A DNA stretch of 63,746 nt, from positions 1 through 63,746 of the forward strand of contig JAMXLF010000090.1 of the NCBI GenBank assembly GCA_024281055.1, given 5' to 3'. Shown in pieces: positions 1 to 63,746 of this stretch (position 1 is the stretch's first letter; every line of letters starts with the position of its first letter). Under the pieces are notes generated by a model. It was not told the DNA's origin. It ran no database searches and was given only the letters and a program-made list of their open reading frames with translations. Both the position numbers and the translations under genes were made by a program. The DNA is from Geobacteraceae bacterium (GTDB lineage Bacteria > Desulfobacterota > Desulfuromonadia > Geobacterales > Geobacteraceae).

Positions 1-15
1 GCAGTAGTGATTGTG

Positions 16-130
16 TGATTTCGTGTAGAATCTCATGTGTAAGGCCTCCTTTGGAGAATGGGTTTCGCCAAAGTCCAGCATACGGCAAAATTCCGTATGC
101 CCAAGGGGGGCCTTACATAGTATCCAAGCG
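16..130 (+). repeat. Structured terminal repeat, left copy
   Basis: This copy matches the reverse complement of the right end of the window (63626-63746). The 36 bases at 95-130 are identical to the reverse complement of 63626-63661, and the outer part is diverged but alignable. Imperfect inverted arms lie at 39-54 and 101-117 (GTAAGGCC...GGCCTTAC), enclosing a second hairpin, GCATACGG/CCGTATGC, at 78-100. It encodes nothing visible. It is probably a multicopy genomic repeat. The copy may begin before position 16. Confidence 0.8.
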
Positions 131-168
131 TTCAACCGGACGCGCGAAAAAACTACGTGCCGGTTAAC
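129..168 (+). other. Weak attC-like hairpin next to the repeat
   Basis: Directly after the repeat, GTTCAAC (fits RYYYAAC) is followed by an AACCGG...CCGGTT inverted repeat and then GTTAACT, which is one base off GTTRRRY. The simple hairpin and short length are poor for an attC site. I list it only because a better attC-like site lies at the other end of the window beside the same repeat. Confidence 0.2.
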
Positions 169-194
169 TCTCAGCCATTATGCAAAAAACGTAA

Positions 195-223
195 TTGACC
201 GAGTGACATTCGTGTACGTAATT
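195..223 (+). promoter_or_regulatory. Candidate sigma-70 promoter for the MshEN-receiver gene
   Basis: TTGACC, a 17-base spacer and GTAATT lie about 40 bases before the coding start. The -35 box is good and the -10 box is only fair. Confidence 0.35.
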
Positions 224-262
224 TAGGACACTAGCCGAAGGCCCATTCACGAGGAGGTAGAT

Positions 263-1153
263 ATGCCGCCGAATGAAAAATTGAAACTGGGAGAGATCCT
301 CATCCAGCAGAAGCTCCTGACGCCGGTTCTCGTGGAGCGGATCCTCGGGATCGCCAACTCGACCCACCGTCGGCTCGGCCAGACGCTGGAGGATCTCGGG
401 CTGCTGACCGGCGAGGAAATCGCCAAGGCTCTTGCGGTCCAGTTCGGCTACAAGATCGTATCCGGCATCGCCGAATTGGTCATCCCGCCCGAAACCCTCC
501 GCCTCGTTTCCATGGAGGCGGCCTTCGAGCACCGCGTATTTCCGCTGCAGGTGAGAGACAATCGCCTCGCCCTGGCGATGGCGGACCCCACCAACACCGC
601 CTTCATCGGCGATCTCAAGGCTACCCACAACCTTACCGTGGTGCCGTTTGTCGCCACCACCCAGGAAATCATGAAGGCCATCGCGAAAAAGTACATGAAC
701 GAGTTGCTGGAGCCCCATGCCAACTCGATTCTGGTGGTGGAGCCCGATTACCGGGACCGGCAGACCATCGTTGCTCCCCTGTCGAAGCAAGGCTACACGG
801 TAGTCGAAGGAGTGGATACGACGGAAGGATTCCAACTGGCGCTTCTTCACCGGCCGGGCCTTGTGGTGACGGCCAAGCAGATGCCCGACGGCGACGGGTT
901 CTCCCTGTTCACCACCCTGCAGAGCGTTGCTGAAACCCGCAGGATTCCGGTGATCTTGCTTTCGCTGCGTGCGACTCCCGAAGAGGAAGCGATGGCCTAC
1001 CAGCGAGGATTCTTTGACTACATTTCGGCGCCGGTCAGGGACATTACCCTCCTCAGCCGGGTCAGCCGGGCCGTTGCCGCAGGCAAGGCCTATATGCCCC
1101 ATCGCCCATCCGCTTCGGCCACCGGCTTCATCGACGAGGTCTATGTCGGTTGA
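263..1153 (+). CDS. MshEN domain fused to a response-regulator receiver domain
   Basis: The N-terminal ~150 residues resemble the GspE/MshE N-terminal domain, a known c-di-GMP-binding module: KLGEILIQQKLL near the start, then RLGQTLEDLGLLTGEEIAKAL and ALAMADPTN. The C-terminal part (about residues 155-280) looks like a CheY-type receiver (ILVVEPDYRD..., MPDGDGF, PVILLSLRA). The usual phospho-acceptor Asp is not obvious in VVTAKQMPDGDGF, so the receiver may be degenerate. There is no ATPase core, so this is not a secretion or pilus motor. It is a likely cytoplasmic c-di-GMP-responsive adaptor. A GAGGAGG ribosome-binding site precedes the chosen ATG. A second stand-alone MshEN protein lies at 59540-60307. 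Confidence 0.75.
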   Translation: MPPNEKLKLGEILIQQKLLTPVLVERILGIANSTHRRLGQTLEDLGLLTGEEIAKALAVQFGYKIVSGIAELVIPPETLRLVSMEAAFEHRVFPLQVRDNRLALAMADPTNTAFIGDLKATHNLTVVPFVATTQEIMKAIAKKYMNELLEPHANSILVVEPDYRDRQTIVAPLSKQGYTVVEGVDTTEGFQLALLHRPGLVVTAKQMPDGDGFSLFTTLQSVAETRRIPVILLSLRATPEEEAMAYQRGFFDYISAPVRDITLLSRVSRAVAAGKAYMPHRPSASATGFIDEVYVG

Positions 1154-1195
1154 TGCCTCGGCGTTAGAGATGCGACCTCAATCTTAGGGAATGCC

Positions 1196-2029
1196 ATGCA
1201 CTCTTTTCATCGCTCGTTAATCATGCTCATTCTTCTGCTCGTTCCGTTCGTCAACGCCCACGGGGCCCAGTTTGCCGGAACAGGCGACAAGAAGCCGGCC
1301 AGCCTGGCGGAAGTCGTCAGGAACGTCGAGGGGGCCGATGTCATCTTCATCGGAGAAATCCACGACAACCCGCAGCATCATGAAGCACAGCTCGATATCA
1401 TCCACAGCCTGCACGCAAAGAAACTACCCATCGCCATAGCTCTGGAGATGTTCACCCCGGACGACCAGCAAAAGCTCGACGAATGGAGCGCGGGGAAACT
1501 GGACGAAGAGACGTTCAAGCCGATCTTCGCGCGGAACTGGACGTACGGCTGGCCCCTCTACCGAAACCTGTTCATGTTCGCCCGGGACAACCATATCCCG
1601 CTGATAGCCCTCAATGTCCCGAAAGCGGTGATATCGAAGGTCGTGGCGCAGGGCCCCGCGGCGCTTCAGGAAGGCGAGGTGCCCCCGAATATCTCCTGGT
1701 CGCTGAACGAGTCCCAGGCAGGCTACATGAGGGCCATAGCCGGGCAGGTCTTCGGAAACATGCCTCCAGACAGGCTCGTGGCCCGTCTTTCCCAGGCCCA
1801 GGCGTTGCGGAACGCAGGGATGGCGTGGAATGTGGCGAAGTACAGGAAAAAGCACGAAGCGGACAAGGTCGTGGTGCTCACCGGGACGTGGCATGCGGTG
1901 AAGAACGGGGTCCCCGAACGGCTCTCGGCGTACGGCACGCTCACGTTCAAGGTCATCCTGCCGGAGCTGCCCGAGTTCACCCTTGGGAACGCCACCGTCA
2001 GGGAAGCGGACTATCTGATCATGCGATAA
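1196..2029 (+). CDS. ChaN family haem-binding lipoprotein-like protein
   Basis: The protein has 277 residues with an N-terminal hydrophobic signal peptide (LIMLILLLVPFVNAHGA). It carries the conserved GEIHDNPQHH motif (about residues 52-61), followed by ALEMF, typical of the ChaN/TIKI (cofactor haem-binding, DUF399) superfamily. Known ChaN proteins bind haem and are implicated in iron uptake, while other superfamily members are metalloproteases. No lipobox cysteine is evident, so it may be periplasmic rather than lipidated. It follows the MshEN gene by 42 bp and may be co-transcribed. The specific ligand is not shown by sequence. Confidence 0.75.
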   Translation: MHSFHRSLIMLILLLVPFVNAHGAQFAGTGDKKPASLAEVVRNVEGADVIFIGEIHDNPQHHEAQLDIIHSLHAKKLPIAIALEMFTPDDQQKLDEWSAGKLDEETFKPIFARNWTYGWPLYRNLFMFARDNHIPLIALNVPKAVISKVVAQGPAALQEGEVPPNISWSLNESQAGYMRAIAGQVFGNMPPDRLVARLSQAQALRNAGMAWNVAKYRKKHEADKVVVLTGTWHAVKNGVPERLSAYGTLTFKVILPELPEFTLGNATVREADYLIMR

Positions 2030-2143
2030 CCATTTTCCCTTCCCATTCCCGACCTTTTTTGTTACCTTACCACCCGGAAAGCAGCGTCCTGACGCCCGGT
2101 TTTTCCGTTCGCCATTGACTATTCACCCTTCACCGGTTGCACT

Positions 2144-3049
2144 ATGTTCCTACAGCACCTCCTGAACGGCATCACCATCGGCGGCAGCTACGCCCTCATC
2201 GCCCTGGGGTACACGCTCGTCTACGGGGTGCTGAAGCTGATCAACTTCGCCCACGGCGAGATCTACATGATCGGCGCCTATCTCGGCTTCATCCTCGTCT
2301 CGCTCCTGCCGGCCCTGCCGCCGTTTTTCCAGGGGCACCTGCTCTTCTTCCTCCTGATCGTCTTCCTCGTGGCGGCGGGGCTCTGCGCCCTCTACGGCTT
2401 TTACCTGGAAAAGGTCTGCTACCGGCCGCTGCGCCAAGCCCCGAAGCTCACCCCGCTCATCAGCGCGCTGGGGGCCTCGATCTTTTTCCAGAACTTCGTC
2501 ATGCTCACCATGGGGGCGAAGGACCGGATCTTCCCCCAGACCGTGGGGATGACCACCTACACCGTCGCCGGGGTCACCGGCACGCCGCTCCAGCTGGCGA
2601 TCATCCTCTCATCGGTCTTCCTCATGGCGCTCCTCTGGTGGTTCATCAACAGGACCCGCCTCGGCGTCGCCATCAAGGCGACCTCTACCGACCCGCTCAT
2701 GGCGTCGCTCCTCGGGATCAACGTCGACACGGTGATCTCGGTCACCTTCATGGCCGGCTCGTTCCTCGCCGCCTGCGCCGGGGTGATGATCGGCCTCTAC
2801 TACGGCACCATCAACTTCACCCTCGGCTATCTGGGGGGGATCAAGGCGTTCACCGCCGCGGTCCTCGGTGGGATCGGCAACGTCCCTGGTGCCATGGTGG
2901 GGGGCTTTCTCCTCGGGATCATCGAGGCCCTCGGGGCCGGGTACTTCTCCGCCGAGTACAAGGACGTCTACGCCTTCTTCATCCTCATCGCCGTCCTCGT
3001 CCTGCGGCCGGCCGGGCTCCTGGGAAAGGGGGTCCATGAGCGGGCGTAG
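2144..3049 (+). CDS. livH: Branched-chain amino acid ABC transporter permease LivH
   Basis: This is a 301-residue polytopic inner-membrane protein. It begins with FLQHLLNGITIGGSYALIALGYTLVYGVLKLINFAHGE, a signature of the LivH permeases, and ends with the conserved GLLGKG. It would pair with LivM to form the membrane channel of a high-affinity importer for leucine, isoleucine, valine or related amino acids. It is the first gene of livHMGF. The ribosome-binding site is weak, but the chosen ATG fits the family N-terminus. No livJ/K binding-protein gene is present nearby. Confidence 0.93.
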   Translation: MFLQHLLNGITIGGSYALIALGYTLVYGVLKLINFAHGEIYMIGAYLGFILVSLLPALPPFFQGHLLFFLLIVFLVAAGLCALYGFYLEKVCYRPLRQAPKLTPLISALGASIFFQNFVMLTMGAKDRIFPQTVGMTTYTVAGVTGTPLQLAIILSSVFLMALLWWFINRTRLGVAIKATSTDPLMASLLGINVDTVISVTFMAGSFLAACAGVMIGLYYGTINFTLGYLGGIKAFTAAVLGGIGNVPGAMVGGFLLGIIEALGAGYFSAEYKDVYAFFILIAVLVLRPAGLLGKGVHERA

Positions 3050-4184
3050 GCTGACACACGACCTCTTCTTCTACCTGGGGATGCTCCTCATCTTCCTCCC
3101 GTTCATGGGGGGGAAGGTCGCCTACCTTCCTGTCGTCTTTGCCGCCGTCTGGGGGCTCGGGCGTTTCGTCCGTTTTGCCGGGGAGAACCGGGGGATCGTC
3201 CGGTTCCGGGAGGGAGTGGTTACCGCCGTGGCCGAGCGGCAGCGGCTCGCCATCGCCCTCATCCTGGCGGTGGCGGTCGGCCTGCCCTTCGTCTCCTCCA
3301 ACTACCTCATCGAGGTCCTGACCAGCGCACTCCTCTACGCCATCTTGGCCTCCGCCCTCAACATCACCGTCGGCCTCACCGGGGTCCTCGTCCTCGGGTT
3401 CATCGGCTTCTACGCCGTGGGGGCGTACACCACGGGGATCCTCACCGCCAAGTTCGCACTCTGCAACTTCTGGGTGGCGCTCCCCCTCTCGGGCCTTGCG
3501 GCCATGCTCTGCGGCATCCTGCTCGGCATCCCGGCGCTCCGCCTCAAGGGGGACTACCTGGCGGTGGTGACACTCGGCTTCGGGGAGATCGTCCGGATCT
3601 TCCTCACCAACCTCGACCGGCTCACCGGCGGCCCGAACGGCATCCTCGGCATCAAACGTCCCTCCCTCGGCCCGTTCACCATCGACCAGCCGCGGGAGTT
3701 CTACTGGTTCGCCCTCGCTGTCCTTGCCCTCGTGGTCCTCGCCGTGGCCCGCCTCGTCAATTCCCGCTACGGCCGGGCCTGGATCGCCATCCGCGAGAAC
3801 GAGATGGCCGCAGCGGCCCTCGGCATCGACGTCTTCAGGAAGCACCTGTTGTCCTTCTCCCTCTCCGCCTTCTTCGCCGGGATTGCCGGGTCGCTCTTCG
3901 CCGTGAAGCAGGGGTTCATCTCCCCCGACTCCTTCACCTTCTACGAGTCGGTCCTCGTCCTCTGCATGGTGGTCCTCGGCGGGATCGGCAACGTGACCGG
4001 CGCAGTGACCGGGGCGTTCCTCCTCATCGTGCTCCCCGAGTTCCTGCGGGAGTTCGCCATGTACCGGATGCTCGTCTTCGGGGCGGTGATGGTCGCCTTC
4101 ATGGTGTTCCGTCCCCACGGCCTCCTCGGCAGCCGCCTCATCGCCCGGGAGGCCGTGGACCGGGAGGATGCCGGTGCCGCTTGA
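3036..4184 (+). CDS. livM: Branched-chain amino acid ABC transporter permease LivM
   Basis: The ATG at 3036 overlaps the end of livH by 14 bases and has a GGGAAAGGGGG stretch just before it. It gives 382 residues. The protein has an N-terminal hydrophobic extension followed by the LivM core: ALNITVGLTGVLVLGFIGFYAVGAY, GDYLAVVTLGFGEI, LTGGPNGI and GRAWIAIRENEMAAAALGI. It is the second membrane subunit of the Liv importer. The overlap implies translational coupling with livH. Confidence 0.93.
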   Translation: MSGRRLTHDLFFYLGMLLIFLPFMGGKVAYLPVVFAAVWGLGRFVRFAGENRGIVRFREGVVTAVAERQRLAIALILAVAVGLPFVSSNYLIEVLTSALLYAILASALNITVGLTGVLVLGFIGFYAVGAYTTGILTAKFALCNFWVALPLSGLAAMLCGILLGIPALRLKGDYLAVVTLGFGEIVRIFLTNLDRLTGGPNGILGIKRPSLGPFTIDQPREFYWFALAVLALVVLAVARLVNSRYGRAWIAIRENEMAAAALGIDVFRKHLLSFSLSAFFAGIAGSLFAVKQGFISPDSFTFYESVLVLCMVVLGGIGNVTGAVTGAFLLIVLPEFLREFAMYRMLVFGAVMVAFMVFRPHGLLGSRLIAREAVDREDAGAA

Positions 4185-4228
4185 GAAACCAGTGAAAGGT
4201 GAATGGTGAATGGTGAAAGGGGCTGTGA

Positions 4229-4376
4229 GGGGGGCGGGGGCTCTCCCTCCGAAAGGAGTCAAGCGTCACCGGCCGGTTTCCAATCCAACAAGACAGCCGC
4301 TTCCGGCGCTTTCCCTTTGAATTTCGGCCGGTGCTTTCTTGCGGGACTCCTTTCTCCGGGAGAGCCCCCGCCCCCC
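4229..4376. repeat. 148-bp palindromic element inside the liv operon
   Basis: The left arm (4229-4275) and right arm (4325-4376) are inverted repeats. The outer 19 bases match perfectly and similarity continues to an inner CGGCCGGTG pair, with a loop of about 49 bp. It sits in the only sizeable gap of livHMGF. Just before it, at 4189-4220, is a run of short GTGAATG/GTGAAAG direct repeats. It has no coding potential. It is either a MITE-like insertion or an mRNA-stabilising palindrome. Confidence 0.75.
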
Positions 4377-4425
4377 GGCAGATGGAATCGATGATGAGTA
4401 GTGGGCGGAAAAAAGCGAGTATCTG

Positions 4426-5205
4426 ATGAGTGATATTCTGACAACCGACAATATCTCCGTCGCCTTCGGCGGGGTTTCGGCCCTCTCCGGCGTGTCGGTC
4501 GAGGTGCGGGAGGGAGAGATCCTCTCCATCATCGGCCCGAACGGGGCGGGGAAGACCACCTTCTTCAACGCGGTGACCGGCACCTTCCCCCCGTCGGCGG
4601 GCAGGGTCTTCCTCGAAGGGAAGGAGATCACCGGGAAGAAACCCCACGAGGTGGCGCGCCTCGGGCTTGCCCGCTCCTTCCAGAACCTCAAGCCCTTCGC
4701 CGAGATGACGCTCCTGGAGAACGTCCTCATCGGCCGGGAGAGCCACGCCGTGACCGGCATGCTCGCCACGCTCCTCCGGACCCGGGCCTTCGCCGCGGAC
4801 GAGGAACGCCAGCAGCAGAAGGCCCGGGAGCTTCTCGCCTTCGTGGGTCTGGAGAGGCGGCAGGAAAGCCTTGCCCGCAACCTCACCTACGGGGAGCGGA
4901 AGATGCTCGAAATCGCCCGTGCTCTGGCCCTGGAGCCGCGGGTGCTTCTCCTGGACGAGCCGGTGGCCGGTATGAACCCCACCGAGACCGGTTTCGTCAT
5001 GGAACTCGTCCGGAAGATCCGCACCCAGGGGATCACCGTGGTGATGATCGAGCACGACATGCGGATGGTCATGGGGATCTCCGACCGGATCTACGTCCTC
5101 GACCACGGCGAGCTGATCGCCTCCGGGCTTCCCCACGAGGTGCGGGCGAATCACCGGGTGATCGAGGCCTACCTCGGGGGAGGGAAGCATGCTCCGACTC
5201 ACTGA
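4426..5205 (+). CDS. livG: Branched-chain amino acid ABC transporter ATPase LivG
   Basis: This 259-residue ABC ATPase has Walker A GPNGAGKT (about residues 38-45), the Liv-specific LARSFQNLKPFAEMT, signature LTYGERKMLEIARAL and Walker B VLLLDEPVAGMNPTE. It powers import together with LivF, LivH and LivM. It is separated from livM by a palindromic element, while the next gene overlaps its end by 17 bases. An uninterrupted arrangement is usual for these operons, so the gap here is notable. Confidence 0.93.
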   Translation: MSDILTTDNISVAFGGVSALSGVSVEVREGEILSIIGPNGAGKTTFFNAVTGTFPPSAGRVFLEGKEITGKKPHEVARLGLARSFQNLKPFAEMTLLENVLIGRESHAVTGMLATLLRTRAFAADEERQQQKARELLAFVGLERRQESLARNLTYGERKMLEIARALALEPRVLLLDEPVAGMNPTETGFVMELVRKIRTQGITVVMIEHDMRMVMGISDRIYVLDHGELIASGLPHEVRANHRVIEAYLGGGKHAPTH

Positions 5206-5890
5206 CGTCCACCTTGCCTACGGCCATGTCCATGCCCTCAAGGGGGTGAGCCTTGCGGTCGCCGCCGGAGAGATCGTGACCCTCATCGGCGCCAACGGCG
5301 CCGGGAAGAGCTCGACCCTCAAAGCGATCTCGGCGCTCCATCCGCTCCGCTCGGGTGCGATCGAGTTTGCCGGCGAGGCTATCCACGCGCTCCCTCCCCA
5401 CCAGGTGGTGGCCCGGGGGGTCTCCCACTGTCCCGAGGGGCGGCGGATATTCTACGATCTCTCGGTGCGGGAGAACCTCCTCATGGGTGGCTACCTCCTC
5501 GGGAAAAAGGAGCTGGAGGAGCGGCTGGCCGCCGTTCTCGACCTCTTCCCCCGCCTGCGGGAGCGGCTCGCCCAGGCAGGCGGAACCCTTTCCGGCGGCG
5601 AGCAGCAGATGCTCGCCATCGCCCGCGCCCTCATGTGCAATCCACGCCTTCTCATGCTCGACGAGCCGTCCTTGGGGCTTGCCCCGCTCATGGTGGAGAA
5701 GATCTTCGAGACAGTCCTCTCCCTGAAGAAGGGGGGGCTCACCGTCCTCCTCGTCGAGCAGAACGCCGGTGCCGCCCTCGCCGTCTCTGACCGGGCCTAC
5801 GTCCTGGAGACGGGGCGGGTGACCCTGGCGGGGGACTCGGCGTCACTCGCCCGGGACGAGCGGGTCGTGAAGGCCTACCTGGGAGGGTAG
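5189..5890 (+). CDS. livF: Branched-chain amino acid ABC transporter ATPase LivF
   Basis: This 233-residue ABC ATPase has Walker A GANGAGKSS, signature LSGGEQQMLAIARALM and Walker B LLMLDEPSLGLAP, followed by LLVEQN, as usual for LivF. It starts inside the end of livG, so it is coupled to it. It completes the Liv transporter gene set except for the substrate-binding protein. Confidence 0.93.
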   Translation: MLRLTDVHLAYGHVHALKGVSLAVAAGEIVTLIGANGAGKSSTLKAISALHPLRSGAIEFAGEAIHALPPHQVVARGVSHCPEGRRIFYDLSVRENLLMGGYLLGKKELEERLAAVLDLFPRLRERLAQAGGTLSGGEQQMLAIARALMCNPRLLMLDEPSLGLAPLMVEKIFETVLSLKKGGLTVLLVEQNAGAALAVSDRAYVLETGRVTLAGDSASLARDERVVKAYLGG

Positions 5891-5980
5891 CGCTCTTCGT
5901 CGCGCGTGGCTGAAAAACGGGTATACTGGTCTGTGCGGCCTTGGCCCGCGACGCCATTATCCTGCCGACAGGAAGCCCCC

Positions 5981-7240
5981 ATGACAAAGAGCGCCGACAG
6001 ACCCGGGAACGGCCACGGCACCCTCGCCATTGTCTCGGACGTGATGAAGTACATCGGTCCGGGCATCCTCGTCACGGTCGGCTTCATCGACCCCGGCAAC
6101 TGGGCGGCCAACGTGGCAGCCGGCTCGCTTTACGGCTACCGCCTCCTCTGGATGGTGACCCTCGCCACCCTCATGCTCATCTTCCTCCAGCACAACGCCG
6201 CCCATCTCGGGATCGTTACCGGCGACTGTCTGGCCGAGGCGGCCACCCGTCACCTCCCGCCGCTCCTGGCGCGTGGGGTACTCCTGTCGGCCTTCCTGGC
6301 GGCGGGGGCCACGGCCATGGCCGAGCTCCTCGGCGGGGCCATTGCCCTGCGGATGCTCACCGGCCTCCCCGTCTGGGCCGGCACCGTCCTTATCCTCCTC
6401 TTCGTCGTCTGGCTCGTGTTCGGCACCTCGTACAAGCGGATCGAACGCTTCATCATCGGCTTTGTCTCTCTGATCGGCCTCTCCTTCGTCTTCGAGCTGG
6501 GTCTCGTCAGGATGGAGTGGGGTGAGGCCGCTGCCGGCTGGGTCACGCCGGCACTCCCCGCCGGGGCACTTCCCATTCTCATGAGCGTCCTCGGCGCGGT
6601 GGTCATGCCGCACAACCTCTTCCTTCATTCCGAGATCATCCAGAGCAGACAGTGGAACCGGGAGGAGGAGGCGGTCATCGTCCACCAGCTCAGGTTCGAG
6701 TACCTCGATACCCTGTTCTCCATGGGGGTCGGCTGGGCGATCAACAGCGCAATGATCCTCGTGGCGGCAGCCACCTTCTTCCGCCATGCCATCCCGGTTA
6801 CCGATCTCGCCCAGGCCGAACAGATGCTCCGCCCCATCCTCGGCGGCGGGGCGGCCGTGGTCTTCGCCATGGCCCTCCTCTTGGCAGGGGTAGCCTCATC
6901 CATCACCGCCGGGATGGCCGGGGGAAGCATCGTCGCCGGGATGGCCGGCGAACCTTACAACAGCGGGGATATCCACACCCGTGTCGGTATCGTCGCGACC
7001 CTCGCCATCGGTGCCGCTGCCGTCTTCTTCGTCGGCGACCCGTTCCGGGGGCTGATCTTCTCCCAGATCCTCCTGAGCATCCAACTCCCCGCGACCATCT
7101 TCCTCCAGATCTACCTCACCTCCTCCCGCCGGGTCATGGGACGGCACGCCAACAGCCCGTTCGAAAAAGCCCTCCTCTGGGGCACGGCGGGAGTGGTCAC
7201 CGTCCTCAACGGCATGCTCCTCATCGATTTTCTCCACTAA
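5981..7240 (+). CDS. Nramp family divalent metal ion transporter
   Basis: From the ATG at 5981, preceded by ACAGGAAG, the protein has 419 residues and about eleven hydrophobic segments. The hallmark metal-binding motif of transmembrane segment 1 is present (GFIDPGNWAANV), as is the segment 6 motif VVMPHNLFLHSE. Known family members (MntH, Nramp) import Mn2+ or Fe2+ with protons. The upstream in-frame extension to 5906 lacks a good ribosome-binding site and is not family-like, so I used the later start. It lies 90 bp after livF and is probably separately transcribed; TATACT occurs at about 5922. Confidence 0.88.
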   Translation: MTKSADRPGNGHGTLAIVSDVMKYIGPGILVTVGFIDPGNWAANVAAGSLYGYRLLWMVTLATLMLIFLQHNAAHLGIVTGDCLAEAATRHLPPLLARGVLLSAFLAAGATAMAELLGGAIALRMLTGLPVWAGTVLILLFVVWLVFGTSYKRIERFIIGFVSLIGLSFVFELGLVRMEWGEAAAGWVTPALPAGALPILMSVLGAVVMPHNLFLHSEIIQSRQWNREEEAVIVHQLRFEYLDTLFSMGVGWAINSAMILVAAATFFRHAIPVTDLAQAEQMLRPILGGGAAVVFAMALLLAGVASSITAGMAGGSIVAGMAGEPYNSGDIHTRVGIVATLAIGAAAVFFVGDPFRGLIFSQILLSIQLPATIFLQIYLTSSRRVMGRHANSPFEKALLWGTAGVVTVLNGMLLIDFLH

Positions 7241-7264
7241 CTGGGCGCGGAAAAGGCTATCTCC

Positions 7265-7510
7265 TCAGAGGGGGGAGTTGAAACCGCCGAAATGGGGGAC
7301 ATTATCAGATCCCCTGAACGCCGGTGGCGCTTCGGCCAGCCAGTAGACATAGGTGAAGCGGGCCTGTTACGGGGCGCTGCCGGGGGCGGGATGGAACTCC
7401 AGCTTGAATGATCCGGTCTTGCCGGGAGGGATGTAGTTAGGAAAGAAGGGCGTCACCGCAATGGGGCAAGGATACGGGCCCTTGTGGACATCCCGGCAAT
7501 GTGCGCTAGA
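7265..7510 (-). pseudogene. Remnant of a gene C-terminus, interrupted by a stop
   Basis: On the minus strand one frame reads VTPFFPNYIPPGKTGSFKLEF, meets an in-frame TAA at 7367-7369, then continues as protein-like RFTYVYWLAEAPPAF to a final stop at 7265. It looks like the degraded 3' end of a gene whose 5' part is gone; pcm now lies upstream of it. I do not recognise the family. It fills most of the 300-bp gap between the Nramp gene and pcm. Confidence 0.45.
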
Positions 7511-7541
7511 ATTGCTGCAAACGGTTTTGGGAGTCCCAGCC

Positions 7542-8195
7542 ATGCGCGACTTCACCCTCCAGCGCGACATGATGATCAGGGAGCAGCTGGAGTACCGGGG
7601 AATCTCCGATCCAGCCGTGATTGCCGCAATGCGCGCAGTCCCCCGGGAAGAGTTCGTCCCCGCCGACGTGCGGGCGTATGCCTACGAGGATGGCCCGCTC
7701 CCCATCGGCGAAGGGCAGACCATTTCCCAGCCATACATGGTGGCTTACATGACCGAGGCCCTGGAACTCTCCCGTGGCGACCGCGTGCTGGAGATCGGGA
7801 CCGGGTCGGGGTATGCGGCGGCGGTGCTGAGCCGGATCGTCGCCGAGGTCCATACCGTCGAGCGGATTGCCGGCCTTGCGATGGCTGCCCGGGAGCGTCT
7901 GGACAGGCTCGGTTACACCAACATCCGGATCCACGTGGGGGACGGCAGCCTCGGCTGGCCGGACCAGGCTCCCTACGATGCCATCGTGGTGACCGCCGGC
8001 GCACCGGAAATACCCCAACCCCTTACGGAGCAACTTGCCACAGGGGGGCGGCTGGTGATTCCGGTCGGGCTCAATCTCACGTTCCAGACCCTTGTGCGGG
8101 TGCGGCGGACCGGGAAGGACGATTACTCACGGGAAGAGCTCATGGCGGTCATGTTCGTTCCCCTTATCGGCGCGGCCGGCTGGGAGTCCCGATGA
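7542..8195 (+). CDS. pcm: Protein-L-isoaspartate O-methyltransferase
   Basis: The 217-residue product has the family length. It carries EGQTISQPYMVAYMTEAL and SAM-binding motif I VLEIGTGSGYAAAVLS (about residues 81-96), followed by VHTVERI and DAIVVTAGAPEIP. The enzyme methylates isoaspartyl residues in damaged proteins using SAM, in the cytoplasm. The chosen ATG (MRDFTLQRDMM) matches the usual N-terminus; the open frame extends upstream to 7461 without similarity. It is followed after 52 bp by a secreted hydrolase. Confidence 0.92.
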   Translation: MRDFTLQRDMMIREQLEYRGISDPAVIAAMRAVPREEFVPADVRAYAYEDGPLPIGEGQTISQPYMVAYMTEALELSRGDRVLEIGTGSGYAAAVLSRIVAEVHTVERIAGLAMAARERLDRLGYTNIRIHVGDGSLGWPDQAPYDAIVVTAGAPEIPQPLTEQLATGGRLVIPVGLNLTFQTLVRVRRTGKDDYSREELMAVMFVPLIGAAGWESR

Positions 8196-8247
8196 AGAAG
8201 GGGGGGCAGCAGGCATCGACGGCGACCCACAACAGGGAGGAAAGACG

Positions 8248-9027
8248 ATGAAGGCGATCCTGGGAGGTATACTCATGGCTGCACTCATGGCGACAGGTGC
8301 GCAGGCGGCGGTCCGCACGGAGAAGGTGACGTACCGGCAGGGGGACACGGAACTGGTGGGATTTCTCGCCTATGACGACGCCGCGGCGGGGAGGCGTCCC
8401 GGCGTGCTGGTGGCACCAGAGTGGTGGGGGCTGAACGACTATGCGAAGCGGCGCGCAGAGCAGCTGGCGCGTCTCGGCTACGTGGCCTTCGCCCTCGACA
8501 TGTACGGCAAGGGGAAGACGACCACGGACCCGAAAGAGGCGGGGCTACTGGCGGGCAGGTTCCGCAGCGATCGGCAGCTGATGCGGGCCCGGGCCGCGGC
8601 CGGGCTCGAGGTGCTGAAGGGGCGGCCGCTGGTGGACCCGGCGCGGCTTGCCGCCATCGGCTACTGCTTCGGCGGCACGGTGGTGCTGGAGTTGGCGCGC
8701 AGCGGCGCCGACCTGAAAGGGGTGGTGAGCTTCCACGGCGGTCTTGCCACTCCGAACCCGGCGGACGCGAAGAACATCAAGGGGAAAGTGCTCGTGCTCC
8801 ACGGCGCCGACGACACCTTTGAGTCGCCGGCCGAGATTGCCGCCTTCCAGGAGGAGATGCGTCAGGGCCACGTGGATTGGCAGATGGTCTTCTATGGCGG
8901 GGCGGTTCACAGCTTCACCAACCCCGATGCCGGCAAGGCGGGAATCAAGGGAGTGGCCTACAACGAGGCGGCGGACCGGCGCTCGTGGCAGGCGATGCAG
9001 GATTTCTTCGCCGAGATCTTCAAATGA
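8248..9027 (+). CDS. Secreted dienelactone hydrolase family protein
   Basis: The protein has 259 residues with a signal peptide ending near GAQA, so it is probably periplasmic. It is an alpha/beta hydrolase with nucleophile motif GYCFGG (Cys near residue 140), Asp in LHGADDTFE and His in GGAVHSFT, the Cys-Asp-His triad of dienelactone hydrolases. EWWGLNDYAKRRAEQLARLGY is typical of the family. The natural substrate is unknown. A GGAGG site precedes the ATG at a normal distance. Confidence 0.87.
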   Translation: MKAILGGILMAALMATGAQAAVRTEKVTYRQGDTELVGFLAYDDAAAGRRPGVLVAPEWWGLNDYAKRRAEQLARLGYVAFALDMYGKGKTTTDPKEAGLLAGRFRSDRQLMRARAAAGLEVLKGRPLVDPARLAAIGYCFGGTVVLELARSGADLKGVVSFHGGLATPNPADAKNIKGKVLVLHGADDTFESPAEIAAFQEEMRQGHVDWQMVFYGGAVHSFTNPDAGKAGIKGVAYNEAADRRSWQAMQDFFAEIFK

Positions 9028-9136
9028 GCTGAACCGGCACCGGTAGCCGTCATTCCCATCGATGCGTCGCGTTCCTTTGACGCCGTTTCCCTTTACATGG
9101 TAGACTTTCCCGGACGTCGAAAAGGAGGAGCGGTTC

Positions 9137-9454
9137 ATGGTGAAATTGCTGGTTGTGGTTATTGTGACGTTCGCTCTGGCTGCGCCGGGTTGGGCCGACA
9201 GCGCCCCTAGGGAGAAGGGGCGGGAGATCGGCCAGGATTTCAAGCAGGGGGGAAAAGAGATCGGCGAGGGCTTCAAAAGGGGTGGACGCGAGATCGGCCA
9301 GGGCTTCCGGGAAGTGGGCCGGGAAACCGGGCATGCGGGGAAAGAGGCTGGCCGGGCCACGGGCGAATGGTTCAGGGAGACGGGGCGAAAGACCGGTGCG
9401 GCGTTCCGGCAGATGGGGAGGGACGTCAGGAAGTTCTTCGCCGGGGAACGATGA
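9137..9454 (+). CDS. Small secreted protein of eleven-residue repeats
   Basis: This 105-residue protein has a signal peptide ending at about PGWA. The mature part is about seven consecutive 11-residue units with consensus GREIGxxFKxG (for example GREIGQDFKQG and GKEIGEGFKRG). Eleven-residue periodicity predicts an 11/3 amphipathic helix, as in synuclein- or LEA-like proteins that bind membranes or protect against desiccation. That role is inference only. A GGAGGAG site precedes the ATG. I do not recognise a named family. Confidence 0.7.
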   Translation: MVKLLVVVIVTFALAAPGWADSAPREKGREIGQDFKQGGKEIGEGFKRGGREIGQGFREVGRETGHAGKEAGRATGEWFRETGRKTGAAFRQMGRDVRKFFAGER

Positions 9455-9472
9455 GCTTACCCCGGACCCGGA

Positions 9473-9793
9473 TCAGCGTCCCCGCCTGGAGGTAGCGGGC
9501 GTGCCGCGCTTCCTGTGGTCGCCGCCGAAAGGGCGCTCTTTCGGCTTCTGCGGCCGGGCCTCGCTGACGGCAATAAGCCGTCCATCGACGAGAGCGCCGT
9601 CCAGGGAATTGATCGCCTCCTTGGCGGCCTCGGCGGTCGCCATTTTGATGTACCCGCATCCCTTGGACTTGCCGCTCTGGGGATCGGTGATCAGGTGGAC
9701 CGTGCTCACGGTCCCCGCCACGGCAAAAAGCCTCCGCAGGTCATTCTCACTGGTCTCGTACGGAAGGTTCCCCACATACAACTCTCTACCCAT
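9473..9793 (-). CDS. RRM-type RNA-binding protein
   Basis: The 106-residue product starts at the ATG complementary to 9791-9793, seven bases after GGAGG. It holds one RNA recognition motif: RNP2 LYVGNL near the N-terminus and RNP1-like KGCGYIKM around residue 45, followed by DGRLIAVSEA and a basic Arg/Lys/Pro tail. Such small glycine-rich-type RRM proteins occur in several bacteria and are often linked to cold stress. The target RNA is unknown. It is convergent with the preceding 11-residue-repeat gene. Confidence 0.88.
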   Translation of the reverse strand: MGRELYVGNLPYETSENDLRRLFAVAGTVSTVHLITDPQSGKSKGCGYIKMATAEAAKEAINSLDGALVDGRLIAVSEARPQKPKERPFGGDHRKRGTPATSRRGR

Positions 9794-9937
9794 GACAGCC
9801 TCCTTTTCCCGACGTTCCCGCCGGTAACCCCCATAGTACCAGATTGCAGAAGGAATGCCCACGATTTTGCGCAGTCCCTTTCTCCTTTACTTCACCGGCG
9901 CTCTTGGGTACACTCTCCGGAAAAGGAGGGAAGGCCC

Positions 9938-11221
9938 ATGAGCAGACTTCGCACCCCGTCTCGTCGGCACACAGCTTGTAATGCAGCCGGTCATGCTCTC
10001 TTGCCGCCGGGGACTGTCGCAGCTCCCTACCGCCGGGCGCTGTGGCAGCTGCTCCTTCTGGGCGCGGCCCTGCTCCTGCAATCGTGCACCACTTCCTACG
10101 GCACGGCCGTCCGCCAGTACGGCGATGCCCCGCTCTGTTGCGCCTCGCTGGCAGACCTTCCCGTTGAGCCTCTCCAGGCGGGCGACAAGAAGAGCTTCGA
10201 TCTCAGCGATGGGGCTCCCGCTTACCGGTTCACCACGGGGAAGAGCTACTTCCGGGCCTTTGCCCTGCCGCAGGGGCCGTATCCCTACCGGGTGACCGTC
10301 CGCAGCTTCCTCGTCGGGGACCGCCTCAAGTCGGCCTACCTTTTCTTTCCCCAGCTCATCACCCTCGACGAGCAGCGCCGCGTGGTGCGCACAACAGGAC
10401 CGGGGACCTTTTCCCTGGAGCGGGCGGACCTTCTCGAGACGCTGCGGGAGACGGGAGGGCTCGGGTACAAACTCGAGGGAGGGTTGACCTTTACCGCCGA
10501 CAACCGGGACGAGCGCTACCTCGTCGTCCTGACAACCGACGAACTCCTCCGGGGAAAAACCGCCGTCTCGACCGCCGGAACGGTGCCGATGTTCCTGCCG
10601 GCATACAGCGGGACGGCGCTGTCGTCAGCGAACGAGGCAGAGGTCCCCCACGCGCCGGCGGGGCGGGTGGCCATCTCCGTCTCCCCCCTCATACCGCAGG
10701 CTCCTGTCGCTACTTCGGCGGCACCCGCCGCAGGCAAGATGAAGACACCGGAGACGCCGGCTCCCAACCCCCGCCCGGAAGGTGTCACGGTGCGGCTGGC
10801 GAGCGGCAAGGCGATCGGCGAACTCGAACTCGGCCGGACGACCGTGGACGAGGCCCGGCGCCTGTTCGACACGGCAGGTGCCGGGCTGGGTCCGGAGCGC
10901 CGGAGCGGCGCAACGGTCACCGTCGGGGAAGCCACCCTTGCGCCGAAGCGGTTCTATGCGCCGCCCGGGACCCTGTACCAGCTCTTCTTCGACGATAAAG
11001 GAATCCTTGTCCTTTTCGTCACCGGTGCCTCCGCCGAACTGCCTGCCAGTGGCAGGGAATTTATGCGACGCTTCCCCGGCGCCCGGGAGACCGGCCGCAC
11101 CCTCGGTTCGCGTGAGCTCCAGGCGTCCCTCGCCCCTTGTGTTACCCTCATTGCCGTCTTCCGCACCGGCGACGATACCCTCGACTCCGCCGCCTACGGC
11201 TACAGTTGCCCTGGCAAGTAG
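9938..11221 (+). CDS. Predicted lipoprotein with MalM-like N-terminal domain
   Basis: From the ATG at 9938, preceded by GGAGGG, the product has 427 residues. A basic N-terminal stretch precedes a hydrophobic segment ending in LLLQSC, a plausible lipobox, although the cysteine lies unusually deep (about residue 48). The true start may therefore be later. The following domain (CCASLADLPVEPLQAG...FALPQGPYPYRVTVRSF) resembles maltose-operon periplasmic protein MalM. The C-terminal half, after a Pro/Ala linker, is a separate ~130-residue domain I do not recognise. No maltose genes are nearby. Confidence 0.6.
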   Translation: MSRLRTPSRRHTACNAAGHALLPPGTVAAPYRRALWQLLLLGAALLLQSCTTSYGTAVRQYGDAPLCCASLADLPVEPLQAGDKKSFDLSDGAPAYRFTTGKSYFRAFALPQGPYPYRVTVRSFLVGDRLKSAYLFFPQLITLDEQRRVVRTTGPGTFSLERADLLETLRETGGLGYKLEGGLTFTADNRDERYLVVLTTDELLRGKTAVSTAGTVPMFLPAYSGTALSSANEAEVPHAPAGRVAISVSPLIPQAPVATSAAPAAGKMKTPETPAPNPRPEGVTVRLASGKAIGELELGRTTVDEARRLFDTAGAGLGPERRSGATVTVGEATLAPKRFYAPPGTLYQLFFDDKGILVLFVTGASAELPASGREFMRRFPGARETGRTLGSRELQASLAPCVTLIAVFRTGDDTLDSAAYGYSCPGK

Positions 11222-11315
11222 CCCACTGCCCTTTCACCGGCGTTTGCACTTGCCGTCGCCTGTGTTACTGTTGAAGCTGAGAGTGGGCACGACAACGCAA
11301 AGGGGTGCACGGGGA

Positions 11316-12569
11316 ATGAAACGGGTGGTGATCGTCGGCGTGGGGTTTGGCGGGCTGCGGGCGGCCCGCGCCCTGGCGGGGCAGGGGATGGAGGTGATGC
11401 TGCTCGACCGGCAGAACTACCACCTCTTCCAACCCCTTCTCTACCAAGTGGCGACGGCTGGCTTGGAGCAGGAGTCGATCGCCTACCCGATCCGGGCGAT
11501 GGTGCGCCGCTGGGAAGGGGTACATTTCCGCCTCGCCGAAGTGTGCGGCGCCGATTTGGCCAACCGTCGCCTCTTCATTGCCGGTGGCACCATCGACTAC
11601 GACTACCTGGTCCTGGCCGCCGGGAGCGTCACGAACTTCTTCGGCCTGGCGAGCATCGAACGCCATGCCCGCGACCTGAAAATGCTCGGTCATGCCGTTG
11701 AGCTGCGCAACCAGATCCTCGGCTCCTTCGAGCGGGCCGCCCGGGAGACGGACCCGGCCAAGCGCCGGGCGCTCCTTACCTTCGTCATCGTCGGAGGGGG
11801 GCCGACCGGCGTGGAGTTCGCCGGTGCCATGGCGGAGCTGGCGCGCTTCGTGCTCGCGAAGGACTATCCCGAGCTGCGGGTCAGCGAACCCCGCATCATC
11901 CTGGCCGAGGCGACCGACCGGCTGCTGGCTGCGCTTCCGGAGGAACTGCAGCGGTATGCCCTGGAAAAGCTCAAACGGATGGGGGTGGAGGTGCTCCTCG
12001 ACACGCGGGTGACTGCTGCGGAGCCGGAACGGGTGATGCTGCACGACGGTACGGCGATCCCTGCCCATACCCTCTTCTGGTCGGCGGGGGTCCGGGCCGC
12101 ACCGCTGGCCGATGCGCTCCCCGTCCCCCGGACCTCCGGCGGGCGCATCCCGGTGGCAGCCGACCTGACCCTGGCGGAGCACCCGGAGGTGTTCGTGATC
12201 GGCGACCTCGCCTACGTGGAACAGGGCGGAGTGCCGCTCCCCATGGTCGCTCCGGTGGCGATGCAGCAGGGGGACTATGCGGGACGGGCAATTCTCGCCC
12301 GTCACCTCGGCAAGCCGTTTCCACCGTTTCGCTTTCACGACAAGGGAACCATGGCCACCATCGGCCGGAGTGCCGCCGTGGCTACCGTTGCCGGGAAAAA
12401 CTTCTCCGGGTACCTCGCCTGGCTTGTCTGGCTCGGCCTCCACCTCTACTACCTGATCGGCTTTCGCAACCGGCTCTTCGTTCTCCTGAACTGGGCCTAC
12501 TACTACCTCTTCTACGAGCGCCAGGTACGGCTCATCACCCGGGAAGGCGAGGGAGGGAGCTGCCAGTAG
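11316..12569 (+). CDS. ndh: Type II NADH dehydrogenase-like flavoprotein
   Basis: This 417-residue FAD-dependent oxidoreductase has an FAD-binding GVGFGG at the N-terminus, YHLFQPLLYQVATAGLE as in NDH-2 enzymes, a second Rossmann motif VIVGGGPTGVEFAGAMAEL and VIGDLAY near the C-terminal FAD site. The C-terminus carries aromatic, amphipathic stretches (LAWLVWLGLHLYYLIGF) that would anchor it to the inner membrane. It would transfer electrons from NADH to quinone without proton pumping. A weak GGGG site precedes the ATG. A bidirectional terminator follows. Confidence 0.87.
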   Translation: MKRVVIVGVGFGGLRAARALAGQGMEVMLLDRQNYHLFQPLLYQVATAGLEQESIAYPIRAMVRRWEGVHFRLAEVCGADLANRRLFIAGGTIDYDYLVLAAGSVTNFFGLASIERHARDLKMLGHAVELRNQILGSFERAARETDPAKRRALLTFVIVGGGPTGVEFAGAMAELARFVLAKDYPELRVSEPRIILAEATDRLLAALPEELQRYALEKLKRMGVEVLLDTRVTAAEPERVMLHDGTAIPAHTLFWSAGVRAAPLADALPVPRTSGGRIPVAADLTLAEHPEVFVIGDLAYVEQGGVPLPMVAPVAMQQGDYAGRAILARHLGKPFPPFRFHDKGTMATIGRSAAVATVAGKNFSGYLAWLVWLGLHLYYLIGFRNRLFVLLNWAYYYLFYERQVRLITREGEGGSCQ

Positions 12570-12609
12570 GCAGGGCGGGGAGTTGGCCGGTGAGGGAAAC
12601 GGCTTTCAC

Positions 12610-12642
12610 AAAAAAAGCCCCGGCTTTCGCCGGGGCTTTTTT
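12610..12642. terminator. Bidirectional intrinsic terminator
   Basis: AGCCCCGG/CCGGGGCT stem with a 6-base loop, flanked by an A-run on the left and a T-run on the right. It serves both ndh (plus) and the convergent cold-shock gene (minus). Confidence 0.92.
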
Positions 12643-12664
12643 CGTCGCAATGAAGCGCGTGTCC

Positions 12665-12865
12665 TTACGCTCTGGTTACGTTGGCGGCCTGCAGACCCTT
12701 CGGGCCCTTGACCACCTCGAACGTCACCCTATCGCCTTCAGCCAGGGACTTGAACCCGTTGCCCGTGATGGCGGAAAAATGCACGAAAACGTCTTCACCG
12801 TTTTCCTGCTCCAGAAAACCAAATCCCTTGCTGTCGTTGAACCATTTTACCGTGCCGTTTACCAT
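12665..12865 (-). CDS. Cold-shock domain protein
   Basis: This 66-residue CspA-type protein begins [20 protein letters not shown] and contains RNP1 KGFGFL and RNP2 VFVHFS, the single-stranded nucleic acid-binding motifs. It would act as an RNA chaperone. The ATG follows AGGAGAAGG at a good distance; longer in-frame versions lack this. The leader is about 80 bases and may take part in thermoregulation, as in other csp genes. Confidence 0.95.
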
Positions 12866-12929
12866 GTACTGTACCTTCTCCTGAGACTTTCTCTGTTGAA
12901 TTCTATCCGGGGAGATCCGCGGATATTTA

Positions 12930-12962
12930 TTCAACCTACCAACATTCCCGTCGCATTGTCAA
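12930..12962 (-). promoter_or_regulatory. Candidate promoter of the cold-shock gene
   Basis: TTGACA (minus strand, complementary to 12957-12962) followed by an 18-base spacer and TAGGTT. The -35 box is perfect and the -10 box is weak. The rest of the 326-bp gap up to the methyltransferase gene shows no convincing gene. Confidence 0.4.
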
Positions 12963-13191
12963 GTTAAATTCCACGGCTGTCGGCGATATTTCCCGCCAAT
13001 TGCGGGGAAAAGGACACGTTGGTGTGCCCCTGACGGACAGGCCTGCCATGGCCGGGCGGTGCGGCTGCCGGTGTCGATTGCTGCCCGGGCAGACCTCAAA
13101 AGGGGGGAAATATCAGCCGGGATGTGTTACAGTGCACGTTGATCGATGTTGAATGCCGCCACCGCTGGAGTGCTCCACCCTGAGGATTCGT

Positions 13192-14400
13192 ATGATGCAA
13201 AAAAAGGAAAAGAGGACGGTTGGCCCCGAATCGGTACGGATGATCGGGTTGGGACATCCGTGGATTATCGCCGACGCCTATACGAAACGGTGGCCTGCAG
13301 GCCAGGCCGGTGATCTCGTGGACCTGACCGACGACCAGGGGCGTTTTCTCGCCACGGCGCTACTCGATCCTGCCGAGCGGGTGGTGGCCCGGGTGTTGAC
13401 CAGGGAACGGATGCGGCTTGACCGGTCCTGGATCAGCAAGCGCCTGCAGGCGGCTATTCAGCTGCGTCGGGACTATGCGGATCTGGGCGACAGCAATGCC
13501 TACCGGCTGGTGAATGGTGAAGGAGACGGTCTGCCCGGCCTTACGGTGGATTGCTATGGCGACTACCTCATGGTGCAGCTCTACTGCACGGGGTGGCGGC
13601 CGCACCTCCCTCTGGTCACCCAGGCTCTCCAGGAACTGCGGGAGCCGGTGGGGATCTACGAAAAGTTTCGGCCGCGGAATACCCGAGAACTGGAGGCGGT
13701 GAGCGACACGAAAAGCTACGGTCGGCTTCTGGCCGGCACCGCCGCGCCTCCTCTCCTGCCGGTACAGGAAAATGGCCTGAATTTCCTGGTGAGCCTGGAG
13801 CGGGGGCTCAATACCGGGCTCTTTCTCGACCAGCGCAAGAACCGCCGCGATCTGATGCCCCGGGTCAGGGGAAAACGATTGCTGAACCTGTTTGCGTACA
13901 CCGCCGCGTTTTCCGTGGCGGCCGCGGCGGCAGGGGCGAGCCTGGTAACCAGCGTCGATGCCTCGCCTGCCTATACTGATTGGGGGCGGGCGAACTTCGG
14001 GGCCAACCGGCTCAACCCGAAACGCCACGAATTCATCGTCGGCGACTGTCGAGAGGTTCTGCACGAACTGGTGCAGCGGGGGAACCCTTACGACATCGTC
14101 GTCATGGATCCGCCGTCTTTTTCAACCACGGCGAGCAGCCGCTTCACCACTCGCGGCGGCACTGCCGAGCTGGTTGCCGCAGCGCTCTCACTGCTGCGAG
14201 AGGGGGGGCTCCTGATCGCCTCCTCCAATCACCAGAAGGTGGATGTGGCCGATTACCTCAAGGAACTGCGTCGCGGCGCCCTGGAGGCGGGGAGCGAGCT
14301 GCGGGTCGTCACCCTGTCGGGGCAGCCGGAGGATTTCCCCTACCCGGTCAGCTTCCCTGAGGGACGCTATCTGAAGTATGTGGTGTGCGTGAAGGCCTGA
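13192..14400 (+). CDS. RlmI-like 23S rRNA (cytosine-C5) methyltransferase
   Basis: The 402-residue product resembles RlmI/YccW (COG1092). An N-terminal PUA-like domain (GHPWIIADAYTKRW...) is followed by a Rossmann methyltransferase with NLFAYTAAFSVAAAAAGA as SAM motif I, VTSVDASPAY and the catalytic VMDPPSF. RlmI makes m5C1962 in 23S rRNA. The same family architecture can have other rRNA targets, so the exact base is unproven. The ATG at 13192 follows GAGG by six bases. Confidence 0.85.
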   Translation: MMQKKEKRTVGPESVRMIGLGHPWIIADAYTKRWPAGQAGDLVDLTDDQGRFLATALLDPAERVVARVLTRERMRLDRSWISKRLQAAIQLRRDYADLGDSNAYRLVNGEGDGLPGLTVDCYGDYLMVQLYCTGWRPHLPLVTQALQELREPVGIYEKFRPRNTRELEAVSDTKSYGRLLAGTAAPPLLPVQENGLNFLVSLERGLNTGLFLDQRKNRRDLMPRVRGKRLLNLFAYTAAFSVAAAAAGASLVTSVDASPAYTDWGRANFGANRLNPKRHEFIVGDCREVLHELVQRGNPYDIVVMDPPSFSTTASSRFTTRGGTAELVAAALSLLREGGLLIASSNHQKVDVADYLKELRRGALEAGSELRVVTLSGQPEDFPYPVSFPEGRYLKYVVCVKA

Positions 14401-14432
14401 CGAAAATTTAAACGAGTGATTTCGGGTAACCC

Positions 14433-15194
14433 ATGGTTAAAGGCATCCTCATCGATCTCAGCGGCACCGTCCACATCGGTGACCGCGCCATTCCCGGGGC
14501 GGCGGAGGCGATCCGGCGGCTTCAGCGGGAAGGCATTCCCTTCCGGTTCGTGACCAACACCTCGCGCAAGACCCGGCAGATGCTGCACGAGGATCTGCTG
14601 CGGTTCGGTTTCGAGGTGCCGGCCGCACATATCTTCACCGCGCCGCTGGCGGTCCACCGCTACCTCGAGCAGCACGCCCTGCGGCCGTTTCTCCTCATTC
14701 ACCCCGATCTGGCCCCGGAGTTCGCCGATCTGTCCCAGGAGGACCCCACTGCCGTCGTTGTCGGTTTTGCCCAGTACGCCTTTACCTATGCCAATCTCAA
14801 TCGGGCCTTCCAGCTCCTGAAGAACGGCAGGCCCCTTCTCGCCACCGGCAAGACGCGCTATTTCCAGGGTGCGGACAGCCTCGAACTGGATGCGGGGCCG
14901 TTCGTCACCGCGCTGGAATATGCCGCCGAAACCGAAGTGCTCGTGCTGGGAAAGCCGTCGCCCCGATTCTTCCTCGGCGCCGTCGCGGAGCTGGGGTGCC
15001 GCCCGGACGAGGTGGTCATGGTGGGTGATGACGCCGTGTCGGATGTGGGAGGAGCACTGGCAGCGGGCCTGCGCGGTGTCCTCGTGCAGACCGGCAAGTA
15101 CCGGCAGGGGGATGAGGGGAAGACCGGCCATTCCGACGCCGTTTTGGTGCGGGATATCGGTGCCGCTGTCGATAAAATACTCGCCGACTTGTGA
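14433..15194 (+). CDS. HAD-superfamily IIA phosphatase, HDHD2/LHPP type
   Basis: This 253-residue HAD hydrolase has motif I DLSGTVHI. The second Asp of the usual DxD is Ser, as is normal for the HDHD2/LHPP branch rather than a mutation. VTNTSRK is motif II, and GKPSPRFF with MVGDDAVSDVGGALAAG form motifs III/IV. The cap domain is of type C2. Relatives dephosphorylate small molecules or phospho-amino acids; the substrate here is unknown. It lies 32 bp after the rRNA methyltransferase gene. Confidence 0.87.
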   Translation: MVKGILIDLSGTVHIGDRAIPGAAEAIRRLQREGIPFRFVTNTSRKTRQMLHEDLLRFGFEVPAAHIFTAPLAVHRYLEQHALRPFLLIHPDLAPEFADLSQEDPTAVVVGFAQYAFTYANLNRAFQLLKNGRPLLATGKTRYFQGADSLELDAGPFVTALEYAAETEVLVLGKPSPRFFLGAVAELGCRPDEVVMVGDDAVSDVGGALAAGLRGVLVQTGKYRQGDEGKTGHSDAVLVRDIGAAVDKILADL

Positions 15195-15383
15195 CATGTC
15201 GCGTTAGATCTGAGTTCGTCCCTGGAATCAGTCCACTTCTATGCCCAGTTTTTTTGCGTGGGAAACCCCTTTTGAACTTGACAGAAAGGCTTTTAATGAG
15301 CGATTCTGTTTCTCACAGCGGCAATCGTAAAGAACGATCCGCTTGTCGGTGCAGATAACCTGCCCAAAGAGGAGATGCCAGAA

Positions 15384-18300
15384 ATGAAGCAGAGCACAGG
15401 CCTTCAACCGATGTTGGTAAGCCTGGCACTGGCGTTACTTCTGTTGGCTCACTCATTGCTCGCCCCGGCTGTGCACGGCGCCACCATCACTTACCAGGGG
15501 AGCATCACCTACACGTCCGCAAGCGGGAACGTAACGTCATTCTCCCTCACCAAGCCCGCCGCGACCCGAGTGACTGACGTCCTGGTAGCCCAGATCACCA
15601 TCAAGGGGACCGGCATCGCCATCACTCCTCCCGCCGGCTGGACCCAGGTTTTCGCGACGTCCAACGGCCTGACCCAGTACATCTACTACAAAGTCGCTAC
15701 CGACAGCGAGCCGGCCTCCTACACCTGGACCATTTCCCCTGCGCGGGTCGTGGCCGCCGGACTCGCCCTCTACCGGGGGGTGACCAGCAACACCGCGGCC
15801 ATCATCAACGCTTCCGGCGCCCAGACCCAGGGAGGCGTGAACGGCAGCATTACGGCTCCATCGATCACCGCCACCGTTGCCAACACCATGCTGCTGGCCT
15901 TCTTTGCAGGCGCCAGCAACACCACCATCACGGCCAACTCGCCTTTGACCGGCCAGTATTCCCTGAACAACGGGGGGACGAACGTTGCCGACGGCGCTGG
16001 CTACCAGCTTCTGACCGCTGCCGGAGCCACCGGCACCAGGACGGCAACCGTCAGAAAAGGGGCAAAGCTCGCCGGTTCCGGCAACGCCGTCGGACAGATG
16101 GTTGCCCTGGCGCCTTCATCCTTGGACCATTTCGTTATCGAGGCGGTGGGGGGCGGATCCCTCCCGGCCCAGATGCAACGAACGCCGTTCAATGTCCAGA
16201 TACGGGCTGTGGACAGCAGCGGCGCAACCGTAACCAGCTACGGGGGAAAAGTGACGGTTTCCTCCACCGGGACCCTCTCGGCCGGCAGCGGTACCACCGG
16301 CACCTTTGTGAACGGTGTCCTTACCCCCTGGAGCCTCGCCTACTCGAACTTCGGCTCCTTCACCATCACGGTCACCGACTATACCATCCCGACCATCACC
16401 GGCAGCGCTGCTGTCACGGTGAACCCCATCCTCGACCACTTCACGGTGCAAGCCACCGGCGGCGGTTCGATCCCGAACCAGACCACTGGCGTTCCCTTCT
16501 CCATCCTGATCACTGCCCAGACCTCCGCCAATACAACATTCACGAGCTTTACCGGCACGGTCACTATCACCTCCACCGGCACCCTCGATGCAGGAGGGGG
16601 CACGACGGCCAGCTTCACGGGAGGGGTGCTGACACAGAGCGTGACTATCTCCAACGCCGGGACCTGGACCATCACGGCGACCCAGACAAGCGGGACGGCG
16701 ACCGGAACGAGCAACTCCTTCAGCGTTGGGACCGTCGGCGACTTCAACGTCTTCGAAAGCTCACTGCCTGCCGGTACCGTTAACGGCTACATCGGGACCA
16801 AGATCGCCGGGGTCCCCTTCGGGCTCGACGTAATCGCCGTGAACACCACCACCAACACGGTGAACACCAGCTTCAACGACTCTGTGAAGGTCGAGATCCT
16901 CGGCAGCACCAGGACGGGAATTTCCGTCGGCGCCAACAGTTGCCCTACCAACTCGGCCGATTACACGGTTCTTCAGACTGTATCGTCCGCGCCTATCACC
17001 AATGGCCGTTCCACGGTCAATTTCGCCGCGGTGGCCGATGTCTGGCGAGAATCACGGGTCCGGGTCACCTACCCGGCGAGCGGAACGCCGACGACAGTCG
17101 TCTGCTCGGACGACGTCTTCGCGATCCGGCCGAGTTTTCTCGCGGTCGCCGTGACCGACGGAAACTGGCAGACCGCCGGCACCACCCGCGCCCTCGCCAA
17201 CACGGCCGCCGCGGGGGGAGCAGTGCACAAGGCGGGTCAGCCGTTCACCATCACGGTGACCGCTTACAACGGCGCCGCCACACCGGCCGTCACCGGCAAC
17301 TATACCGTCAACTACACTCCGAGTCCGGCGGTGCAGACCCTCGCCTGCCAACTCCCCACGGGGTGCGTCAACGGCGCCCTCAACGCGGGGACGTGGACTG
17401 TCACCGGTCCCGGCGTCGTCCAGACCGCGACCGCCGCCTACAGCGAGGCCGGGACCTTCAGCCTGGCGCTGCATGACCTCGCCTTTGCCTCCGACGATAC
17501 CGGAGATCCCGTCAGCCCGGCGATTTACCCGGTTCCCCAAGGGGGTGGCGCCTTGGGTGTCGGTCGCTTCGTTCCCGACCACTTCGTCCTCGCCGCAAAT
17601 AACGCACCGATTTTCAGGACATTCAACACGACCGACGCAAGCTGTTCCACTCCGGTTTCACCCGATACCGCCCGCGCCTTCACCTACATCGGCCAGCAGT
17701 TCGGCTACGCCACGACGCCGCAACTCCTGGTCACGGCCCAGAATGCGGCGAACGCAACGACCGCCAACTACAGCGGCACCCTCTGGAAGATCAACCCGGC
17801 CGCGGATGTGACGCAGACATACGTCAATACCCCGATTCCGCCGGATACGCCGCCCCCCCTCACCTCGCAGCTCCAGACGCCGACCGCCGCCCCGAGCGGG
17901 GGCGGTGCAGGGATAGTCACCGCCAACGGCGCCGACCTCCTATCCTTCACCCGGACCCCGCTCACCCCCCAGGGGACCTTCAACGCCGACATCTCCCTTG
18001 CGGTCAACGTTCAGGATTCCTCCGAGTCGGCGGTCAGCGGTAACGGCACCATCCTTTCCACCGGCGCGGTAACGTTCGACGGCACGAGTGGCAACGGCAT
18101 CGACTTCGACTCCGGCGACCTCTTCATCTTCGGCCAGCTCGAATTTCCTCCACCCGCCCCCGTCGGTTTGGCCACCCTTCCCCTCAACATCCCCATCGGG
18201 GTCCAGTGGTACGACGACATTGACTACTCCCCCGGTCAGTTCGTCATCACCGATAACGACTATTGCACCACCTACGGTTCGGCCAACGTCTCCCTGAGTA

Positions 18301-18959
18301 ACTGGACGGGCAATCTCCTGGCCGGGGATACCTGGGCGAACGGCTCAGGGAAAATGATACAGGGGGTCACTGACCCGGCGAACCCCCTGTACCTCGCCGC
18401 GCCGAAGTCGGCCCACGACGGCACCGTGACCGTAACGTACGCCGCTCCTTCATGGCTATCGTACAACAGCGGCAATCCTTCGGTTGTTGCCACCTTCCAG
18501 AAAGCGCCCGCACCCAGTATCACTATACTCAAGTCGGTTCGTCCGATTTCGGACCCGGTAAACGGCACTTCCAACCCGAAGAACGTGCCGGGTGCACTGC
18601 TCGAATATACCCTTTTGGTCACCAACTTCGGTAATGGTGCGACAGACGGGAATTCGCTGGTGATCAGCGACGCACTTCCGTCCTCGGTAGCAATGATCGT
18701 CAATGGTAGTCCCGTTTCTTGTGTCGACGGCACCCCGGCAAGCGGGCTCACCTTTAACTGTGGAGTGTATAACGACGGAACGGATCAGGTTTTCTTTTCC
18801 CGGGACGGCAGCAGCTGGAATTATACCCCGGTTCCGGGAGCAAATAATTCAGACCCGCTCGTCCGTTATCTGAAGGTAGTCCCTGCCGGACAGTTTAACG
18901 GGACAAGCGGTGGTGGCAATCCCAACTTCACCATCTCGTTCAGGGCGATCATAAACTAA
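15384..18959 (+). CDS. Large MshQ-like (DUF6701) surface adhesin
   Basis: The 1191-residue product starts at the second ATG, nine bases after GGAG; the first ATG at 15375 is too close to it. A signal peptide ends near HGA. Residues about 35-235 form a collagen/adhesin-like beta domain, then two Ig-like repeats each begin with LDHF(V/T)(I/V). The middle resembles DUF6701 of MSHA biogenesis protein MshQ (VGRFVPDHF, FTYIGQQFGY). The last ~150 residues are a DUF11 module (SDPVNGTSNPKNVPGALLEY) ending FRAIIN, shared with the 2146-residue protein at 39787-46227. It is probably exported to the cell surface. No pilus genes adjoin it, and no riboswitch-like leader was seen. Confidence 0.75.
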   Translation: MKQSTGLQPMLVSLALALLLLAHSLLAPAVHGATITYQGSITYTSASGNVTSFSLTKPAATRVTDVLVAQITIKGTGIAITPPAGWTQVFATSNGLTQYIYYKVATDSEPASYTWTISPARVVAAGLALYRGVTSNTAAIINASGAQTQGGVNGSITAPSITATVANTMLLAFFAGASNTTITANSPLTGQYSLNNGGTNVADGAGYQLLTAAGATGTRTATVRKGAKLAGSGNAVGQMVALAPSSLDHFVIEAVGGGSLPAQMQRTPFNVQIRAVDSSGATVTSYGGKVTVSSTGTLSAGSGTTGTFVNGVLTPWSLAYSNFGSFTITVTDYTIPTITGSAAVTVNPILDHFTVQATGGGSIPNQTTGVPFSILITAQTSANTTFTSFTGTVTITSTGTLDAGGGTTASFTGGVLTQSVTISNAGTWTITATQTSGTATGTSNSFSVGTVGDFNVFESSLPAGTVNGYIGTKIAGVPFGLDVIAVNTTTNTVNTSFNDSVKVEILGSTRTGISVGANSCPTNSADYTVLQTVSSAPITNGRSTVNFAAVADVWRESRVRVTYPASGTPTTVVCSDDVFAIRPSFLAVAVTDGNWQTAGTTRALANTAAAGGAVHKAGQPFTITVTAYNGAATPAVTGNYTVNYTPSPAVQTLACQLPTGCVNGALNAGTWTVTGPGVVQTATAAYSEAGTFSLALHDLAFASDDTGDPVSPAIYPVPQGGGALGVGRFVPDHFVLAANNAPIFRTFNTTDASCSTPVSPDTARAFTYIGQQFGYATTPQLLVTAQNAANATTANYSGTLWKINPAADVTQTYVNTPIPPDTPPPLTSQLQTPTAAPSGGGAGIVTANGADLLSFTRTPLTPQGTFNADISLAVNVQDSSESAVSGNGTILSTGAVTFDGTSGNGIDFDSGDLFIFGQLEFPPPAPVGLATLPLNIPIGVQWYDDIDYSPGQFVITDNDYCTTYGSANVSLSNWTGNLLAGDTWANGSGKMIQGVTDPANPLYLAAPKSAHDGTVTVTYAAPSWLSYNSGNPSVVATFQKAPAPSITILKSVRPISDPVNGTSNPKNVPGALLEYTLLVTNFGNGATDGNSLVISDALPSSVAMIVNGSPVSCVDGTPASGLTFNCGVYNDGTDQVFFSRDGSSWNYTPVPGANNSDPLVRYLKVVPAGQFNGTSGGGNPNFTISFRAIIN

Positions 18960-19108
18960 CCCATTCCTCCCCCGGGTGGGGAAGCGAATCTTCCTTGACA
19001 TCGCTCATCCCTTAAATTTTTATTGCTTGCCACTTCGTGGCTATGCTAGATTGATACTACCAGTTTTCCAATGTCCGGAAGGGGTGAGGGGATCGGGAGG
19101 GTACGAGC

Positions 19109-19399
19109 ATGGCGATCATGGTGCAGTTCGAAAACAAGACCTTTGGCTATGTCCGCAATGATGATCTTGACGAGTTGATCGAGACCGGCGGCATCATTTC
19201 CTTCCGCCGTTCGAGCGGCTGGGTGGAGGTCGGCAAGGATCCGGTGCGCGCAAAGCGGGGGGCGGAGTACGCCGGACCGGAGCGAAGGGGCGAAGCGGTG
19301 AAGATGCATTGCCTCAAGTGCGAAGATTTCGTCGATGCGCTCTGCAAGGCCAGCACCTGTCACTCCCGCGTCTCCCTCCAAGGGAAGAGCACCTCCTAG
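19109..19399 (+). CDS. Small conserved-looking protein with Cys cluster
   Basis: The product has 96 residues with no signal peptide. Visible elements are FGYVRNDDLDELI, ISFRRSSGWVEVG, YAGPERR near residue 55 and a C-terminal cysteine set (MHCLKCEDFVDALCKASTCHSR) that could bind metal or form disulfides. I do not recognise the family. GGGAGGG precedes the ATG, and an intrinsic terminator follows closely, so it is a single-gene unit. Confidence 0.6.
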   Translation: MAIMVQFENKTFGYVRNDDLDELIETGGIISFRRSSGWVEVGKDPVRAKRGAEYAGPERRGEAVKMHCLKCEDFVDALCKASTCHSRVSLQGKSTS

Positions 19400-19421
19400 A
19401 GGAACCCTCACCACCATCATG

Positions 19422-19449
19422 ATGGCCTGCTGCCCGCAGGCCATTTTTG
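19422..19449 (+). terminator. Intrinsic terminator
   Basis: ATGGCCTGC/GCAGGCCAT stem with a 5-base loop and a TTTTT tail, just after the 96-residue gene. Confidence 0.85.
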
Positions 19450-19563
19450 TGTCGCCTCCGCCTGATGCGTGTTTCGCAGTGCCGGACGGCGGTCTGCACA
19501 TGAACCCCCTTTCGCAGCCAACCGCCGATCCACGCCGTATCGCTCGCCAAATGTCTGCTTCCT

Positions 19564-19571
19564 GCTATACT
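19564..19571 (+). promoter_or_regulatory. Candidate extended -10 for uvrA
   Basis: GCTATACT with a preceding T gives an extended -10 (TGCTATACT) about 45 bases before the uvrA start. No strong -35 box and no convincing LexA box were seen. Confidence 0.35.
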
Positions 19572-19616
19572 TTGTCTTGGCGTCATCTCGAATGTTAATT
19601 CGCCAAATATCTCCCC

Positions 19617-22600
19617 ATGGCCAACGATTCCATTTCCATCAAGGGCGCCCGCCAGAACAACCTGAAGGGGCTCGATATAGACCTTCCCCTCGGGGAGCTC
19701 ACCGTGGTCACCGGTGTTTCCGGGTCGGGAAAGTCGTCGCTCGCCTTTGACACGGTCTACGCTGAGGGGCAGCGCCGCTACGTGGAGACCTTCTCCCCCT
19801 ATGCCCGCCAGTTCCTCGAACGGATGGACCGCCCCCGGGTCGACCGGATCGAGGGGATCCCCCCCGCCATCGCCATCGACCAGACCAATCCGGTGCGCAC
19901 CTCCCGCTCCACGGTGGGCACCATGACCGAGCTCACCGACCACCTGAAGCTTCTCTTCGCGCGGGCAGCACGCCTTTACTGCCGCGGCTGCGGGCGCCCT
20001 GTTACGCGGGACACTCCCGATGCCATTGCCGATGAGCTGCTTGACCGTACGGGGGGGAATGCGACCGCGTCGGTCCTGGTCACTTTCCCGGTGCCAGTTC
20101 CGGCGAACTTCACCGCCGGGGAGGTGAAGGGGTTCCTGGCCGGCCAGGGGTATACCCGCATCCATCGGGAGGAAGAAGGAACGCTGGAGGTGGTCCAGGA
20201 CCGGGCGCCACTTGCCCCGGGCAGCCGGGCGCGGCTGGTGGAAGCCCTGGAAGCGGCCCTTGCGGTCGGTCGGGGGCGGGTCACCGTCTACCCCCTCGCT
20301 GCCGGCGGCGCGCCGGGAAAGCCGTGGCGCTTTTCCAGCGACCTCCACTGCCCCGACTGCGACATTTTCTACGGCGATCCCCAGCCGAACCTCTTCTCCT
20401 TCAATTCCCCCATCGGCGCCTGTGGGACCTGCCGCGGCTTCGGCCGGGTGATCGGCATCGACTACGGCCTCGTCGTCCCCGACGAGGGAAAGAGCCTGGC
20501 GGAGGGGGCTGTGCGTCCCTGGCAGACGGAGAGCTACCGGGAGTGCCAGGACGACCTGCTGAAGTTCGCGAAGAAGCGCCGGGTCCCGGTCGACGTTCCC
20601 TGGCGAAAGCTCTCCCCGGCGCAGCGGGAGTGGATCATCGAGGGGGAGGGGTCGTGGGAGGAGGGGCTCTGGTACGGGGCGCGGCGCTTCTTCGACTGGC
20701 TCGAAACGAAGAGCTACAAGATGCACATTCGCGTTCTCCTCTCCAAGTATAGAGCCTACACCCCCTGTCCCGCCTGCGGGGGTGCACGCCTCAAGCCGGA
20801 GGCGCTCCTCTGGCGCCTGGGGACGAGGGAGGAAGCCGACCGGGTCCTTTCCCCGGCGCAACGCTTCCAGCCGGTGGAGGCGACCTTCATGACCAAGGTC
20901 CTCCTGAAGCTTCCCGGACTCACTATCCACGACGTGATGCTCCTCCCCATCGACCGCTGTCTGGCCTTCTTCGCCCATCTGCGCCTTCCCGCCCCCCTCG
21001 ACGAGGCGGCCCGGCTTCTCCTCGACGAGATCCGCACCCGGCTCGGCTACCTCGCCGAGGTGGGGCTCTCCTACCTCACTCTCGACCGCCAGTCCCGCAC
21101 CCTCTCCGGCGGTGAGGTGCAGCGGATCAACCTCACCACGGCCCTCGGCACCTCGCTGGTCAACGCCCTCTTCGTCCTCGACGAGCCCTCCGTCGGCCTC
21201 CACCCCCGCGACATGGGGCGAGTGATCGGGGTGCTCCGGCGGCTGCGCGACGCCGGGAACACCCTCCTTGTCGTGGAGCACGATCCCCAGATGATGCTTG
21301 CCGCCGACCGCATCCTCGACCTCGGCCCCGGCCCCGGCGAACGGGGGGGCGAGATGGTCTTCTACGGCACGCCGGCGGAGCTCCTGCGGGCGAAACATTC
21401 CCTCACCGGGGCGTACCTTTCCGGGAAGAAGAGGGTGGACGACGGGAGGGGAGCTCCGGCTCCCTCCCGTGACAAGGGGAGGGGTGGGGAGGGGTTTCTC
21501 GAAATCCTCGGCGCCTCCGCCCACAACCTGAAAGGGATCGACGTCCGGATTCCCCTCAACCGTCTGGTCTGCATCACCGGCGTCTCCGGCTCGGGAAAGT
21601 CCACCCTCGTCGAGGAGATCCTCTGCCGGGGACTCCTGAAGCGCTTCGGCAGGCCGACCGAGGCGCCGGGGGCCTGTCGCGGGATCAGGGGGCACAAACG
21701 GCTCGCCGAGGTGGTCATGGTCGACCAGTCTCCCATCGGCCGCACCACCCGTTCCAACCCGGCGAGCTACGTGGGGGCCTTCGATCCCATCCGCAAGCTC
21801 TTTGCCGCCGAGCCCCTGGCGAAGGAACGGGGGTACACCGCCGGCACCTTCAGCTTCAACGCCGGGAGCGGCCGCTGCCCCACGTGCGGCGGCAACGGCT
21901 TCGAGCACGTGGAGATGCAGTTCCTCGCCGACGTCTACCTCCGGTGTCCCGACTGCGACGGCAAGCGCTACCGCCCCGAGGTCCTCGAAGTGAGCCTCTT
22001 TGACCCCGAAGGGGAGAAGCCGGTCTCGGTGGCCGATGTCCTGGAGATGACCGTTACCGAGGCGGTTGCCTTCTTCGCCGGGCGGCCGGAGGTGCTGCGT
22101 GGGCTTGAGCCCCTCGAAGCGGTGGGGCTTGGCTACCTCCGCCTGGGGCAGCCGGTACCGACCCTCTCCGGCGGAGAGGCCCAGCGCCTGAAGCTCGCCG
22201 GCCACCTGGCCGAGGCGCACCGGAAAAGAGTTTCCAGGTCTCCGGTCCCGGGTTCCGGTTCCCTGTTTCTCTTCGACGAGCCGACCACCGGGCTCCACTT
22301 TGAGGACATCGCCCGACTCCTCGCCGCCTTCCGCCGGCTCCTCGCCGCCGGGGACTCCCTGGTCGTCATCGAGCACAACCTGGACGTCATCCGCGCCGCC
22401 GACTGGCTGATCGACCTCGGCCCCGAGGGAGGGGAGGCGGGTGGGCGCGTGGTCTGTACCGGAACCCCGGCCGAGGCGGTGGCCTGCCCGGAGAGCCACA
22501 CCGGCCGTGCGCTCAAGGAGTACGACGAACAACTGGCGACCCTCGTCCGCTCCTCGCGCCGCAAGCCCGCCCATTCCCTCCGGCCGGCGCCCGCCGGGGA

Positions 22601-25205
22601 AAAGGCGATCCGGATCCACCGTGCCCGCGAGCACAACCTCCGGAACGTGGACATCACCGTCCCCCGGGAGTGCTTCACGGTCATCACGGGTGTTTCCGGC
22701 AGCGGCAAGAGCACGGTCGCCTTCGACATCCTCTTCGCCGAAGGGCAGCGCCGCTACCTGGAGTCCCTCAACGCTTACGCCCGCCAGTTCGTTCAGCCCG
22801 CCTCCCGTCCCGACGTGGATGCGGTCCTCGGCATCCCGCCGACGGTGGCCATCGAGCAGCGGACCAGCAGGGGTGGCCGCAAGAGCACCGTGGCGACCCT
22901 CACCGAGATCTACCACTTCCTGCGGCTCCTGTTTGTGAAGCTCGGGGTGCAGCACTGCCCCGACTGCGGCCTCCCCATCACCCCCCAGACCCCGGACGCC
23001 ATCGTGGCACGCCTGGCGCGCGATTTCCGCGATCGCACCATCCTCCTTCTCGCTCCCCTCGTCGTGGCCCGCAAGGGGTACTACACGGACCTGGCAAAAT
23101 GGGCGCAGGGGAAGGGGATCGACCAGCTGCGCGTGGACGGGGTCATGACCCCGACGGTGCCCTGGCCGCGCCTCGACCGTTTTCGGGAGCACACCATCGA
23201 GCTCCCTGTCGGCGAGGCGGCGGTGACGCCGTCGGGAGAGGGGGAGCTGCGGGCGCTCCTCGGCCGGGCCCTCGCCTTCGGCAAGGGGGCGGTGCGGGTG
23301 GCGGTCGAAGGCGGGGAGGAGATGCTCTTCTCCACGCTGCGTGCCTGCACCTCCTGCGGTCGCAGCTTCCCCGAGCCGGACCCGCGGCTTTTTTCCTACA
23401 ACTCGAAGCACGGCTGGTGTCCCCGCTGCTTCGGCACGGGGCTGGTGCTCCCCGGGTTCGATGCCGAGCAGAGCGGCGAGGAGATCTGGTGGAACGAGTG
23501 GTGGGAGGGGGAGGAACGGGCCTGTCCCGCTTGCGGCGGGGCACGCCTCAACCGGGAGGCCCTCGCGGTCCGCTTCCGGGGGAAGAACATCGCCGAGATC
23601 ACGGCACTCTCCGTGACCGAGGCGGCGGGCTTCGTCCGGGGGCTCGACCTTGCGGGGCGCGAAGCGGCCATCGCCCGCGACCTCGTGGCCGAGATTGAGG
23701 TGCGGCTCGCCTTCCTCGCGGAGGTTGGACTCGCCTATCTCTCCCTCGACCGGGCGGCCCCCACCCTTTCCGGCGGTGAGGCCCAGCGGATCCGCCTTGC
23801 CGCCCAGCTGGGCTCCAACCTGCGCGGCGTCTGCTACATCCTCGACGAGCCGACCATCGGCCTCCATCCCCGGGACAACCGGATGCTCCTCGCCACCCTC
23901 GCCCGGCTCGAAGGAAAGGGGAATACGGTGGTGGTGGTCGAGCACGACGAGGAGACGATCCGCCGCGCCGAGCACGTGATCGACCTCGGTCCCGGCGGCG
24001 GGGTGAACGGCGGCCGGGTGGTGGCCGCGGGGACCCTGCCCGAGGTGATGGCGGCCCCCGAGTCGGTGACCGGGCAGTTTCTCGCCCACCCCCTGCGCCA
24101 TCCCCTGGCACCGCGCCGGCCCTCTCCGGGAAAGGACGAGCCGCTGCTCACCGTGGTCGGCGCCTCACTCCACAACCTGCGGGAGCTTACCGCGGAGATC
24201 CCCCTCGGCCGGCTCGTCTGCGTGACCGGCGTGTCCGGGAGCGGCAAGAGCACCCTCGTGCGCGAGGTGCTCCACCGGAACCTCCAGCTGCTTCTGGACG
24301 GGGGGCGTAAAAAGGCAGGGGCGCAGCATGCCGCGCCCCTGCGGGGTTGCCGGGATATCCGCGGGTGGGAGGAGATCGGCCGGGTGCTGGAGGTGGACCA
24401 GACCCCCATCGGCAAGACCCCCCGCTCCTGCCCCGCCACCTATGTCGGCTTCTGGGATGCCGTGCGCAAGCTCTTTGCCGGCACTCCCGAGGCGCGGATG
24501 CGGGGCTACACCCCGTCCCGCTTCTCCTTCAACGTCGCGGGTGGACGTTGTGGGGAGTGCGAGGGGCAGGGGATGAAGACCATCGAGATGAGCTTTCTCC
24601 CCGACGTGAAGGTGGCGTGCGAGGCGTGCGGTGGGGCCCGCTTCACCCCCGAGACCCTCATGGTCCGCTTCAAGGGGAAGAGTATCGGCGAGGTCCTCGC
24701 CATGAGCGTCGACGAGGCTGTCCCCTTCTTTGCCGCCCACCCCTCGATCCAGCGTCCCTTGAGCCTCCTCCAGGAGGTGGGGCTCGGCTACCTGACCCTC
24801 GGCCAGCAGAGCCCCACTCTCTCGGGCGGGGAGGCACAGCGGATCAAGCTGGTGACCGAGCTGGCCAAGGCGAAGCCGGCTGACGCGGATCGTCGGTCCC
24901 GGGTCGCTGGTTCCAGGTCCCTGTATCTCCTCGATGAGCCCACCATCGGCCTCCATATGGCCGATGTGGAGCGGCTTGTCCGCGTCCTCCACCGCCTGGT
25001 GGCGGCTGGGAACACAGTCGTGGTCATCGAACACAACCTGGACGTCATCGCCGAGGCCGACTGGGTGATCGACCTTGGCCCTGAGGGGGGAGACGGCGGC
25101 GGCCGGGTCGTGGCCCGGGGGACGCCGGAGGATGTGGCGCAGGTCAGGAAGGGATCGCACACGGGGAGGATTCTCGGGGAGTTTCTCAGGGAACGGGGTG
25201 CATGA
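19617..25205 (+). CDS. Tandem-fused UvrA-type excinuclease subunit (1862 residues)
   Basis: This one polypeptide contains two complete UvrA copies. Canonical UvrA is about 940 residues and has two ABC modules; here there are four Walker A motifs (GVSGSGKS near residues 35, 655, 1025 and 1540) and four LSGG(E/V) signatures. The first copy spans roughly 1-960. The second begins near residue 990 with a fresh [14 protein letters not shown]. Zinc-finger cysteine pairs occur in both halves ([42 protein letters not shown]). Canonical UvrA works as a dimer in damage recognition, so this would be a covalent pseudo-dimer. A separate normal uvrA probably exists elsewhere. The ribosome-binding site is weak. 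Confidence 0.93.
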
Positions 25206-25214
25206 ACAGGGCGT

Positions 25215-25832
25215 TTATTTCGCGCTGACCGTCAGGTCGTCAAAGTAGGTCACGGCATCCGCCTTGGTCCACAGGCCGATCTGGCCCGCCTCCCGGAAGG
25301 TGGTGTCCCGCACGTCCAGGTATTTTTTCCCGTCAAAGTAGCATTCGATGTGGTCGTCCGTCATGGCGACGCGGAGGGTGTGCCAACCGGGAGTGCTTTC
25401 TATCCCCGCATGGGCCAGTTCGACGCGGCCGTAGTTGTGGACCTTGTACAACAGGTAGTCACGGCTTAGCGGGTTGTAGCGGGCGACGTAGTAGTTCCGC
25501 GAGTCCTGCGCGCGCCATACGAGGCCGCCCCCTTGGTCAGTCGTGCCGTCGATGGCGCGCATCCTTACCGCCAGGTCCAGGTTGCGGTAGCGCGAGGCGG
25601 CGACAAGGGCGAGGTTGAAGGTGTCGGTGGAGCTGCGGGCCATCTGGGCCAGGACATTCGGCCTGGACGGTGCCGTGGCATCGGCCTTCACCACCCACTG
25701 CCCCGCCGTCCGGTAAAAGCCCGCCGGTGCCATGCCGGCGCTGTCCTTGTCGAAGTTCCAGTTCATTTCACCGGCAGCGGCCAGTGAGGTTGCAGCTGCC
25801 ACCAACGTTACGATGAAGAACCGCTTTGTCAT
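25215..25832 (-). CDS. Secreted LamG/DUF1080-like protein
   Basis: This 205-residue protein has a signal peptide (FIVTLVAAATSLAAAGE) and a concanavalin-like jelly-roll domain. Its motifs, GGGLVWRAQDSRNYYVARYN, GWHTLRVAMTDDHIECYFDGKKYL and ADAVTYFDDLTV, resemble the DUF1080/3-keto-disaccharide hydrolase fold. A carbohydrate-binding or structural role is likely; enzymatic activity is not evident. It sits 23 bp downstream of a lipoprotein gene on the same strand, probably as an operon, and is convergent with uvrA. Confidence 0.72.
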   Translation of the reverse strand: MTKRFFIVTLVAAATSLAAAGEMNWNFDKDSAGMAPAGFYRTAGQWVVKADATAPSRPNVLAQMARSSTDTFNLALVAASRYRNLDLAVRMRAIDGTTDQGGGLVWRAQDSRNYYVARYNPLSRDYLLYKVHNYGRVELAHAGIESTPGWHTLRVAMTDDHIECYFDGKKYLDVRDTTFREAGQIGLWTKADAVTYFDDLTVSAK

Positions 25833-25855
25833 GCTCTCACCCCTCCCTGACGTGG

Positions 25856-26485
25856 TCAGATCAGTCCCTCCTTGATCAGCTTCTCAATAACGAGCCGGGC
25901 CAGATCCTTGCTGACGGAGGTGATGTTGCCGGGCTCGGAGGATTGGAGCGTCGCCGCCCAGATAAGTTTGCCGCTGGCCACGTCGAAGAGGTTTGCCTGG
26001 ATGGTGGCGACCTCGTACGTATAGGTGGTCGGCGGTTCATAGTAGGTCGTCGATCCGTAATAGCCGTACAGGTTCCACGCGGGAAAGGCGGGCGGGTACC
26101 AGAAATTGGGGTAGCTTTCGACGTAGCCCGGCTGGTAGCCGGCTTGCTGTTCCACCTTGATCGTCTGGATGGTGAGTACCCCCTCCGCCCCGGACGTCTT
26201 GACCGCCCGTTCCATGACCTCCTTGCTGGCCTTCTCATCTTTCGCGATCAGTGTATACCCCGGCACTGCCGTAACCCCCTGCTGGCCGAGCTCGGCACTC
26301 ATGACGTCTTCGAGGACCCGGCGGGTGTTTTCGTTCCTCGTGATGTTCACCACGAGGAGCTTGTGGTACCTGTGACCGACCAGGCCGGGGTTACGCCAGG
26401 AATCGATGATGGAGGTTGCAGCACAGGATGCCAGAAGCATGAAGATGACGGGCAGTCCCAGGAGTTTCACGAAACGCGAGCGCAT
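25856..26485 (-). CDS. DUF4136-like envelope lipoprotein
   Basis: The 209-residue product has an N-terminal signal with lipobox MLLASC, so it is a probable lipoprotein. It is followed by SIIDSWRNPGLVGHRYHKLLVV and a C-terminal LIWAATLQSSEPGN...LARLVIEKLIKEGLI, typical of DUF4136-like lipoproteins of unknown function. A Tyr/Pro-rich insert (YPNFWYPPAFPAWNLYGYYG) is unusual. GGGGGAGG precedes the ATG. It is the first gene of a two-gene unit. Confidence 0.72.
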   Translation of the reverse strand: MRSRFVKLLGLPVIFMLLASCAATSIIDSWRNPGLVGHRYHKLLVVNITRNENTRRVLEDVMSAELGQQGVTAVPGYTLIAKDEKASKEVMERAVKTSGAEGVLTIQTIKVEQQAGYQPGYVESYPNFWYPPAFPAWNLYGYYGSTTYYEPPTTYTYEVATIQANLFDVASGKLIWAATLQSSEPGNITSVSKDLARLVIEKLIKEGLI

Positions 26486-26673
26486 GCACTACCTCCCCCT
26501 TTCCGATTGTAACTCAATTATACCACGCGAACGGGGTTTGCAACCGGGGGTCCTTATGGACGGATGCAGCTGCGAAAAGCGGAAAAAGATGTTCAAACCG
26601 CTGGAAATATGGTACATCAACGCTGAACCCATCTACGCGCGATAAAGCTTTTGCAGGAACCAGCGGGGGGGAA

Positions 26674-28140
26674 ATGGGGGACGGGAGCAGGACAAAAGAG
26701 GCGCTGCTGGCCGAGTTGGCTGCCTTGCGCCGGCGAGTGACCGAGCTGGAGGCGGTGAAACGGGAGTACGAGTGGGTCGAAGAGGAGTTGACCAAGGCCC
26801 ACTACTACGATCCTCTTACCGGTCTGCCGAGCAGCACTCTGTTCTTCAATCACCTGAGCCAGGCCGTTGCCCTCGCCCGGCGCAACGGGCGGCAGCTGGC
26901 GGTTCTTTTTTTCAGCCTCGACCGGCTGAGACTCATCAACGACAACCTGGGGCACCAGACCGGCGACCTCATCCTCAGGGAAGTGGCCCGCCGTGTTGCC
27001 GCTTGCCTGCGCGAGAGCGATGTCCTCGCCCGTCCCGGGAGAAACGAGTTCATGATTCTTCTGCCGGAAACCGGCCGGGCCGAGGACGTGGTGCTCGTTG
27101 CCGAGCGGATTTTCGCGGCCCTGGATGACCCGCTCGTCGTGCAGGGCCAGGAACTGGTGGTAACGGGCAACCTCGGCGTGAGCGTCTATCCCAACGACGG
27201 GGCCAGCGCCGGGCCCCTCATCCGCCATGCCTATGCAGCCATGTGCCGTGCCCGGGATGAAGGGTGCGACACCTATCGCTTTTATTCCCCCCGCCTCAAC
27301 GAACGGGCTTTCAGCCGTCTCATGATGGAGAACAGCCTCCGCATCGCCCTGCAGCGCGAGGAATTCTTCCTGTACTACCAACCCCAGATGGACGTGGCCA
27401 GTGGCCGCATCGTCGGCGTCGAGGCGCTGCTGCGCTGGCGTCATCCGGAATTGGGCCCGGTTTCGCCGGCGGAGTTCGTTCCGATCATGGAGGATATCGG
27501 CCTCATCGTCCCGCTCAGCGAGTGGGTGCTCCGAACGGCGTGTGCCCGGAACCGGGCTTTCCAAGAGGCGACCGCCACCCCCTTGCGTATGGCGGTCAAT
27601 CTCTCCCCCCGACAGCTGTATCAGCCGGACCTTGTGCACATTGTCAGACGGGTGCTGGAGGAGACGGGGCTGGAGCCGCATTGTCTGGAACTGGAACTGA
27701 CTGAGGGCGCGCTGGCCCGCAACGTGACCACGACGACCGCTACCCTCGGCGCCCTTGACAACATGGGGGTGAAGATCGCCATCGACGACTTCGGCATGGG
27801 CTATTCCTCCCTCTCCTACCTGCGGCATTTCCCCATCGATAAACTGAAGATCGACAAGACCTTCATCGATTCCATTACCACCGACCACAACAACGCGGCG
27901 ATCTCCCGGACGATTATTGCCCTGGCGCACAGCCTGCGGCTCGACGTGATCGCCGAAGGGGTTGAGACGGAAGAGCAACTGGAATACCTGCGGGCTCTCG
28001 GGTGCAACGAGGTCCAAGGCTACCTGATCAGCCATCCGGTCTGCGCCGACGACCTGTTGCGGTTCCTTGCCCCCGATACGGGTGGCGGACTGCTTCCCGT
28101 TGCCGAACGACCTCTGGATACTCTGGATATCCAGAGCTGA
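26674..28140 (+). CDS. Degenerate GGDEF-EAL protein, probable c-di-GMP phosphodiesterase
   Basis: This 488-residue cytoplasmic protein has a short N-terminal coiled coil (EALLAELAALRRRVTELEAV), a GGDEF domain and an EAL domain. The GGDEF signature reads GRNEF, so cyclase activity is unlikely. The EAL domain keeps the key motifs: EALLRW (about residue 250), NLSPRQL, ELTEGAL, IDDFGMGYSSL, KIDKTFI, VIAEGVET and QGYLISHP. It would degrade c-di-GMP; whether it acts on cGAMP is unknown. There is no sensor domain or membrane segment. Its relevance is heightened by the GEMM-type leaders 11-18 kb downstream. Confidence 0.88.
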   Translation: MGDGSRTKEALLAELAALRRRVTELEAVKREYEWVEEELTKAHYYDPLTGLPSSTLFFNHLSQAVALARRNGRQLAVLFFSLDRLRLINDNLGHQTGDLILREVARRVAACLRESDVLARPGRNEFMILLPETGRAEDVVLVAERIFAALDDPLVVQGQELVVTGNLGVSVYPNDGASAGPLIRHAYAAMCRARDEGCDTYRFYSPRLNERAFSRLMMENSLRIALQREEFFLYYQPQMDVASGRIVGVEALLRWRHPELGPVSPAEFVPIMEDIGLIVPLSEWVLRTACARNRAFQEATATPLRMAVNLSPRQLYQPDLVHIVRRVLEETGLEPHCLELELTEGALARNVTTTTATLGALDNMGVKIAIDDFGMGYSSLSYLRHFPIDKLKIDKTFIDSITTDHNNAAISRTIIALAHSLRLDVIAEGVETEEQLEYLRALGCNEVQGYLISHPVCADDLLRFLAPDTGGGLLPVAERPLDTLDIQS

Positions 28141-28352
28141 CACGTTTTGCGCCATCACGTACTCTGATGCGACTCTCCTCCGCGATGGTTCCTTCTTCCT
28201 GAGACCCTCCCTTTTTGCCGGCTCCTTGCCCCCTTCCCCTTGACCTTTGCCGGAAGTCTGGTTCAATTAAAAGAAAATGCATGCCGGCGGACAGCGCTTC
28301 TCACCTGAAGAACCCTGCCGGTTTGCCATCAGAGGCCCAAGGGAGGTTTTGC

Positions 28353-28820
28353 ATGAAAGGGAACGAGAAAATCATCGAGCACCTGAACGCGCGGCTGGCA
28401 GAAGAGCTGACTGCCATCAACCAGTACATGGTTCATGCAGAGATGTGCGACAACTGGCAATACGAACGGCTCCACAAGGCAATCGAGAAACGGGCCATCG
28501 ACGAGATGAAGCATGCGGAGAAGCTCATTGCCCGCATTCTCTTCCTCGACGGTCGTCCCATCGTCAGCAATCTGAACAAGATCCACATCGGCGCAGAGGT
28601 GGCGAAGATGCATGAGAACGACCGCCTCGCCGAGGAGGAAGCCATCAAGGGGTACAACGAGAGCATCCGGCTGGCCGTCGAGGTGGGGGACAACGGCACC
28701 CGCGAGATCCTTGAGGGGATCCTCAAGGAGGAGGAGGACCACATCGACACCCTCGAAGCCCAGCTCGACCAGATCAAGCAGATGGGGATTGCGGGCTACC
28801 TTACGGAGCAGCTCGACTAA
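28353..28820 (+). CDS. bfr: Bacterioferritin
   Basis: The 155-residue ferritin-like four-helix protein keeps the bacterioferritin metal and haem ligands at canonical positions: Glu18, Glu51, His54, Glu94, Glu127 and His130 for the di-iron site, and Met52 for haem. It would assemble into a 24-mer cage that stores iron, in the cytoplasm. GGGAGG precedes the ATG, and a terminator follows, so it is monocistronic. No Fur box was recognised upstream. Confidence 0.95.
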   Translation: MKGNEKIIEHLNARLAEELTAINQYMVHAEMCDNWQYERLHKAIEKRAIDEMKHAEKLIARILFLDGRPIVSNLNKIHIGAEVAKMHENDRLAEEEAIKGYNESIRLAVEVGDNGTREILEGILKEEEDHIDTLEAQLDQIKQMGIAGYLTEQLD

Positions 28821-28844
28821 GAGAGCTGAATCGTCCGGTTCAAG

Positions 28845-28871
28845 AGGCCTGCGTCTGCAGGCCTTTTTTTT
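28845..28871 (+). terminator. Intrinsic terminator of bfr
   Basis: AGGCCTGC/GCAGGCCT stem with a 4-base loop and eight T. Confidence 0.92.
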
Positions 28872-28897
28872 CTCAGCACTGCATCGTCAAGGCAGGC

Positions 28898-29042
28898 TTA
28901 TTGCGGTTCCAGCTCGGGAAAGACGCGGAGCACCTCGCGCACCGTCTCCAGCTTGACGGCGGCGTTTTGGGCGCTAAGCTTAGTTCGTGCACGTGTGGTA
29001 TCCACCAGCCGTGCCTTTCGATCAGACAGGCCAAGAGAAGCT
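28898..29042 (-). pseudogene. Possible gene-end remnant
   Basis: On the minus strand an open frame without a convincing start reads ...AQNAAVKLETVREVLRVF and stops at 28898. Codon usage looks coding. It may be the 3' end of a lost gene or a very short ORF with a GTG start. The family was not recognised. Confidence 0.25.
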
Positions 29043-29044
29043 AA

Positions 29045-29527
29045 ATGTTCGTTGACCTATTTTCGGGAATAGCGCATCTCCAGAACCTTCACCCCCTCTT
29101 CGTGCACTTTCCCCTCGCCTTTCTCCCCGCTGCGTTCTTCTTCTACCTTGCTGCCCTCGTTCTCCGGAAGGAGTTCCTGGCGACCACGGCCTTCTGCCTT
29201 CTGCTCCTCGCGGCGGCGGCCGCCTTCTTCGCGGCGGGAACGGGGCTCACGGCCGAACCGGGGGTCCGGATCGCCCGTTCCGTCCGGGCCGGCCTGCTCC
29301 ATGACCACAAGGGACTGATGCTCGTGACAATGGCGTTCGCCATCATCCTCGCCACGTGGGCAACACTCGACCGCCCTTTTCCCCAAAAGGGGCGGCCGGT
29401 CTTTTTGCTCCTCTTCGTCGTCCTGCTCGGGGTCATGGCGTTCGGGGCGGATGACGGCGGCCGCCTGGTCTACGACTATAATGTGGGGGGGAGTGCCTGT
29501 CCGCAGCCCGTCGAACCCACGCGGTAG
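29045..29527 (+). CDS. DUF2231 membrane protein
   Basis: This 160-residue protein has four predicted membrane segments. The N-terminal HPLFVHFPLAFLPAAF is the hallmark of DUF2231 proteins; a conserved His in LLHDHKGL lies between segments 2 and 3. The histidines suggest a haem- or metal-linked membrane role, but the function is unknown. It is convergent with the DUF11 operon, with only 17 bp between the stop codons. Confidence 0.75.
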   Translation: MFVDLFSGIAHLQNLHPLFVHFPLAFLPAAFFFYLAALVLRKEFLATTAFCLLLLAAAAAFFAAGTGLTAEPGVRIARSVRAGLLHDHKGLMLVTMAFAIILATWATLDRPFPQKGRPVFLLLFVVLLGVMAFGADDGGRLVYDYNVGGSACPQPVEPTR

Positions 29528-29544
29528 CGCCACCGCCGGTGACT

Positions 29545-32500
29545 CTAGTCATGGGTAATCCAGTTTACTGCGTCGCGCACCGAGTTCTGGTCAAACTTGG
29601 CGCGGAAGCGGATGAATGGCCCCCGTGCGGTGTAGTTCGTTGCTGAAAAATCCTTGTCGGTAAAGCCGAGGAAGTTATAGCCGATGCTGACCCAGCTGTT
29701 CTGCACCACATTGTAGCCGACGGAAACACCCGAGCTGTAGCTGACCTGGTGTAATTGCCAGGAATGGAGAACGCTGCCCCGCAAGCCGATGTCCCATTCC
29801 TTGGTCAGGTCGTAGCGCCCCTCGATGCCGACCAGGTCGGTAAAGCCGCTGCAATTGACGCCATTGGCGTTTTCCATCACGTACTTGGCGCCGTATTGCA
29901 GGGAAATCTGCGTCTTCTTGTCGGGCCTGAAGTTGGCGTTCAGATTGTTGACGATACGCCGGCTGTTGAGGTCGGACACCGTTCCCGCCGTTGCGGTGTC
30001 CAATGTTACCGGGGTAACGGTGTTCAGCGCCGTCCCGGCCCGCAGCCGGTCGTAAATCAGGTCGAGCCGGTCCAGAATGATCCAGCGGGTGGCGAACGGC
30101 CGATAAACGAGCCCGAGGCGAAGATCGCCGTTTACCTTGCCGGAGCCGTCCGCGGCTTTCGTGTCGAAAGCCTGCAAACGGCTCGACCATGCCCATCCTT
30201 CCCGCGGTTCCCCGACGAAGGCGGTCTGAACTCCCCACTTGTCTTCCGAGTGGGCCTGACGGGTCTCCAGCCGCGTGCTCCAGTTCCAGGTCTTCTCTTT
30301 GTAAGTGGTCCCGAGCGAAATCGCGGTGAAGTCCTCTCCTCCCGACGCCGGCGGGACATTGACGTTGAACGTATAGTCCTTGATGTTTCGGACGGTCTGA
30401 CTCCGGTCCAGGCTGGCATCGGCGCTCCACTGCTCGGTCAGCTTCCAGGTCTGTTTCAGCCCGAACAGGGCGAAAAGCCGGTCTCCGTTTTCGTTCAGGT
30501 CCCGTTCCATGGAAGAGTTGAGCGATCCCCCCTGCCAGGGGGTGGACTTCATGCCGAGACGGGTTGTGTTGGTATCCTTGCCCTGACCGTAGGTGAATTC
30601 CTGGTTGGCGAACAGGGTGAGCTTTTCGCTCACTTTATAATCGGCACCCACGGTGGTACGGGTCGGGAAGTCGGTGTTGGCGTTATTGCCGATGGACTGG
30701 TCGTGGTCGACGTGGAGGGTCAGCTTCTTGTTCAGGGTGAGCCAGCTCCCTCCCATGGTCAGCTGCTCCGACGTCTTGGTGCTGCCATCCCCCAGGTGAT
30801 CGCTGGCGTAGCGCACTCCCAGCCGGGCACTGTATTGCAGGTCGGTATAGACGAACTTGCTCTCGATCAGGTCACGGACGCTGTTGTCGGCCACGTTGAG
30901 GTTATACTGGCGGTAGGCCTGGCCGGTCACGCTGATGGAGTCTGCCAGGCGGTACGCAGTGTCGAAGCCCATCTTGCGGGTTCCGGACTCGCTCTGGTTC
31001 TGCTGGCCGAGGCCGAACCCGGGGTCGAGCTGCCGGTAATAGATCGTGCCGTCCAGGTTCGAGGAGCGATGTGCGAGTTCCGCGAGATAGGCATTTCCCT
31101 CCCTGTAGTCCCCTGCAATGTCCGAATCGGTCCGGGCGAGCTCGGCTCTGACCTTGGTGGCACTGTTTATCTGCCATGAGCCGTCCAGACCGTAACTGTT
31201 CGCCTGGCCGGTGACCTGTCCTTCGTGGATGTAAGTAAAGCCGGTCTTTACGGTTTCATCGAGGAACTTGGCCCCCACCCTGCCGCCGGCGTTCAGGGAA
31301 TTCGAGCCCGCGTCACGGGTCTCGTAGTCGACGACGATGTAAATCGGATTGAAGTTTTCATCCCTGCTGTTGATCGGCATCTTGAAGAAAAGGGTGCCGC
31401 TGTCGGTATCGATGGTGTAGTCGAGGTACCGGGACAGGGGCTGGGACGAGATGATCACCTCGCTGCGGAACCGGTCTCTGACCTCAATGGTAATCTTGTC
31501 CGAGTTCTGCACGATGTTCCGGTGCGACAGGTGGTAGAGGCCCGACGTGCCGTCGCCGCGGATCTCGTCCCTGACAAAGGCCTGGCCGGTTTCGCTGGCG
31601 AAGACGTTGTATTCGAACCTCTTCCCATGGTACTCCGATTTGAACCCGGTCAGGCTGCGGCTGTAGCGGGAGAGCTCGGTAACCGTCAGGCCGGTGTCGA
31701 AGTCCCCGAACATGGCGTAGAACTGTTCCCGTTCGATTTTCAAGTAAAGGGTTTTCGAGCTGGCTGCGTCGTACATCTGCTGGGTGCCGTCGCCGTAGAG
31801 GGTGTAAAAGGCGTTCGGGTCGACGGTCTGGAACAAGCTGTTACCGACGTCGGTCGTCCTTTTTGCGGAATCGTAGGCCATGGTCAGGAGCCACTTCCCC
31901 TGGATCGACCCCTTGGCGTAGAAGGCCAGCCGGCCGTTTTCATAGAGGTGCTCGTCGCCGCCGGCCGCGGTGAAGTCCTCGATGTGACCGGAGACGGCAT
32001 TATAACCCGCCGTTCCTTCGGCAAGTCCGACGAGGATCCAGTCGCGCTGCTGGGGAACCAGCCAGGCGCGGTACTGTTCGTCCCGATTGGCCATCGGAAT
32101 GGTTACCGCGACTTCGCCTGTCCGGTTGGTGGGCTGAAGCTGGATGAGCACCACTCCCTCTTTGCCGACGACATACTTGGTTGCCGCGTCGTCTTTGAGG
32201 GCGACTTCGTTCATCTTGGGCTGGTCGAGGTCCTTATACGCTTCATACGGTGAAGAAATCGTGTATTTCCCGGTCATGCCGGGCCGGGCGGGGAAGTCGT
32301 CCTTGTCGAACAGGCGAAGGGCGATTACCGGCGGTTTTTTGCCGTCGGCGACGAGGCGGGAAAGCTCCGGCACCAGTTCCGCCCTGACGGGTGAGGTCGA
32401 GACGTGCAGGACCCGTTCCAGCGTGATCTTCTCGGTGCTCCCCTGCTGCTGGATCTGCGCGACGATCCGGTTGTCTCCTTCCTTCAGATGGATGCCACGC

Positions 32501-35500
32501 CAGTAGGTGACGGCTACGGCTCCGCTGCGCTGCTTGATGACCTTTTCCAGGAGAATGGGATCCACCGCCTCGCCGTTCGCCATCAGCTCCACCTTGTCGG
32601 TGGGGAGATGTCTGATAGCGATATGGGTGCTGGGCACGGGGGGGAAGTACGTCGGTGGCGGCCACACCCAATCCCGGCCGGGCTGGACAGTTTCGATCCA
32701 GGCCTCGTCAAATGCCGGCAATTTTTCGTCATCCTCTTGAGGTGCCGTCGCCGGTTCCTGGCCATTGGCAGGCTGAGCCGTTGACGATGCCGTTCCAGCC
32801 GCCGCGGTGTCCTGAGGCGGGTCTGTTGCATCTTCCTGCGGTTCCGCCGGGGTCCCGGTCCCGGGCGTTGCCGTTGCTGCCAGTGCAGGTGATGGAAGCG
32901 GCGGCGGTGTGGGGAGTTCCGCCTTTTGGACGCCACTCTGTTCTTTTACCATTTCGAGATGGGTTGATTCGACTACCTTCTCTGGCTGGAGCTTGACTTC
33001 CACCCGCCGGTTGAGCGCCCGTCCCTCCGGGGTCTTGTTGTCGGCTGCCGGCATGGTATTTCCCATGCCGGTAACCGTCAAAATCTCCGGCTGGAGATGG
33101 AGCGCTTCGATCAGGTAGCGGCTGACGCTTTCGGCGCGGGCCAGGGAAAGTGCATCGTTGTCCGGATAGATGTTGCGGCTGCGGGACGCGATCCGGACGC
33201 TGTCCGCGTGGCCGGTGACCGTCCCCGCTTCAATTTCCACACCGGTCAATCGTGCTCCCAGGGCATCGATCATGCTTTTGTCGTCGTTGCTCAATGCGGC
33301 GCCGAAGGAGGGGAAATGAGGCTGCAGGATCAGCTCCGGCAGCCGTATGCGGCTCTCCTCCCGAACGCGCCGCAACAGGTTCTCGGCGGTCGGCGCAGGC
33401 TGGCCGGCGACGGCAAGTGCGGCGACGTCGAGCGTTGTCCTGGTCAGCAGCTCCCCCGGTTTGCCGTCACGGGACAGGGTTGCACGGAGACGCAGCTCTC
33501 CGCTCCAATCGCCGCTGCGGTTGCCGAGAGGATAGATCAGGCGGGCGCCTTGGATTGAAGGGTCGGCAAGAGGCGCGCCATCTAGCTGGCTGCTGTTTGC
33601 CGAATAGGTCACCCCTTCGGGAAGAGTCATGATGAGGCTGGTTGCGCTTTGCCCCATCCGTTTTCCCCGCAGCACTACCTGATAGGAGATGGTCTCGTTC
33701 TGCAGGGAGCTGTTCAATTCGAGGCTCACTTCCCCTTTGGCCTGTGGGGCAGGGGAAAGGTCTCCGGTCGTGACCGCTTTCGTGCCGGCAGGGGCCGCCG
33801 TTGCCGCGGGCGACGCCGCTTTGACCGGTGACGGCCCAATGACGCGGAAATCGGTGCGCCAGAGGGTTCCTCCCTGAAGGTCCACGAACTGGGAAAAGGC
33901 TCTGCCGGCAAAGCGATCGTTTTCCTCACAGGCGATGACCTGGTAGCCTTCCGGCAGGGAGTCGACGTCAAGCTGGACCACGTGGGTTCCCGGAAGCACG
34001 TTCTCGAAATGGAACATCCCTTTCTTGTCGGTTACGACATAGGTGCCGTTTTCGAGGAAGATCCTGGCCCCTCCGACCCCGCTTCCTTCCGTTCCGCAGG
34101 GACCGGCGGTCACGGTCCCCATCAGGAAGGAGCGGCTGCTGAAGAAGTCTTGGGTGATCTGCACGGAGGCGGTGGCGTTATTCGACCTGATCCCTCCTCC
34201 CTGCGCGTACGCCAGGTTGATGACGGTCCCCGGCTGGACGCCGACGCCCACCTCGGTTACATAGCTGATCTGGATGGTCGCGCTCGGTTGCATATCGCCG
34301 ACGGGGATCTGGAGAACGGCGCCGTCCGGCGAAATGAGCGGATTGGCTGCTACCAGGCCGTTAAGGCGGAGGGAGCCCTGGCGGTACCGCAGACCCGGCG
34401 GGAGGACATCCGTGACGACTACACCGGTGGTGACCTGGTTTGGATTGACGTTTGTCACCTGCAGGAGGAAGGGGACGAAATCGCCGACCGCGGCCGTGGT
34501 TTTCCCGGCGAGCTTTTGTATCCAGAGCCCCTTGGCCATGGGATCAACCGGGATGTCGACCCGCACGATCGGTCCCGGGTTGACCGTGAACGTCTCCCCG
34601 CGCGATGCGGGCGAGAGGTTGAAAGGTTCGCCCGCGAGGGATTGGAGTATACTGTCGGGCACGCTGGATGGAGCCTGGTAGTTGGCCGGCGGGGTAATTT
34701 TCAGCCGGTAGCTGCCCGGAGGTATGAGCGGAAACCGGTAGGCTCCCGGCGGGAAGTCGTAGTGCCTGCCGCTCGAATCGATTGCCGTGGCGCCGGTGGT
34801 GACGGTGGCCGGGAAGATGCTCACCCCGTCGTCGCCCAGCACAGTGGCCGGATTGCCCGTTGCGTCCAGCAGGGTTACCGTGGCGCCGTTCACCGGCAGA
34901 CCCGAGGTGCTGTCGAAAACCCGGCCGGTCGGGTCGACCAGCGCCGAAGCGGTCAGCACGATCGAGCGGTCCGAAGCTTCCTGATAACTTGCCACAAGCT
35001 GCGCGGAGTCGGTTGCCGACAGCCTGCCGTCATAGAGGATGGGCGTGGCGGTCTGCGGGACGGTCTGGATATACCCGGCGAAGACGCCGGTGTTCGGGCC
35101 GGTTTCGACGAGCCGCAGGACCTCTTTGTCCCCCGAGGAGGAGGTGGTCTCCACCGTGATCGTGTCAACAGCGGTGGGGTTCGCATTCGCGGCAAGGTCC
35201 GTGACCACGATGAACACCGGCTCGCCGGCATGGAAGTAAGGGGTGCTCCGTAGCGGTAGCGGCGCACCGAGATCGAGGGGCGGATACCCCGGCCCGACGG
35301 GAGGGGGAAGGGGGGTGAATGGGCCGGTGGGGTTGCCGCTGGGGCTGAAGGCAGTGCCACCCACCGGCAGCGAGAGATCTGCAGGGGCACCGCCGGCGTA
35401 GCGGTACAGGGCGATGGTTGCCGGGACTGCCGGGGCCTTGACGATGATGGTGTCGATGTTGGACGGGACGACCTGCGGCAGATCATGGCTGGTAAAGGCC

Positions 35501-35706
35501 GCCTGGGCCTGGTTGGTGATCAGGGTGCCGGGAGGAGTCGCCCCCGCGGCGTGGAAGGGAATCGCAAGAACGGCCGCCAGGGCCAGGATGGCGCAGACAA
35601 GCAGCAGACGCAGCACGGCCGGGCGCTCTCCGCCGGTTGCGGGAGAGCATGCTGCCTGTGCAGGCGGGAGATCGGCTCTCCCATATGTCAGTCTGTTATG
35701 CGTCAT
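29545..35706 (-). CDS. Giant DUF11-OmpA-beta-barrel outer-membrane protein (2053 residues)
   Basis: Predicted order: a hydrophobic signal near residues 31-56 after a longer basic N-terminus; beta-rich Ig-like domains; a DUF11/conserved-repeat module (about 390-520, WIQKLAGKTTAAVGDFVPF); a carboxypeptidase-regulatory-like or SdrD-B-like domain (about 530-620); an OmpA peptidoglycan-binding domain (about 795-905, VTGHADSVRI, NRRVEVKL); and a Pro/Ala/Gln linker. After about residue 1290 come many alternating amphipathic strands ending VSIGYNFLGF..., consistent with an outer-membrane barrel. It would tie surface DUF11 proteins to outer membrane and peptidoglycan. It is the last gene of the operon and follows a strong hairpin. 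I know no named homologue. The exact start is uncertain. Confidence 0.78.
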   Translation of the reverse strand: MTHNRLTYGRADLPPAQAACSPATGGERPAVLRLLLVCAILALAAVLAIPFHAAGATPPGTLITNQAQAAFTSHDLPQVVPSNIDTIIVKAPAVPATIALYRYAGGAPADLSLPVGGTAFSPSGNPTGPFTPLPPPVGPGYPPLDLGAPLPLRSTPYFHAGEPVFIVVTDLAANANPTAVDTITVETTSSSGDKEVLRLVETGPNTGVFAGYIQTVPQTATPILYDGRLSATDSAQLVASYQEASDRSIVLTASALVDPTGRVFDSTSGLPVNGATVTLLDATGNPATVLGDDGVSIFPATVTTGATAIDSSGRHYDFPPGAYRFPLIPPGSYRLKITPPANYQAPSSVPDSILQSLAGEPFNLSPASRGETFTVNPGPIVRVDIPVDPMAKGLWIQKLAGKTTAAVGDFVPFLLQVTNVNPNQVTTGVVVTDVLPPGLRYRQGSLRLNGLVAANPLISPDGAVLQIPVGDMQPSATIQISYVTEVGVGVQPGTVINLAYAQGGGIRSNNATASVQITQDFFSSRSFLMGTVTAGPCGTEGSGVGGARIFLENGTYVVTDKKGMFHFENVLPGTHVVQLDVDSLPEGYQVIACEENDRFAGRAFSQFVDLQGGTLWRTDFRVIGPSPVKAASPAATAAPAGTKAVTTGDLSPAPQAKGEVSLELNSSLQNETISYQVVLRGKRMGQSATSLIMTLPEGVTYSANSSQLDGAPLADPSIQGARLIYPLGNRSGDWSGELRLRATLSRDGKPGELLTRTTLDVAALAVAGQPAPTAENLLRRVREESRIRLPELILQPHFPSFGAALSNDDKSMIDALGARLTGVEIEAGTVTGHADSVRIASRSRNIYPDNDALSLARAESVSRYLIEALHLQPEILTVTGMGNTMPAADNKTPEGRALNRRVEVKLQPEKVVESTHLEMVKEQSGVQKAELPTPPPLPSPALAATATPGTGTPAEPQEDATDPPQDTAAAGTASSTAQPANGQEPATAPQEDDEKLPAFDEAWIETVQPGRDWVWPPPTYFPPVPSTHIAIRHLPTDKVELMANGEAVDPILLEKVIKQRSGAVAVTYWRGIHLKEGDNRIVAQIQQQGSTEKITLERVLHVSTSPVRAELVPELSRLVADGKKPPVIALRLFDKDDFPARPGMTGKYTISSPYEAYKDLDQPKMNEVALKDDAATKYVVGKEGVVLIQLQPTNRTGEVAVTIPMANRDEQYRAWLVPQQRDWILVGLAEGTAGYNAVSGHIEDFTAAGGDEHLYENGRLAFYAKGSIQGKWLLTMAYDSAKRTTDVGNSLFQTVDPNAFYTLYGDGTQQMYDAASSKTLYLKIEREQFYAMFGDFDTGLTVTELSRYSRSLTGFKSEYHGKRFEYNVFASETGQAFVRDEIRGDGTSGLYHLSHRNIVQNSDKITIEVRDRFRSEVIISSQPLSRYLDYTIDTDSGTLFFKMPINSRDENFNPIYIVVDYETRDAGSNSLNAGGRVGAKFLDETVKTGFTYIHEGQVTGQANSYGLDGSWQINSATKVRAELARTDSDIAGDYREGNAYLAELAHRSSNLDGTIYYRQLDPGFGLGQQNQSESGTRKMGFDTAYRLADSISVTGQAYRQYNLNVADNSVRDLIESKFVYTDLQYSARLGVRYASDHLGDGSTKTSEQLTMGGSWLTLNKKLTLHVDHDQSIGNNANTDFPTRTTVGADYKVSEKLTLFANQEFTYGQGKDTNTTRLGMKSTPWQGGSLNSSMERDLNENGDRLFALFGLKQTWKLTEQWSADASLDRSQTVRNIKDYTFNVNVPPASGGEDFTAISLGTTYKEKTWNWSTRLETRQAHSEDKWGVQTAFVGEPREGWAWSSRLQAFDTKAADGSGKVNGDLRLGLVYRPFATRWIILDRLDLIYDRLRAGTALNTVTPVTLDTATAGTVSDLNSRRIVNNLNANFRPDKKTQISLQYGAKYVMENANGVNCSGFTDLVGIEGRYDLTKEWDIGLRGSVLHSWQLHQVSYSSGVSVGYNVVQNSWVSIGYNFLGFTDKDFSATNYTARGPFIRFRAKFDQNSVRDAVNWITHD

Positions 35707-35727
35707 CCGTCCTGCCCGAGATGGGTG

Positions 35728-35758
35728 CCAAGCCCCGCAGGCATCCTGCGGGGCTTGG
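35728..35758 (-). other. Perfect 14-bp hairpin between DUF11 genes
   Basis: CCAAGCCCCGCAGG and its exact complement are separated by a 3-base loop. There is no T-run on either side, so it is not a standard intrinsic terminator. It may block exonucleases, or cause partial termination or pausing, before the 2053-residue gene. Confidence 0.8.
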
Positions 35759-35767
35759 CCGGCCTTC

Positions 35768-36808
35768 CTAGTTGATCGTCACGTCATACTTCAGATACAT
35801 CTTCCCACCAGAACCGTTGATGGTGCCGAAGATCACCGTGAGGGTCGGTGCGACATACGACCCGGCGGGCACGGCGGTCCAGGTTGCATTGTCCGGGCTC
35901 GTCCAGGCGTTGACATACGTGACCGAAGCAGTGGGGAGGCTGTCGGTGATGGTGACGCCATTGGCTGCTATGCTCCCGGCATTTTGAACCGTTACCAGGT
36001 ACTCGACGGTCGCGCCCGGGATGTTCTTGGGATTGGTGGTGAGGTTAACGGGATCGCTTATGGTCGTGGCATTCTTGGTGATGCTGAGCACGGGCGCCAA
36101 AACCTTGAAGGCGTCACGATCGGCGCCGATGCCGTCATTCTTCGAATCGTCGTTGTAGGCATCTTTGTCGTCGGCGAGGACGTTGTACACATTGACGGTT
36201 GCGCCGTAGTGGTTGGAGGTGTCGAGCAGGTTGTTGGTGATCACCGTGGTGCCGTCCTCGTAAACCGCCTGGGCCTTGAGGGCATAGGCGAGGATATCGC
36301 CGTCAGCCAGGGAAAGGGGGAGGTTGTCGACGATGATGTAGACGGTTGTCGGAGTATCCGGGACGAGGCTTGCGACGACCTGCGAGCTCTTGGCAAGGTC
36401 CGTATAGGCGCCTGCGGACGCCGTGGTCTTGTTGGAGAGGTTGTTGGGAGCGGCAAAGGGGGTGGTCGAGCTGGCCGCCAGGTCGACGGAGGACAGCTTG
36501 AAGCTCATCTTCGAGTTACCGGTGTTCGTGATGGTGAATTTCAGGGAGGCTGTAGCCTGCCCCGGGTTAATGGTGACGATCGCCCCGTCCGCATGGCTGA
36601 CCGTGAGGTTGATCTTACGGTCGACGGTAAAGCTTGCCGAATTGGATTGTGAGGTCTGGCCCACGCCCCCAACCGTGTAATTGAGGGTGGCGGTGTTGGT
36701 GACGGTGGTGCCAGCGGCCGTTCCGCCAGCGTGGGCTTTTTCGGCCGTGCCGAGGGCCAGGAGCCCCAGGACGAGTACTGCCGCGGTTTGCTTGAGCATC
36801 GATTTCAT
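35768..36808 (-). CDS. Secreted DUF11-domain protein (346 residues)
   Basis: The start chosen is the ATG six bases after AAGGAG (MKSMLKQTAAVLVLGLLALG), giving a clear signal peptide ending near AHA. The N-terminal domain begins GTAAGTTVTNTATLNYTVGG, a pattern shared with the 325-residue neighbour. The C-terminal DUF11 module (ITKNATTISDPVNLTTNPKN, then IPGATVEYLVTVQNAGS) ends YDVTIN. It is probably an extracytoplasmic Ig-fold structural protein. It precedes the giant outer-membrane protein gene. Confidence 0.78.
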   Translation of the reverse strand: MKSMLKQTAAVLVLGLLALGTAEKAHAGGTAAGTTVTNTATLNYTVGGVGQTSQSNSASFTVDRKINLTVSHADGAIVTINPGQATASLKFTITNTGNSKMSFKLSSVDLAASSTTPFAAPNNLSNKTTASAGAYTDLAKSSQVVASLVPDTPTTVYIIVDNLPLSLADGDILAYALKAQAVYEDGTTVITNNLLDTSNHYGATVNVYNVLADDKDAYNDDSKNDGIGADRDAFKVLAPVLSITKNATTISDPVNLTTNPKNIPGATVEYLVTVQNAGSIAANGVTITDSLPTASVTYVNAWTSPDNATWTAVPAGSYVAPTLTVIFGTINGSGGKMYLKYDVTIN

Positions 36809-36942
36809 TTTCGTCTCCTTTTCATGTGTGTGCATCTCGGTTAGTGGTTAATCCTCGTGGTCATTTCCTCGTGTGCGTCGTTTTCCGAAATCATCTCCTT
36901 TCCGTGCGAGTTGTTTATCCCGATAGTCGATGGGTTTTTAGG

Positions 36943-37434
36943 TTACTTGAGCCGTGCCTTGAACCCCACGTCCCCCTCTTTTCCCGGCGGGAGGGGGCTG
37001 GTGAAGGTCCAGCGGATATTGGTGTACTCGTCGGCCCGGGCGGGCCGTTTTTTCCCCTTGACGGTCTTGGTCAGGTTGGCCGGCAGATCGAAGGTCTTCC
37101 CCTTGTCGACGGAAAAGGTGATCGTCGTCCCCGCGCCGAACGCGCTCCCGTCGACGTAGACCATATGCTGGGGCACGGGATTGGTGATGGCCGCTTCCTC
37201 GGCCGGCGTGCTCCCCGTGTTCGTGTAATGGTTGGTAAAGAGGACCACTTCGCCGGGGAGGGCTTTTTCCACCGGTACGAGCTTTGCCTCCTTTTTGCCG
37301 TCCCTGGTGACGGTGACCTCTTTTTCCGCCTTGCTGACGAGCTTGAGGGAATTATCTGCGGCCAGGCCGCTGGTAGCGCAGACGGCCAGGAGCAGGAGGG
37401 CGGCGGCGATTTTTTTCATGGACAGGTGATTCAT
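36943..37434 (-). CDS. Small secreted DUF11-like protein (163 residues)
   Basis: A signal peptide (MKKIAAALLLLAVCATSGLA) is followed by one DUF11-like Ig domain: VEKALPGEVVLFTNHYTNTG, then ITNPVPQHMVYVDGS and IRWTFTSPLPPGKEGDVGF. It ends FKARLK and so lacks the Ile-Asn ending of its neighbours. AAGGAG precedes the ATG, and it follows the 325-residue gene by 17 bp. It is a probable minor component of the same surface structure. Confidence 0.75.
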   Translation of the reverse strand: MNHLSMKKIAAALLLLAVCATSGLAADNSLKLVSKAEKEVTVTRDGKKEAKLVPVEKALPGEVVLFTNHYTNTGSTPAEEAAITNPVPQHMVYVDGSAFGAGTTITFSVDKGKTFDLPANLTKTVKGKKRPARADEYTNIRWTFTSPLPPGKEGDVGFKARLK

Positions 37435-37451
37435 TACGGCTCCTTTCTTGT

Positions 37452-38429
37452 TTAGTTGATGGTGACCTGGAAGGTGATGGTCTTGGTCCCGGAGGCTGAC
37501 GTCAGGTCGCCGAGAGTGACCGTCACCGCGTTTGGCGTGGTGCCACCCACATCTCCCGTGTCGGCGTCCTTCACATCCGTCAGGGTGGTCCCGTTGAGGG
37601 TCAGGGTTCCGCTCTTATAGGTGATGTTGGCGGGAAGGGGGTCGGTGATCGTTACCCCCTTTGCCGTCCCGCTGCCGCTCACGCTCACTTGCAGGGTATA
37701 GGTGATAGTGGCGCCGGGGACCGGCTCGGTGCCGTTGTAGGGGTCTTTCACGGCCGACGATTTGTTGATGGTGAGGACGACGCCGTTGACCTGGTAGATG
37801 CCATTGGCCGTGCCCTGACCGTTCAGGATGGCGAGCACCACATCGACCCCGCCGGTGCCGGCGCCCGTTTTGACCTGCCCGACGGCGCCGGGGCCGAAGC
37901 TGGAGGTTGCGAGCAGCTGGCTGATGCCGGTGTTGCCGTCGGCCTGCCCTGACGGGATGTTATTGAGCACGAAGACGGTCGCGCTCTGGTCCGCGTTGAG
38001 GGGGATGGGAGCGACAACCTGGGTGTCCCCCGCATCGAATTTCCCATCGCCGTTCGTATCGACCCAGAAGGTCTGGGTCGCCGCGGTGGGGTTGAAGTTT
38101 CCGCCGGCCACCGAATCGTTGACGCCGAGGGCGAAGGTGTCGGGACCGTTCCCCGTATTGGTCACCTTGAAGGTGAGAACCTGGTTGGTGCTCGGGGAGG
38201 CAACGGCGACATTGCTGCCGTCAAGCCAGCTCACGGTCACGTTCACAATTTGGGCGACCGTGATGGTGACGGTGTTCGAAGTCGCGGTGGCGGCCTGCGT
38301 GCCGATAGTGAAATTTGCCGTCGCCTTGTCCGAGATGAGGGTGCCCGCCGCGGTCCCCTTGGCATGGGCGCCCCCGGCGCAGGCGAGCACGACTGCCACC
38401 GCGCCGAATAGACTGTAAAGTTTCTTCAT
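37452..38429 (-). CDS. Secreted DUF11-domain protein (325 residues)
   Basis: The signal peptide ends near GGAHA, followed by KGTAAGTLISDKATANFT. Two Ig-like parts follow: an N-terminal domain with a calcium-loop-like DTNGDGKFDAGD (about residues 125-136), and a C-terminal DUF11 module (NGTEPVPGATITYTLQV, ITDPLPANITYKSG) ending FQVTIN. The ATG overlaps the stop of an upstream micro-ORF (ATGA) and has its own AAGGAG. The Asp-rich loop could bind Ca2+. Confidence 0.8.
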   Translation of the reverse strand: MKKLYSLFGAVAVVLACAGGAHAKGTAAGTLISDKATANFTIGTQAATATSNTVTITVAQIVNVTVSWLDGSNVAVASPSTNQVLTFKVTNTGNGPDTFALGVNDSVAGGNFNPTAATQTFWVDTNGDGKFDAGDTQVVAPIPLNADQSATVFVLNNIPSGQADGNTGISQLLATSSFGPGAVGQVKTGAGTGGVDVVLAILNGQGTANGIYQVNGVVLTINKSSAVKDPYNGTEPVPGATITYTLQVSVSGSGTAKGVTITDPLPANITYKSGTLTLNGTTLTDVKDADTGDVGGTTPNAVTVTLGDLTSASGTKTITFQVTIN

Positions 38430-38494
38430 GGCGTTCTCCTTGATGAATGCTGACGTGGGTCTTCCTCCTTTTTGCCGTTAATGTTTGGATTCAT
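38426..38494 (-). CDS. Micro-ORF of 22 residues coupled to the DUF11 gene
   Basis: The sequence AAGGAGG-GTTT-ATG gives an excellent initiation site. The peptide starts MNPNINGKKEED and ends SSRRTP. Its TGA overlaps the ATG of the 325-residue gene (ATGA), and its own ATG overlaps the stop of the previous micro-ORF in the same way. It is hydrophilic with no signal. It may be a coupling leader rather than a functional protein. Confidence 0.45.
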   Translation of the reverse strand: MNPNINGKKEEDPRQHSSRRTP

Positions 38495-38577
38495 AAACCC
38501 TCCTTTTCTTGAATGCGAACCTCTGTTTCTCCTTTCAAACATGGGTCTCTTGGTTTTCTCCGCGTTTTTAGTGACAT
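38491..38577 (-). CDS. Micro-ORF of 28 residues upstream of the coupled pair
   Basis: TGGAGG lies eight bases before its ATG, 19 bp after the stop of the 186-residue gene. The peptide is basic, starting MSLKTRRKPRDPC, and stops in TGA overlapping the next ATG. With the following micro-ORF it fills the 167-bp gap. It is either a translational relay or a small protein; no family recognised. Confidence 0.4.
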   Translation of the reverse strand: MSLKTRRKPRDPCLKGETEVRIQEKEGL

Positions 38578-38596
38578 GTAGCTTTCCTCCATTTCG

Positions 38597-39157
38597 CTAA
38601 TTGACGATCACCTTGAATGTGACCGTGAAATCGGGGTTGTTGGTGCCGTTCGATCCATTGAACGTCCCCTTCGGGTTGACGCGCAGGTACCTGACGGCGG
38701 GCTTGTTGTAGTCGGCGCAGGTGTTGGAGTCGAGGTTCGACCAGGGAGCGGGAAGCGTCAGCGGGAATGCCGTGGCGGTGCAGAGTTGCGTGGGGTCATA
38801 CACGTCCGGAGCATTTCCCGTCTGCCCGGTGTAAAAGATAATGTTGTACCGGTCAGCGTTGCTGCCGGAGAGTTCCAGGTCGACGAGGAAGTTGAAGGAG
38901 TTGCCGGCAACGCAGAACGGCGGGGTGCCGGGGGCGGCGCTGAAAACGGGGTTGACGGTGAACTCCTTGGCGGTGCAGCCTAGGCTGGATCTGGCGCGGG
39001 TGCCGACGCAGGCCTGATCTGAAATCGCCGCCACCGGCGAACCGGTGAGGTCGACGGTCGCTCCCCAGGCCGGCGAAGAGGCCAGGAGCATAAACAGCCA
39101 CACGCCCAGGTAGCGTAATGGCGATAACGGTTTGAGATTTGAAAAAGATGTCAGCAT
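38597..39157 (-). CDS. Secreted 186-residue protein, first gene of the riboswitch-led operon
   Basis: A signal peptide ends near PAWGA (about residue 32). The mature domain contains four or more cysteines (DQACVG, SLGCTA, PPFCVAG, TQLCTA, NTCADY), so disulfides are likely. It closes with the module VRYLRVNPKGTFNGSNG followed by FTVTFKVIVN, shared with two much larger surface proteins in this window. GAGAAGGA precedes the ATG. Expression should depend on the terminator and aptamer located just upstream. Confidence 0.75.
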   Translation of the reverse strand: MLTSFSNLKPLSPLRYLGVWLFMLLASSPAWGATVDLTGSPVAAISDQACVGTRARSSLGCTAKEFTVNPVFSAAPGTPPFCVAGNSFNFLVDLELSGSNADRYNIIFYTGQTGNAPDVYDPTQLCTATAFPLTLPAPWSNLDSNTCADYNKPAVRYLRVNPKGTFNGSNGTNNPDFTVTFKVIVN

Positions 39158-39182
39158 GAATCCTTCTCAGACTGAAAAAACT

Positions 39183-39214
39183 AAAAAACCCATTTTCGAA
39201 AGCCGAAAATGGGT
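39183..39214 (-). terminator. Leader terminator before the 186-residue gene
   Basis: The minus strand reads CCCATTTTCG-gcttt-CGAAAATGGG followed by TTTTTT, ending about 26 bases before the start codon. It lies directly downstream of the aptamer, so it is the probable expression platform. Confidence 0.9.
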
Positions 39215-39353
39215 GCAACTACCCCTACCCCAGACCTGCCGGGTTACTAGGAATAATCACACTCTCTTCGGCGATTCGGCTGTCTGGAGGCTATCCCCAG
39301 ACCCGTAATTCTGCGTCGCCCGGTTTCCCAGGTTTTGCTCTTGTCGGAGAGTG
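39215..39353 (-). promoter_or_regulatory. GEMM-I-type (cGAMP/c-di-GMP) riboswitch, leader 1
   Basis: On the minus strand P1 is CACTCTC (5', at 39353) pairing with GAGAGTG (to 39260). Inside are GAGCAAAACC, a GAAA-capped CCTGG/CCGGG stem, GACGCA, ACGGGTCT and ACAGCCG...TCGCCGAAG, in GEMM-I order. The base aligned with G20 of the V. cholerae Vc2 aptamer is A (39339); A at this site is the known mark of cGAMP-preferring GEMM-Ib aptamers of Geobacter. The stretch 39215-39259, with GGGGTAGGGG and TTGCAC, links the aptamer to the terminator and is conserved in leader 2. Confidence 0.75.
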
Positions 39354-39409
39354 ACAGCGAGTTAATTTTAAATTAAAATAAATTTAAATATCCTGTGTTT
39401 TCAATAGCT

Positions 39410-39426
39410 TGCACATTGTATGCCGC
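39410..39426 (-). promoter_or_regulatory. Candidate sigma-54 promoter, leader 1
   Basis: The minus strand reads GCGGCATACAATGTGCA: GG and GC sit at the canonical -24/-12 spacing (consensus TTGGCAC-N5-TTGCW), with TGCA at -12. A start near 39399 would place the aptamer about 45 bases into the RNA. The same arrangement occurs before leader 2. Confidence 0.55.
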
Positions 39427-39786
39427 TCACGAACCAGTATCCTGATGACGAAAACATAACCTGGCGGCTCTCATTTTATGCGCAGAGCACCATCCGTACG
39501 GTAGTACCAGTCAAGGGCTAATTAAACAATGTGCCGCTTGAAGCCTGCCAATCATGGTTCTATGGGTACCTTACCCCACAAATCACTTGTAATTTGCTCT
39601 TGCGCAAAATGTAATCAGTGAAATAATGGCCCCCGGAAGATAAGAACCCGCCAATACTGCGTACAGATGTCTGATGCATTCGATCTCCGGTGACAAAATC
39701 TGTTAAGCCTGGGATGTCAGATGTTTGACATCATGGCCTCGGCTGAATCTGTTAGATTGTCGTCAACATAGCTAACATGAACCCCC
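39427..39786. other. Intergenic region without a recognised gene
   Basis: The stretch between the leader-1 promoter and the end of the 2146-residue gene holds no convincing ORF. It could contain enhancer sites for a sigma-54 activator. A GATGTCA/TGACATC inverted repeat lies near 39715-39735 but lacks a T-run. I see no clear terminator for the 2146-residue gene. Confidence 0.5.
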
Positions 39787-42700
39787 TCAGTTGATGATTA
39801 CCTTGAACGTTACAGTGAAGCTGGGATTACTGCCGGCACCGGTTGATCCCTTGAACGCCCCCTTCGGATTGATGCGCAGGTACCTGACGGCGGGATCGGT
39901 GCCGTTGGCGCCGGCAGTGGGGACATAGGAATAATCCGTTCCGTCCTTCGAGAACTGGACGTCGTCGGTCTGGCTGCTGAGCCCCCCCCAGGTGAAGGTG
40001 AGGCCGCTCGCGCCGTCGCTGAAGCCGACGGGTGTCCCCGAGACGACGAGGGCCGTATTCGCCGGAATCGGGTCGGTGATGACGATGGAATCGGCGTCCG
40101 CCGTTCCCGCTCCGAAATTGGTCACCAGGATGGTATAGAGGACTTGCGCCCCCGGGATGTTTTTCGGGGACGTCGAGCCGTTGACCGGGTCGGATACCGT
40201 CTGGGCCGTCTTTACCATGGTGATGTTCGGCAGCGGATAGACATTCAGGGTCGCCGAAGCCGATGCCGCATTGTTGCCGGCCGTGGTCTGCAGGGCACCG
40301 GCGGCGATGGTGTTGGTGGCGGGGCCGGCGGTCGAGCTGGTGACGTTGACGATGACCGTGCAGCCCCCTGACGGGATGGAGGTGCCGCTGGCCATGGTGA
40401 AGCTGCCGGCACCGGCCGTGGCCGTGACACCGCCGCAGGTGCCGGTATTGCCGGCGGTGCCTATGGTCATGCCGGTCGGAAACGTGTCGGTGAGGACACT
40501 GGTCAGTGTGATGGCGACGGCGTTGGTGTTGCCGATGGTGACCGTGAGGCTGGTGTTGCCGCCGCTTGGAAGGCTCCCCACGGCGAAGGTCTTGGTCGCC
40601 GTCGGCGGGGCGTAGATGTTCAGGGTGCCGGTAAAGGGTGCGGCCGGTCCCGAGCCGGCGTTGCTCGTCCCGATGGCGCCGGCGGCGATGGTGTTGGGGT
40701 AGGGCCCGTTGCCGGGGGCGGTGACGGTGATGATGATCGAGCAGCTCCCCCCTCCCGGGATGGTTGCGCCGGAGGCGAGCGTTACGGAGTTGGTCGTGTT
40801 GCTGGCCGATCCGCACGAGGGGGTGTTCACTGCCCCGGAGTTCGTCATGCCGGCGGGATAGGTGTCGGTGAACGCGCCGCTGGTGGTGACGGCGATGGTG
40901 TTCGGGTTGGAGATGGTTATCATCATGGAGGACGTCCCGCCGGGGAGGATAGTCGACGGAGTGAACGTCTTGGACACCGTCAGCGGCTGGAGAACGTTCA
41001 GCGTTGCCGACGCGGAGGCGGAGCCGGCACTGCTGTTCACGGTAATGTTGTTGAGGTAGCTTCCCGGAGCGGCGCTCGCGACAGTGACGGTGATCGTGCA
41101 GGTGGTGTTGGCGGCGATCGTGCCGTTGCTGAGGGAGAGCGATCCGCTCCCCGTCGTTACCGTTCCACCGCAGTTCGTCGCGGTCGGCGTGCCGGTGTTA
41201 TTCAACGGGCTCTGATAGGTGTCGGTGAAGCTTACGTTGGTGAGAATGGTGCCGTTGTTGGTGTTCTGGATTTTGATGGTCATGGTCGAGTTGACGTTGA
41301 GCCCGACCTGAGACTGATTGAAGGATTTGGTGACAGTCGGCGCGGCGACGGAGGCGACCGTCAGCTTGTCGGTGCCGCCGGACGGCGTGGCCACCGCGTT
41401 GGTGCTCGTCACGACGCTGGTCGTGTTGATGTAGGTCCCCTGGGTCGGAGCGCTCACCGATACTGACAGGTAGCAGCTGCCGTTGGCCGGGATGGTGCCG
41501 CCGGTCAGGGACAATGCATTGTTGCCGGGGCTGGCAATCTTTGCAGTTCCGCCACAGGTGTTGGTCAGCACCGACGCCGTGGTCATCTGGCCCGGGCTGG
41601 TGGGGAAAGTGTCGGTGAATGCCGCTCCGGTGATGTCCATGCTGTTCGTATTCGACAGGGTGATCTTCAGGGTCGATGTCCCGCTGGTCTCTATCTGGGA
41701 AGGAGAAAACTGTTTCGAAATCCCGGGATAGGGGAGAAGATTTACCGTCAGGCCGGCGCTTGCTGCCGTTCCGGTGAGCGCCACCGGCCCGGCGGCTGTC
41801 GGCAGGTTGGTTGTATTGGTGAGGGTGCCGGCGGTGGCGGCGGTGACGTCTACGGTGACCTGGCAGGTGGTCCCGGGCGCCAGCGAGCCGGCAATGAACC
41901 TGATGTTCGTGTCCCCGACGGCCGATGCTGCGCCGGAAGTGTTGGTGACCGTGCCGCAGCCGGTGGGGGAAAAGGTCATGACGGTATCCTGCAGGGTGAT
42001 CCCCGACGGGAAGTTGTCATCCGCATCGACGGTGGTGATGGGGGCCACGTTTCCGGAAGGGTTCTTCAGCGAGAGCGTCAGTGCCGTGCCGCCGCCCACG
42101 TAAACGCTGGAAGTGCCGAAACTCTTGGTCACGGTGGGGGGCGCATAGACGTTGAGGGTTGCGGAGGCGGCAGAGGCGTTGCTGCCGGCCACGGTCTGGA
42201 GGGCTCCTGCGGCGATGGTGTTGGTGGCGGTCCCGGCGGTCGAGCTGGTGACGTTGACGATCACCGTGCAGCCGCCGGCCGGAATACTGGTGCCGTTGGC
42301 CATCGTGAAGCTGCCGGCTGTGGCGCTGGCGGTGACGCCTGTACAGGTGCCGCTGTTGCCGGCGGTGCCGATGGTCATGCCGGCGGGGAAGCTATCGGTA
42401 AAGGCGCTGGTCAGCGTTATGGCGCCGGCATTGGTGTTGCCGATGGTGACCGTGAGGTTGGCATTGCCGCCGCTGGCCAGGTTCGGCACCGCAAAGGACT
42501 TGGTCACCGTGGGGGCGACCGGCGCTACCGTCAGAGGAGCGCTCGCTGGCGTTCCAGCCAGGGCCACCGGGCCGGCCGCGATTGGCGCATTGGTCGTGTT
42601 GGTGATATTCGCCGTGGCCGAGCTGATGACGTTCACTGCGACCTGGCAGGTGGCGCCGGGAGCGATGGTGGCTGAGGTGAACCTGATGCTGGTGTCTCCT

Positions 42701-45700
42701 GCCGCAGAAGCAGCGCCGCTGGTCTTGGTGACAGAGCCGCAGGCAGCCGGGGTAAAGCTGAAGGTGGTGTTCTGCAGGGTGAGGCCGGCCGGAAAGTTGT
42801 CGTCTACCTGGGCGGTGATGATGGCAGCCAGGTTGGCGGACGGGTTGCCCAGGGTAAGGGTCAGGATAGTGCTGCCGCCATAGGAGATGCTGGCCGGCGC
42901 GAAGCTCTTCGTTACCGTCGGCGGCGCGTAGACGTTCAAGGTGGCGGTGGCGGCCGCGGCGTTGTTGCCGGTCGATGTCTGCAGGGCGCCGGAGGCGATG
43001 GTGTTGCCGGCGGCTCCGGCGGTCGAGCTGGTGACATTGACGACGATGGTGCAGCCGCCAGCCGGGATGGAGGTGCCGTTGGCCATGGTGAATTTGTTGT
43101 CTCCGGCCGTGGCGGTGACGCCGGTGCAGGTGCCGGTGTTGCCAGCGGCGCCGATGGTCATGCCGGCCGGGAAGGTGTCGGTGAAGTTGCTGGTCAGCGT
43201 TATGGCGCTGGCGTTGGTGTTGCTGATGCTGACCGTCAGGTTGGTGTTGCCGCCGCTGGCGATATTGGTGGCGGCAAAGGTTTTGGTGACCGTGGGGGCC
43301 TGGGTGCTGTCCAGGGTGGCCGAGGCGGCTGTCCCGGTGAGGGCGACCCCTCCGGTTGCCGTCGTTGCCGTCGGCGCATTAGTGGTATTGGTGAAGATGT
43401 TGGCGGAGGAAACGGTGATGTTCATCTGCACCTGGCAGGAGGAGCCGGGGGTTTGGGACGTATCGGTGAAACGGACGTTGTTGTCCCCGGCGGCCGAGCC
43501 CCCGCCGGAGATCTTGGTGACCGCGCCGCAGCCGGCAGGGGTATAGGTAAAGGTGGTATTCTTGAGGGTCATGCCGGTGGGGAAGGTGTCAGTCACCCTC
43601 ACGGTCGAAAGGTTGCCCGGGTTGGTGGATGGATTGGCCAGGGTCAGGGTCAGGATGCTCGTGCCGCCGACCCCGATGCTGGCGGGGGAGAAGCTTTTGG
43701 TCACCGTGGGCGGGGTGTAGACATTCAGGGTGGCGTTGGCGCCGCTGGGATCGAGGCCGCCGGACTGGGCGCTGAACTGGGCGCTGTTGTTGACGTAGGC
43801 GCCCTCGGTGTTCCCCTGCACGGTGGCGGTAAATGTACAGGTGGTGCGGCCTGAGGTGATGGCACCGTTTGTGAGCGTGACGCTGGAGGGGGTGAAAGAG
43901 GGGGTGCCGCTGCAGCCGGTGCCGGTCACGGCGCCGACCCCGGTCACGGTGAGGCTGGCCGGGAAGGTGTCGGTGAAGCCGAGGTTGCTCTGGGCCGGGG
44001 TGCCCGTGCCGTTGGTGATGGTGAAGGTCAGGGTGCTGGTTGCGCCGGTGGCGATGGTGGAGGCCGAGTACGCCTTGGTGAGATTGGCGTGGTTGTAGAC
44101 TGTCAGGCCGGCCGAGACCGCCGCGGCATTGTTGCCCGCCGACGTCTTCAGGGCGCCGGCGGCGATGGTGTTGGTGCCGGTTGCCGTGGCGGTGACGTTT
44201 ACGACAATGGTGCAGTTGCTGTTGGCAGGGATGACAGAGCCGCTGGCCATGGTGAACTTGTTGTCCCCGGCAGTGGCGGTGACGCCAGGGCAGGTGCCGG
44301 TATTGCCGGCCGCGCCGTTGACGGTCATGCCGGCCGGGAAGGTATCGGTGAAAGCGCTGGTGAGGGTGATGGGGGTCGCGTTGGGGTTGGTCAAGGTCAC
44401 CGTCATGTTCGTGGTGTCCCCGCTCGCGATGGAGCTGGCGGCAAAGCTCTTGGTCACGGTCGGCGCCGCCTGCACGATGAGGGCTGCGCTGGCGGCGGCC
44501 GCGTTGCTGCCAATGTTCGCGGTGGTGACCGCATTGGCGGCGAGGGTGTTGGTGTAGGTGGCGGCGGTGGCGCTTTGGACGTTGGTCGCTATGGTGCAGC
44601 TGCCGTTGGCCGGGATGGTGCCGCCGGTAAACGTGAGCTTGGCCGGGGTGCCGTTGGTCGGCGTCAGGGTGCCGCCGCAGACCGTGGTGGCGGTCGTGGA
44701 TGCATTGACCAGGTTGGCCGGAAAGGTATCGGTGAAGGCGACCCCGGTGGCGGCAGTATTGTTGGGGTTGGTCAGGGTGATGGTAAGCGCCGAGTTGGTG
44801 TTTGCGGGAACGGTCGTGGGTGAAAAGCTCTTGCTCACCGTCGGGAGACCATAGGCGTTGATGGTGGAGGTGGCGCTGTTGTTGGCGGGGTTGAAGTCGA
44901 TGACCGAGCCCGGAATCGTCAGACTGGCGGTATTGCCGAGGAGGTTCCCGGCCGGCATGGAGTTCAGGGTGGCGTTGACCGTGTAGGTCACGGCCCCGTA
45001 CCTCGGGAGGTTCGCGGTCGTGTTGAGGTTTCCGGAGCCCGAGGTGGCCCCGCAGGAGGTCCCCGCCGGGGACCCCGCGACGACGGCGCATTGCCAGGAG
45101 CCGGGAGTTATGTTCGTCGGGAAGGTGTCGGTGATGCCGACGCCGGTGGCGGGAATATTGTTCGGGCCGTAGTTGCGGGCGGTGATGAGGTACTGGAAGG
45201 AGTTGCCGACGATGGCGCTCGTGATGGCAGGGGTGGTGGTGCCGGTCGCCACCGGGGTCTTGGTGATGCCGAGGTCGATGGCGGTGCTGGTGTTGAGGCT
45301 GGTGATCAGGAGGTTCCGGATCTCGTGGTAGTTGGTGCTGCCGCCAGTGCTGCCGCCGAAGCCGACCATCAGCTGCTGCGACGAGGAGATCGCCGTCGGG
45401 AGCGCCTGGTTGGTGAACATCGGTGTGGGTGACGTGTTGTAGCCGAACTGGACCCAGGCGCTGACGGTCGGGTTGGGGGCCGGCGTGATCTCGATGATGA
45501 CCTTTCGGTAGTTGGCGCTCAACTGGTCGGGGCGGGTGCCGCTGTTGATCCAGAGTGAGCCGTTGTTGCCCGAGGTGGCAATCCAGGGATAGGAGGTGGT
45601 GTCCCCTGTGCCGCCGATGGCGCCGTTGCCGAAGCCGTTCACGGGGCCCCGGAGCGCCAGCGCATTCGGCCGGGAGCCAGGGCCGAGATACCTCCCCTCG

Positions 45701-46227
45701 GTGGGGTTGCTGTAGTTGCCGTATTCGTCGACGCCGATCCCGACGTAGCCGCCGCTGACTCCCGGCGCCGTGGTGTCTCCCCCCTGGGCCGTATTTTTCT
45801 GGGCGTAGCCGAGGGAGCCGCCGAAGGCGCCGATGTTGAAGGGGGAGACTCCGGCATCGAACAGGAAGACGCTGATCCCGTCGGCGCCGTTTCCCCCCCA
45901 GGCGGCGTAGTCGAACTGGATCAGGACCCCGGCGCTCAGGTCGAAGGTAGTGGTGTTGTAGGCAAAACCGGTCTGTTGGCCGGAATTGTTGGTGATGCGG
46001 AGCCACCCCGATCCGACGGGATCGGTGCCGTTGCTGGCGGTAAGGACGGCCGAGTTGGGGTTGCCGCCGAGGACCCACCCGCTGGCGTTAGCGTCGGTCA
46101 TCGGCGCATTGACGATGATGTAGCCATGGGCCGCACCGGCGCAGACGAGCCAGAGCACCACGAAAATCAGGCTGGCCAAGGTGCTCCCTGCCCTGCAAAA
46201 CTTTTGCCCTTTCGTAGTGCAAGCCAT
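39787..46227 (-). CDS. Giant lectin-like plus 14-repeat DUF11 surface protein (2146 residues)
   Basis: A signal peptide ends near AAHG. Residues about 36-310 resemble an L-type lectin domain (ADGISVFLFD, GGSLGYAQK, YVGIGVDEYGNY). About 14 DUF11/TIGR01451-like modules of ~115-130 residues follow, each with a (P)TVTKSF start, LTxTLxNPN, FTDTFPAGM and GCTIxVNVTSSTAG. The last module ends with VRYLRINPKGAFKGSTG and FTVTFKVIIN. The module DNA is highly repetitive, so copy number may vary between strains or be mis-assembled. It is likely a cell-surface fibre or adhesin recognising glycans. The start codon lies only 16 bp after the riboswitch terminator. Confidence 0.82.
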   Translation of the reverse strand: MACTTKGQKFCRAGSTLASLIFVVLWLVCAGAAHGYIIVNAPMTDANASGWVLGGNPNSAVLTASNGTDPVGSGWLRITNNSGQQTGFAYNTTTFDLSAGVLIQFDYAAWGGNGADGISVFLFDAGVSPFNIGAFGGSLGYAQKNTAQGGDTTAPGVSGGYVGIGVDEYGNYSNPTEGRYLGPGSRPNALALRGPVNGFGNGAIGGTGDTTSYPWIATSGNNGSLWINSGTRPDQLSANYRKVIIEITPAPNPTVSAWVQFGYNTSPTPMFTNQALPTAISSSQQLMVGFGGSTGGSTNYHEIRNLLITSLNTSTAIDLGITKTPVATGTTTPAITSAIVGNSFQYLITARNYGPNNIPATGVGITDTFPTNITPGSWQCAVVAGSPAGTSCGATSGSGNLNTTANLPRYGAVTYTVNATLNSMPAGNLLGNTASLTIPGSVIDFNPANNSATSTINAYGLPTVSKSFSPTTVPANTNSALTITLTNPNNTAATGVAFTDTFPANLVNASTTATTVCGGTLTPTNGTPAKLTFTGGTIPANGSCTIATNVQSATAATYTNTLAANAVTTANIGSNAAAASAALIVQAAPTVTKSFAASSIASGDTTNMTVTLTNPNATPITLTSAFTDTFPAGMTVNGAAGNTGTCPGVTATAGDNKFTMASGSVIPANSNCTIVVNVTATATGTNTIAAGALKTSAGNNAAAVSAGLTVYNHANLTKAYSASTIATGATSTLTFTITNGTGTPAQSNLGFTDTFPASLTVTGVGAVTGTGCSGTPSFTPSSVTLTNGAITSGRTTCTFTATVQGNTEGAYVNNSAQFSAQSGGLDPSGANATLNVYTPPTVTKSFSPASIGVGGTSILTLTLANPSTNPGNLSTVRVTDTFPTGMTLKNTTFTYTPAGCGAVTKISGGGSAAGDNNVRFTDTSQTPGSSCQVQMNITVSSANIFTNTTNAPTATTATGGVALTGTAASATLDSTQAPTVTKTFAATNIASGGNTNLTVSISNTNASAITLTSNFTDTFPAGMTIGAAGNTGTCTGVTATAGDNKFTMANGTSIPAGGCTIVVNVTSSTAGAAGNTIASGALQTSTGNNAAAATATLNVYAPPTVTKSFAPASISYGGSTILTLTLGNPSANLAAIITAQVDDNFPAGLTLQNTTFSFTPAACGSVTKTSGAASAAGDTSIRFTSATIAPGATCQVAVNVISSATANITNTTNAPIAAGPVALAGTPASAPLTVAPVAPTVTKSFAVPNLASGGNANLTVTIGNTNAGAITLTSAFTDSFPAGMTIGTAGNSGTCTGVTASATAGSFTMANGTSIPAGGCTVIVNVTSSTAGTATNTIAAGALQTVAGSNASAASATLNVYAPPTVTKSFGTSSVYVGGGTALTLSLKNPSGNVAPITTVDADDNFPSGITLQDTVMTFSPTGCGTVTNTSGAASAVGDTNIRFIAGSLAPGTTCQVTVDVTAATAGTLTNTTNLPTAAGPVALTGTAASAGLTVNLLPYPGISKQFSPSQIETSGTSTLKITLSNTNSMDITGAAFTDTFPTSPGQMTTASVLTNTCGGTAKIASPGNNALSLTGGTIPANGSCYLSVSVSAPTQGTYINTTSVVTSTNAVATPSGGTDKLTVASVAAPTVTKSFNQSQVGLNVNSTMTIKIQNTNNGTILTNVSFTDTYQSPLNNTGTPTATNCGGTVTTGSGSLSLSNGTIAANTTCTITVTVASAAPGSYLNNITVNSSAGSASASATLNVLQPLTVSKTFTPSTILPGGTSSMMITISNPNTIAVTTSGAFTDTYPAGMTNSGAVNTPSCGSASNTTNSVTLASGATIPGGGSCSIIITVTAPGNGPYPNTIAAGAIGTSNAGSGPAAPFTGTLNIYAPPTATKTFAVGSLPSGGNTSLTVTIGNTNAVAITLTSVLTDTFPTGMTIGTAGNTGTCGGVTATAGAGSFTMASGTSIPSGGCTVIVNVTSSTAGPATNTIAAGALQTTAGNNAASASATLNVYPLPNITMVKTAQTVSDPVNGSTSPKNIPGAQVLYTILVTNFGAGTADADSIVITDPIPANTALVVSGTPVGFSDGASGLTFTWGGLSSQTDDVQFSKDGTDYSYVPTAGANGTDPAVRYLRINPKGAFKGSTGAGSNPSFTVTFKVIIN

Positions 46228-46242
46228 TCAATCCCTCACAAA

Positions 46243-46275
46243 CAAAAAATCCCATTTTCAAAAGCCGAAAATGAG
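46243..46275 (-). terminator. Leader terminator before the 2146-residue gene
   Basis: The minus strand reads CATTTTC-ggctttt-GAAAATG then GGATTTTTT, ending 16 bases before the start codon. It is close in sequence to the terminator of leader 1. Confidence 0.85.
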
Positions 46276-46419
46276 TGCAACTCCCCCCTACCCCAAAATA
46301 ACCGGATTACTGGGAACAATCGCACTCTCTTCGGTGATTCGGCCAACCAGCACAGTGGATCTGCGTTCGGTGTCGCCAGGGTATCCTGGGCTTGCTCTTT
46401 TTCGGCGAGCCGAGGATTG
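46276..46419 (-). promoter_or_regulatory. GEMM-I-like riboswitch, leader 2
   Basis: On the minus strand it aligns with leader 1: GAGCAAGCC, a CCCAGG/CCTGG stem, CGAC...CGCAGA, GGCCGAATCACCGAAG, then GAGAGTG. The outer stem uses CAATC/GATTG (46415-46419 with 46317-46321) instead of the leader-1 pairing. The G20-equivalent base is again A (46396). It has a 6-base insertion in the GACGCA region and a short P2, so it is less canonical. GAGTGC can pair alternatively with the downstream GCACTC at the terminator base, a plausible switch. Confidence 0.6.
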
Positions 46420-46460
46420 ATTTGGTTGATTTTATGTGCTGGCGAAAGTTTTTCATTAAA

Positions 46461-46477
46461 AGCACTAATTGTGCCAA
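46461..46477 (-). promoter_or_regulatory. Candidate sigma-54 promoter, leader 2
   Basis: The minus strand reads TTGGCACAATTAGTGCT, matching TTGGCACG-N4-TTGCW at all but two positions, with exact GG/GC spacing. A start near 46450 precedes the aptamer by about 30 bases. Confidence 0.75.
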
Positions 46478-46949
46478 TGTTTCTAGTTTGTAACTATGTT
46501 TGAATCATAGTGTTGTTTTTGTCTCAATCGTGGATGGCGAGCCTGGTGATGCGATGTGTGTAAAATTAGAAATGACAGGCTTTTACGGTTTACGACCGGG
46601 ATTGTGGGGGGCAGGAAAAGGTGGGCGCTCATTAAAGCCGACAGGCGCCATGATATGGTTTTACCGGTGGCGTGAAAACGCCATTTGACAGGGTTTGTCG
46701 ATGGCACCGCAGAATTGGATAACTATCCGGAATCGCTATTAAAATCTGGACAGATGCGGGAGGGCAGGCGTTGGTTGCAGGAGGGTATATTTCGAGGGCG
46801 CGTCCAGCGCGGTTTTAGGGTGTGACGAAATATTGACATAGCTATGAAAACCTGCCAAAAAACGGATTATCTGCCCAGAGAAGAGGGGGGTATTTAGCCC
46901 TTGAGATATGTCGCTATGATGAACTGTATGGTGTACGTTTCCGTTGGGC
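46478..46949. other. Intergenic region without a recognised gene
   Basis: Between the leader-2 promoter and the CoA-transferase terminator there is no ORF with convincing codon use or a ribosome-binding site. A TGGCGT/ACGCCA hairpin occurs near 46668-46683. Activator (enhancer-binding protein) sites for the sigma-54 promoter would be expected here, but I cannot name one. Confidence 0.5.
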
Positions 46950-46986
46950 AAAAAAAAACCCGCCGGAATTGCCGGCGGGTTTTTTG
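46950..46986. terminator. Bidirectional intrinsic terminator
   Basis: ACCCGCCGG/CCGGCGGGT stem flanked by an A-run and a T-run. It ends the CoA-transferase 1 transcript on the minus strand. Confidence 0.92.
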
Positions 46987-47005
46987 GAGGTGTCGAAAAA
47001 AACCT

Positions 47006-48592
47006 CTACTCGCAGAGGTCCAGCTTGACGTCCCAGTTCTTGATCTTCATGGTGCCGTTCTGGGCCAGGTTGAGGTGCATCTTGAAGGCGCGATCCCACA
47101 ACTGCGGCTCGTGGCCGATACCTTTGGCCAGGGTGTCCTTCAGAGCCATCTGGTAATAATCGGTGAGGATCGGCTTGTAGTCCGGATGGGCGCACTTCTC
47201 GATGATCTTCAGGGCGCGATCGCGCGGGCAGAGACCGCGGAGGTCAGCCAGACCCTGCTCGGTAACGACGCAGTCAAGGTCGTGCTCGGTGTGGTCGATG
47301 TGCGAGCAGTGCGGCACAACGCAGGAGATGCCGGTCGGGTCGGTCTTCGAAGGACGGCTCGACGGGGTGTGCATGATCTTCAGGTAGCCGTTCCGCAGGA
47401 AGTCGCCGGAGCCGCCGAGGCCGTTGATCATCCTGGTGCCGCCAACCAGGGTGGAGTTGGCATGGGCGTACATGTCGATCTCGACCGGGGTGTTCATGGC
47501 GATGCAGCCGAGGCGACGGATCGGCTCAGGAGCGTTGGAGATGGAGAGCGGACGCAGGGTGATCTTGTCGAAATAACGCTCCCAGTTCTCGAAGAACCGG
47601 GGGAAGCCCGGGGTTTCGGAGAGGGACAGGGAGCAGGAAGAGGCACAGAGGAGGTTACCGCCGTCGAAGAAGTCGAGCATGGTGTCCTGGAGCACCTCGG
47701 TGTAAACCGACAGGTTGCGGAACGGACCCTTGGCCAGACCGCCGATGACGGCGTTGGCGATGGAGCCGACCCCGGACTGCAGCGGCAGCAGATTCTCGGG
47801 GAGACGGCCGGCCTTGATCTCGTGGGAGAAGAACTCCATGATGTGGCCAGCAATGGCTTCGGAGGTATCGTCCTGCTCGGCGAAGGCACGCCCCTTGTCG
47901 CGGAGCTTCGACTCAACGATGGCGACGATCCTGTCCGGATCGCAGGGGACGTACGGGGTGCCGATGCGGCTGTCGGCGGCGGTGATCAGGAACGGGGCCC
48001 TGTGGGGCGGCTTCTGCTGCATGTGGATGTCGTGCATCCCTTCGAAGGAGGGCTGGCCGGTGTTCACCTCGATGATGATCTTGTCGCAGAGGTGGAGCGC
48101 CTCGGCAATGATACCGCAGGAGGTCGTCAGGGCCAGACCGCAGTCCTCGGTGATGGCCGAGACTTCGACAATGCCGATGTCGTAGCGGCCGTTCCCGGTG
48201 TAGAAGCCGTAGCCTGCATCCTGGGCGAAGTGACCGAGGTGCTTGTCGCCCATCCGGATGCGGCCGGCGTTGATGCCGGCGGCGATGTTCTTGCCGGTCT
48301 GGTACGGCCAGCGGCGATCGATCATGTCCAGCGTTGCCCAGCGGTCTTCGGTCTCGGCGCCGACGGAGGCGCCGATGAAGAGGTTGAACTTCCACTGGCC
48401 CTGGAGGTTGTTCTTCTCAACGTGTTCGGCCAGGGCGATGGGTACCACCTTGGGGTAGCCGGCCGGGGTGAAGCCGGACCACAGCAGATCCTGCCCGGGC
48501 TGGAAGAACTTGATGCAGTCCTCAGGCTTCATGACCTTGCTGAGCAGTGACTTGCGGCGAACGCGACTTTCCAGTGTGCCGAATTCAGACAT
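47006..48592 (-). CDS. Acetyl-CoA hydrolase/transferase family CoA transferase, copy 1
   Basis: The 528-residue class I CoA transferase begins MSEFGTLESRVRRKSLLSKV, with GGAGG before the ATG. Conserved LQSGVGSIANAVIGGL is followed by SVYTEVLQD, the likely location of the catalytic Glu by analogy with AarC. GGTRMINGLGGSGDFLRN and HTEHDLDCVVTEQGLADLRGL are family motifs. In Geobacter, homologues transfer CoA between succinyl-CoA and acetate, activating acetate and closing the TCA cycle. A near-identical paralogue lies upstream. Substrate preference cannot be told from sequence alone. Confidence 0.88.
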   Translation of the reverse strand: MSEFGTLESRVRRKSLLSKVMKPEDCIKFFQPGQDLLWSGFTPAGYPKVVPIALAEHVEKNNLQGQWKFNLFIGASVGAETEDRWATLDMIDRRWPYQTGKNIAAGINAGRIRMGDKHLGHFAQDAGYGFYTGNGRYDIGIVEVSAITEDCGLALTTSCGIIAEALHLCDKIIIEVNTGQPSFEGMHDIHMQQKPPHRAPFLITAADSRIGTPYVPCDPDRIVAIVESKLRDKGRAFAEQDDTSEAIAGHIMEFFSHEIKAGRLPENLLPLQSGVGSIANAVIGGLAKGPFRNLSVYTEVLQDTMLDFFDGGNLLCASSCSLSLSETPGFPRFFENWERYFDKITLRPLSISNAPEPIRRLGCIAMNTPVEIDMYAHANSTLVGGTRMINGLGGSGDFLRNGYLKIMHTPSSRPSKTDPTGISCVVPHCSHIDHTEHDLDCVVTEQGLADLRGLCPRDRALKIIEKCAHPDYKPILTDYYQMALKDTLAKGIGHEPQLWDRAFKMHLNLAQNGTMKIKNWDVKLDLCE

Positions 48593-48691
48593 TTTCTTCC
48601 TCCATTCTTCGTGTGATTTATACAGCCAGATCAGGGACGATCGATCCTTTGACCGCTCGATTCTCCACGCCTGCGGCGAATCTACAGGCGA

Positions 48692-48704
48692 GTATACTGT
48701 ATAC
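48692..48704 (-). promoter_or_regulatory. GTATAC-A-GTATAC operator candidate
   Basis: A perfect 13-bp palindrome lies about 9-20 bases downstream of the predicted start of transcription for CoA transferase 1. GT...AC half sites are typical of GntR-family regulators. Its position suggests repression. Confidence 0.55.
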
Positions 48705-48719
48705 AAAAAGTAGAACCGG

Positions 48720-48748
48720 ATTTTACTTTACCGTATTCTCATAGTCAA
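48720..48748 (-). promoter_or_regulatory. Sigma-70 promoter of CoA transferase 1
   Basis: TTGACT, a 17-base spacer and TAAAAT on the minus strand: a strong match to consensus. Confidence 0.75.
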
Positions 48749-48842
48749 GCTAAAAAAACGCTCACTAAAAGGAAACGTTCCCCTTTGCAGGCATGGGACG
48801 TGAGGTGAAAATGGGGAGTTGACGCTGGTCAGTCGAGCTGTG

Positions 48843-48878
48843 AGAAAAGGGAAGAGCCCTTCCTGCCGGAAGGGCTCT
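48843..48878 (-). terminator. Intrinsic terminator of CoA transferase 2
   Basis: AGAGCCCTTCC/GGAAGGGCTCT, 11-bp stem with a 4-base loop, followed on the minus strand by a T-rich TCCCTTTTCTC. Confidence 0.8.
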
Positions 48879-48904
48879 CTGAAGAGGGTAGCAATGGGTG
48901 GGGG

Positions 48905-50479
48905 TTAGAATCTGATATCAACGTCCCAGTTGTCGATGCGCATGGTGCCATTCTTGGCCAGATTCCACTGCATCTTGAAGCATTTCTCGAAGAGCTGCGG
49001 CTCGTGGCCGACCTTCTTGGCGAGGCACTCTTTGCTGGCCATGTCGAAGTACTCCTGGATGATCGGCTTGTAGGCCGGGTGGACGCACTTGTCGATGATG
49101 GCCTGGGCACGGTCCTTCGGTGCCAGTCCCCTGAGGTCAGCCAGCCCCTGCTCGGTGACGAGGACGTCCAGGTCGTGCTCGGTGTGGTCGACGTGGGGCG
49201 CCTTCGGGACCACGCAGCTGATGCCGAGGGGGTCGGTCTTGGACGGGCGGACCGACGGGGTGTGCATGATGGAGAGGTAGGCGTTGCGCAGGAAGTCCCC
49301 CGAGCCGCCGATGCCGTTGATCATCCGGGTCCCCCCCACCAGGGTGGAGTTTGCGTGGGCGTAGATGTCGAACTCCACCGGGGTGTTCATGGCGATGCAC
49401 CCCAGGCGCCGGATCGGTTCCGGGGCGTTGGCGATGGAGAGGGGTCGCATGAGGACCTTGGGCGCGTAAAAGTCCCACTTCTCGTAGAAGCGCTTGAAGC
49501 CGCCGTTGGAGAAGGAAAGCGACACGGTGGAGGCGAAGTCGAGCTTTCCGGAGTCGAAGAAGTCGAGCATGGTGTCCTGGAGCACCTCGGTCCAAACCTT
49601 GAGACCTGAAAACGGCGCCTTGGCCAGGCCGCCGATGACTGCGTTTGCGATGGAGCCGACCCCGGACTGGAGCGGCAGGAGATTCTTCGGCAGGCGGCCG
49701 TTTTTCACCTCGAACTGGAAGAAGTCGATGATGTTGTTGGCGATCGCTTCGGAGGTGTCGTCCTGCTCGCTGAAGGCGCGGCCGTTGTCGGGGTGGGTCG
49801 ACTCGACGATGGCGACGATCTTGTCGTTGTCCAGCCGCACATAGGGGGAGCCGGCCCGGTCGTCGACCCGGCTGATCATGAAGGGAAGGCGGTTGGGAGG
49901 ACTCACCGGCTCGATGATGTCGTGGAGCCCCTCGTAGTTGGGTACCGCGGTGTTCAGCTCGATGATGATCTTGTCGGCGATCTGGGCGATCTCGGGGACC
50001 GCGCCGCAGGAGGAGGTGAGCACCAGGTCGCCGTTCTCGGTGATGGCGGAGCACTCGATGATGCCGATGTCCAGACGCCCCCCCCGGTCCTTGGAGTAGA
50101 AGCCGTACCCCAGGTCCTGGGCGAACATGGAAAGGTGCTTGTCACCCATGCGGATCCGCCCTTCGTTGATCCCCGCCTGGATGTTCTTGCCGGTCTGGTA
50201 CGGCCAGCGGCGGTCGATCATGTTGAGGGAGGCCCAGCGGTCTTCGGTCTCCACGCCGACCGACGCGCCGATGAAGAGGTTGAATTTCAGTTTTCCCTGC
50301 AGCCCGTTCTTTTCCACGTGGTCAGCCAGGGCAATGGGGATCGCCTTGGGGTACCCTGCCGGGGTAAACCCGGACCAGCCGAGGTTCATCCCGTTCGTGA
50401 AAAGGGGGACGACCTCCTCAACCTTCTTGATCCTGGCGTGCAGACTCGGTTTCCTGATGCGTTTCAGCAGTTCCGACAT
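48905..50479 (-). CDS. Acetyl-CoA hydrolase/transferase family CoA transferase, copy 2
   Basis: The 524-residue paralogue of the downstream gene shares long identical blocks, such as WSGFTPAGYPK, NRLPFMIS-type loops, LQSGVGSIANAVIGGLAK, TEVLQDTMLDFFD and GGTRMINGIGGSGDFLRN. The ATG chosen follows AAGGAG by seven bases; a TTG two codons upstream is also open. It is likewise a probable succinyl-CoA:acetate CoA transferase. It has its own promoter and terminator, so the two copies can be controlled separately. The tandem duplication may give dosage or substrate flexibility. Confidence 0.88.
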   Translation of the reverse strand: MSELLKRIRKPSLHARIKKVEEVVPLFTNGMNLGWSGFTPAGYPKAIPIALADHVEKNGLQGKLKFNLFIGASVGVETEDRWASLNMIDRRWPYQTGKNIQAGINEGRIRMGDKHLSMFAQDLGYGFYSKDRGGRLDIGIIECSAITENGDLVLTSSCGAVPEIAQIADKIIIELNTAVPNYEGLHDIIEPVSPPNRLPFMISRVDDRAGSPYVRLDNDKIVAIVESTHPDNGRAFSEQDDTSEAIANNIIDFFQFEVKNGRLPKNLLPLQSGVGSIANAVIGGLAKAPFSGLKVWTEVLQDTMLDFFDSGKLDFASTVSLSFSNGGFKRFYEKWDFYAPKVLMRPLSIANAPEPIRRLGCIAMNTPVEFDIYAHANSTLVGGTRMINGIGGSGDFLRNAYLSIMHTPSVRPSKTDPLGISCVVPKAPHVDHTEHDLDVLVTEQGLADLRGLAPKDRAQAIIDKCVHPAYKPIIQEYFDMASKECLAKKVGHEPQLFEKCFKMQWNLAKNGTMRIDNWDVDIRF

Positions 50480-50509
50480 GTGCAACTCCTTCCCTTCTCG
50501 ATGGCAATT

Positions 50510-50521
50510 AAACGAACGTTT
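50510..50521 (-). promoter_or_regulatory. AAACG-NN-CGTTT operator candidate
   Basis: This inverted repeat lies between the -10 box and the ribosome-binding site of CoA transferase 2. It differs from the GTATAC palindrome of copy 1, implying a different regulator. Confidence 0.4.
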
Positions 50522-50530
50522 GTCCGTGGT

Positions 50531-50560
50531 AATCTAATGGACATTCAATGGTTCCGTCAA
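50531..50560 (-). promoter_or_regulatory. Sigma-70 promoter of CoA transferase 2
   Basis: TTGACG, an 18-base spacer and TAGATT on the minus strand. Confidence 0.5.
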
Positions 50561-50674
50561 GTATGAAAAATTGTTAAAATATCGTTCTGTACTACATAAA
50601 ACAATTTGGAACTTTAGCTGTCAAGCTGCATGAGGGCCAATTTTGCGGGTTGATTTTTTGTGAAAAAAATTCGT

Positions 50675-51418
50675 TTACCCAAAAATGAGAGGGTGTTTGG
50701 CGGGGTTTGTCCAGGAGAGGTTGCGGAGGCTCGGCTGGCCTCCCGTGACGGCGAGGGCGGCGCAGCAGCCGGGCGGCACCGGGACGTCCGCGATGCTCCA
50801 GCGGTCGGGTTCCTCGGGAGAGTCGCGGTGCTCGATGAGCGCGGGTGGATGGCCGGGAAGGAGGGAGACGGCGAAGCTGTCGGACGGCCGGGAAAAGCCG
50901 CTGCCGCATCCCTTGAGGTAGGCCTCCTTCCGGGTCCAGCAGCGGTAGAAGGCGCGGAGTTGCGTCTGGGGGGGAAGGGCGAAGAGCTCGGCCCGTTCCG
51001 GGGAGGCGAAGTAGCGGGCGGCCATCTCCCGGAACGGCAGATCGTCACGCATCTGCTCCAGGTCGACCCCTACTTCCCGGTGCCGTGCAACCGCCAGGAG
51101 GAGCAGCTCACCCCCGTGGGAAAGGTTGAAGGCTAGGCCGTGGTGCCCCTCGCCGGCGAGCGACGGCTTTCCCTGTTCGCCGTAGGCGAAGCGGATCTCG
51201 GCGGGGGGCTTCTCCAGGTAGCGGCCGAGGATGGTGCGGAGAAGGCCGCGCCCGGCGATCAGGCGGTTCCGGTTCTCCCGGTCGAGGAGGCGTCCGGCCC
51301 TCGCACCTTCGTCGTGGGAAAGGAGTTCCTCGAACCGGGCCAGTTCGTCCGGCTCGACGGCAAGGGGCGCGAGCCAGAGATGAACCTCGCCGTCGGGCAG
51401 GTCAGGGAGGCCGGTCAT
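50675..51418 (-). CDS. Sfp-type 4'-phosphopantetheinyl transferase
   Basis: The 247-residue protein has the Mg2+/CoA-binding GVDLEQM (about residue 120) and WTRKEAYLKGCG (about residue 162), the hallmarks of the Sfp/Gsp subfamily. It would attach phosphopantetheine from CoA to carrier proteins. Its ATG overlaps the oleD stop (ATGA), so it is coupled to oleC-oleD. No carrier-protein gene is in the window, so the partner is elsewhere. Family length is normal. Confidence 0.88.
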   Translation of the reverse strand: MTGLPDLPDGEVHLWLAPLAVEPDELARFEELLSHDEGARAGRLLDRENRNRLIAGRGLLRTILGRYLEKPPAEIRFAYGEQGKPSLAGEGHHGLAFNLSHGGELLLLAVARHREVGVDLEQMRDDLPFREMAARYFASPERAELFALPPQTQLRAFYRCWTRKEAYLKGCGSGFSRPSDSFAVSLLPGHPPALIEHRDSPEEPDRWSIADVPVPPGCCAALAVTGGQPSLRNLSWTNPAKHPLIFG

Positions 51419-52413
51419 GGCTTCGGTTTCTGCGCGAGCCAGGCGGCGAGGCGCACGAGCCCTTCGTCAATGGAGATCGCCGGCTGGTAGCCGAAGTCGC
51501 GGCGGGCGGCGGTGATGTCGAACCAGTGAGCGGTGGCGAGTTCCTTTGCGAGGAAGCGGGTCATGGGGGGCTCTCCCGGCAGGCGAAGGAGGGTCCAGAG
51601 TCCTTCGCAGATTACACCGGCGGCCCGGGCCACCAACGGTGAGACGGTGCGGGTGACCGGCGGGAGGCCGCCGGCGGCGAGGATCCGGTTCACCATCTCC
51701 CAGAGGGGGATGGGTTCGCCGTTGGAGATGAAGTAGGCCCTGCCGGCAACGGGCGACCCCGGTGCAAGCCGGTCGGCGGCGAGGAGGTGGGCCTGGGCGG
51801 CGTTATCCACGTAGACCGTGTCCACGGGGCAGGGGCGGTTCCCGATCCGGCGGAGCTTGCCCGCCTTTGCCCGGGCGATGATGCGCGGCACGAGGTGGTT
51901 GTCCTCCGGCCCCCAGATGAGATGGGGGCGAAGGGCCACCGTGGCGAGATGTGCGTCGTTGGCGGCGAGCACGAGCCGCTCGGCCAGAGCCTTGGTCCGG
52001 GGGTAGTGGGCCTCGTAGTGCGCGGGATAGGTGAGGGTCTCGTCCCCCCCTTCAACGTCATTCCCGTCGAAGACGACGCTCGGCGAGCTCGTATGGACGA
52101 GGCGGCCGATGCCGTGGGCCCGGCAGGCGGCAAGGACGTTCTCCGTCCCGGTAACGTTCGCCCGGTAGTAGTCGGCGTAGCTCCCCCAGACTCCCGCCTT
52201 GGCCGCCACGTGGAAGACGACGTCGCATCCGGCCGCGGCCTGAAGCACCGCTTCCCGGTCTCCAATGTCCCCCTGCACCTGCACCACGCCGAGTGCGGCG
52301 AGGGCAGGATAGCTCCCCCGCGCGAGGCTTTGCACCGCATCACCCCGTTCCCGGAGAAGCCGCACGATCGCCCCGCCGAGAAAGCCGCCGCCGCCGGTCA
52401 CCAGCGCCTTCAC
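51415..52413 (-). CDS. oleD: OleD-like NAD(P)-dependent short-chain reductase
   Basis: This 332-residue extended short-chain dehydrogenase of the 3-beta-HSD type has the nucleotide-binding GGGGFLG at the N-terminus, HTSSPSVVF and an active-site Y-x-x-x-K in YPRTKALAE. Placed directly after an OleC-like gene with an ATGA overlap, it fits OleD, which reduces the 2-alkyl-3-ketoacid made by OleA. The assignment rests on neighbour and family pattern. Confidence 0.78.
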   Translation of the reverse strand: MKALVTGGGGFLGGAIVRLLRERGDAVQSLARGSYPALAALGVVQVQGDIGDREAVLQAAAGCDVVFHVAAKAGVWGSYADYYRANVTGTENVLAACRAHGIGRLVHTSSPSVVFDGNDVEGGDETLTYPAHYEAHYPRTKALAERLVLAANDAHLATVALRPHLIWGPEDNHLVPRIIARAKAGKLRRIGNRPCPVDTVYVDNAAQAHLLAADRLAPGSPVAGRAYFISNGEPIPLWEMVNRILAAGGLPPVTRTVSPLVARAAGVICEGLWTLLRLPGEPPMTRFLAKELATAHWFDITAARRDFGYQPAISIDEGLVRLAAWLAQKPKP

Positions 52414-54047
52414 GCCAGTTCCTTCGCCGTCCAGCGGGCGAGCTTTTCCCGGAAGATCTTGGCGTTGTGGCGGATGTCGACGGGAAAACGGGGGTGGAAG
52501 AGGATGGTGGTGATCGGCTGGGTATGGATGAATCCCTTGGCGATGGCGAGGAGCTCCTGCCGTACCGTCTCCCGGTCTGCCTGCGCTCCCTTTTCCAGCT
52601 CCACGCAGAGGACCGGTTGTTCCTCGCCAGAATTTCCCACGCCGACAAGGGCGGTGCGGAAGACCGCGGGATGGGTGTTGAACACCGCTTCGCAGGGGAT
52701 GGTGTAAAGCGGCCCCTCGGCGGTCTCTATCCGGTGGGACTTCCGGCCACAGAACCAGACCCGCCCCGTCTCGTCGATTCCCCCCAGGTCCCCCATCCGG
52801 TGGAAGAAACCGCCGGCTGGGTCGGCGATCTTGGCGAGGCTGTCCGCCCCGGGACGGTTGAAATACCCTCGGGTCACCTGCGCCCCCTGGACCACCAGTT
52901 CGCCGATCTGGCCGGGGGGTACCCTGAGGGAATCGTCCCAGGCGGCGATCGGCGCGTCGCTGATCCGGATCACCTCCAGCCGCACTCCCTCCACGGGCCG
53001 CCCCACGCAGACGCCGCCGCCGGCATCGGTGATGGCGCGGGTCTCGGTGAGGATCTCCCGGCTGCCGATGGAGCAGACCGGCAGGGCCTCCGTCGCCCCG
53101 TAGGGGGTAAAGATCTCCACCCCGGGGTTGAGCATCGTTGTGAAGCGCTCCAGGACCGCCGCCGGCACCGGGGCCCCGGCAGAGATGACCCGTTTGAGTG
53201 TCGGGAGTTTGACATCACGCTCCGCCCCGTAGCGGCCGACCCTGTTGATGAGGGCCGGCGAGCCGAACATGGTTGTGACGCCGTGGCGCTCGATGGCCCC
53301 GATGATCTTCCGGGGGTTCACTTCGCCCGGGCGGGTGAAGTCCATCTCCGGGATGACGGCGGTCATGCCGAGGGCCGGGGCGAAGAGGGCGAAAAGGGGA
53401 AAGGTCGGGAGGTCGATCTCCCCCGCCTCGATGCCGTAGACCTGGCGCAGTGCCTCCACCTGGGCGCTGAAGTTGCCGTGGCTGTAGACCGCTCCCTTCG
53501 GGGGGCCGGTGCTGCCGCTGGTGAAGAGGATCGCCGCGGTGTCGTCCGCCTCCGTCGGCGCCAGGGGAAAGGGGAAATCCCGCTCGGCATGGTGCGTAAG
53601 CGCTTTGAGGCTTGTTCCTCCCCAGCCGAGGCGGGGGCCCACGGTGATGAGCGTGCGCAGAGTTCCCTTTCCCCAGCCGAAGAGGAGGCGGGCGATGTGC
53701 GCCCTGGGGATGCCGATGAAGGCGTGGGGCTCGGCCTCGGCGATGCAGCTCTTAAGGTTCATGACGCCCAGCCCCGGGTCGATCAGGACCGGTACCGCGC
53801 CCACCTTGAAGAGGGCGAAGGTGAGGGCGAAGAGCTCGGGCCCCGGGGTGACCATGAGGACCGTCCGCACGCCGCGGCCAATGCCGTGGTGCACGAGCCC
53901 GTGGGCGATCCGGTCGGAGAGGGCGTCCAGTTCCCGGAAGGTGAGGCGGCGGTTTCCCCGGGGAAAGATGATGGCCGGGGTGTCGGGCTGGCGGCGGGCC
54001 ATCTCCGGGAGATGCGCGGCGATGTTGACGAAGGGGGTGGAATTCAT
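52410..54047 (-). CDS. oleC: OleC-like AMP-dependent ligase (beta-lactone synthetase)
   Basis: The 545-residue ANL-superfamily enzyme has P-loop TSGSTGPPKGAVYSHGN, YGATEALP, GELVVQG and GDLGGIDETGRVWFCGRKSHR. The C-terminus ends FPVDIRHNAKIFREKLA, as in OleC proteins rather than ordinary acyl-CoA ligases. OleC converts the beta-hydroxy acid from OleD into a beta-lactone, which OleB decarboxylates to a long-chain olefin. OleA and OleB genes are not adjacent. It starts the coupled oleC-oleD-phosphopantetheinyl transferase set. Confidence 0.82.
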   Translation of the reverse strand: MNSTPFVNIAAHLPEMARRQPDTPAIIFPRGNRRLTFRELDALSDRIAHGLVHHGIGRGVRTVLMVTPGPELFALTFALFKVGAVPVLIDPGLGVMNLKSCIAEAEPHAFIGIPRAHIARLLFGWGKGTLRTLITVGPRLGWGGTSLKALTHHAERDFPFPLAPTEADDTAAILFTSGSTGPPKGAVYSHGNFSAQVEALRQVYGIEAGEIDLPTFPLFALFAPALGMTAVIPEMDFTRPGEVNPRKIIGAIERHGVTTMFGSPALINRVGRYGAERDVKLPTLKRVISAGAPVPAAVLERFTTMLNPGVEIFTPYGATEALPVCSIGSREILTETRAITDAGGGVCVGRPVEGVRLEVIRISDAPIAAWDDSLRVPPGQIGELVVQGAQVTRGYFNRPGADSLAKIADPAGGFFHRMGDLGGIDETGRVWFCGRKSHRIETAEGPLYTIPCEAVFNTHPAVFRTALVGVGNSGEEQPVLCVELEKGAQADRETVRQELLAIAKGFIHTQPITTILFHPRFPVDIRHNAKIFREKLARWTAKELA

Positions 54048-54111
54048 GCTGCCGGGCGACCTTGTGGGAAAAGAGAGTCCAGAGGTAAAGTTTGGGTGTC
54101 GAGGAGACAGT

Positions 54112-54255
54112 TCACTGGGCGAAGAACTCCTCGTCGTTCAACTTGAAATCGTCATGGATCGTGCAGTCCGCCTTCCCCTTGAGAAGGTCGAGCCGCCGTA
54201 CGCGGTCGATGTCAGGGAGGCAAACCTTCAATTTGTCGTTGGTGAGGGTTTTCAT
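54112..54255 (-). CDS. Small 47-residue protein upstream of oleC
   Basis: An ATG complementary to 54253-54255 opens a frame starting MKTLTNDKLKVCLPDIDRV and ending in acidic LNDEEFFAQ. Codon use matches neighbouring genes. The ribosome-binding site is poor; an ATG three codons upstream is an alternative. It lies between the probable ole promoter and oleC. Family not recognised. Confidence 0.5.
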   Translation of the reverse strand: MKTLTNDKLKVCLPDIDRVRRLDLLKGKADCTIHDDFKLNDEEFFAQ

Positions 54256-54273
54256 GGCAGATTCCATTTGGTG

Positions 54274-54304
54274 CAATGATGCGTTGCAGTTGACAAGTTG
54301 TCAA
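54274..54304 (-). promoter_or_regulatory. Promoter with overlapping palindrome for the ole unit
   Basis: TTGACAA-C-TTGTCAA (54290-54304) is a perfect 7+1+7 palindrome whose first half is the -35 box TTGACA. After 17 bases comes CATCAT as the -10. A repressor or activator on the palindrome would control the small ORF and oleC-oleD. The remaining stretch to 54464 shows nothing else clear. Confidence 0.5.
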
Positions 54305-54464
54305 GAAAAGTTTCGCGGCAGTTTCCCGCCTATGGGGACGGGATGAGGCTGACACCGGCAACCGGAAGTCTGCCCCCATAATTTTATTCAAACCTGCATC
54401 TGTTCATGGGGTCAGCATTCCACTATCCTTTTATAAGAGTCAAGTTCTGCCAGGACACGGTTTT

Positions 54465-55859
54465 TCAAAAGCAAAGTTGGGACAATAGCCTGATACCCTG
54501 CTCTATCTCGACTGCGGTCATCCCGCCGAAACCAAGAAGAAGGCTTGTTGAGACAGGCCTGCCCGTGGCACAGGTAGCGCTGAACGGAAACAGATTGATT
54601 CCCTTTTGTGCGGCGTGCCGAAGGATCCCAGCCTCACCGGCATTCTTCTCGTGCAACTGTAAAACCACATGGAGTCCGGCACCCTGACCGACGACGGTGG
54701 CCTTGTTGCCGAAATGACATTCGATGGCCTGGAGCAGGGCATCATGCTTTTTCTGGTAAACAATGCGCATGCGCCGGACATGACGCTCCCAGTATCCCTG
54801 CTCTATGAACCTTGCCATGGTTTTCTGTTCCAGCAGCGAGACGGTGGGAAAATAATCACTGTGCAGAGCGCGGAATGGGGCGAGCAGTGAACGAGGCAGC
54901 ACCATGTAGCTCAGGCGCAGAGCAGGGGACAGAATTTTGGAAAACGTCCCCATGTAAATAATGGTCCCGTCGGGCCATAACCCCTGCAGCGAGGCGATCG
55001 GTTTGCCGTGGTAGCGGAGCTCGCTGTCGTAATCGTCTTCGATGATCGGGTTTCCACCCGACTGTGCCCAATCGATCAGGTTCAGCCGATTGGCGATCGG
55101 CATCACGCAGCCCAGCGGGAGCTGGTGGGAAGGGGTAACATAGGCAATGGTGCTGTCACTGGCTCTCAGTACGTCAAGGTCTATCCCGGCGGGCCCGACG
55201 GCAATCGGCACGATGCGGAATGAATGGTTCCGGAAGACAGCGCGGGGCAGGTGGTATCCGGGATCCTCGACCGCCACCGACGAGTGGCTTTCCTTCAGCA
55301 GGTGAGCGACGATCTCCAGCCCCTGTTGCAGTCCGGCGCAGATGACGATCTGATCCGGCTCGCAGAGCACGCCGCGGGAACGCTCCAGGTACTGCCGGAT
55401 GTTGCTGCGTAATCCCAAATCCCCGTGTGGATCGCCGTAGTGGGTAAGCTCGCGGGAACTTGCCCGCAGGCATTCCAGATAGCAGGTGCGCCACTGTGCC
55501 GTGGGGAAGCTTGCCGGGTCGAGACGGGCAGGATGGAAGTCATATGCGTAGCTTGGCGAAGATCGTAGAGCTCGGCTCTGCTTGGAAGGTTTATGGGCCG
55601 TGGAGTGGGGCACGACCTCATGATCGAGCGCCGACACAAAATAGCCACTACGCTGCCTGCTGTAAATATATCCTTCCGCGCACAGCTCCTGGTAGGCTCC
55701 CTCCACCGTGTTGCGGCTGGTCGACAGTTCGGCGGCCAGATCCCTGACGGACGGGAGCTTGGCATGGGCAGGCAGTTTACCCGACAGCACCTGCTCCCTG
55801 ATCTGATTATAAAGCTGCTTGTATAAGGGGGTAGAGTCGTTATTATTCAGGATGAACAT
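54465..55859 (-). CDS. MocR/PdxR family transcriptional regulator
   Basis: The 464-residue fusion has an N-terminal GntR winged helix-turn-helix (about residues 8-75, YKQLYNQIREQVLSGKLP, LPSVRDLAAELSTSRNTVEG) and a C-terminal class I aminotransferase-like domain. The PLP lysine is in GTFSKILSPALRLSYM. MocR regulators sense PLP or amino compounds and often control the divergently oriented neighbour, here a flavin-oxidase-like gene. The ATG at 55859 lacks a strong ribosome-binding site; a TTG four codons upstream is possible. The shared regulatory region is occupied by a MITE-like element. Confidence 0.88.
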   Translation of the reverse strand: MFILNNNDSTPLYKQLYNQIREQVLSGKLPAHAKLPSVRDLAAELSTSRNTVEGAYQELCAEGYIYSRQRSGYFVSALDHEVVPHSTAHKPSKQSRALRSSPSYAYDFHPARLDPASFPTAQWRTCYLECLRASSRELTHYGDPHGDLGLRSNIRQYLERSRGVLCEPDQIVICAGLQQGLEIVAHLLKESHSSVAVEDPGYHLPRAVFRNHSFRIVPIAVGPAGIDLDVLRASDSTIAYVTPSHQLPLGCVMPIANRLNLIDWAQSGGNPIIEDDYDSELRYHGKPIASLQGLWPDGTIIYMGTFSKILSPALRLSYMVLPRSLLAPFRALHSDYFPTVSLLEQKTMARFIEQGYWERHVRRMRIVYQKKHDALLQAIECHFGNKATVVGQGAGLHVVLQLHEKNAGEAGILRHAAQKGINLFPFSATCATGRPVSTSLLLGFGGMTAVEIEQGIRLLSQLCF

Positions 55860-55882
55860 GAGAATTTCCAATCACACGCATG

Positions 55883-56107
55883 CAGGTTGTTGAAAAACAG
55901 CCATCTCGCCGCCGTCCTCGAAAGCCGCCGTGTGCGGCGTAGCGCTGGCCCCCTCCCTATCCCTCCCCCATAAAGTGGGAAGGTATTCAGTTCCCTCTCC
56001 CTTTATGGGAGAGGGTGGCCAAAGGCCGGGAGAGGGGCCTCCGTGGGGCTTTCTGCGGGTGCGACGATCTGACTATTTTTGAACAACCTGATTTTTTCAA
56101 CAACCTG
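55883..56107. mobile_element. 225-bp MITE-like element with 15-bp terminal inverted repeats
   Basis: CAGGTTGTTGAAAAA at 55883-55897 is the exact inverse of 56093-56107. The interior is GC-rich, non-coding and has its own inverted repeats (CCTCCCCCATAAAG and CTTTATGGGAGAGG near 55965-56030). No transposase is present, so it would depend on an IS elsewhere. A clear target-site duplication was not found. It lies between MocR and its divergent partner. Confidence 0.7.
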
Positions 56108-56125
56108 TCAAAGGAGGAAGCATTG

Positions 56126-56497
56126 ATGATTCCCGAAAAACTGCTGGAAATATTGAAACAGGACGGCGTAGTCGCCATCGCCACCCTGGGAGAGGCCGGG
56201 CCGCATCTGGTCAACACGTGGAACAGTTACATCCGCATATCCGCCGAAGGCCGCCTGCTGATTCCTGCCGGGTATATGCATCGCACCGAAGCGAATGTCG
56301 CCTTCAACCCCGAAGTCCTGATTACCCTGGGGAGCAGCAAGGTGCAGGGATTGCACGGCCCGGGCGCCGGGTTCCTGATCAAGGGCAAGGCGGCTTTCAT
56401 AACGTCAGGGCCGGATTTCGAGCTGATGAAGTCGAAATTCGACTGGCTGCGCGCCACCATGGCCGTTACACCCGATTCGATAACGCAAACCTGGTAG
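56126..56497 (+). CDS. Pyridoxamine 5'-phosphate oxidase-like FMN-binding protein
   Basis: The 123-residue split-barrel protein has an N-terminal IPEKLLEILKQDGVVAIAT, GPHLVNTWNSYIRI and RLLIPAGYMHRTEANV, as in small PNPOx-like flavoproteins. The strand and loop pattern fits FMN or F420 binding; the substrate is unknown. AGGAGG precedes the ATG. Its divergent neighbour is a MocR regulator that uses PLP, so a link with pyridoxal-type or flavin metabolism is plausible. Confidence 0.75.
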   Translation: MIPEKLLEILKQDGVVAIATLGEAGPHLVNTWNSYIRISAEGRLLIPAGYMHRTEANVAFNPEVLITLGSSKVQGLHGPGAGFLIKGKAAFITSGPDFELMKSKFDWLRATMAVTPDSITQTW

Positions 56498-56536
56498 CTC
56501 AGAAAACGACGGAGGACAGGTGCTTTTGGTTCTATC

Positions 56537-56845
56537 CTAGAATCCGGTAAAAAGAAAATCGAGCGCGGCGATGATCTCGTCACGCTGCTCCTTGAGGGAG
56601 CAGACCTTCTCCCCCAGGATCTGCAGGCTCACGCCGGCCAGCTCGGCAGTCGACATGATCACAGAGGTCCGTCTGATCTTGAATCGAGGGTTGAGATGGT
56701 CGGCTGCCTTGCCCATGGCGGCAATCAGCGGGACCACCACGCGCGTGGAGAGGCCGTCGAGCAAATCCGCCTGGACGTCGAGCAGATAGGGGATCGACTG
56801 TTTTGTCTCTGGATTTCGATTTTCATACACGTCGAACTGTGCCAT
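56537..56845 (-). CDS. ccdB: CcdB-type toxin
   Basis: The 102-residue product has near-exact family length. MAQFDVYENRN at the start, IPYLLDVQADLLDGLSTRVVVPL in the middle and a C-terminal IIAALDFLFTGF match CcdB, which poisons DNA gyrase subunit A. The C-terminal residues required for gyrase poisoning in plasmid CcdB end in WGI; here the end is TGF, so potency is uncertain. It is the second gene of a toxin-antitoxin pair, with its start overlapping the antitoxin stop. Confidence 0.88.
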   Translation of the reverse strand: MAQFDVYENRNPETKQSIPYLLDVQADLLDGLSTRVVVPLIAAMGKAADHLNPRFKIRRTSVIMSTAELAGVSLQILGEKVCSLKEQRDEIIAALDFLFTGF

Positions 56846-57093
56846 CAGAAGCGTCTCAGACCATCACTGAACGTACCGTTGGCCTCTATGCGGCGGTTAT
56901 ACTCTTCGATGGCCTCCCTGTTCTCTTCCTTCCATCTGCGGCACTTTTCCTCGCGCAGCAACTCGGCAAGCCGCAGTTCCAAGGCCTGCGAAAGATTGAT
57001 GTGGCGTTCCCTGGCCTGGCGGAGCAGATCGCTGTTGATGCTGAGGTTAGTGGATTTTTTAGGGGCGTTCGGATCGAAAAAGTTAGTTGGCAT
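56845..57093 (-). CDS. ccdA: CcdA-type antitoxin
   Basis: The 82-residue product has a ribbon-helix-helix-like N-terminus (KKSTNLSINSDLLRQARERHINLSQALE) and a C-terminal CcdB-binding tail (WKEENREAIEEYNRRIEANGTFSDGLRRF), typical of chromosomal CcdA. It neutralises CcdB and represses the operon. A longer in-frame version exists from 57123, but the later ATG gives the usual N-terminus and keeps the operator outside the gene. Confidence 0.88.
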   Translation of the reverse strand: MPTNFFDPNAPKKSTNLSINSDLLRQARERHINLSQALELRLAELLREEKCRRWKEENREAIEEYNRRIEANGTFSDGLRRF

Positions 57094-57101
57094 GGGGCAC
57101 C

Positions 57102-57124
57102 TATGCGCATAAGTTATGCGCATA
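57102..57124 (-). promoter_or_regulatory. Double palindrome operator of ccdAB
   Basis: Two identical perfect palindromes TATGCGCATA (57102-57111 and 57115-57124) are separated by three bases and abut a TATTAT -10-like box. Tandem palindromes are as expected for cooperative binding of an RHH antitoxin. Confidence 0.8.
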
Positions 57125-57290
57125 ATATACCTCCGTCCAAGATAAATCGCAAGCAGTCAGTTTGGGAGTCAACGGGTACACCGCGGGACGCGAAAGAGTC
57201 AACTGGCAAAGTATGAAGGATGAATTTGCTCTTCGAAAAGTTTCGCTTGAGGTGTGCGGGAAATCGATGGGGACAGGCCGGGCGGCAGGG

Positions 57291-58529
57291 TCAGAGGGGC
57301 CTTACTGCCTCCCGGTTCATGAGCTGCTTTAACATCGGTCCGGTCATCATCGATGTCACCACAGCCATGACGAACAGTGCCGCGAAAATGCGGTTGTCGA
57401 TCAATCCGTGTTCAAGGGCCACGGTGGCCAGAACCAGCTCCATGACACCGCGGGCGTTCATGCCGGCACCCACCGCGAGAGACTCACGCTGTGTCATGCC
57501 TCCCAGCCGGGCACCCAGTCCGGCGCCCAGGATCTTGCCGCCGCAGGCGATGACCAATACCACTGCCACCAGCAGCGGATCGAAGTCCTCGAGAAAGTTG
57601 ACCTTCAGTCCGAGTGAGACAAAATAGAGGGGAGCGAAGAAGCTGATGGAGAACTGGTGAATGACCTCGCGGGCAGCATCCCGTTCCCGGAACTGCTTAT
57701 TCAGTGCGACCCCCATGAGAAAGGCGCCGAAGAGAGTGTGCATGCCGATCAGATCGGTCGTCGCGGCTCCGATCAGGATGAGGATTGCCGTGATGCCGAT
57801 GAAGGCGCTCGGCCAGGGGAGCCGGTGCCGTATCCAGCGAAAACCGGCGGGCCCCAGCCAGTGTCCGCCCGCCATCACTGCGACCACAAAAGCCGTCGTC
57901 AACCCCAGGGAGATCCAGGGCATGCTGTCGCCCGTGCCACTCTGCGGCATGAACACGCCCAGGATCACGGCAAACAGGGACCAGCCGATCAGATCGTTGA
58001 TGGTGGCGGCGCTCAGGATTACCGAGCCGAGCTCTCCCTGGATCAGGCCCAGGTCTACCAGAATCCGGGCGATGACCGGCAGGGCCGAGATCGACAGGGC
58101 GAGGCCGACAAACAGCGACAGGGGAACAAGGGGAATCTGGCTAGCGTGACTCCAGAGTACCGGAAAGAGCCAGACCGACCCGAAGCCCAAGGCAAAGGGG
58201 ACGAGGATACCCAGAAGACACGTCGTCGTCACCTTGAGGCCGGTTCGTTTCAACTGCTCCGAGCTCACCTCGAGCCCCGATGTAAACAGGAAGAAGAGCA
58301 TGCCGATATTTATGAATACGTCGCGGGTGACGGCCGCTACGCCGGCGGGGGGGAAGAGCAGGTGATAGCTGCCGGCAGAGACAGCTCCGAGTATGCTCGG
58401 CCCCAGCACAACGCCGCCGATCAGCTCGCCGAGGATGGCGGGCTGGCCAAACCTGCGCATGATCTCCCCGAACATCAGGGCGACCGTCAGCATCACGCCG
58501 ACCTGTAACAGAATCAGAGCGAGACTCAT
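57291..58529 (-). CDS. CPA2 family cation:proton antiporter
   Basis: The 412-residue inner-membrane protein has about twelve hydrophobic segments. GQPAILGELIGGVVLGPSILG at the N-terminus and AATINDLIGW (the conserved Asp of the ND motif in segment 5) are typical of KefB/NapA-like monovalent cation/proton antiporters. There is no C-terminal RCK/TrkA-N domain, so it is a short form. It would exchange Na+ or K+ for H+. AGGAT precedes the ATG. It is monocistronic. Confidence 0.87.
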   Translation of the reverse strand: MSLALILLQVGVMLTVALMFGEIMRRFGQPAILGELIGGVVLGPSILGAVSAGSYHLLFPPAGVAAVTRDVFINIGMLFFLFTSGLEVSSEQLKRTGLKVTTTCLLGILVPFALGFGSVWLFPVLWSHASQIPLVPLSLFVGLALSISALPVIARILVDLGLIQGELGSVILSAATINDLIGWSLFAVILGVFMPQSGTGDSMPWISLGLTTAFVVAVMAGGHWLGPAGFRWIRHRLPWPSAFIGITAILILIGAATTDLIGMHTLFGAFLMGVALNKQFRERDAAREVIHQFSISFFAPLYFVSLGLKVNFLEDFDPLLVAVVLVIACGGKILGAGLGARLGGMTQRESLAVGAGMNARGVMELVLATVALEHGLIDNRIFAALFVMAVVTSMMTGPMLKQLMNREAVRPL

Positions 58530-58742
58530 GGTATCCTGGACCGGACGTACGGTGTGCAGAGTCTTCGGTTGTCAGCCCGAGGGAAGTTGCTGGGGACAGC
58601 GCTTCACGTAGCGGAATCAGATGCGCCCAGCCAGAAACAACTATACCTGACGGGAACGATTTTTAAAGAGGGGGGCCGAAAAAGTGGGGCCGTTGGTGCC
58701 GGGTCGCGCGGGCCATTGTCAACGGTCCGGTTTTTGATTTAT

Positions 58743-58772
58743 TTGACAACGTTCTGGTGATTGTTAAGCTTT
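58743..58772 (+). promoter_or_regulatory. Candidate promoter of the DUF2959-like gene
   Basis: TTGACA followed after 16-17 bases by TAAGCT/AAGCTT. The -35 box is perfect and the -10 box weak. Confidence 0.35.
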
Positions 58773-58837
58773 TTTATGACTTTCAATCTCCAGCCAGATT
58801 ATCGCTCGAAGCAAACGGAAAGGAGATAGAGACCGCC

Positions 58838-59494
58838 ATGAAAATGAAATTAAAAGCATTATTTGCACTCGTTATTTCCGGATCCATTGCATGTATGGCC
58901 GGATGCGCGACGACCGGTATAGAACGAGTTGCAGAGACCACCAGCAAGATGCAGACGGTGCAAACCGATATCAAACAGGCTGTCGCCCAGGCGGATGCGA
59001 CCAATACTTCCCTGGAAAACCTGATCAAGCCCGAGCAAAAGGATCTGAAGAGCAACTTCGACGCATACTCGGACAACGTTGGCAAGATGGACAAGATAGG
59101 GAAGCAGTTGAACAAGCATATCGATCAGATGATAGCTCGGGGAAGGGATTATTTTACCGAATGGGAAAGGGAGGGAGAGACGTACAAGGATGTCCAGCTC
59201 CGGGAGCTCAGCGCAGAGCGCCGAACTGAGTTGCGCAAGGTTTTCGACCAGATACCGGAAACAAGCAGCGACGCCAAAAGATCGCTTGATGCCTATCTAA
59301 CCGAGATAAATGAAATTCGTGAGCAACTCTCCATTGATCTTACACCCAAAGGGGTAGAGACGATTACCCCGATTGCCGAAAAGACCGTTAGAGACGGCAA
59401 TGATCTGAAGGAGGCAGTTAAGCCGATGCTCTCGGCCATGGATCGCGGCATGGCCGAGATGGGCCAGGGGGCGGCGGCTGGCGGCCAGCAGTAA
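58838..59494 (+). CDS. DUF2959-like coiled-coil lipoprotein
   Basis: The 218-residue product has a lipobox in ISGSIACMAGC, so it is a probable lipoprotein with the mature part starting at the Cys in CATTG. The rest is almost entirely helical, with heptad-like spacing (TSKMQTVQTDIKQAVAQAD, KMDKIGKQLNKHIDQM) and YFTEWEREGETYKDVQLREL as in DUF2959 proteins. The function is unknown; a periplasmic spacer or bundle is possible. AAGGAGAT lies 12 bases before the ATG. Confidence 0.7.
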   Translation: MKMKLKALFALVISGSIACMAGCATTGIERVAETTSKMQTVQTDIKQAVAQADATNTSLENLIKPEQKDLKSNFDAYSDNVGKMDKIGKQLNKHIDQMIARGRDYFTEWEREGETYKDVQLRELSAERRTELRKVFDQIPETSSDAKRSLDAYLTEINEIREQLSIDLTPKGVETITPIAEKTVRDGNDLKEAVKPMLSAMDRGMAEMGQGAAAGGQQ

Positions 59495-59539
59495 CGTCGG
59501 GGAACCTGTCTGGGACATTATTTGTCTCTGCCACTTTTC

Positions 59540-60307
59540 TCAATCTTCCATGTTCAGCTTTCTCAGCTCGTCCATCATTTCGTCCCTGGTAATCAAACCC
59601 TTACGTTCCAATATATTGAACATTGCGGCAAATTCTTTACGTGCCATTCTTTCTTCGTCCTGTCTGAAATCCAGGGCACCATGGGGGGGCGGAACCGGAA
59701 GACCCGGGCTGTCAGGCATAGTCTCCAAGCTGTCAAACCCCTCAAACTCGGCAGGTACCGTTACATCCACGAGTTCGCCAGTCTCGGACGTCATCTGAAA
59801 AGTGACTGTTTGAGGCACTTCTTGAACGTTTAACCCATTACCGTATTCTTCAACTTGATAGTACCGCCCCGCATCACTAGTGATTTGATAGAACTTCGCC
59901 AACGCTTTTGATATCACGACATCAGGCGCAATATAGGGTTTCACCACGCATCCTGTTATGAATCCGATTTCTTCGATTGCCTGGAAGTCGGATGGTTCAC
60001 TCATGGCAATACAGAGGCGGTTGCCTTCCAAGTGAAACGGGATGACGCGGTACTTTGCTGCTAGTTCGCGAGAGAGCTTGCTTGTAGCTTCCCATGAAGC
60101 ATTGGATACATGCTTATGGCCAACACGGGGCACACCCAGTTTTTCACTGAGAAGTTGTGCCAAGGGTTCCTCGCTCACATAACCCAGCTCAACGAGGCAG
60201 CTGCCCAGCTTAACTCCGTAGGTCTGGTGAACTTTCAGTGCCACCTCAAGCTGTTCAGGTGTGATCATTTTTTCTTTTATCAGTAACTCGCCGAGTTTCT
60301 GAGACAT
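59540..60307 (-). CDS. Stand-alone MshEN-domain protein
   Basis: The 255-residue protein's first ~150 residues are MshE N-terminal-like: KLGELLIKEKMITPEQLEVAL, then KLGSCLVELGYVSEEPLAQLL and CIAMSEPSDFQAIEEIGF. The RLGxxL-type motif appears as KLGSCL, so the c-di-GMP-contacting Arg is replaced by Lys in this copy. The acidic C-terminal part (about 170-255) is not recognised and ends in helices containing ERKGLITRDEMMDELRK. There is no ATPase. It is a probable ligand-responsive partner of a motor or transcription complex. Confidence 0.75.
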   Translation of the reverse strand: MSQKLGELLIKEKMITPEQLEVALKVHQTYGVKLGSCLVELGYVSEEPLAQLLSEKLGVPRVGHKHVSNASWEATSKLSRELAAKYRVIPFHLEGNRLCIAMSEPSDFQAIEEIGFITGCVVKPYIAPDVVISKALAKFYQITSDAGRYYQVEEYGNGLNVQEVPQTVTFQMTSETGELVDVTVPAEFEGFDSLETMPDSPGLPVPPPHGALDFRQDEERMARKEFAAMFNILERKGLITRDEMMDELRKLNMED

Positions 60308-60537
60308 AGAACATTCCTCTCAAAGTTATTATGTAATTCCCAAAACTAGTAGACATTCGGCAATGGGGCCGGTCGTTGATACTTGATACCTTTTCCAGTT
60401 TTCTTCCTGCCAACGACTCGGCAGTTGACCCGCCTGCCCAGTCCTTTCTGGGCGGGCGGCGTCTAACTGTCTGGCTGGGAACATCACTCAAGTATACTTT
60501 TCAAGGGCTGCCCCTGCCTCTCCCCCGAATTTCCCGA
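60308..60537. other. Gap with a GC hairpin
   Basis: This stretch contains GCCTGCCCAG/CTGGGCGGGC at about 60431-60456. On the minus strand it would follow the 269-residue gene but has no T-run. No gene seen. Confidence 0.45.
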
Positions 60538-61347
60538 TTACCTGACCAGCATGTTTCGCACCGTTACCGTGCCGCTCACGATCGACAGGGTTCCCCTTAT
60601 GACGGAGAACCCGCCAGTACCGGTATAGAAGGCATCACACCCACCCAGCAGTGCAACCCTGACGGGCCTGTTGCAGGAAAGATCTTCCGTAAAACTGTCC
60701 GACTGGACCAGCACCGAGCCCCCATCAGTCACCTTGTCATAGGCATCCTGGATGGTCGGATAATTGGTGCCGGACTCGAGAATCTTAACCTTGTAGAGGG
60801 TGCCGGCAAAGCAGGCATCTGGAGGCCCTCCCCCCTCTCCTGTACATGTCCATTGCCAGGGTCCCGTACCGGTAACCGATGACGCCGTTCCGTAGATGCA
60901 GAGGCCGGTTTCGGGCTTGACGGCAAATAAGCCTTTGTTGCTGCTTCCGCATGTGCCAGGGGGTATCCCGGGCGCAAAGATACCGGTCACCGTATGGGTC
61001 GTCGTAATGCCGCCCACGGTGTACCTGCCTGACACAACGGATGAGAGTCTGGCAACCCCGTTGTCCGTGAGGCTTGCCAGATAATAACCCCCGTCGGCTG
61101 TTATGGTACAGATACTGGTCCCTCCGCTGATAACGGGCGAATCACAGACGATGCTGCCATTGCCTCCCTCAACCGACGTGGTGACGACAAACGTTGCTGC
61201 TGGAACGGCACCGAAGCGTGAAACACCGAAGCGCGCTCCTCCCAAGATGGCAGACTGGACGCCGGGTGGTGGGGTTGTGTCCAAGGAGGCGGCCATAGCG
61301 TTACCGATGCTGAACAGTATGAATAACGACACGGTAAAGAGTCTCAT
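60538..61347 (-). CDS. Secreted 269-residue protein of unknown function
   Basis: A signal peptide (SLFILFSIGNAMAA) precedes a bacterial Ig/InlB-like stretch (GGNGSIVCDSPVISGGTSICTI, ADGGYYLASLTDNG). A Cys-containing middle (TGPWQWTCTGEGGGPPDACFAG) follows, and the C-terminus (RPVRVALLGGCDAFYTGTGG) ends with SGTVTVRNMLVR. The last part resembles a module seen at the ends of Geobacter surface proteins. It lies 8 bp after the next upstream gene, so they form an operon. It is probably surface-exposed. Confidence 0.65.
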   Translation of the reverse strand: MRLFTVSLFILFSIGNAMAASLDTTPPPGVQSAILGGARFGVSRFGAVPAATFVVTTSVEGGNGSIVCDSPVISGGTSICTITADGGYYLASLTDNGVARLSSVVSGRYTVGGITTTHTVTGIFAPGIPPGTCGSSNKGLFAVKPETGLCIYGTASSVTGTGPWQWTCTGEGGGPPDACFAGTLYKVKILESGTNYPTIQDAYDKVTDGGSVLVQSDSFTEDLSCNRPVRVALLGGCDAFYTGTGGFSVIRGTLSIVSGTVTVRNMLVR

Positions 61348-61355
61348 GGCTGCCT

Positions 61356-62222
61356 CTACGGAATTACAACAACGGTCATGTTTGATCCGAGACTGTCCCC
61401 ATTGGCATTACGGGCAGCGACACGGTAGCTGTAGTTGCCCGCAGAGAGCGTTTCGCTGAACGTTGTCGTATTTGCCGGCACCGTGCCGACTTCCGCCCAG
61501 GCCCCGGTTTCCCCTGCTTTGCGGAACAGAACAAATGCCGTTTCATCAGACGAGGTGTCCGTCCACGTCAGAGAAACCTTGCCGTTGTCGACCGTAGCGG
61601 CAAGATCGGCAGGAATTGTCGGCGGGAGCAGCTGCTTCTCGCAGCTTGCAAACGAGGTGGCCGGAAGGCTTCCGGTGATGTTCCAGATAAAGACATTGGG
61701 GCCCAGTTTTCTGTACGAATGGACTTGCCCCGACGGAATCCAGGTGTTATCGGGCATGGGGGCCGGCAGAGAAATGATCACATATCCGGAAAGGTCGTAC
61801 CGCTGCACCAGCTGCCGGCCGTACGTAAAATCCGACAGACACGACCCCGGCCAGAATTCGGCGGCAGTCCACCGGCAGGATGTGGCATCGCAGGTAAACG
61901 TTATGTCTTGGGCTTTGCTTTTCAGAATCCCCCTCGGCGTGAGGCTGAACCCGGAAACGCCACAGTTGGCTTCAGCGGTATAGGTGGTGCATGACCAGAT
62001 TCCAGTCAGTTCTTCCGGCGAGGAAAATCCTTCCACCACATTCTTGATGTTGTTAAACATGTCGTTCATGACATCCGCCGAAATGACTTCCCCATCCTTG
62101 AAATGGTACGGGATGGTGCCGTTGCCGTTTTGCGGCGTTGCAGCCAGGAGCGGTGCGGCAGATAACATCGAAATAAAGATGAGGCCTGCCGTTGTCCGTA
62201 ATGTCCTGATGAAAGTATCCAT
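61356..62222 (-). CDS. Secreted protein with fibronectin type III domain
   Basis: The ATG at 62222 has GGGGGG nearby and opens 288 residues: signal peptide to APLLA, then DGEVISADVMNDMFNNI, a region common in phage- or surface-type proteins. A Cys-rich central domain (GIWSCTTYTAEANCGVSG) and a C-terminal fibronectin type III domain (LTWTDTSSDETAFVLFRK, YSYRVAARNANGDS) follow. It is the first gene of a two-gene unit. Its role may be in surface binding. Confidence 0.7.
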   Translation of the reverse strand: MDTFIRTLRTTAGLIFISMLSAAPLLAATPQNGNGTIPYHFKDGEVISADVMNDMFNNIKNVVEGFSSPEELTGIWSCTTYTAEANCGVSGFSLTPRGILKSKAQDITFTCDATSCRWTAAEFWPGSCLSDFTYGRQLVQRYDLSGYVIISLPAPMPDNTWIPSGQVHSYRKLGPNVFIWNITGSLPATSFASCEKQLLPPTIPADLAATVDNGKVSLTWTDTSSDETAFVLFRKAGETGAWAEVGTVPANTTTFSETLSAGNYSYRVAARNANGDSLGSNMTVVVIP

Positions 62223-62303
62223 GTTTCCCCCCTTACATATTACGTAGATTCTTAAGGCGTCCCTCTTCGTACCCTCTTTGTACCTATCGAGTTCTTTTGG
62301 GTC

Positions 62304-62366
62304 ATCCAACGTCACAAGGCGCACCGGCAGAGCGTAGCGGAGACCGCGTGACGCCGCGGGTTGGGC
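62304..62366 (-). other. attC-like recombination site
   Basis: The 63-bp site is bounded by ATCCAAC (fits RYYYAAC) and GTTGGGC (fits GTTRRRY), with an inner GTCAC/GTGAC pair and CGG/CCG pairs. It ends next to the stop of the AT-rich lipoprotein gene, the position expected for the attC of a gene cassette. A related site occurs at 63575-63632. No integrase gene is in the window. Confidence 0.5.
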
Positions 62367-63563
62367 TTAGCCCGGCCCCAAATATGTTACGGGATTAAAG
62401 TATCGGAGAAAATTGCCAAATATAGTTTCGAGTCTTTCAAAAACTCCTGGCTCAAGTTCAAAACTTTTCGCTTCGCCGTCTGGCAGATTGAATCGAACAA
62501 GATACGGCATGTCCCCAACAAATGTTCTAAATCTATATCCACTACACCATATGGAATTTCCCCATAGATGTTCCATCGAGCCCATATCGATATTGACGCC
62601 ATTAGGTGGGGTAAAATATTTCCGCTCTCCAGATATAGTGTCCACACCTTGCAATCTACGAGGGTTGTCCGTTGATCCGCTAAGACGCCAAACTACGCTC
62701 TCATCTGACCGCAACTGTATGCCAGAGGATGATTTTCCTGACCTATATTCATCACTACAGCAAATGCCTTTTTGAACATCATAACTGCACAATTTACTGT
62801 TAAATTTTTCGGTGATCCGAAATGTAATCCCATTCTCTGTTGATGGTACAAACTTTTCCCAGCCCAATCTGTTGAAGACGTTGTATTGAAATGTGGTTGG
62901 CAATGCGATTAAATTGTCTTCTATTTCGCTATCGATTGGCTTTATTAATAAATAAGGTTGCCATTCTGCATCTCTATTATCTTTAGTATCGTACTTATTA
63001 ATTGATTGACAGAGGTAAAGCTGTCTTGAATTGATAAGTTTTGAATCTACAACTGTTAATTGTGGATGAAGAGGCAAATGACCACTTTCAGTATTTAACG
63101 TTGTTTTGTTTATTCGGTAATCTTTTGTTTTAAACCATCCTGGTTTATTAGTGTCAGTAAGTATTGCTGTGAAGTAATAATAATCTTTATCAATACCGCT
63201 CAAAGTTCCATAAGGAACCTTGACAATAAAATTAAGTCCTTTTGTTTCGTTGAATTTATATAGCCCTCCATATTGAATTTGAATGATTACGTCGTCTTTA
63301 AACTTTTTCATACTCATTACTGAAGGTGGATAATGTGAGCTGGAATATTTCATATTTTCATAAGCTATTCTGGAACTCCATTTTCCTGTAGCTGGATCGA
63401 ATGTCCTCAAATAACCTCTTGAGTCATGAGTTACTACTTTTGTTCGTGTGCTTGAAATATTTAAAATGTGAGCGCTAGGTACGCTGCTGCAACCTGTTAA
63501 AAGCAACAACACTGCAATGATGCAAAAAGAGCCTATACTTGATAATCTCAAAAAATAAATCAT
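62367..63563 (-). CDS. AT-rich putative lipoprotein, probable foreign cassette gene
   Basis: The 398-residue protein has a lipobox in LLLLTGCSS, so the mature protein is a likely lipoprotein. It is visibly AT-rich with many AAA/AAT/TTT codons, unlike every other gene here, which signals horizontal transfer. Repeated beta-type segments (RGYLRTFDPATGKWSSRI, YGGLYKFNET) suggest a beta-propeller-like fold. It sits between two related attC-like sites. Its stop falls exactly at the first attC. Function unknown. Confidence 0.65.
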   Translation of the reverse strand: MIYFLRLSSIGSFCIIAVLLLLTGCSSVPSAHILNISSTRTKVVTHDSRGYLRTFDPATGKWSSRIAYENMKYSSSHYPPSVMSMKKFKDDVIIQIQYGGLYKFNETKGLNFIVKVPYGTLSGIDKDYYYFTAILTDTNKPGWFKTKDYRINKTTLNTESGHLPLHPQLTVVDSKLINSRQLYLCQSINKYDTKDNRDAEWQPYLLIKPIDSEIEDNLIALPTTFQYNVFNRLGWEKFVPSTENGITFRITEKFNSKLCSYDVQKGICCSDEYRSGKSSSGIQLRSDESVVWRLSGSTDNPRRLQGVDTISGERKYFTPPNGVNIDMGSMEHLWGNSIWCSGYRFRTFVGDMPYLVRFNLPDGEAKSFELEPGVFERLETIFGNFLRYFNPVTYLGPG

Positions 63564-63574
63564 CTCATTTCTCC

Positions 63575-63632
63575 AGCACAACGTGTGCGAGTGCAGCGGC
63601 GAAGCGAAGCGGAGACCGTCTGCCACGCTTGG
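63575..63632 (-). other. Second attC-like site, partly overlapping the repeat
   Basis: It aligns with the site at 62304-62366: CAACGT at one side, shared AGCGAAGCGGAGACCG (63603-63618 against 62331-62346, one mismatch) and TTGGAT at the other side. Boundary motifs are imperfect (GCACAAC, CTTGGAT). The last bases coincide with the start of the terminal repeat. Confidence 0.4.
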
Positions 63633-63746
63633 ATACTATGTAAGGCCCCCCTTGGGCATACATTTTCGTGTATGCTCGGCTTGACGAGAACCAATTCCAA
63701 TTGGAATCCAAAGGGGGCCTTACGCATGCGATTTTACACGAAATCA
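63626..63746 (-). repeat. Structured terminal repeat, right copy
   Basis: Inverted relative to the copy at 16-130. The inner hairpin here is GCATACA/TGTATGC instead of GCATACGG/CCGTATGC, so both strands of the stem changed together. The outer arms GTAAGGCC/GGCCTTAC are kept, and the loop between differs. It probably continues beyond the window. Confidence 0.8.

Follow-up and report, generated by a model that had tools for sequence, protein, structure and literature searches.

The locus lies in a window of 63,746 nt, the whole stretch of DNA analysed, from a Geobacteraceae bacterium (GCA_024281055.1, contig JAMXLF010000090.1). The ORF list of the window gives six long ORFs in two minus-strand units: unit 1 encodes a 2146-aa repeat protein, and unit 2 encodes p186, p325, p163, p355, and a 2053-aa protein. 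The proteins and the main domains of the last are as follows.

39787..46227, minus strand: 2146-aa secreted repeat protein, 12 DUF7933 and 5 DUF11 stretches (Pfam)
38597..39157, minus strand: p186, secreted-looking, without a Pfam match
37452..38429, minus strand: p325, secreted, DUF11 at the C-terminus (Pfam)
36943..37434, minus strand: p163, secreted, a single DUF11-like domain, the signature partner of the barrel
35768..36835, minus strand: p355, secreted, DUF11 at the C-terminus (Pfam)
29545..35706, minus strand: 2053-aa protein with CarboxypepD_reg (260-340), DUF11 (395-514), OmpA (802-900), and a barrel at the C-terminus
33007..33303, minus strand: OmpA domain (peptidoglycan-binding type) of the 2053-aa protein (Pfam, 50 bits)
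29548..32370, minus strand: C-terminal domain of the 2053-aa protein, 941 aa modelled, predicted as a large beta-barrel, in which model residues 263-340 form a small beta-domain

The initial annotation had described five secreted DUF11 or related proteins together with a DUF11-OmpA-barrel protein, and most of this composition was recovered, namely the six ORFs, the OmpA domain, the predicted barrel, and DUF11 in five of the products. Four products exceed the Pfam cut-off for DUF11 (PF01345 / TIGR01451): the repeat protein, the 2053-aa protein, p325, and p355. A fifth, p163, is recognized via NCBIfam only, by the DUF11-repeat model (29.1 bits, over the cut-off of 24), and stays under the cut-off in Pfam (20.2 versus 24.6 bits). 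The remaining one, p186, matches neither database and resembles the N-terminus of a larger protein that 8 of 16 family loci encode downstream of the barrel.

Conservation of the cassette

The cassette consists of p325, p163, p355, and the giant barrel protein; a long repeat protein of DUF11 type is often encoded close by. Its gene order is conserved over several phyla, and p163 and the barrel are co-inherited. Co-occurrence in relatives had been named beforehand as the test of the locus, and it was found strongly and far past Geobacteraceae: of the 52 relatives whose upstream DNA was long enough, 51 have a p163-like gene ahead of the barrel, and in 47 there is a mid-size DUF11 gene as well. 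This count leaves out 28 of the 80 named loci, in which the barrel ORF was not found or less than 4.5 kb precedes it. The p163-barrel loci span Desulfobacterota, Gamma- and Betaproteobacteria, Nitrospirota, and Krumholzibacteriota, as assigned from record titles, since the taxonomy table, which calls some Deltaproteobacteria MAGs Myxococcia, was distrusted. The A3 set comprises 77 of the 80 named loci; L116 (stop codon), L154 (barrel split over two frames), and L161 (partial match) were excluded, the last being titled a halobacterial archaeon and probably mis-binned.

Within the family, p163 accompanies the barrel in all 16 orthologs, and it occurs in none of four more distant barrel loci. A survey of 395 genomes of the phylum, counting matches only up to E 1e-80 in one search and up to 1e-15 in the other, found the barrel in 18, p163 in 16, and both in 14, with the pair no more than 6 kb apart in 13; the exceptions are four genomes with the barrel and without p163 and two with p163 and without the barrel.

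RNA leaders and promoter sites

Each unit is preceded by a leader and by a sigma-54-like site.

46462..46475, minus strand: sigma-54-like promoter site of unit 1, GGCAC-N6-TGC, the best in 150 nt (0/300 shuffles as good)
46330..46407, minus strand: degenerate GEMM-like aptamer of leader 2 (unit 1), P1 5' strand deleted (alignment with leader 1)
46240..46343, minus strand: expression platform of leader 2, antiterminator strands and terminator (stem 46275-46251), 85% to leader 1
39411..39424, minus strand: sigma-54-like promoter site of unit 2, GGCAT-N6-TGC (5/300 shuffles as good, P 0.017)
39267..39349, minus strand: GEMM-I aptamer of leader 1 (unit 2), A at the selectivity base, AAGAGCAAA (RF01051, 55.4 bits)
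39178..39266, minus strand: expression platform of leader 1, antiterminator and terminator (stem 39214-39188)

The sigma-54-like promoters proposed at the head of both units were found again, upstream of both leaders, by a scoring with weights chosen for this analysis. Upstream of the two aptamer regions, the GG-N10-GC sites end at distances of 60 and 53 nt. The pattern itself is as common in the whole window as expected (6 observed versus 5.5), so that only its position before both leaders is notable. Convincing sites also precede the A-type leaders of L118 and L122; none was seen ahead of L068, which is also A-type, or of the 13 G-type loci, and a general operon feature was therefore ruled out.

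Leader 1 passes the gathering score of RF01051 (35 bits, Rfam), and alignment places an A at the J1/2 selectivity base, as in the cGAMP subgroup (GEMM-Ib). The position of this base in J1/2 was defined from PMC6274999 and PMC9481103. The Vc2 numbering was used as well. In folding calculations, the probability of the terminator rises from 0.01 in the free RNA to 0.99 when P1 is forced, a behavior that predicts an OFF switch: binding of the ligand by the cGAMP-type aptamer would allow P1 to form and break the antiterminator, and transcription of unit 2 would stop. Leader 1 is a full match to the Geobacter GEMM-I riboswitches (c-di-GMP-I, RF01051), with the A base of their cGAMP subgroup and with genes of a similar kind, devoted to surface functions. 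It differs in its J1/2, AAGAGC instead of AAUACU, in the DUF11 cassette that it precedes, in having a sister leader without its sensor, and in its predicted sign, because the Geobacter cGAMP switches already known are ON switches (PMC6456294).

The initial annotation had assigned GEMM-I-like riboswitch/terminator leaders to both units, which is right for leader 1 and only in part for leader 2, where the terminator platform is kept (83-90% identical to leader 1) and the aptamer is not. No Rfam GEMM match appears in leader 2 up to E 5, the gathering score of RF01051 is not reached, and the GEMM model built in this analysis gives 19.4 bits (E 0.05). With a terminator probability of 0.0006 on folding, leader 2 is predicted to be locked ON, with constitutive read-through into the repeat-protein gene. 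A second intact riboswitch was ruled out, given the missing Rfam GEMM, the loss of the P1 5' strand, and the presence of the leader in a single genome, the window's own, among 48 of the family. The last two observations also make it very improbable that leader 2, rather than being a relic, still works as a riboswitch for a new class of ligand, even if the retained platform and the folding that is still possible would suit such an RNA.

Among the orthologous Geobacteraceae operons, 14 of 16 have a GEMM leader and two are without one. The absence of a GEMM in named loci counts for little because many flanks end inside the operon; L097 is without the leader seen in L068, which is the same locus. 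The second-messenger control inferred at the outset is well supported for unit 2 and for these 14 operons, and not for unit 1, whose aptamer is lost. The selectivity base is G in 13 of the 14 GEMM leaders, which assigns these family aptamers to the c-di-GMP type and not to the cGAMP type; the sign predicted in the window is OFF. By folding, the G-type leaders give no clear switch, and L068, the other A-type leader, gives none (0.96 versus 0.99). The leaders of 13 family loci pass the gathering score of c-di-GMP-I-GGC (RF03167), a name that presumably refers to the final G of the GACGCG consensus in J2/3. All the leaders displayed read GACGCA and so lack the G after GACGC. That the RF03167 label points to an orphan ligand was ruled out, because the G of the model is an A in the leaders.

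The barrel protein and its possible role

The OmpA domain (PF00691, residues 802-900) scores well over its cut-off of 27.2 bits, and a barrel tied to peptidoglycan would fit the domains of the 2053-aa protein. In the window protein, no Pfam family matches the barrel domain, and a search of the PDB chains with profile A1, up to E 10, found none related in sequence, solved SprA included. Its AlphaFold model, made with 84 sequences (pLDDT 77.9) in place of an earlier, poor run with 16 (pLDDT 53.4), shows 32 strands and a further 7 around a plug-like insert, which follows 7 strands. The structural matches are outer-membrane barrels, among them SlpA, MtrB, TonB receptors, LptD, FimD, and SprA; none stands out, and known barrels give TM-scores of about 0.2. 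A viral library gave weak matches, partly barrels. SprA, the 36-strand translocon of type 9 secretion, is of comparable size to the prediction (8gl6_A, E 8.1e-6 in Foldseek). TraB, the myxobacterial outer-membrane exchange protein, shares the OmpA-type domain, with an NCBIfam match limited to residues 824-909 (34.6 bits versus a cut-off of 700).

The reading preferred here, with a probability of roughly 0.55, is that of a conserved, apparently undescribed cell-surface cassette, in which an outer-membrane barrel tied to peptidoglycan serves as an export or holding platform for DUF11 proteins and unit 2 is controlled by a cGAMP-type OFF switch. The barrel protein would sit in the outer membrane and move out and/or hold the DUF11 proteins, which would build a coat or fibre; unit 2 would be read from its sigma-54-like promoter through the GEMM-I aptamer, and the sister leader, its P1 lost, would read through constitutively into the repeat-protein gene. 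Export or assembly by the barrel, and a role with minerals or electrodes, are what such an arrangement might provide.

The closest competitor is a structural connector like SlpA (SDBC) of Deinococcus, a 28-30-strand barrel that joins the outer membrane to peptidoglycan, in which case the DUF11 proteins would be a bound coat and the barrel would export nothing. Both proteins combine a large barrel with a peptidoglycan-binding domain, the OmpA-type domain standing here where SlpA has SLH (PMC9388160), and in Foldseek the best matches are to SlpA chains (8ae1_A, E 7.5e-9). The TM-score is 0.21, however, and Pfam finds neither SLH nor a coiled-coil stalk in the 2053-aa protein, whose domains are OmpA, DUF11, and Ig-like; SlpA also lacks a DUF11 operon, and a connector would account neither for the plug-like insert nor for p163 as a small, dedicated partner. 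This explanation is considered rather unlikely, and still less probable is an usher-like pore through which Ig-like DUF11 subunits would be exported and put in order, along a route of the chaperone-usher type. The ushers of chaperone-usher pili, FimD and PapC, have 24 strands, versus more than 32 predicted here; as is predicted for the window protein, they carry a beta-domain inserted after the first strands of a large barrel (here after 7) and have Ig-like secreted partners. Both can be aligned in sequential order with model residues 108-641 (FimD at Z 16.5 over 357 residues), but the rmsd is 10 A and BtuB scores as high (Z 17.3 over 230 residues), so that the usher alignment is no better than that of other barrels. 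Furthermore, no usher or chaperone family is matched in Pfam, the usher families being absent from the window protein (E up to 0.01) and from 10 barrel domains (E up to 0.05).

Beyond the preferred reading of a surface cassette with a barrel platform, a bolder version may tentatively be entertained, although it is clearly less likely: an undescribed outer-membrane secretion/assembly system of at least four phyla, whose plugged, peptidoglycan-anchored barrel of at least 36 strands would export Ig-like DUF11 subunits and link them into a surface fibre or layer with p163 as dedicated partner, and to which Desulfuromonadia would have added cyclic-dinucleotide RNA control, the ligand preference changing between c-di-GMP and cGAMP among orthologous operons.

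Literature searches aimed at the cassette, one of them covering the best 25 of 1,502 records, found no account of it; PMC10787695 and PMC11224092 deal with DUF11 proteins of aggregating methanogens and not with this cassette. A gene order kept over several phyla, around what is among the larger predicted outer-membrane barrels, leads one to expect a definite function in the envelope. If the barrel does export or anchor the DUF11 proteins, it would represent a new mode of building the surface of a Gram-negative cell. The RNA leaders of Geobacteraceae link the cassette to messengers that are known to control growth on Fe(III) oxides and on electrodes. Since the selectivity base is G in some of the orthologous leaders and A in others, they offer a naturally occurring test of how the messenger of a regulon changes.

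Genes and proteins of the locus

The locus (46477-29545) comprises two units, both on the minus strand. Unit 1 is a single gene whose 2146-aa product contains 12 DUF7933 and five DUF11 stretches, while unit 2 encodes p186, p325, p163 and p355 (named by length), followed by the 2053-aa barrel protein. All six proteins start with a hydrophobic, signal-like segment, as read by eye. Proteins p325 and p355 share a short AGT..N.A..F...SN module with the N-terminal part of the barrel protein, and the last DUF11 strand forms the C-terminal end of both p325 and p355. The neighboring genes are as follows:

15375-18959, plus strand: 1194-aa protein with DUF6701
19617-25205, plus strand: 1862-aa protein carrying UvrA domains, which looks like a UvrA of double length
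26674-28140, plus strand: 488-aa GGDEF-EAL protein, separated from the barrel gene's end by about 1.4 kb
47006-50485, minus strand: adjacent pair of acetyl-CoA hydrolase/transferase paralogs

The 488-aa protein is perhaps a c-di-GMP phosphodiesterase, because its GGDEF motif reads GRNEF and it has an EAL motif.

The barrel protein contains CarboxypepD_reg (residues 260-340), DUF11 (395-514) and OmpA (802-900) domains, and Pfam finds nothing in its C-terminal 941 residues up to E 0.05. When 10 such barrel domains were scanned against Pfam, seven had no match, one reached the generic OMP_b-brl cut-off and two were sub-threshold. A model of the C-terminal domain built from 84 sequences (pLDDT 77.9, pTM 0.75) has 32 strands from residue 342 onward and about seven earlier, with a small beta-domain between them, which is a count of strands and not of a closed barrel. 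For comparison, SprA has 36 strands (PMC10994853) and SlpA 28 or 30 (PMC9388160). Foldseek ranked SlpA chains, MtrB, TonB receptors, LptD and FimD first, at query TM-scores between about 0.14 and 0.24. VIA aligned BtuB over 230 residues (Z 17.3, rmsd 7.5) and FimD over 357 residues (Z 16.5, rmsd 10.3). By sequence, the barrel-domain profile matched no PDB chain up to E 10. Large barrels with peptidoglycan-binding parts are already known.

Co-occurrence of the barrel and p163 genes

The 2053-aa protein was searched for in 48 family genomes, including our own, yielding 16 loci with a full-length ortholog, spread over 15 other genomes; each locus has a p163 ortholog (175-204 bits) upstream on the same strand. 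In the more distant barrel loci L083-L086, p163 is present in none of the four. The barrels of L083, L084 and L085 form a second family with about 30% identity; each is adjoined by a DUF11 protein of 435-442 aa, without p163.

Searching genome contigs with the barrel-domain profile yielded 220 relatives. The 80 retained (best-segment identity 40-58%) are assigned by record titles to Desulfobacterota, Gamma- and Betaproteobacteria, Nitrospirota, Krumholzibacteriia and one zetaproteobacterium. In 52 loci the barrel ORF is preceded by 4.5 kb or more of sequence. A p163-like gene lies upstream on the same strand in 51 of them, accompanied by a mid-size DUF11 gene in 47, and at least two mid-size DUF11 genes lie upstream in 30. 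The rest of these loci contained three mid-size DUF11 matches and not one p163-like gene. A protein of at least 500 aa resembling the 2146-aa repeat protein occurs in 31 of the 52: it lies upstream of the barrel in 14 and after it in 17. The counts of p163-like and mid-size DUF11 genes are partly circular, because their profiles were built from those loci; the family and named sets also overlap (L097 is the L068 locus) and thus are not independent.

In a broader test the p163 profile, still derived from such loci, was run over the whole genomes of a 395-genome phylum set (E up to 1e-80 for the barrel and 1e-15 for p163). The barrel was found in 18 genomes and p163 in 16, with 14 having both, four the barrel alone and two p163 alone; the two lie within 6 kb in 13 of the 14 (hypergeometric 2e-20 for the sharing, relatedness ignored). 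Our genome has one true copy of p163, three weaker matches being DUF11 parts of the locus itself. The co-occurrence in relatives proposed in the initial annotation is therefore borne out, and far more widely than expected.

The two leaders and their predicted switching

A sigma-54-like site precedes each of the two leaders at a similar distance. Rfam recognized GEMM-I in leader 1 only (39349-39267, minus strand, before unit 2). The second riboswitch claimed for leader 2, before unit 1, is not intact: its platform is the same as that of leader 1, the aptamer has drifted and a deletion falls at the expected position of the P1 5' strand. Folding gives leader 2 a terminator probability of 0.0006; in our reading, this sister leader has lost its sensor and would be locked ON.

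Free leader 1 is predicted to fold with a long antiterminator made of the P1 3' side and the terminator 5' side. Leader 1 is predicted to be an OFF switch, because its terminator probability rises from 0.01 when free to 0.99 with P1 forced, at a cost of 7.1 kcal/mol. This is opposite to the Geobacter sulfurreducens cGAMP switches, which are ON, expression behind them having fallen on deletion of the cGAMP synthase (PMC6456294). L068, another leader with A at the selectivity position, gave 0.96 and 0.99, with no contrast like that of leader 1, and folding did not settle the switch sign of the G-type leaders.

Ligand types in the genome and the family

Leader 1 has A at the ligand-contacting J1/2 base. 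This position, named as in Vc2, was located through an aptamer alignment and the cGAMP-aptamer numbering of PMC6274999. A preference of leader 1 for cGAMP is likely and exclusivity is not, because a Desulfobacca acetoxidans aptamer with the same change bound cGAMP markedly better (PMC9481103) and the base is described as a factor in selectivity, not as a strict filter (PMC9262584).

Several J1/2 types coexist in our genome. RF01051 has 41 matches, 40 above cut-off, and the 30 made into loci comprise, by eye, 15 with A in UACU context, five with A in AAGAGC context and 10 with G. Leader 1 is one of the five, and AAGAGC-type leaders include L004, L008, L009 and L017.

A GEMM leader lies within the fetched region of 14 of the 16 orthologous loci and was not found in that of L071 and L072; the density in our genome gives a chance of 0.11 per 13 kb, relatedness ignored. 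Thirteen of the 14 carry the Rfam label c-di-GMP-I-GGC. We regard these 13 as belonging to the c-di-GMP type, G being their selectivity base, because A stands at the model's G position despite the label. The L068 leader is A-type, like leader 1, and Desulfuromonadales MAGs supply two more A-type leaders (L118, L122) ahead of the operon. Geobacter sp. UBA9964 has four GEMM aptamers in about 1.2 kb on the downstream side of its operon (L097, 18065-19254). In a barrel FastTree, midpoint-rooted and read without supports, the barrel of the window, which stands behind the A-type leader 1, groups with that of G038, a genome with a G-type leader, suggesting a change of ligand preference among the orthologous operons.
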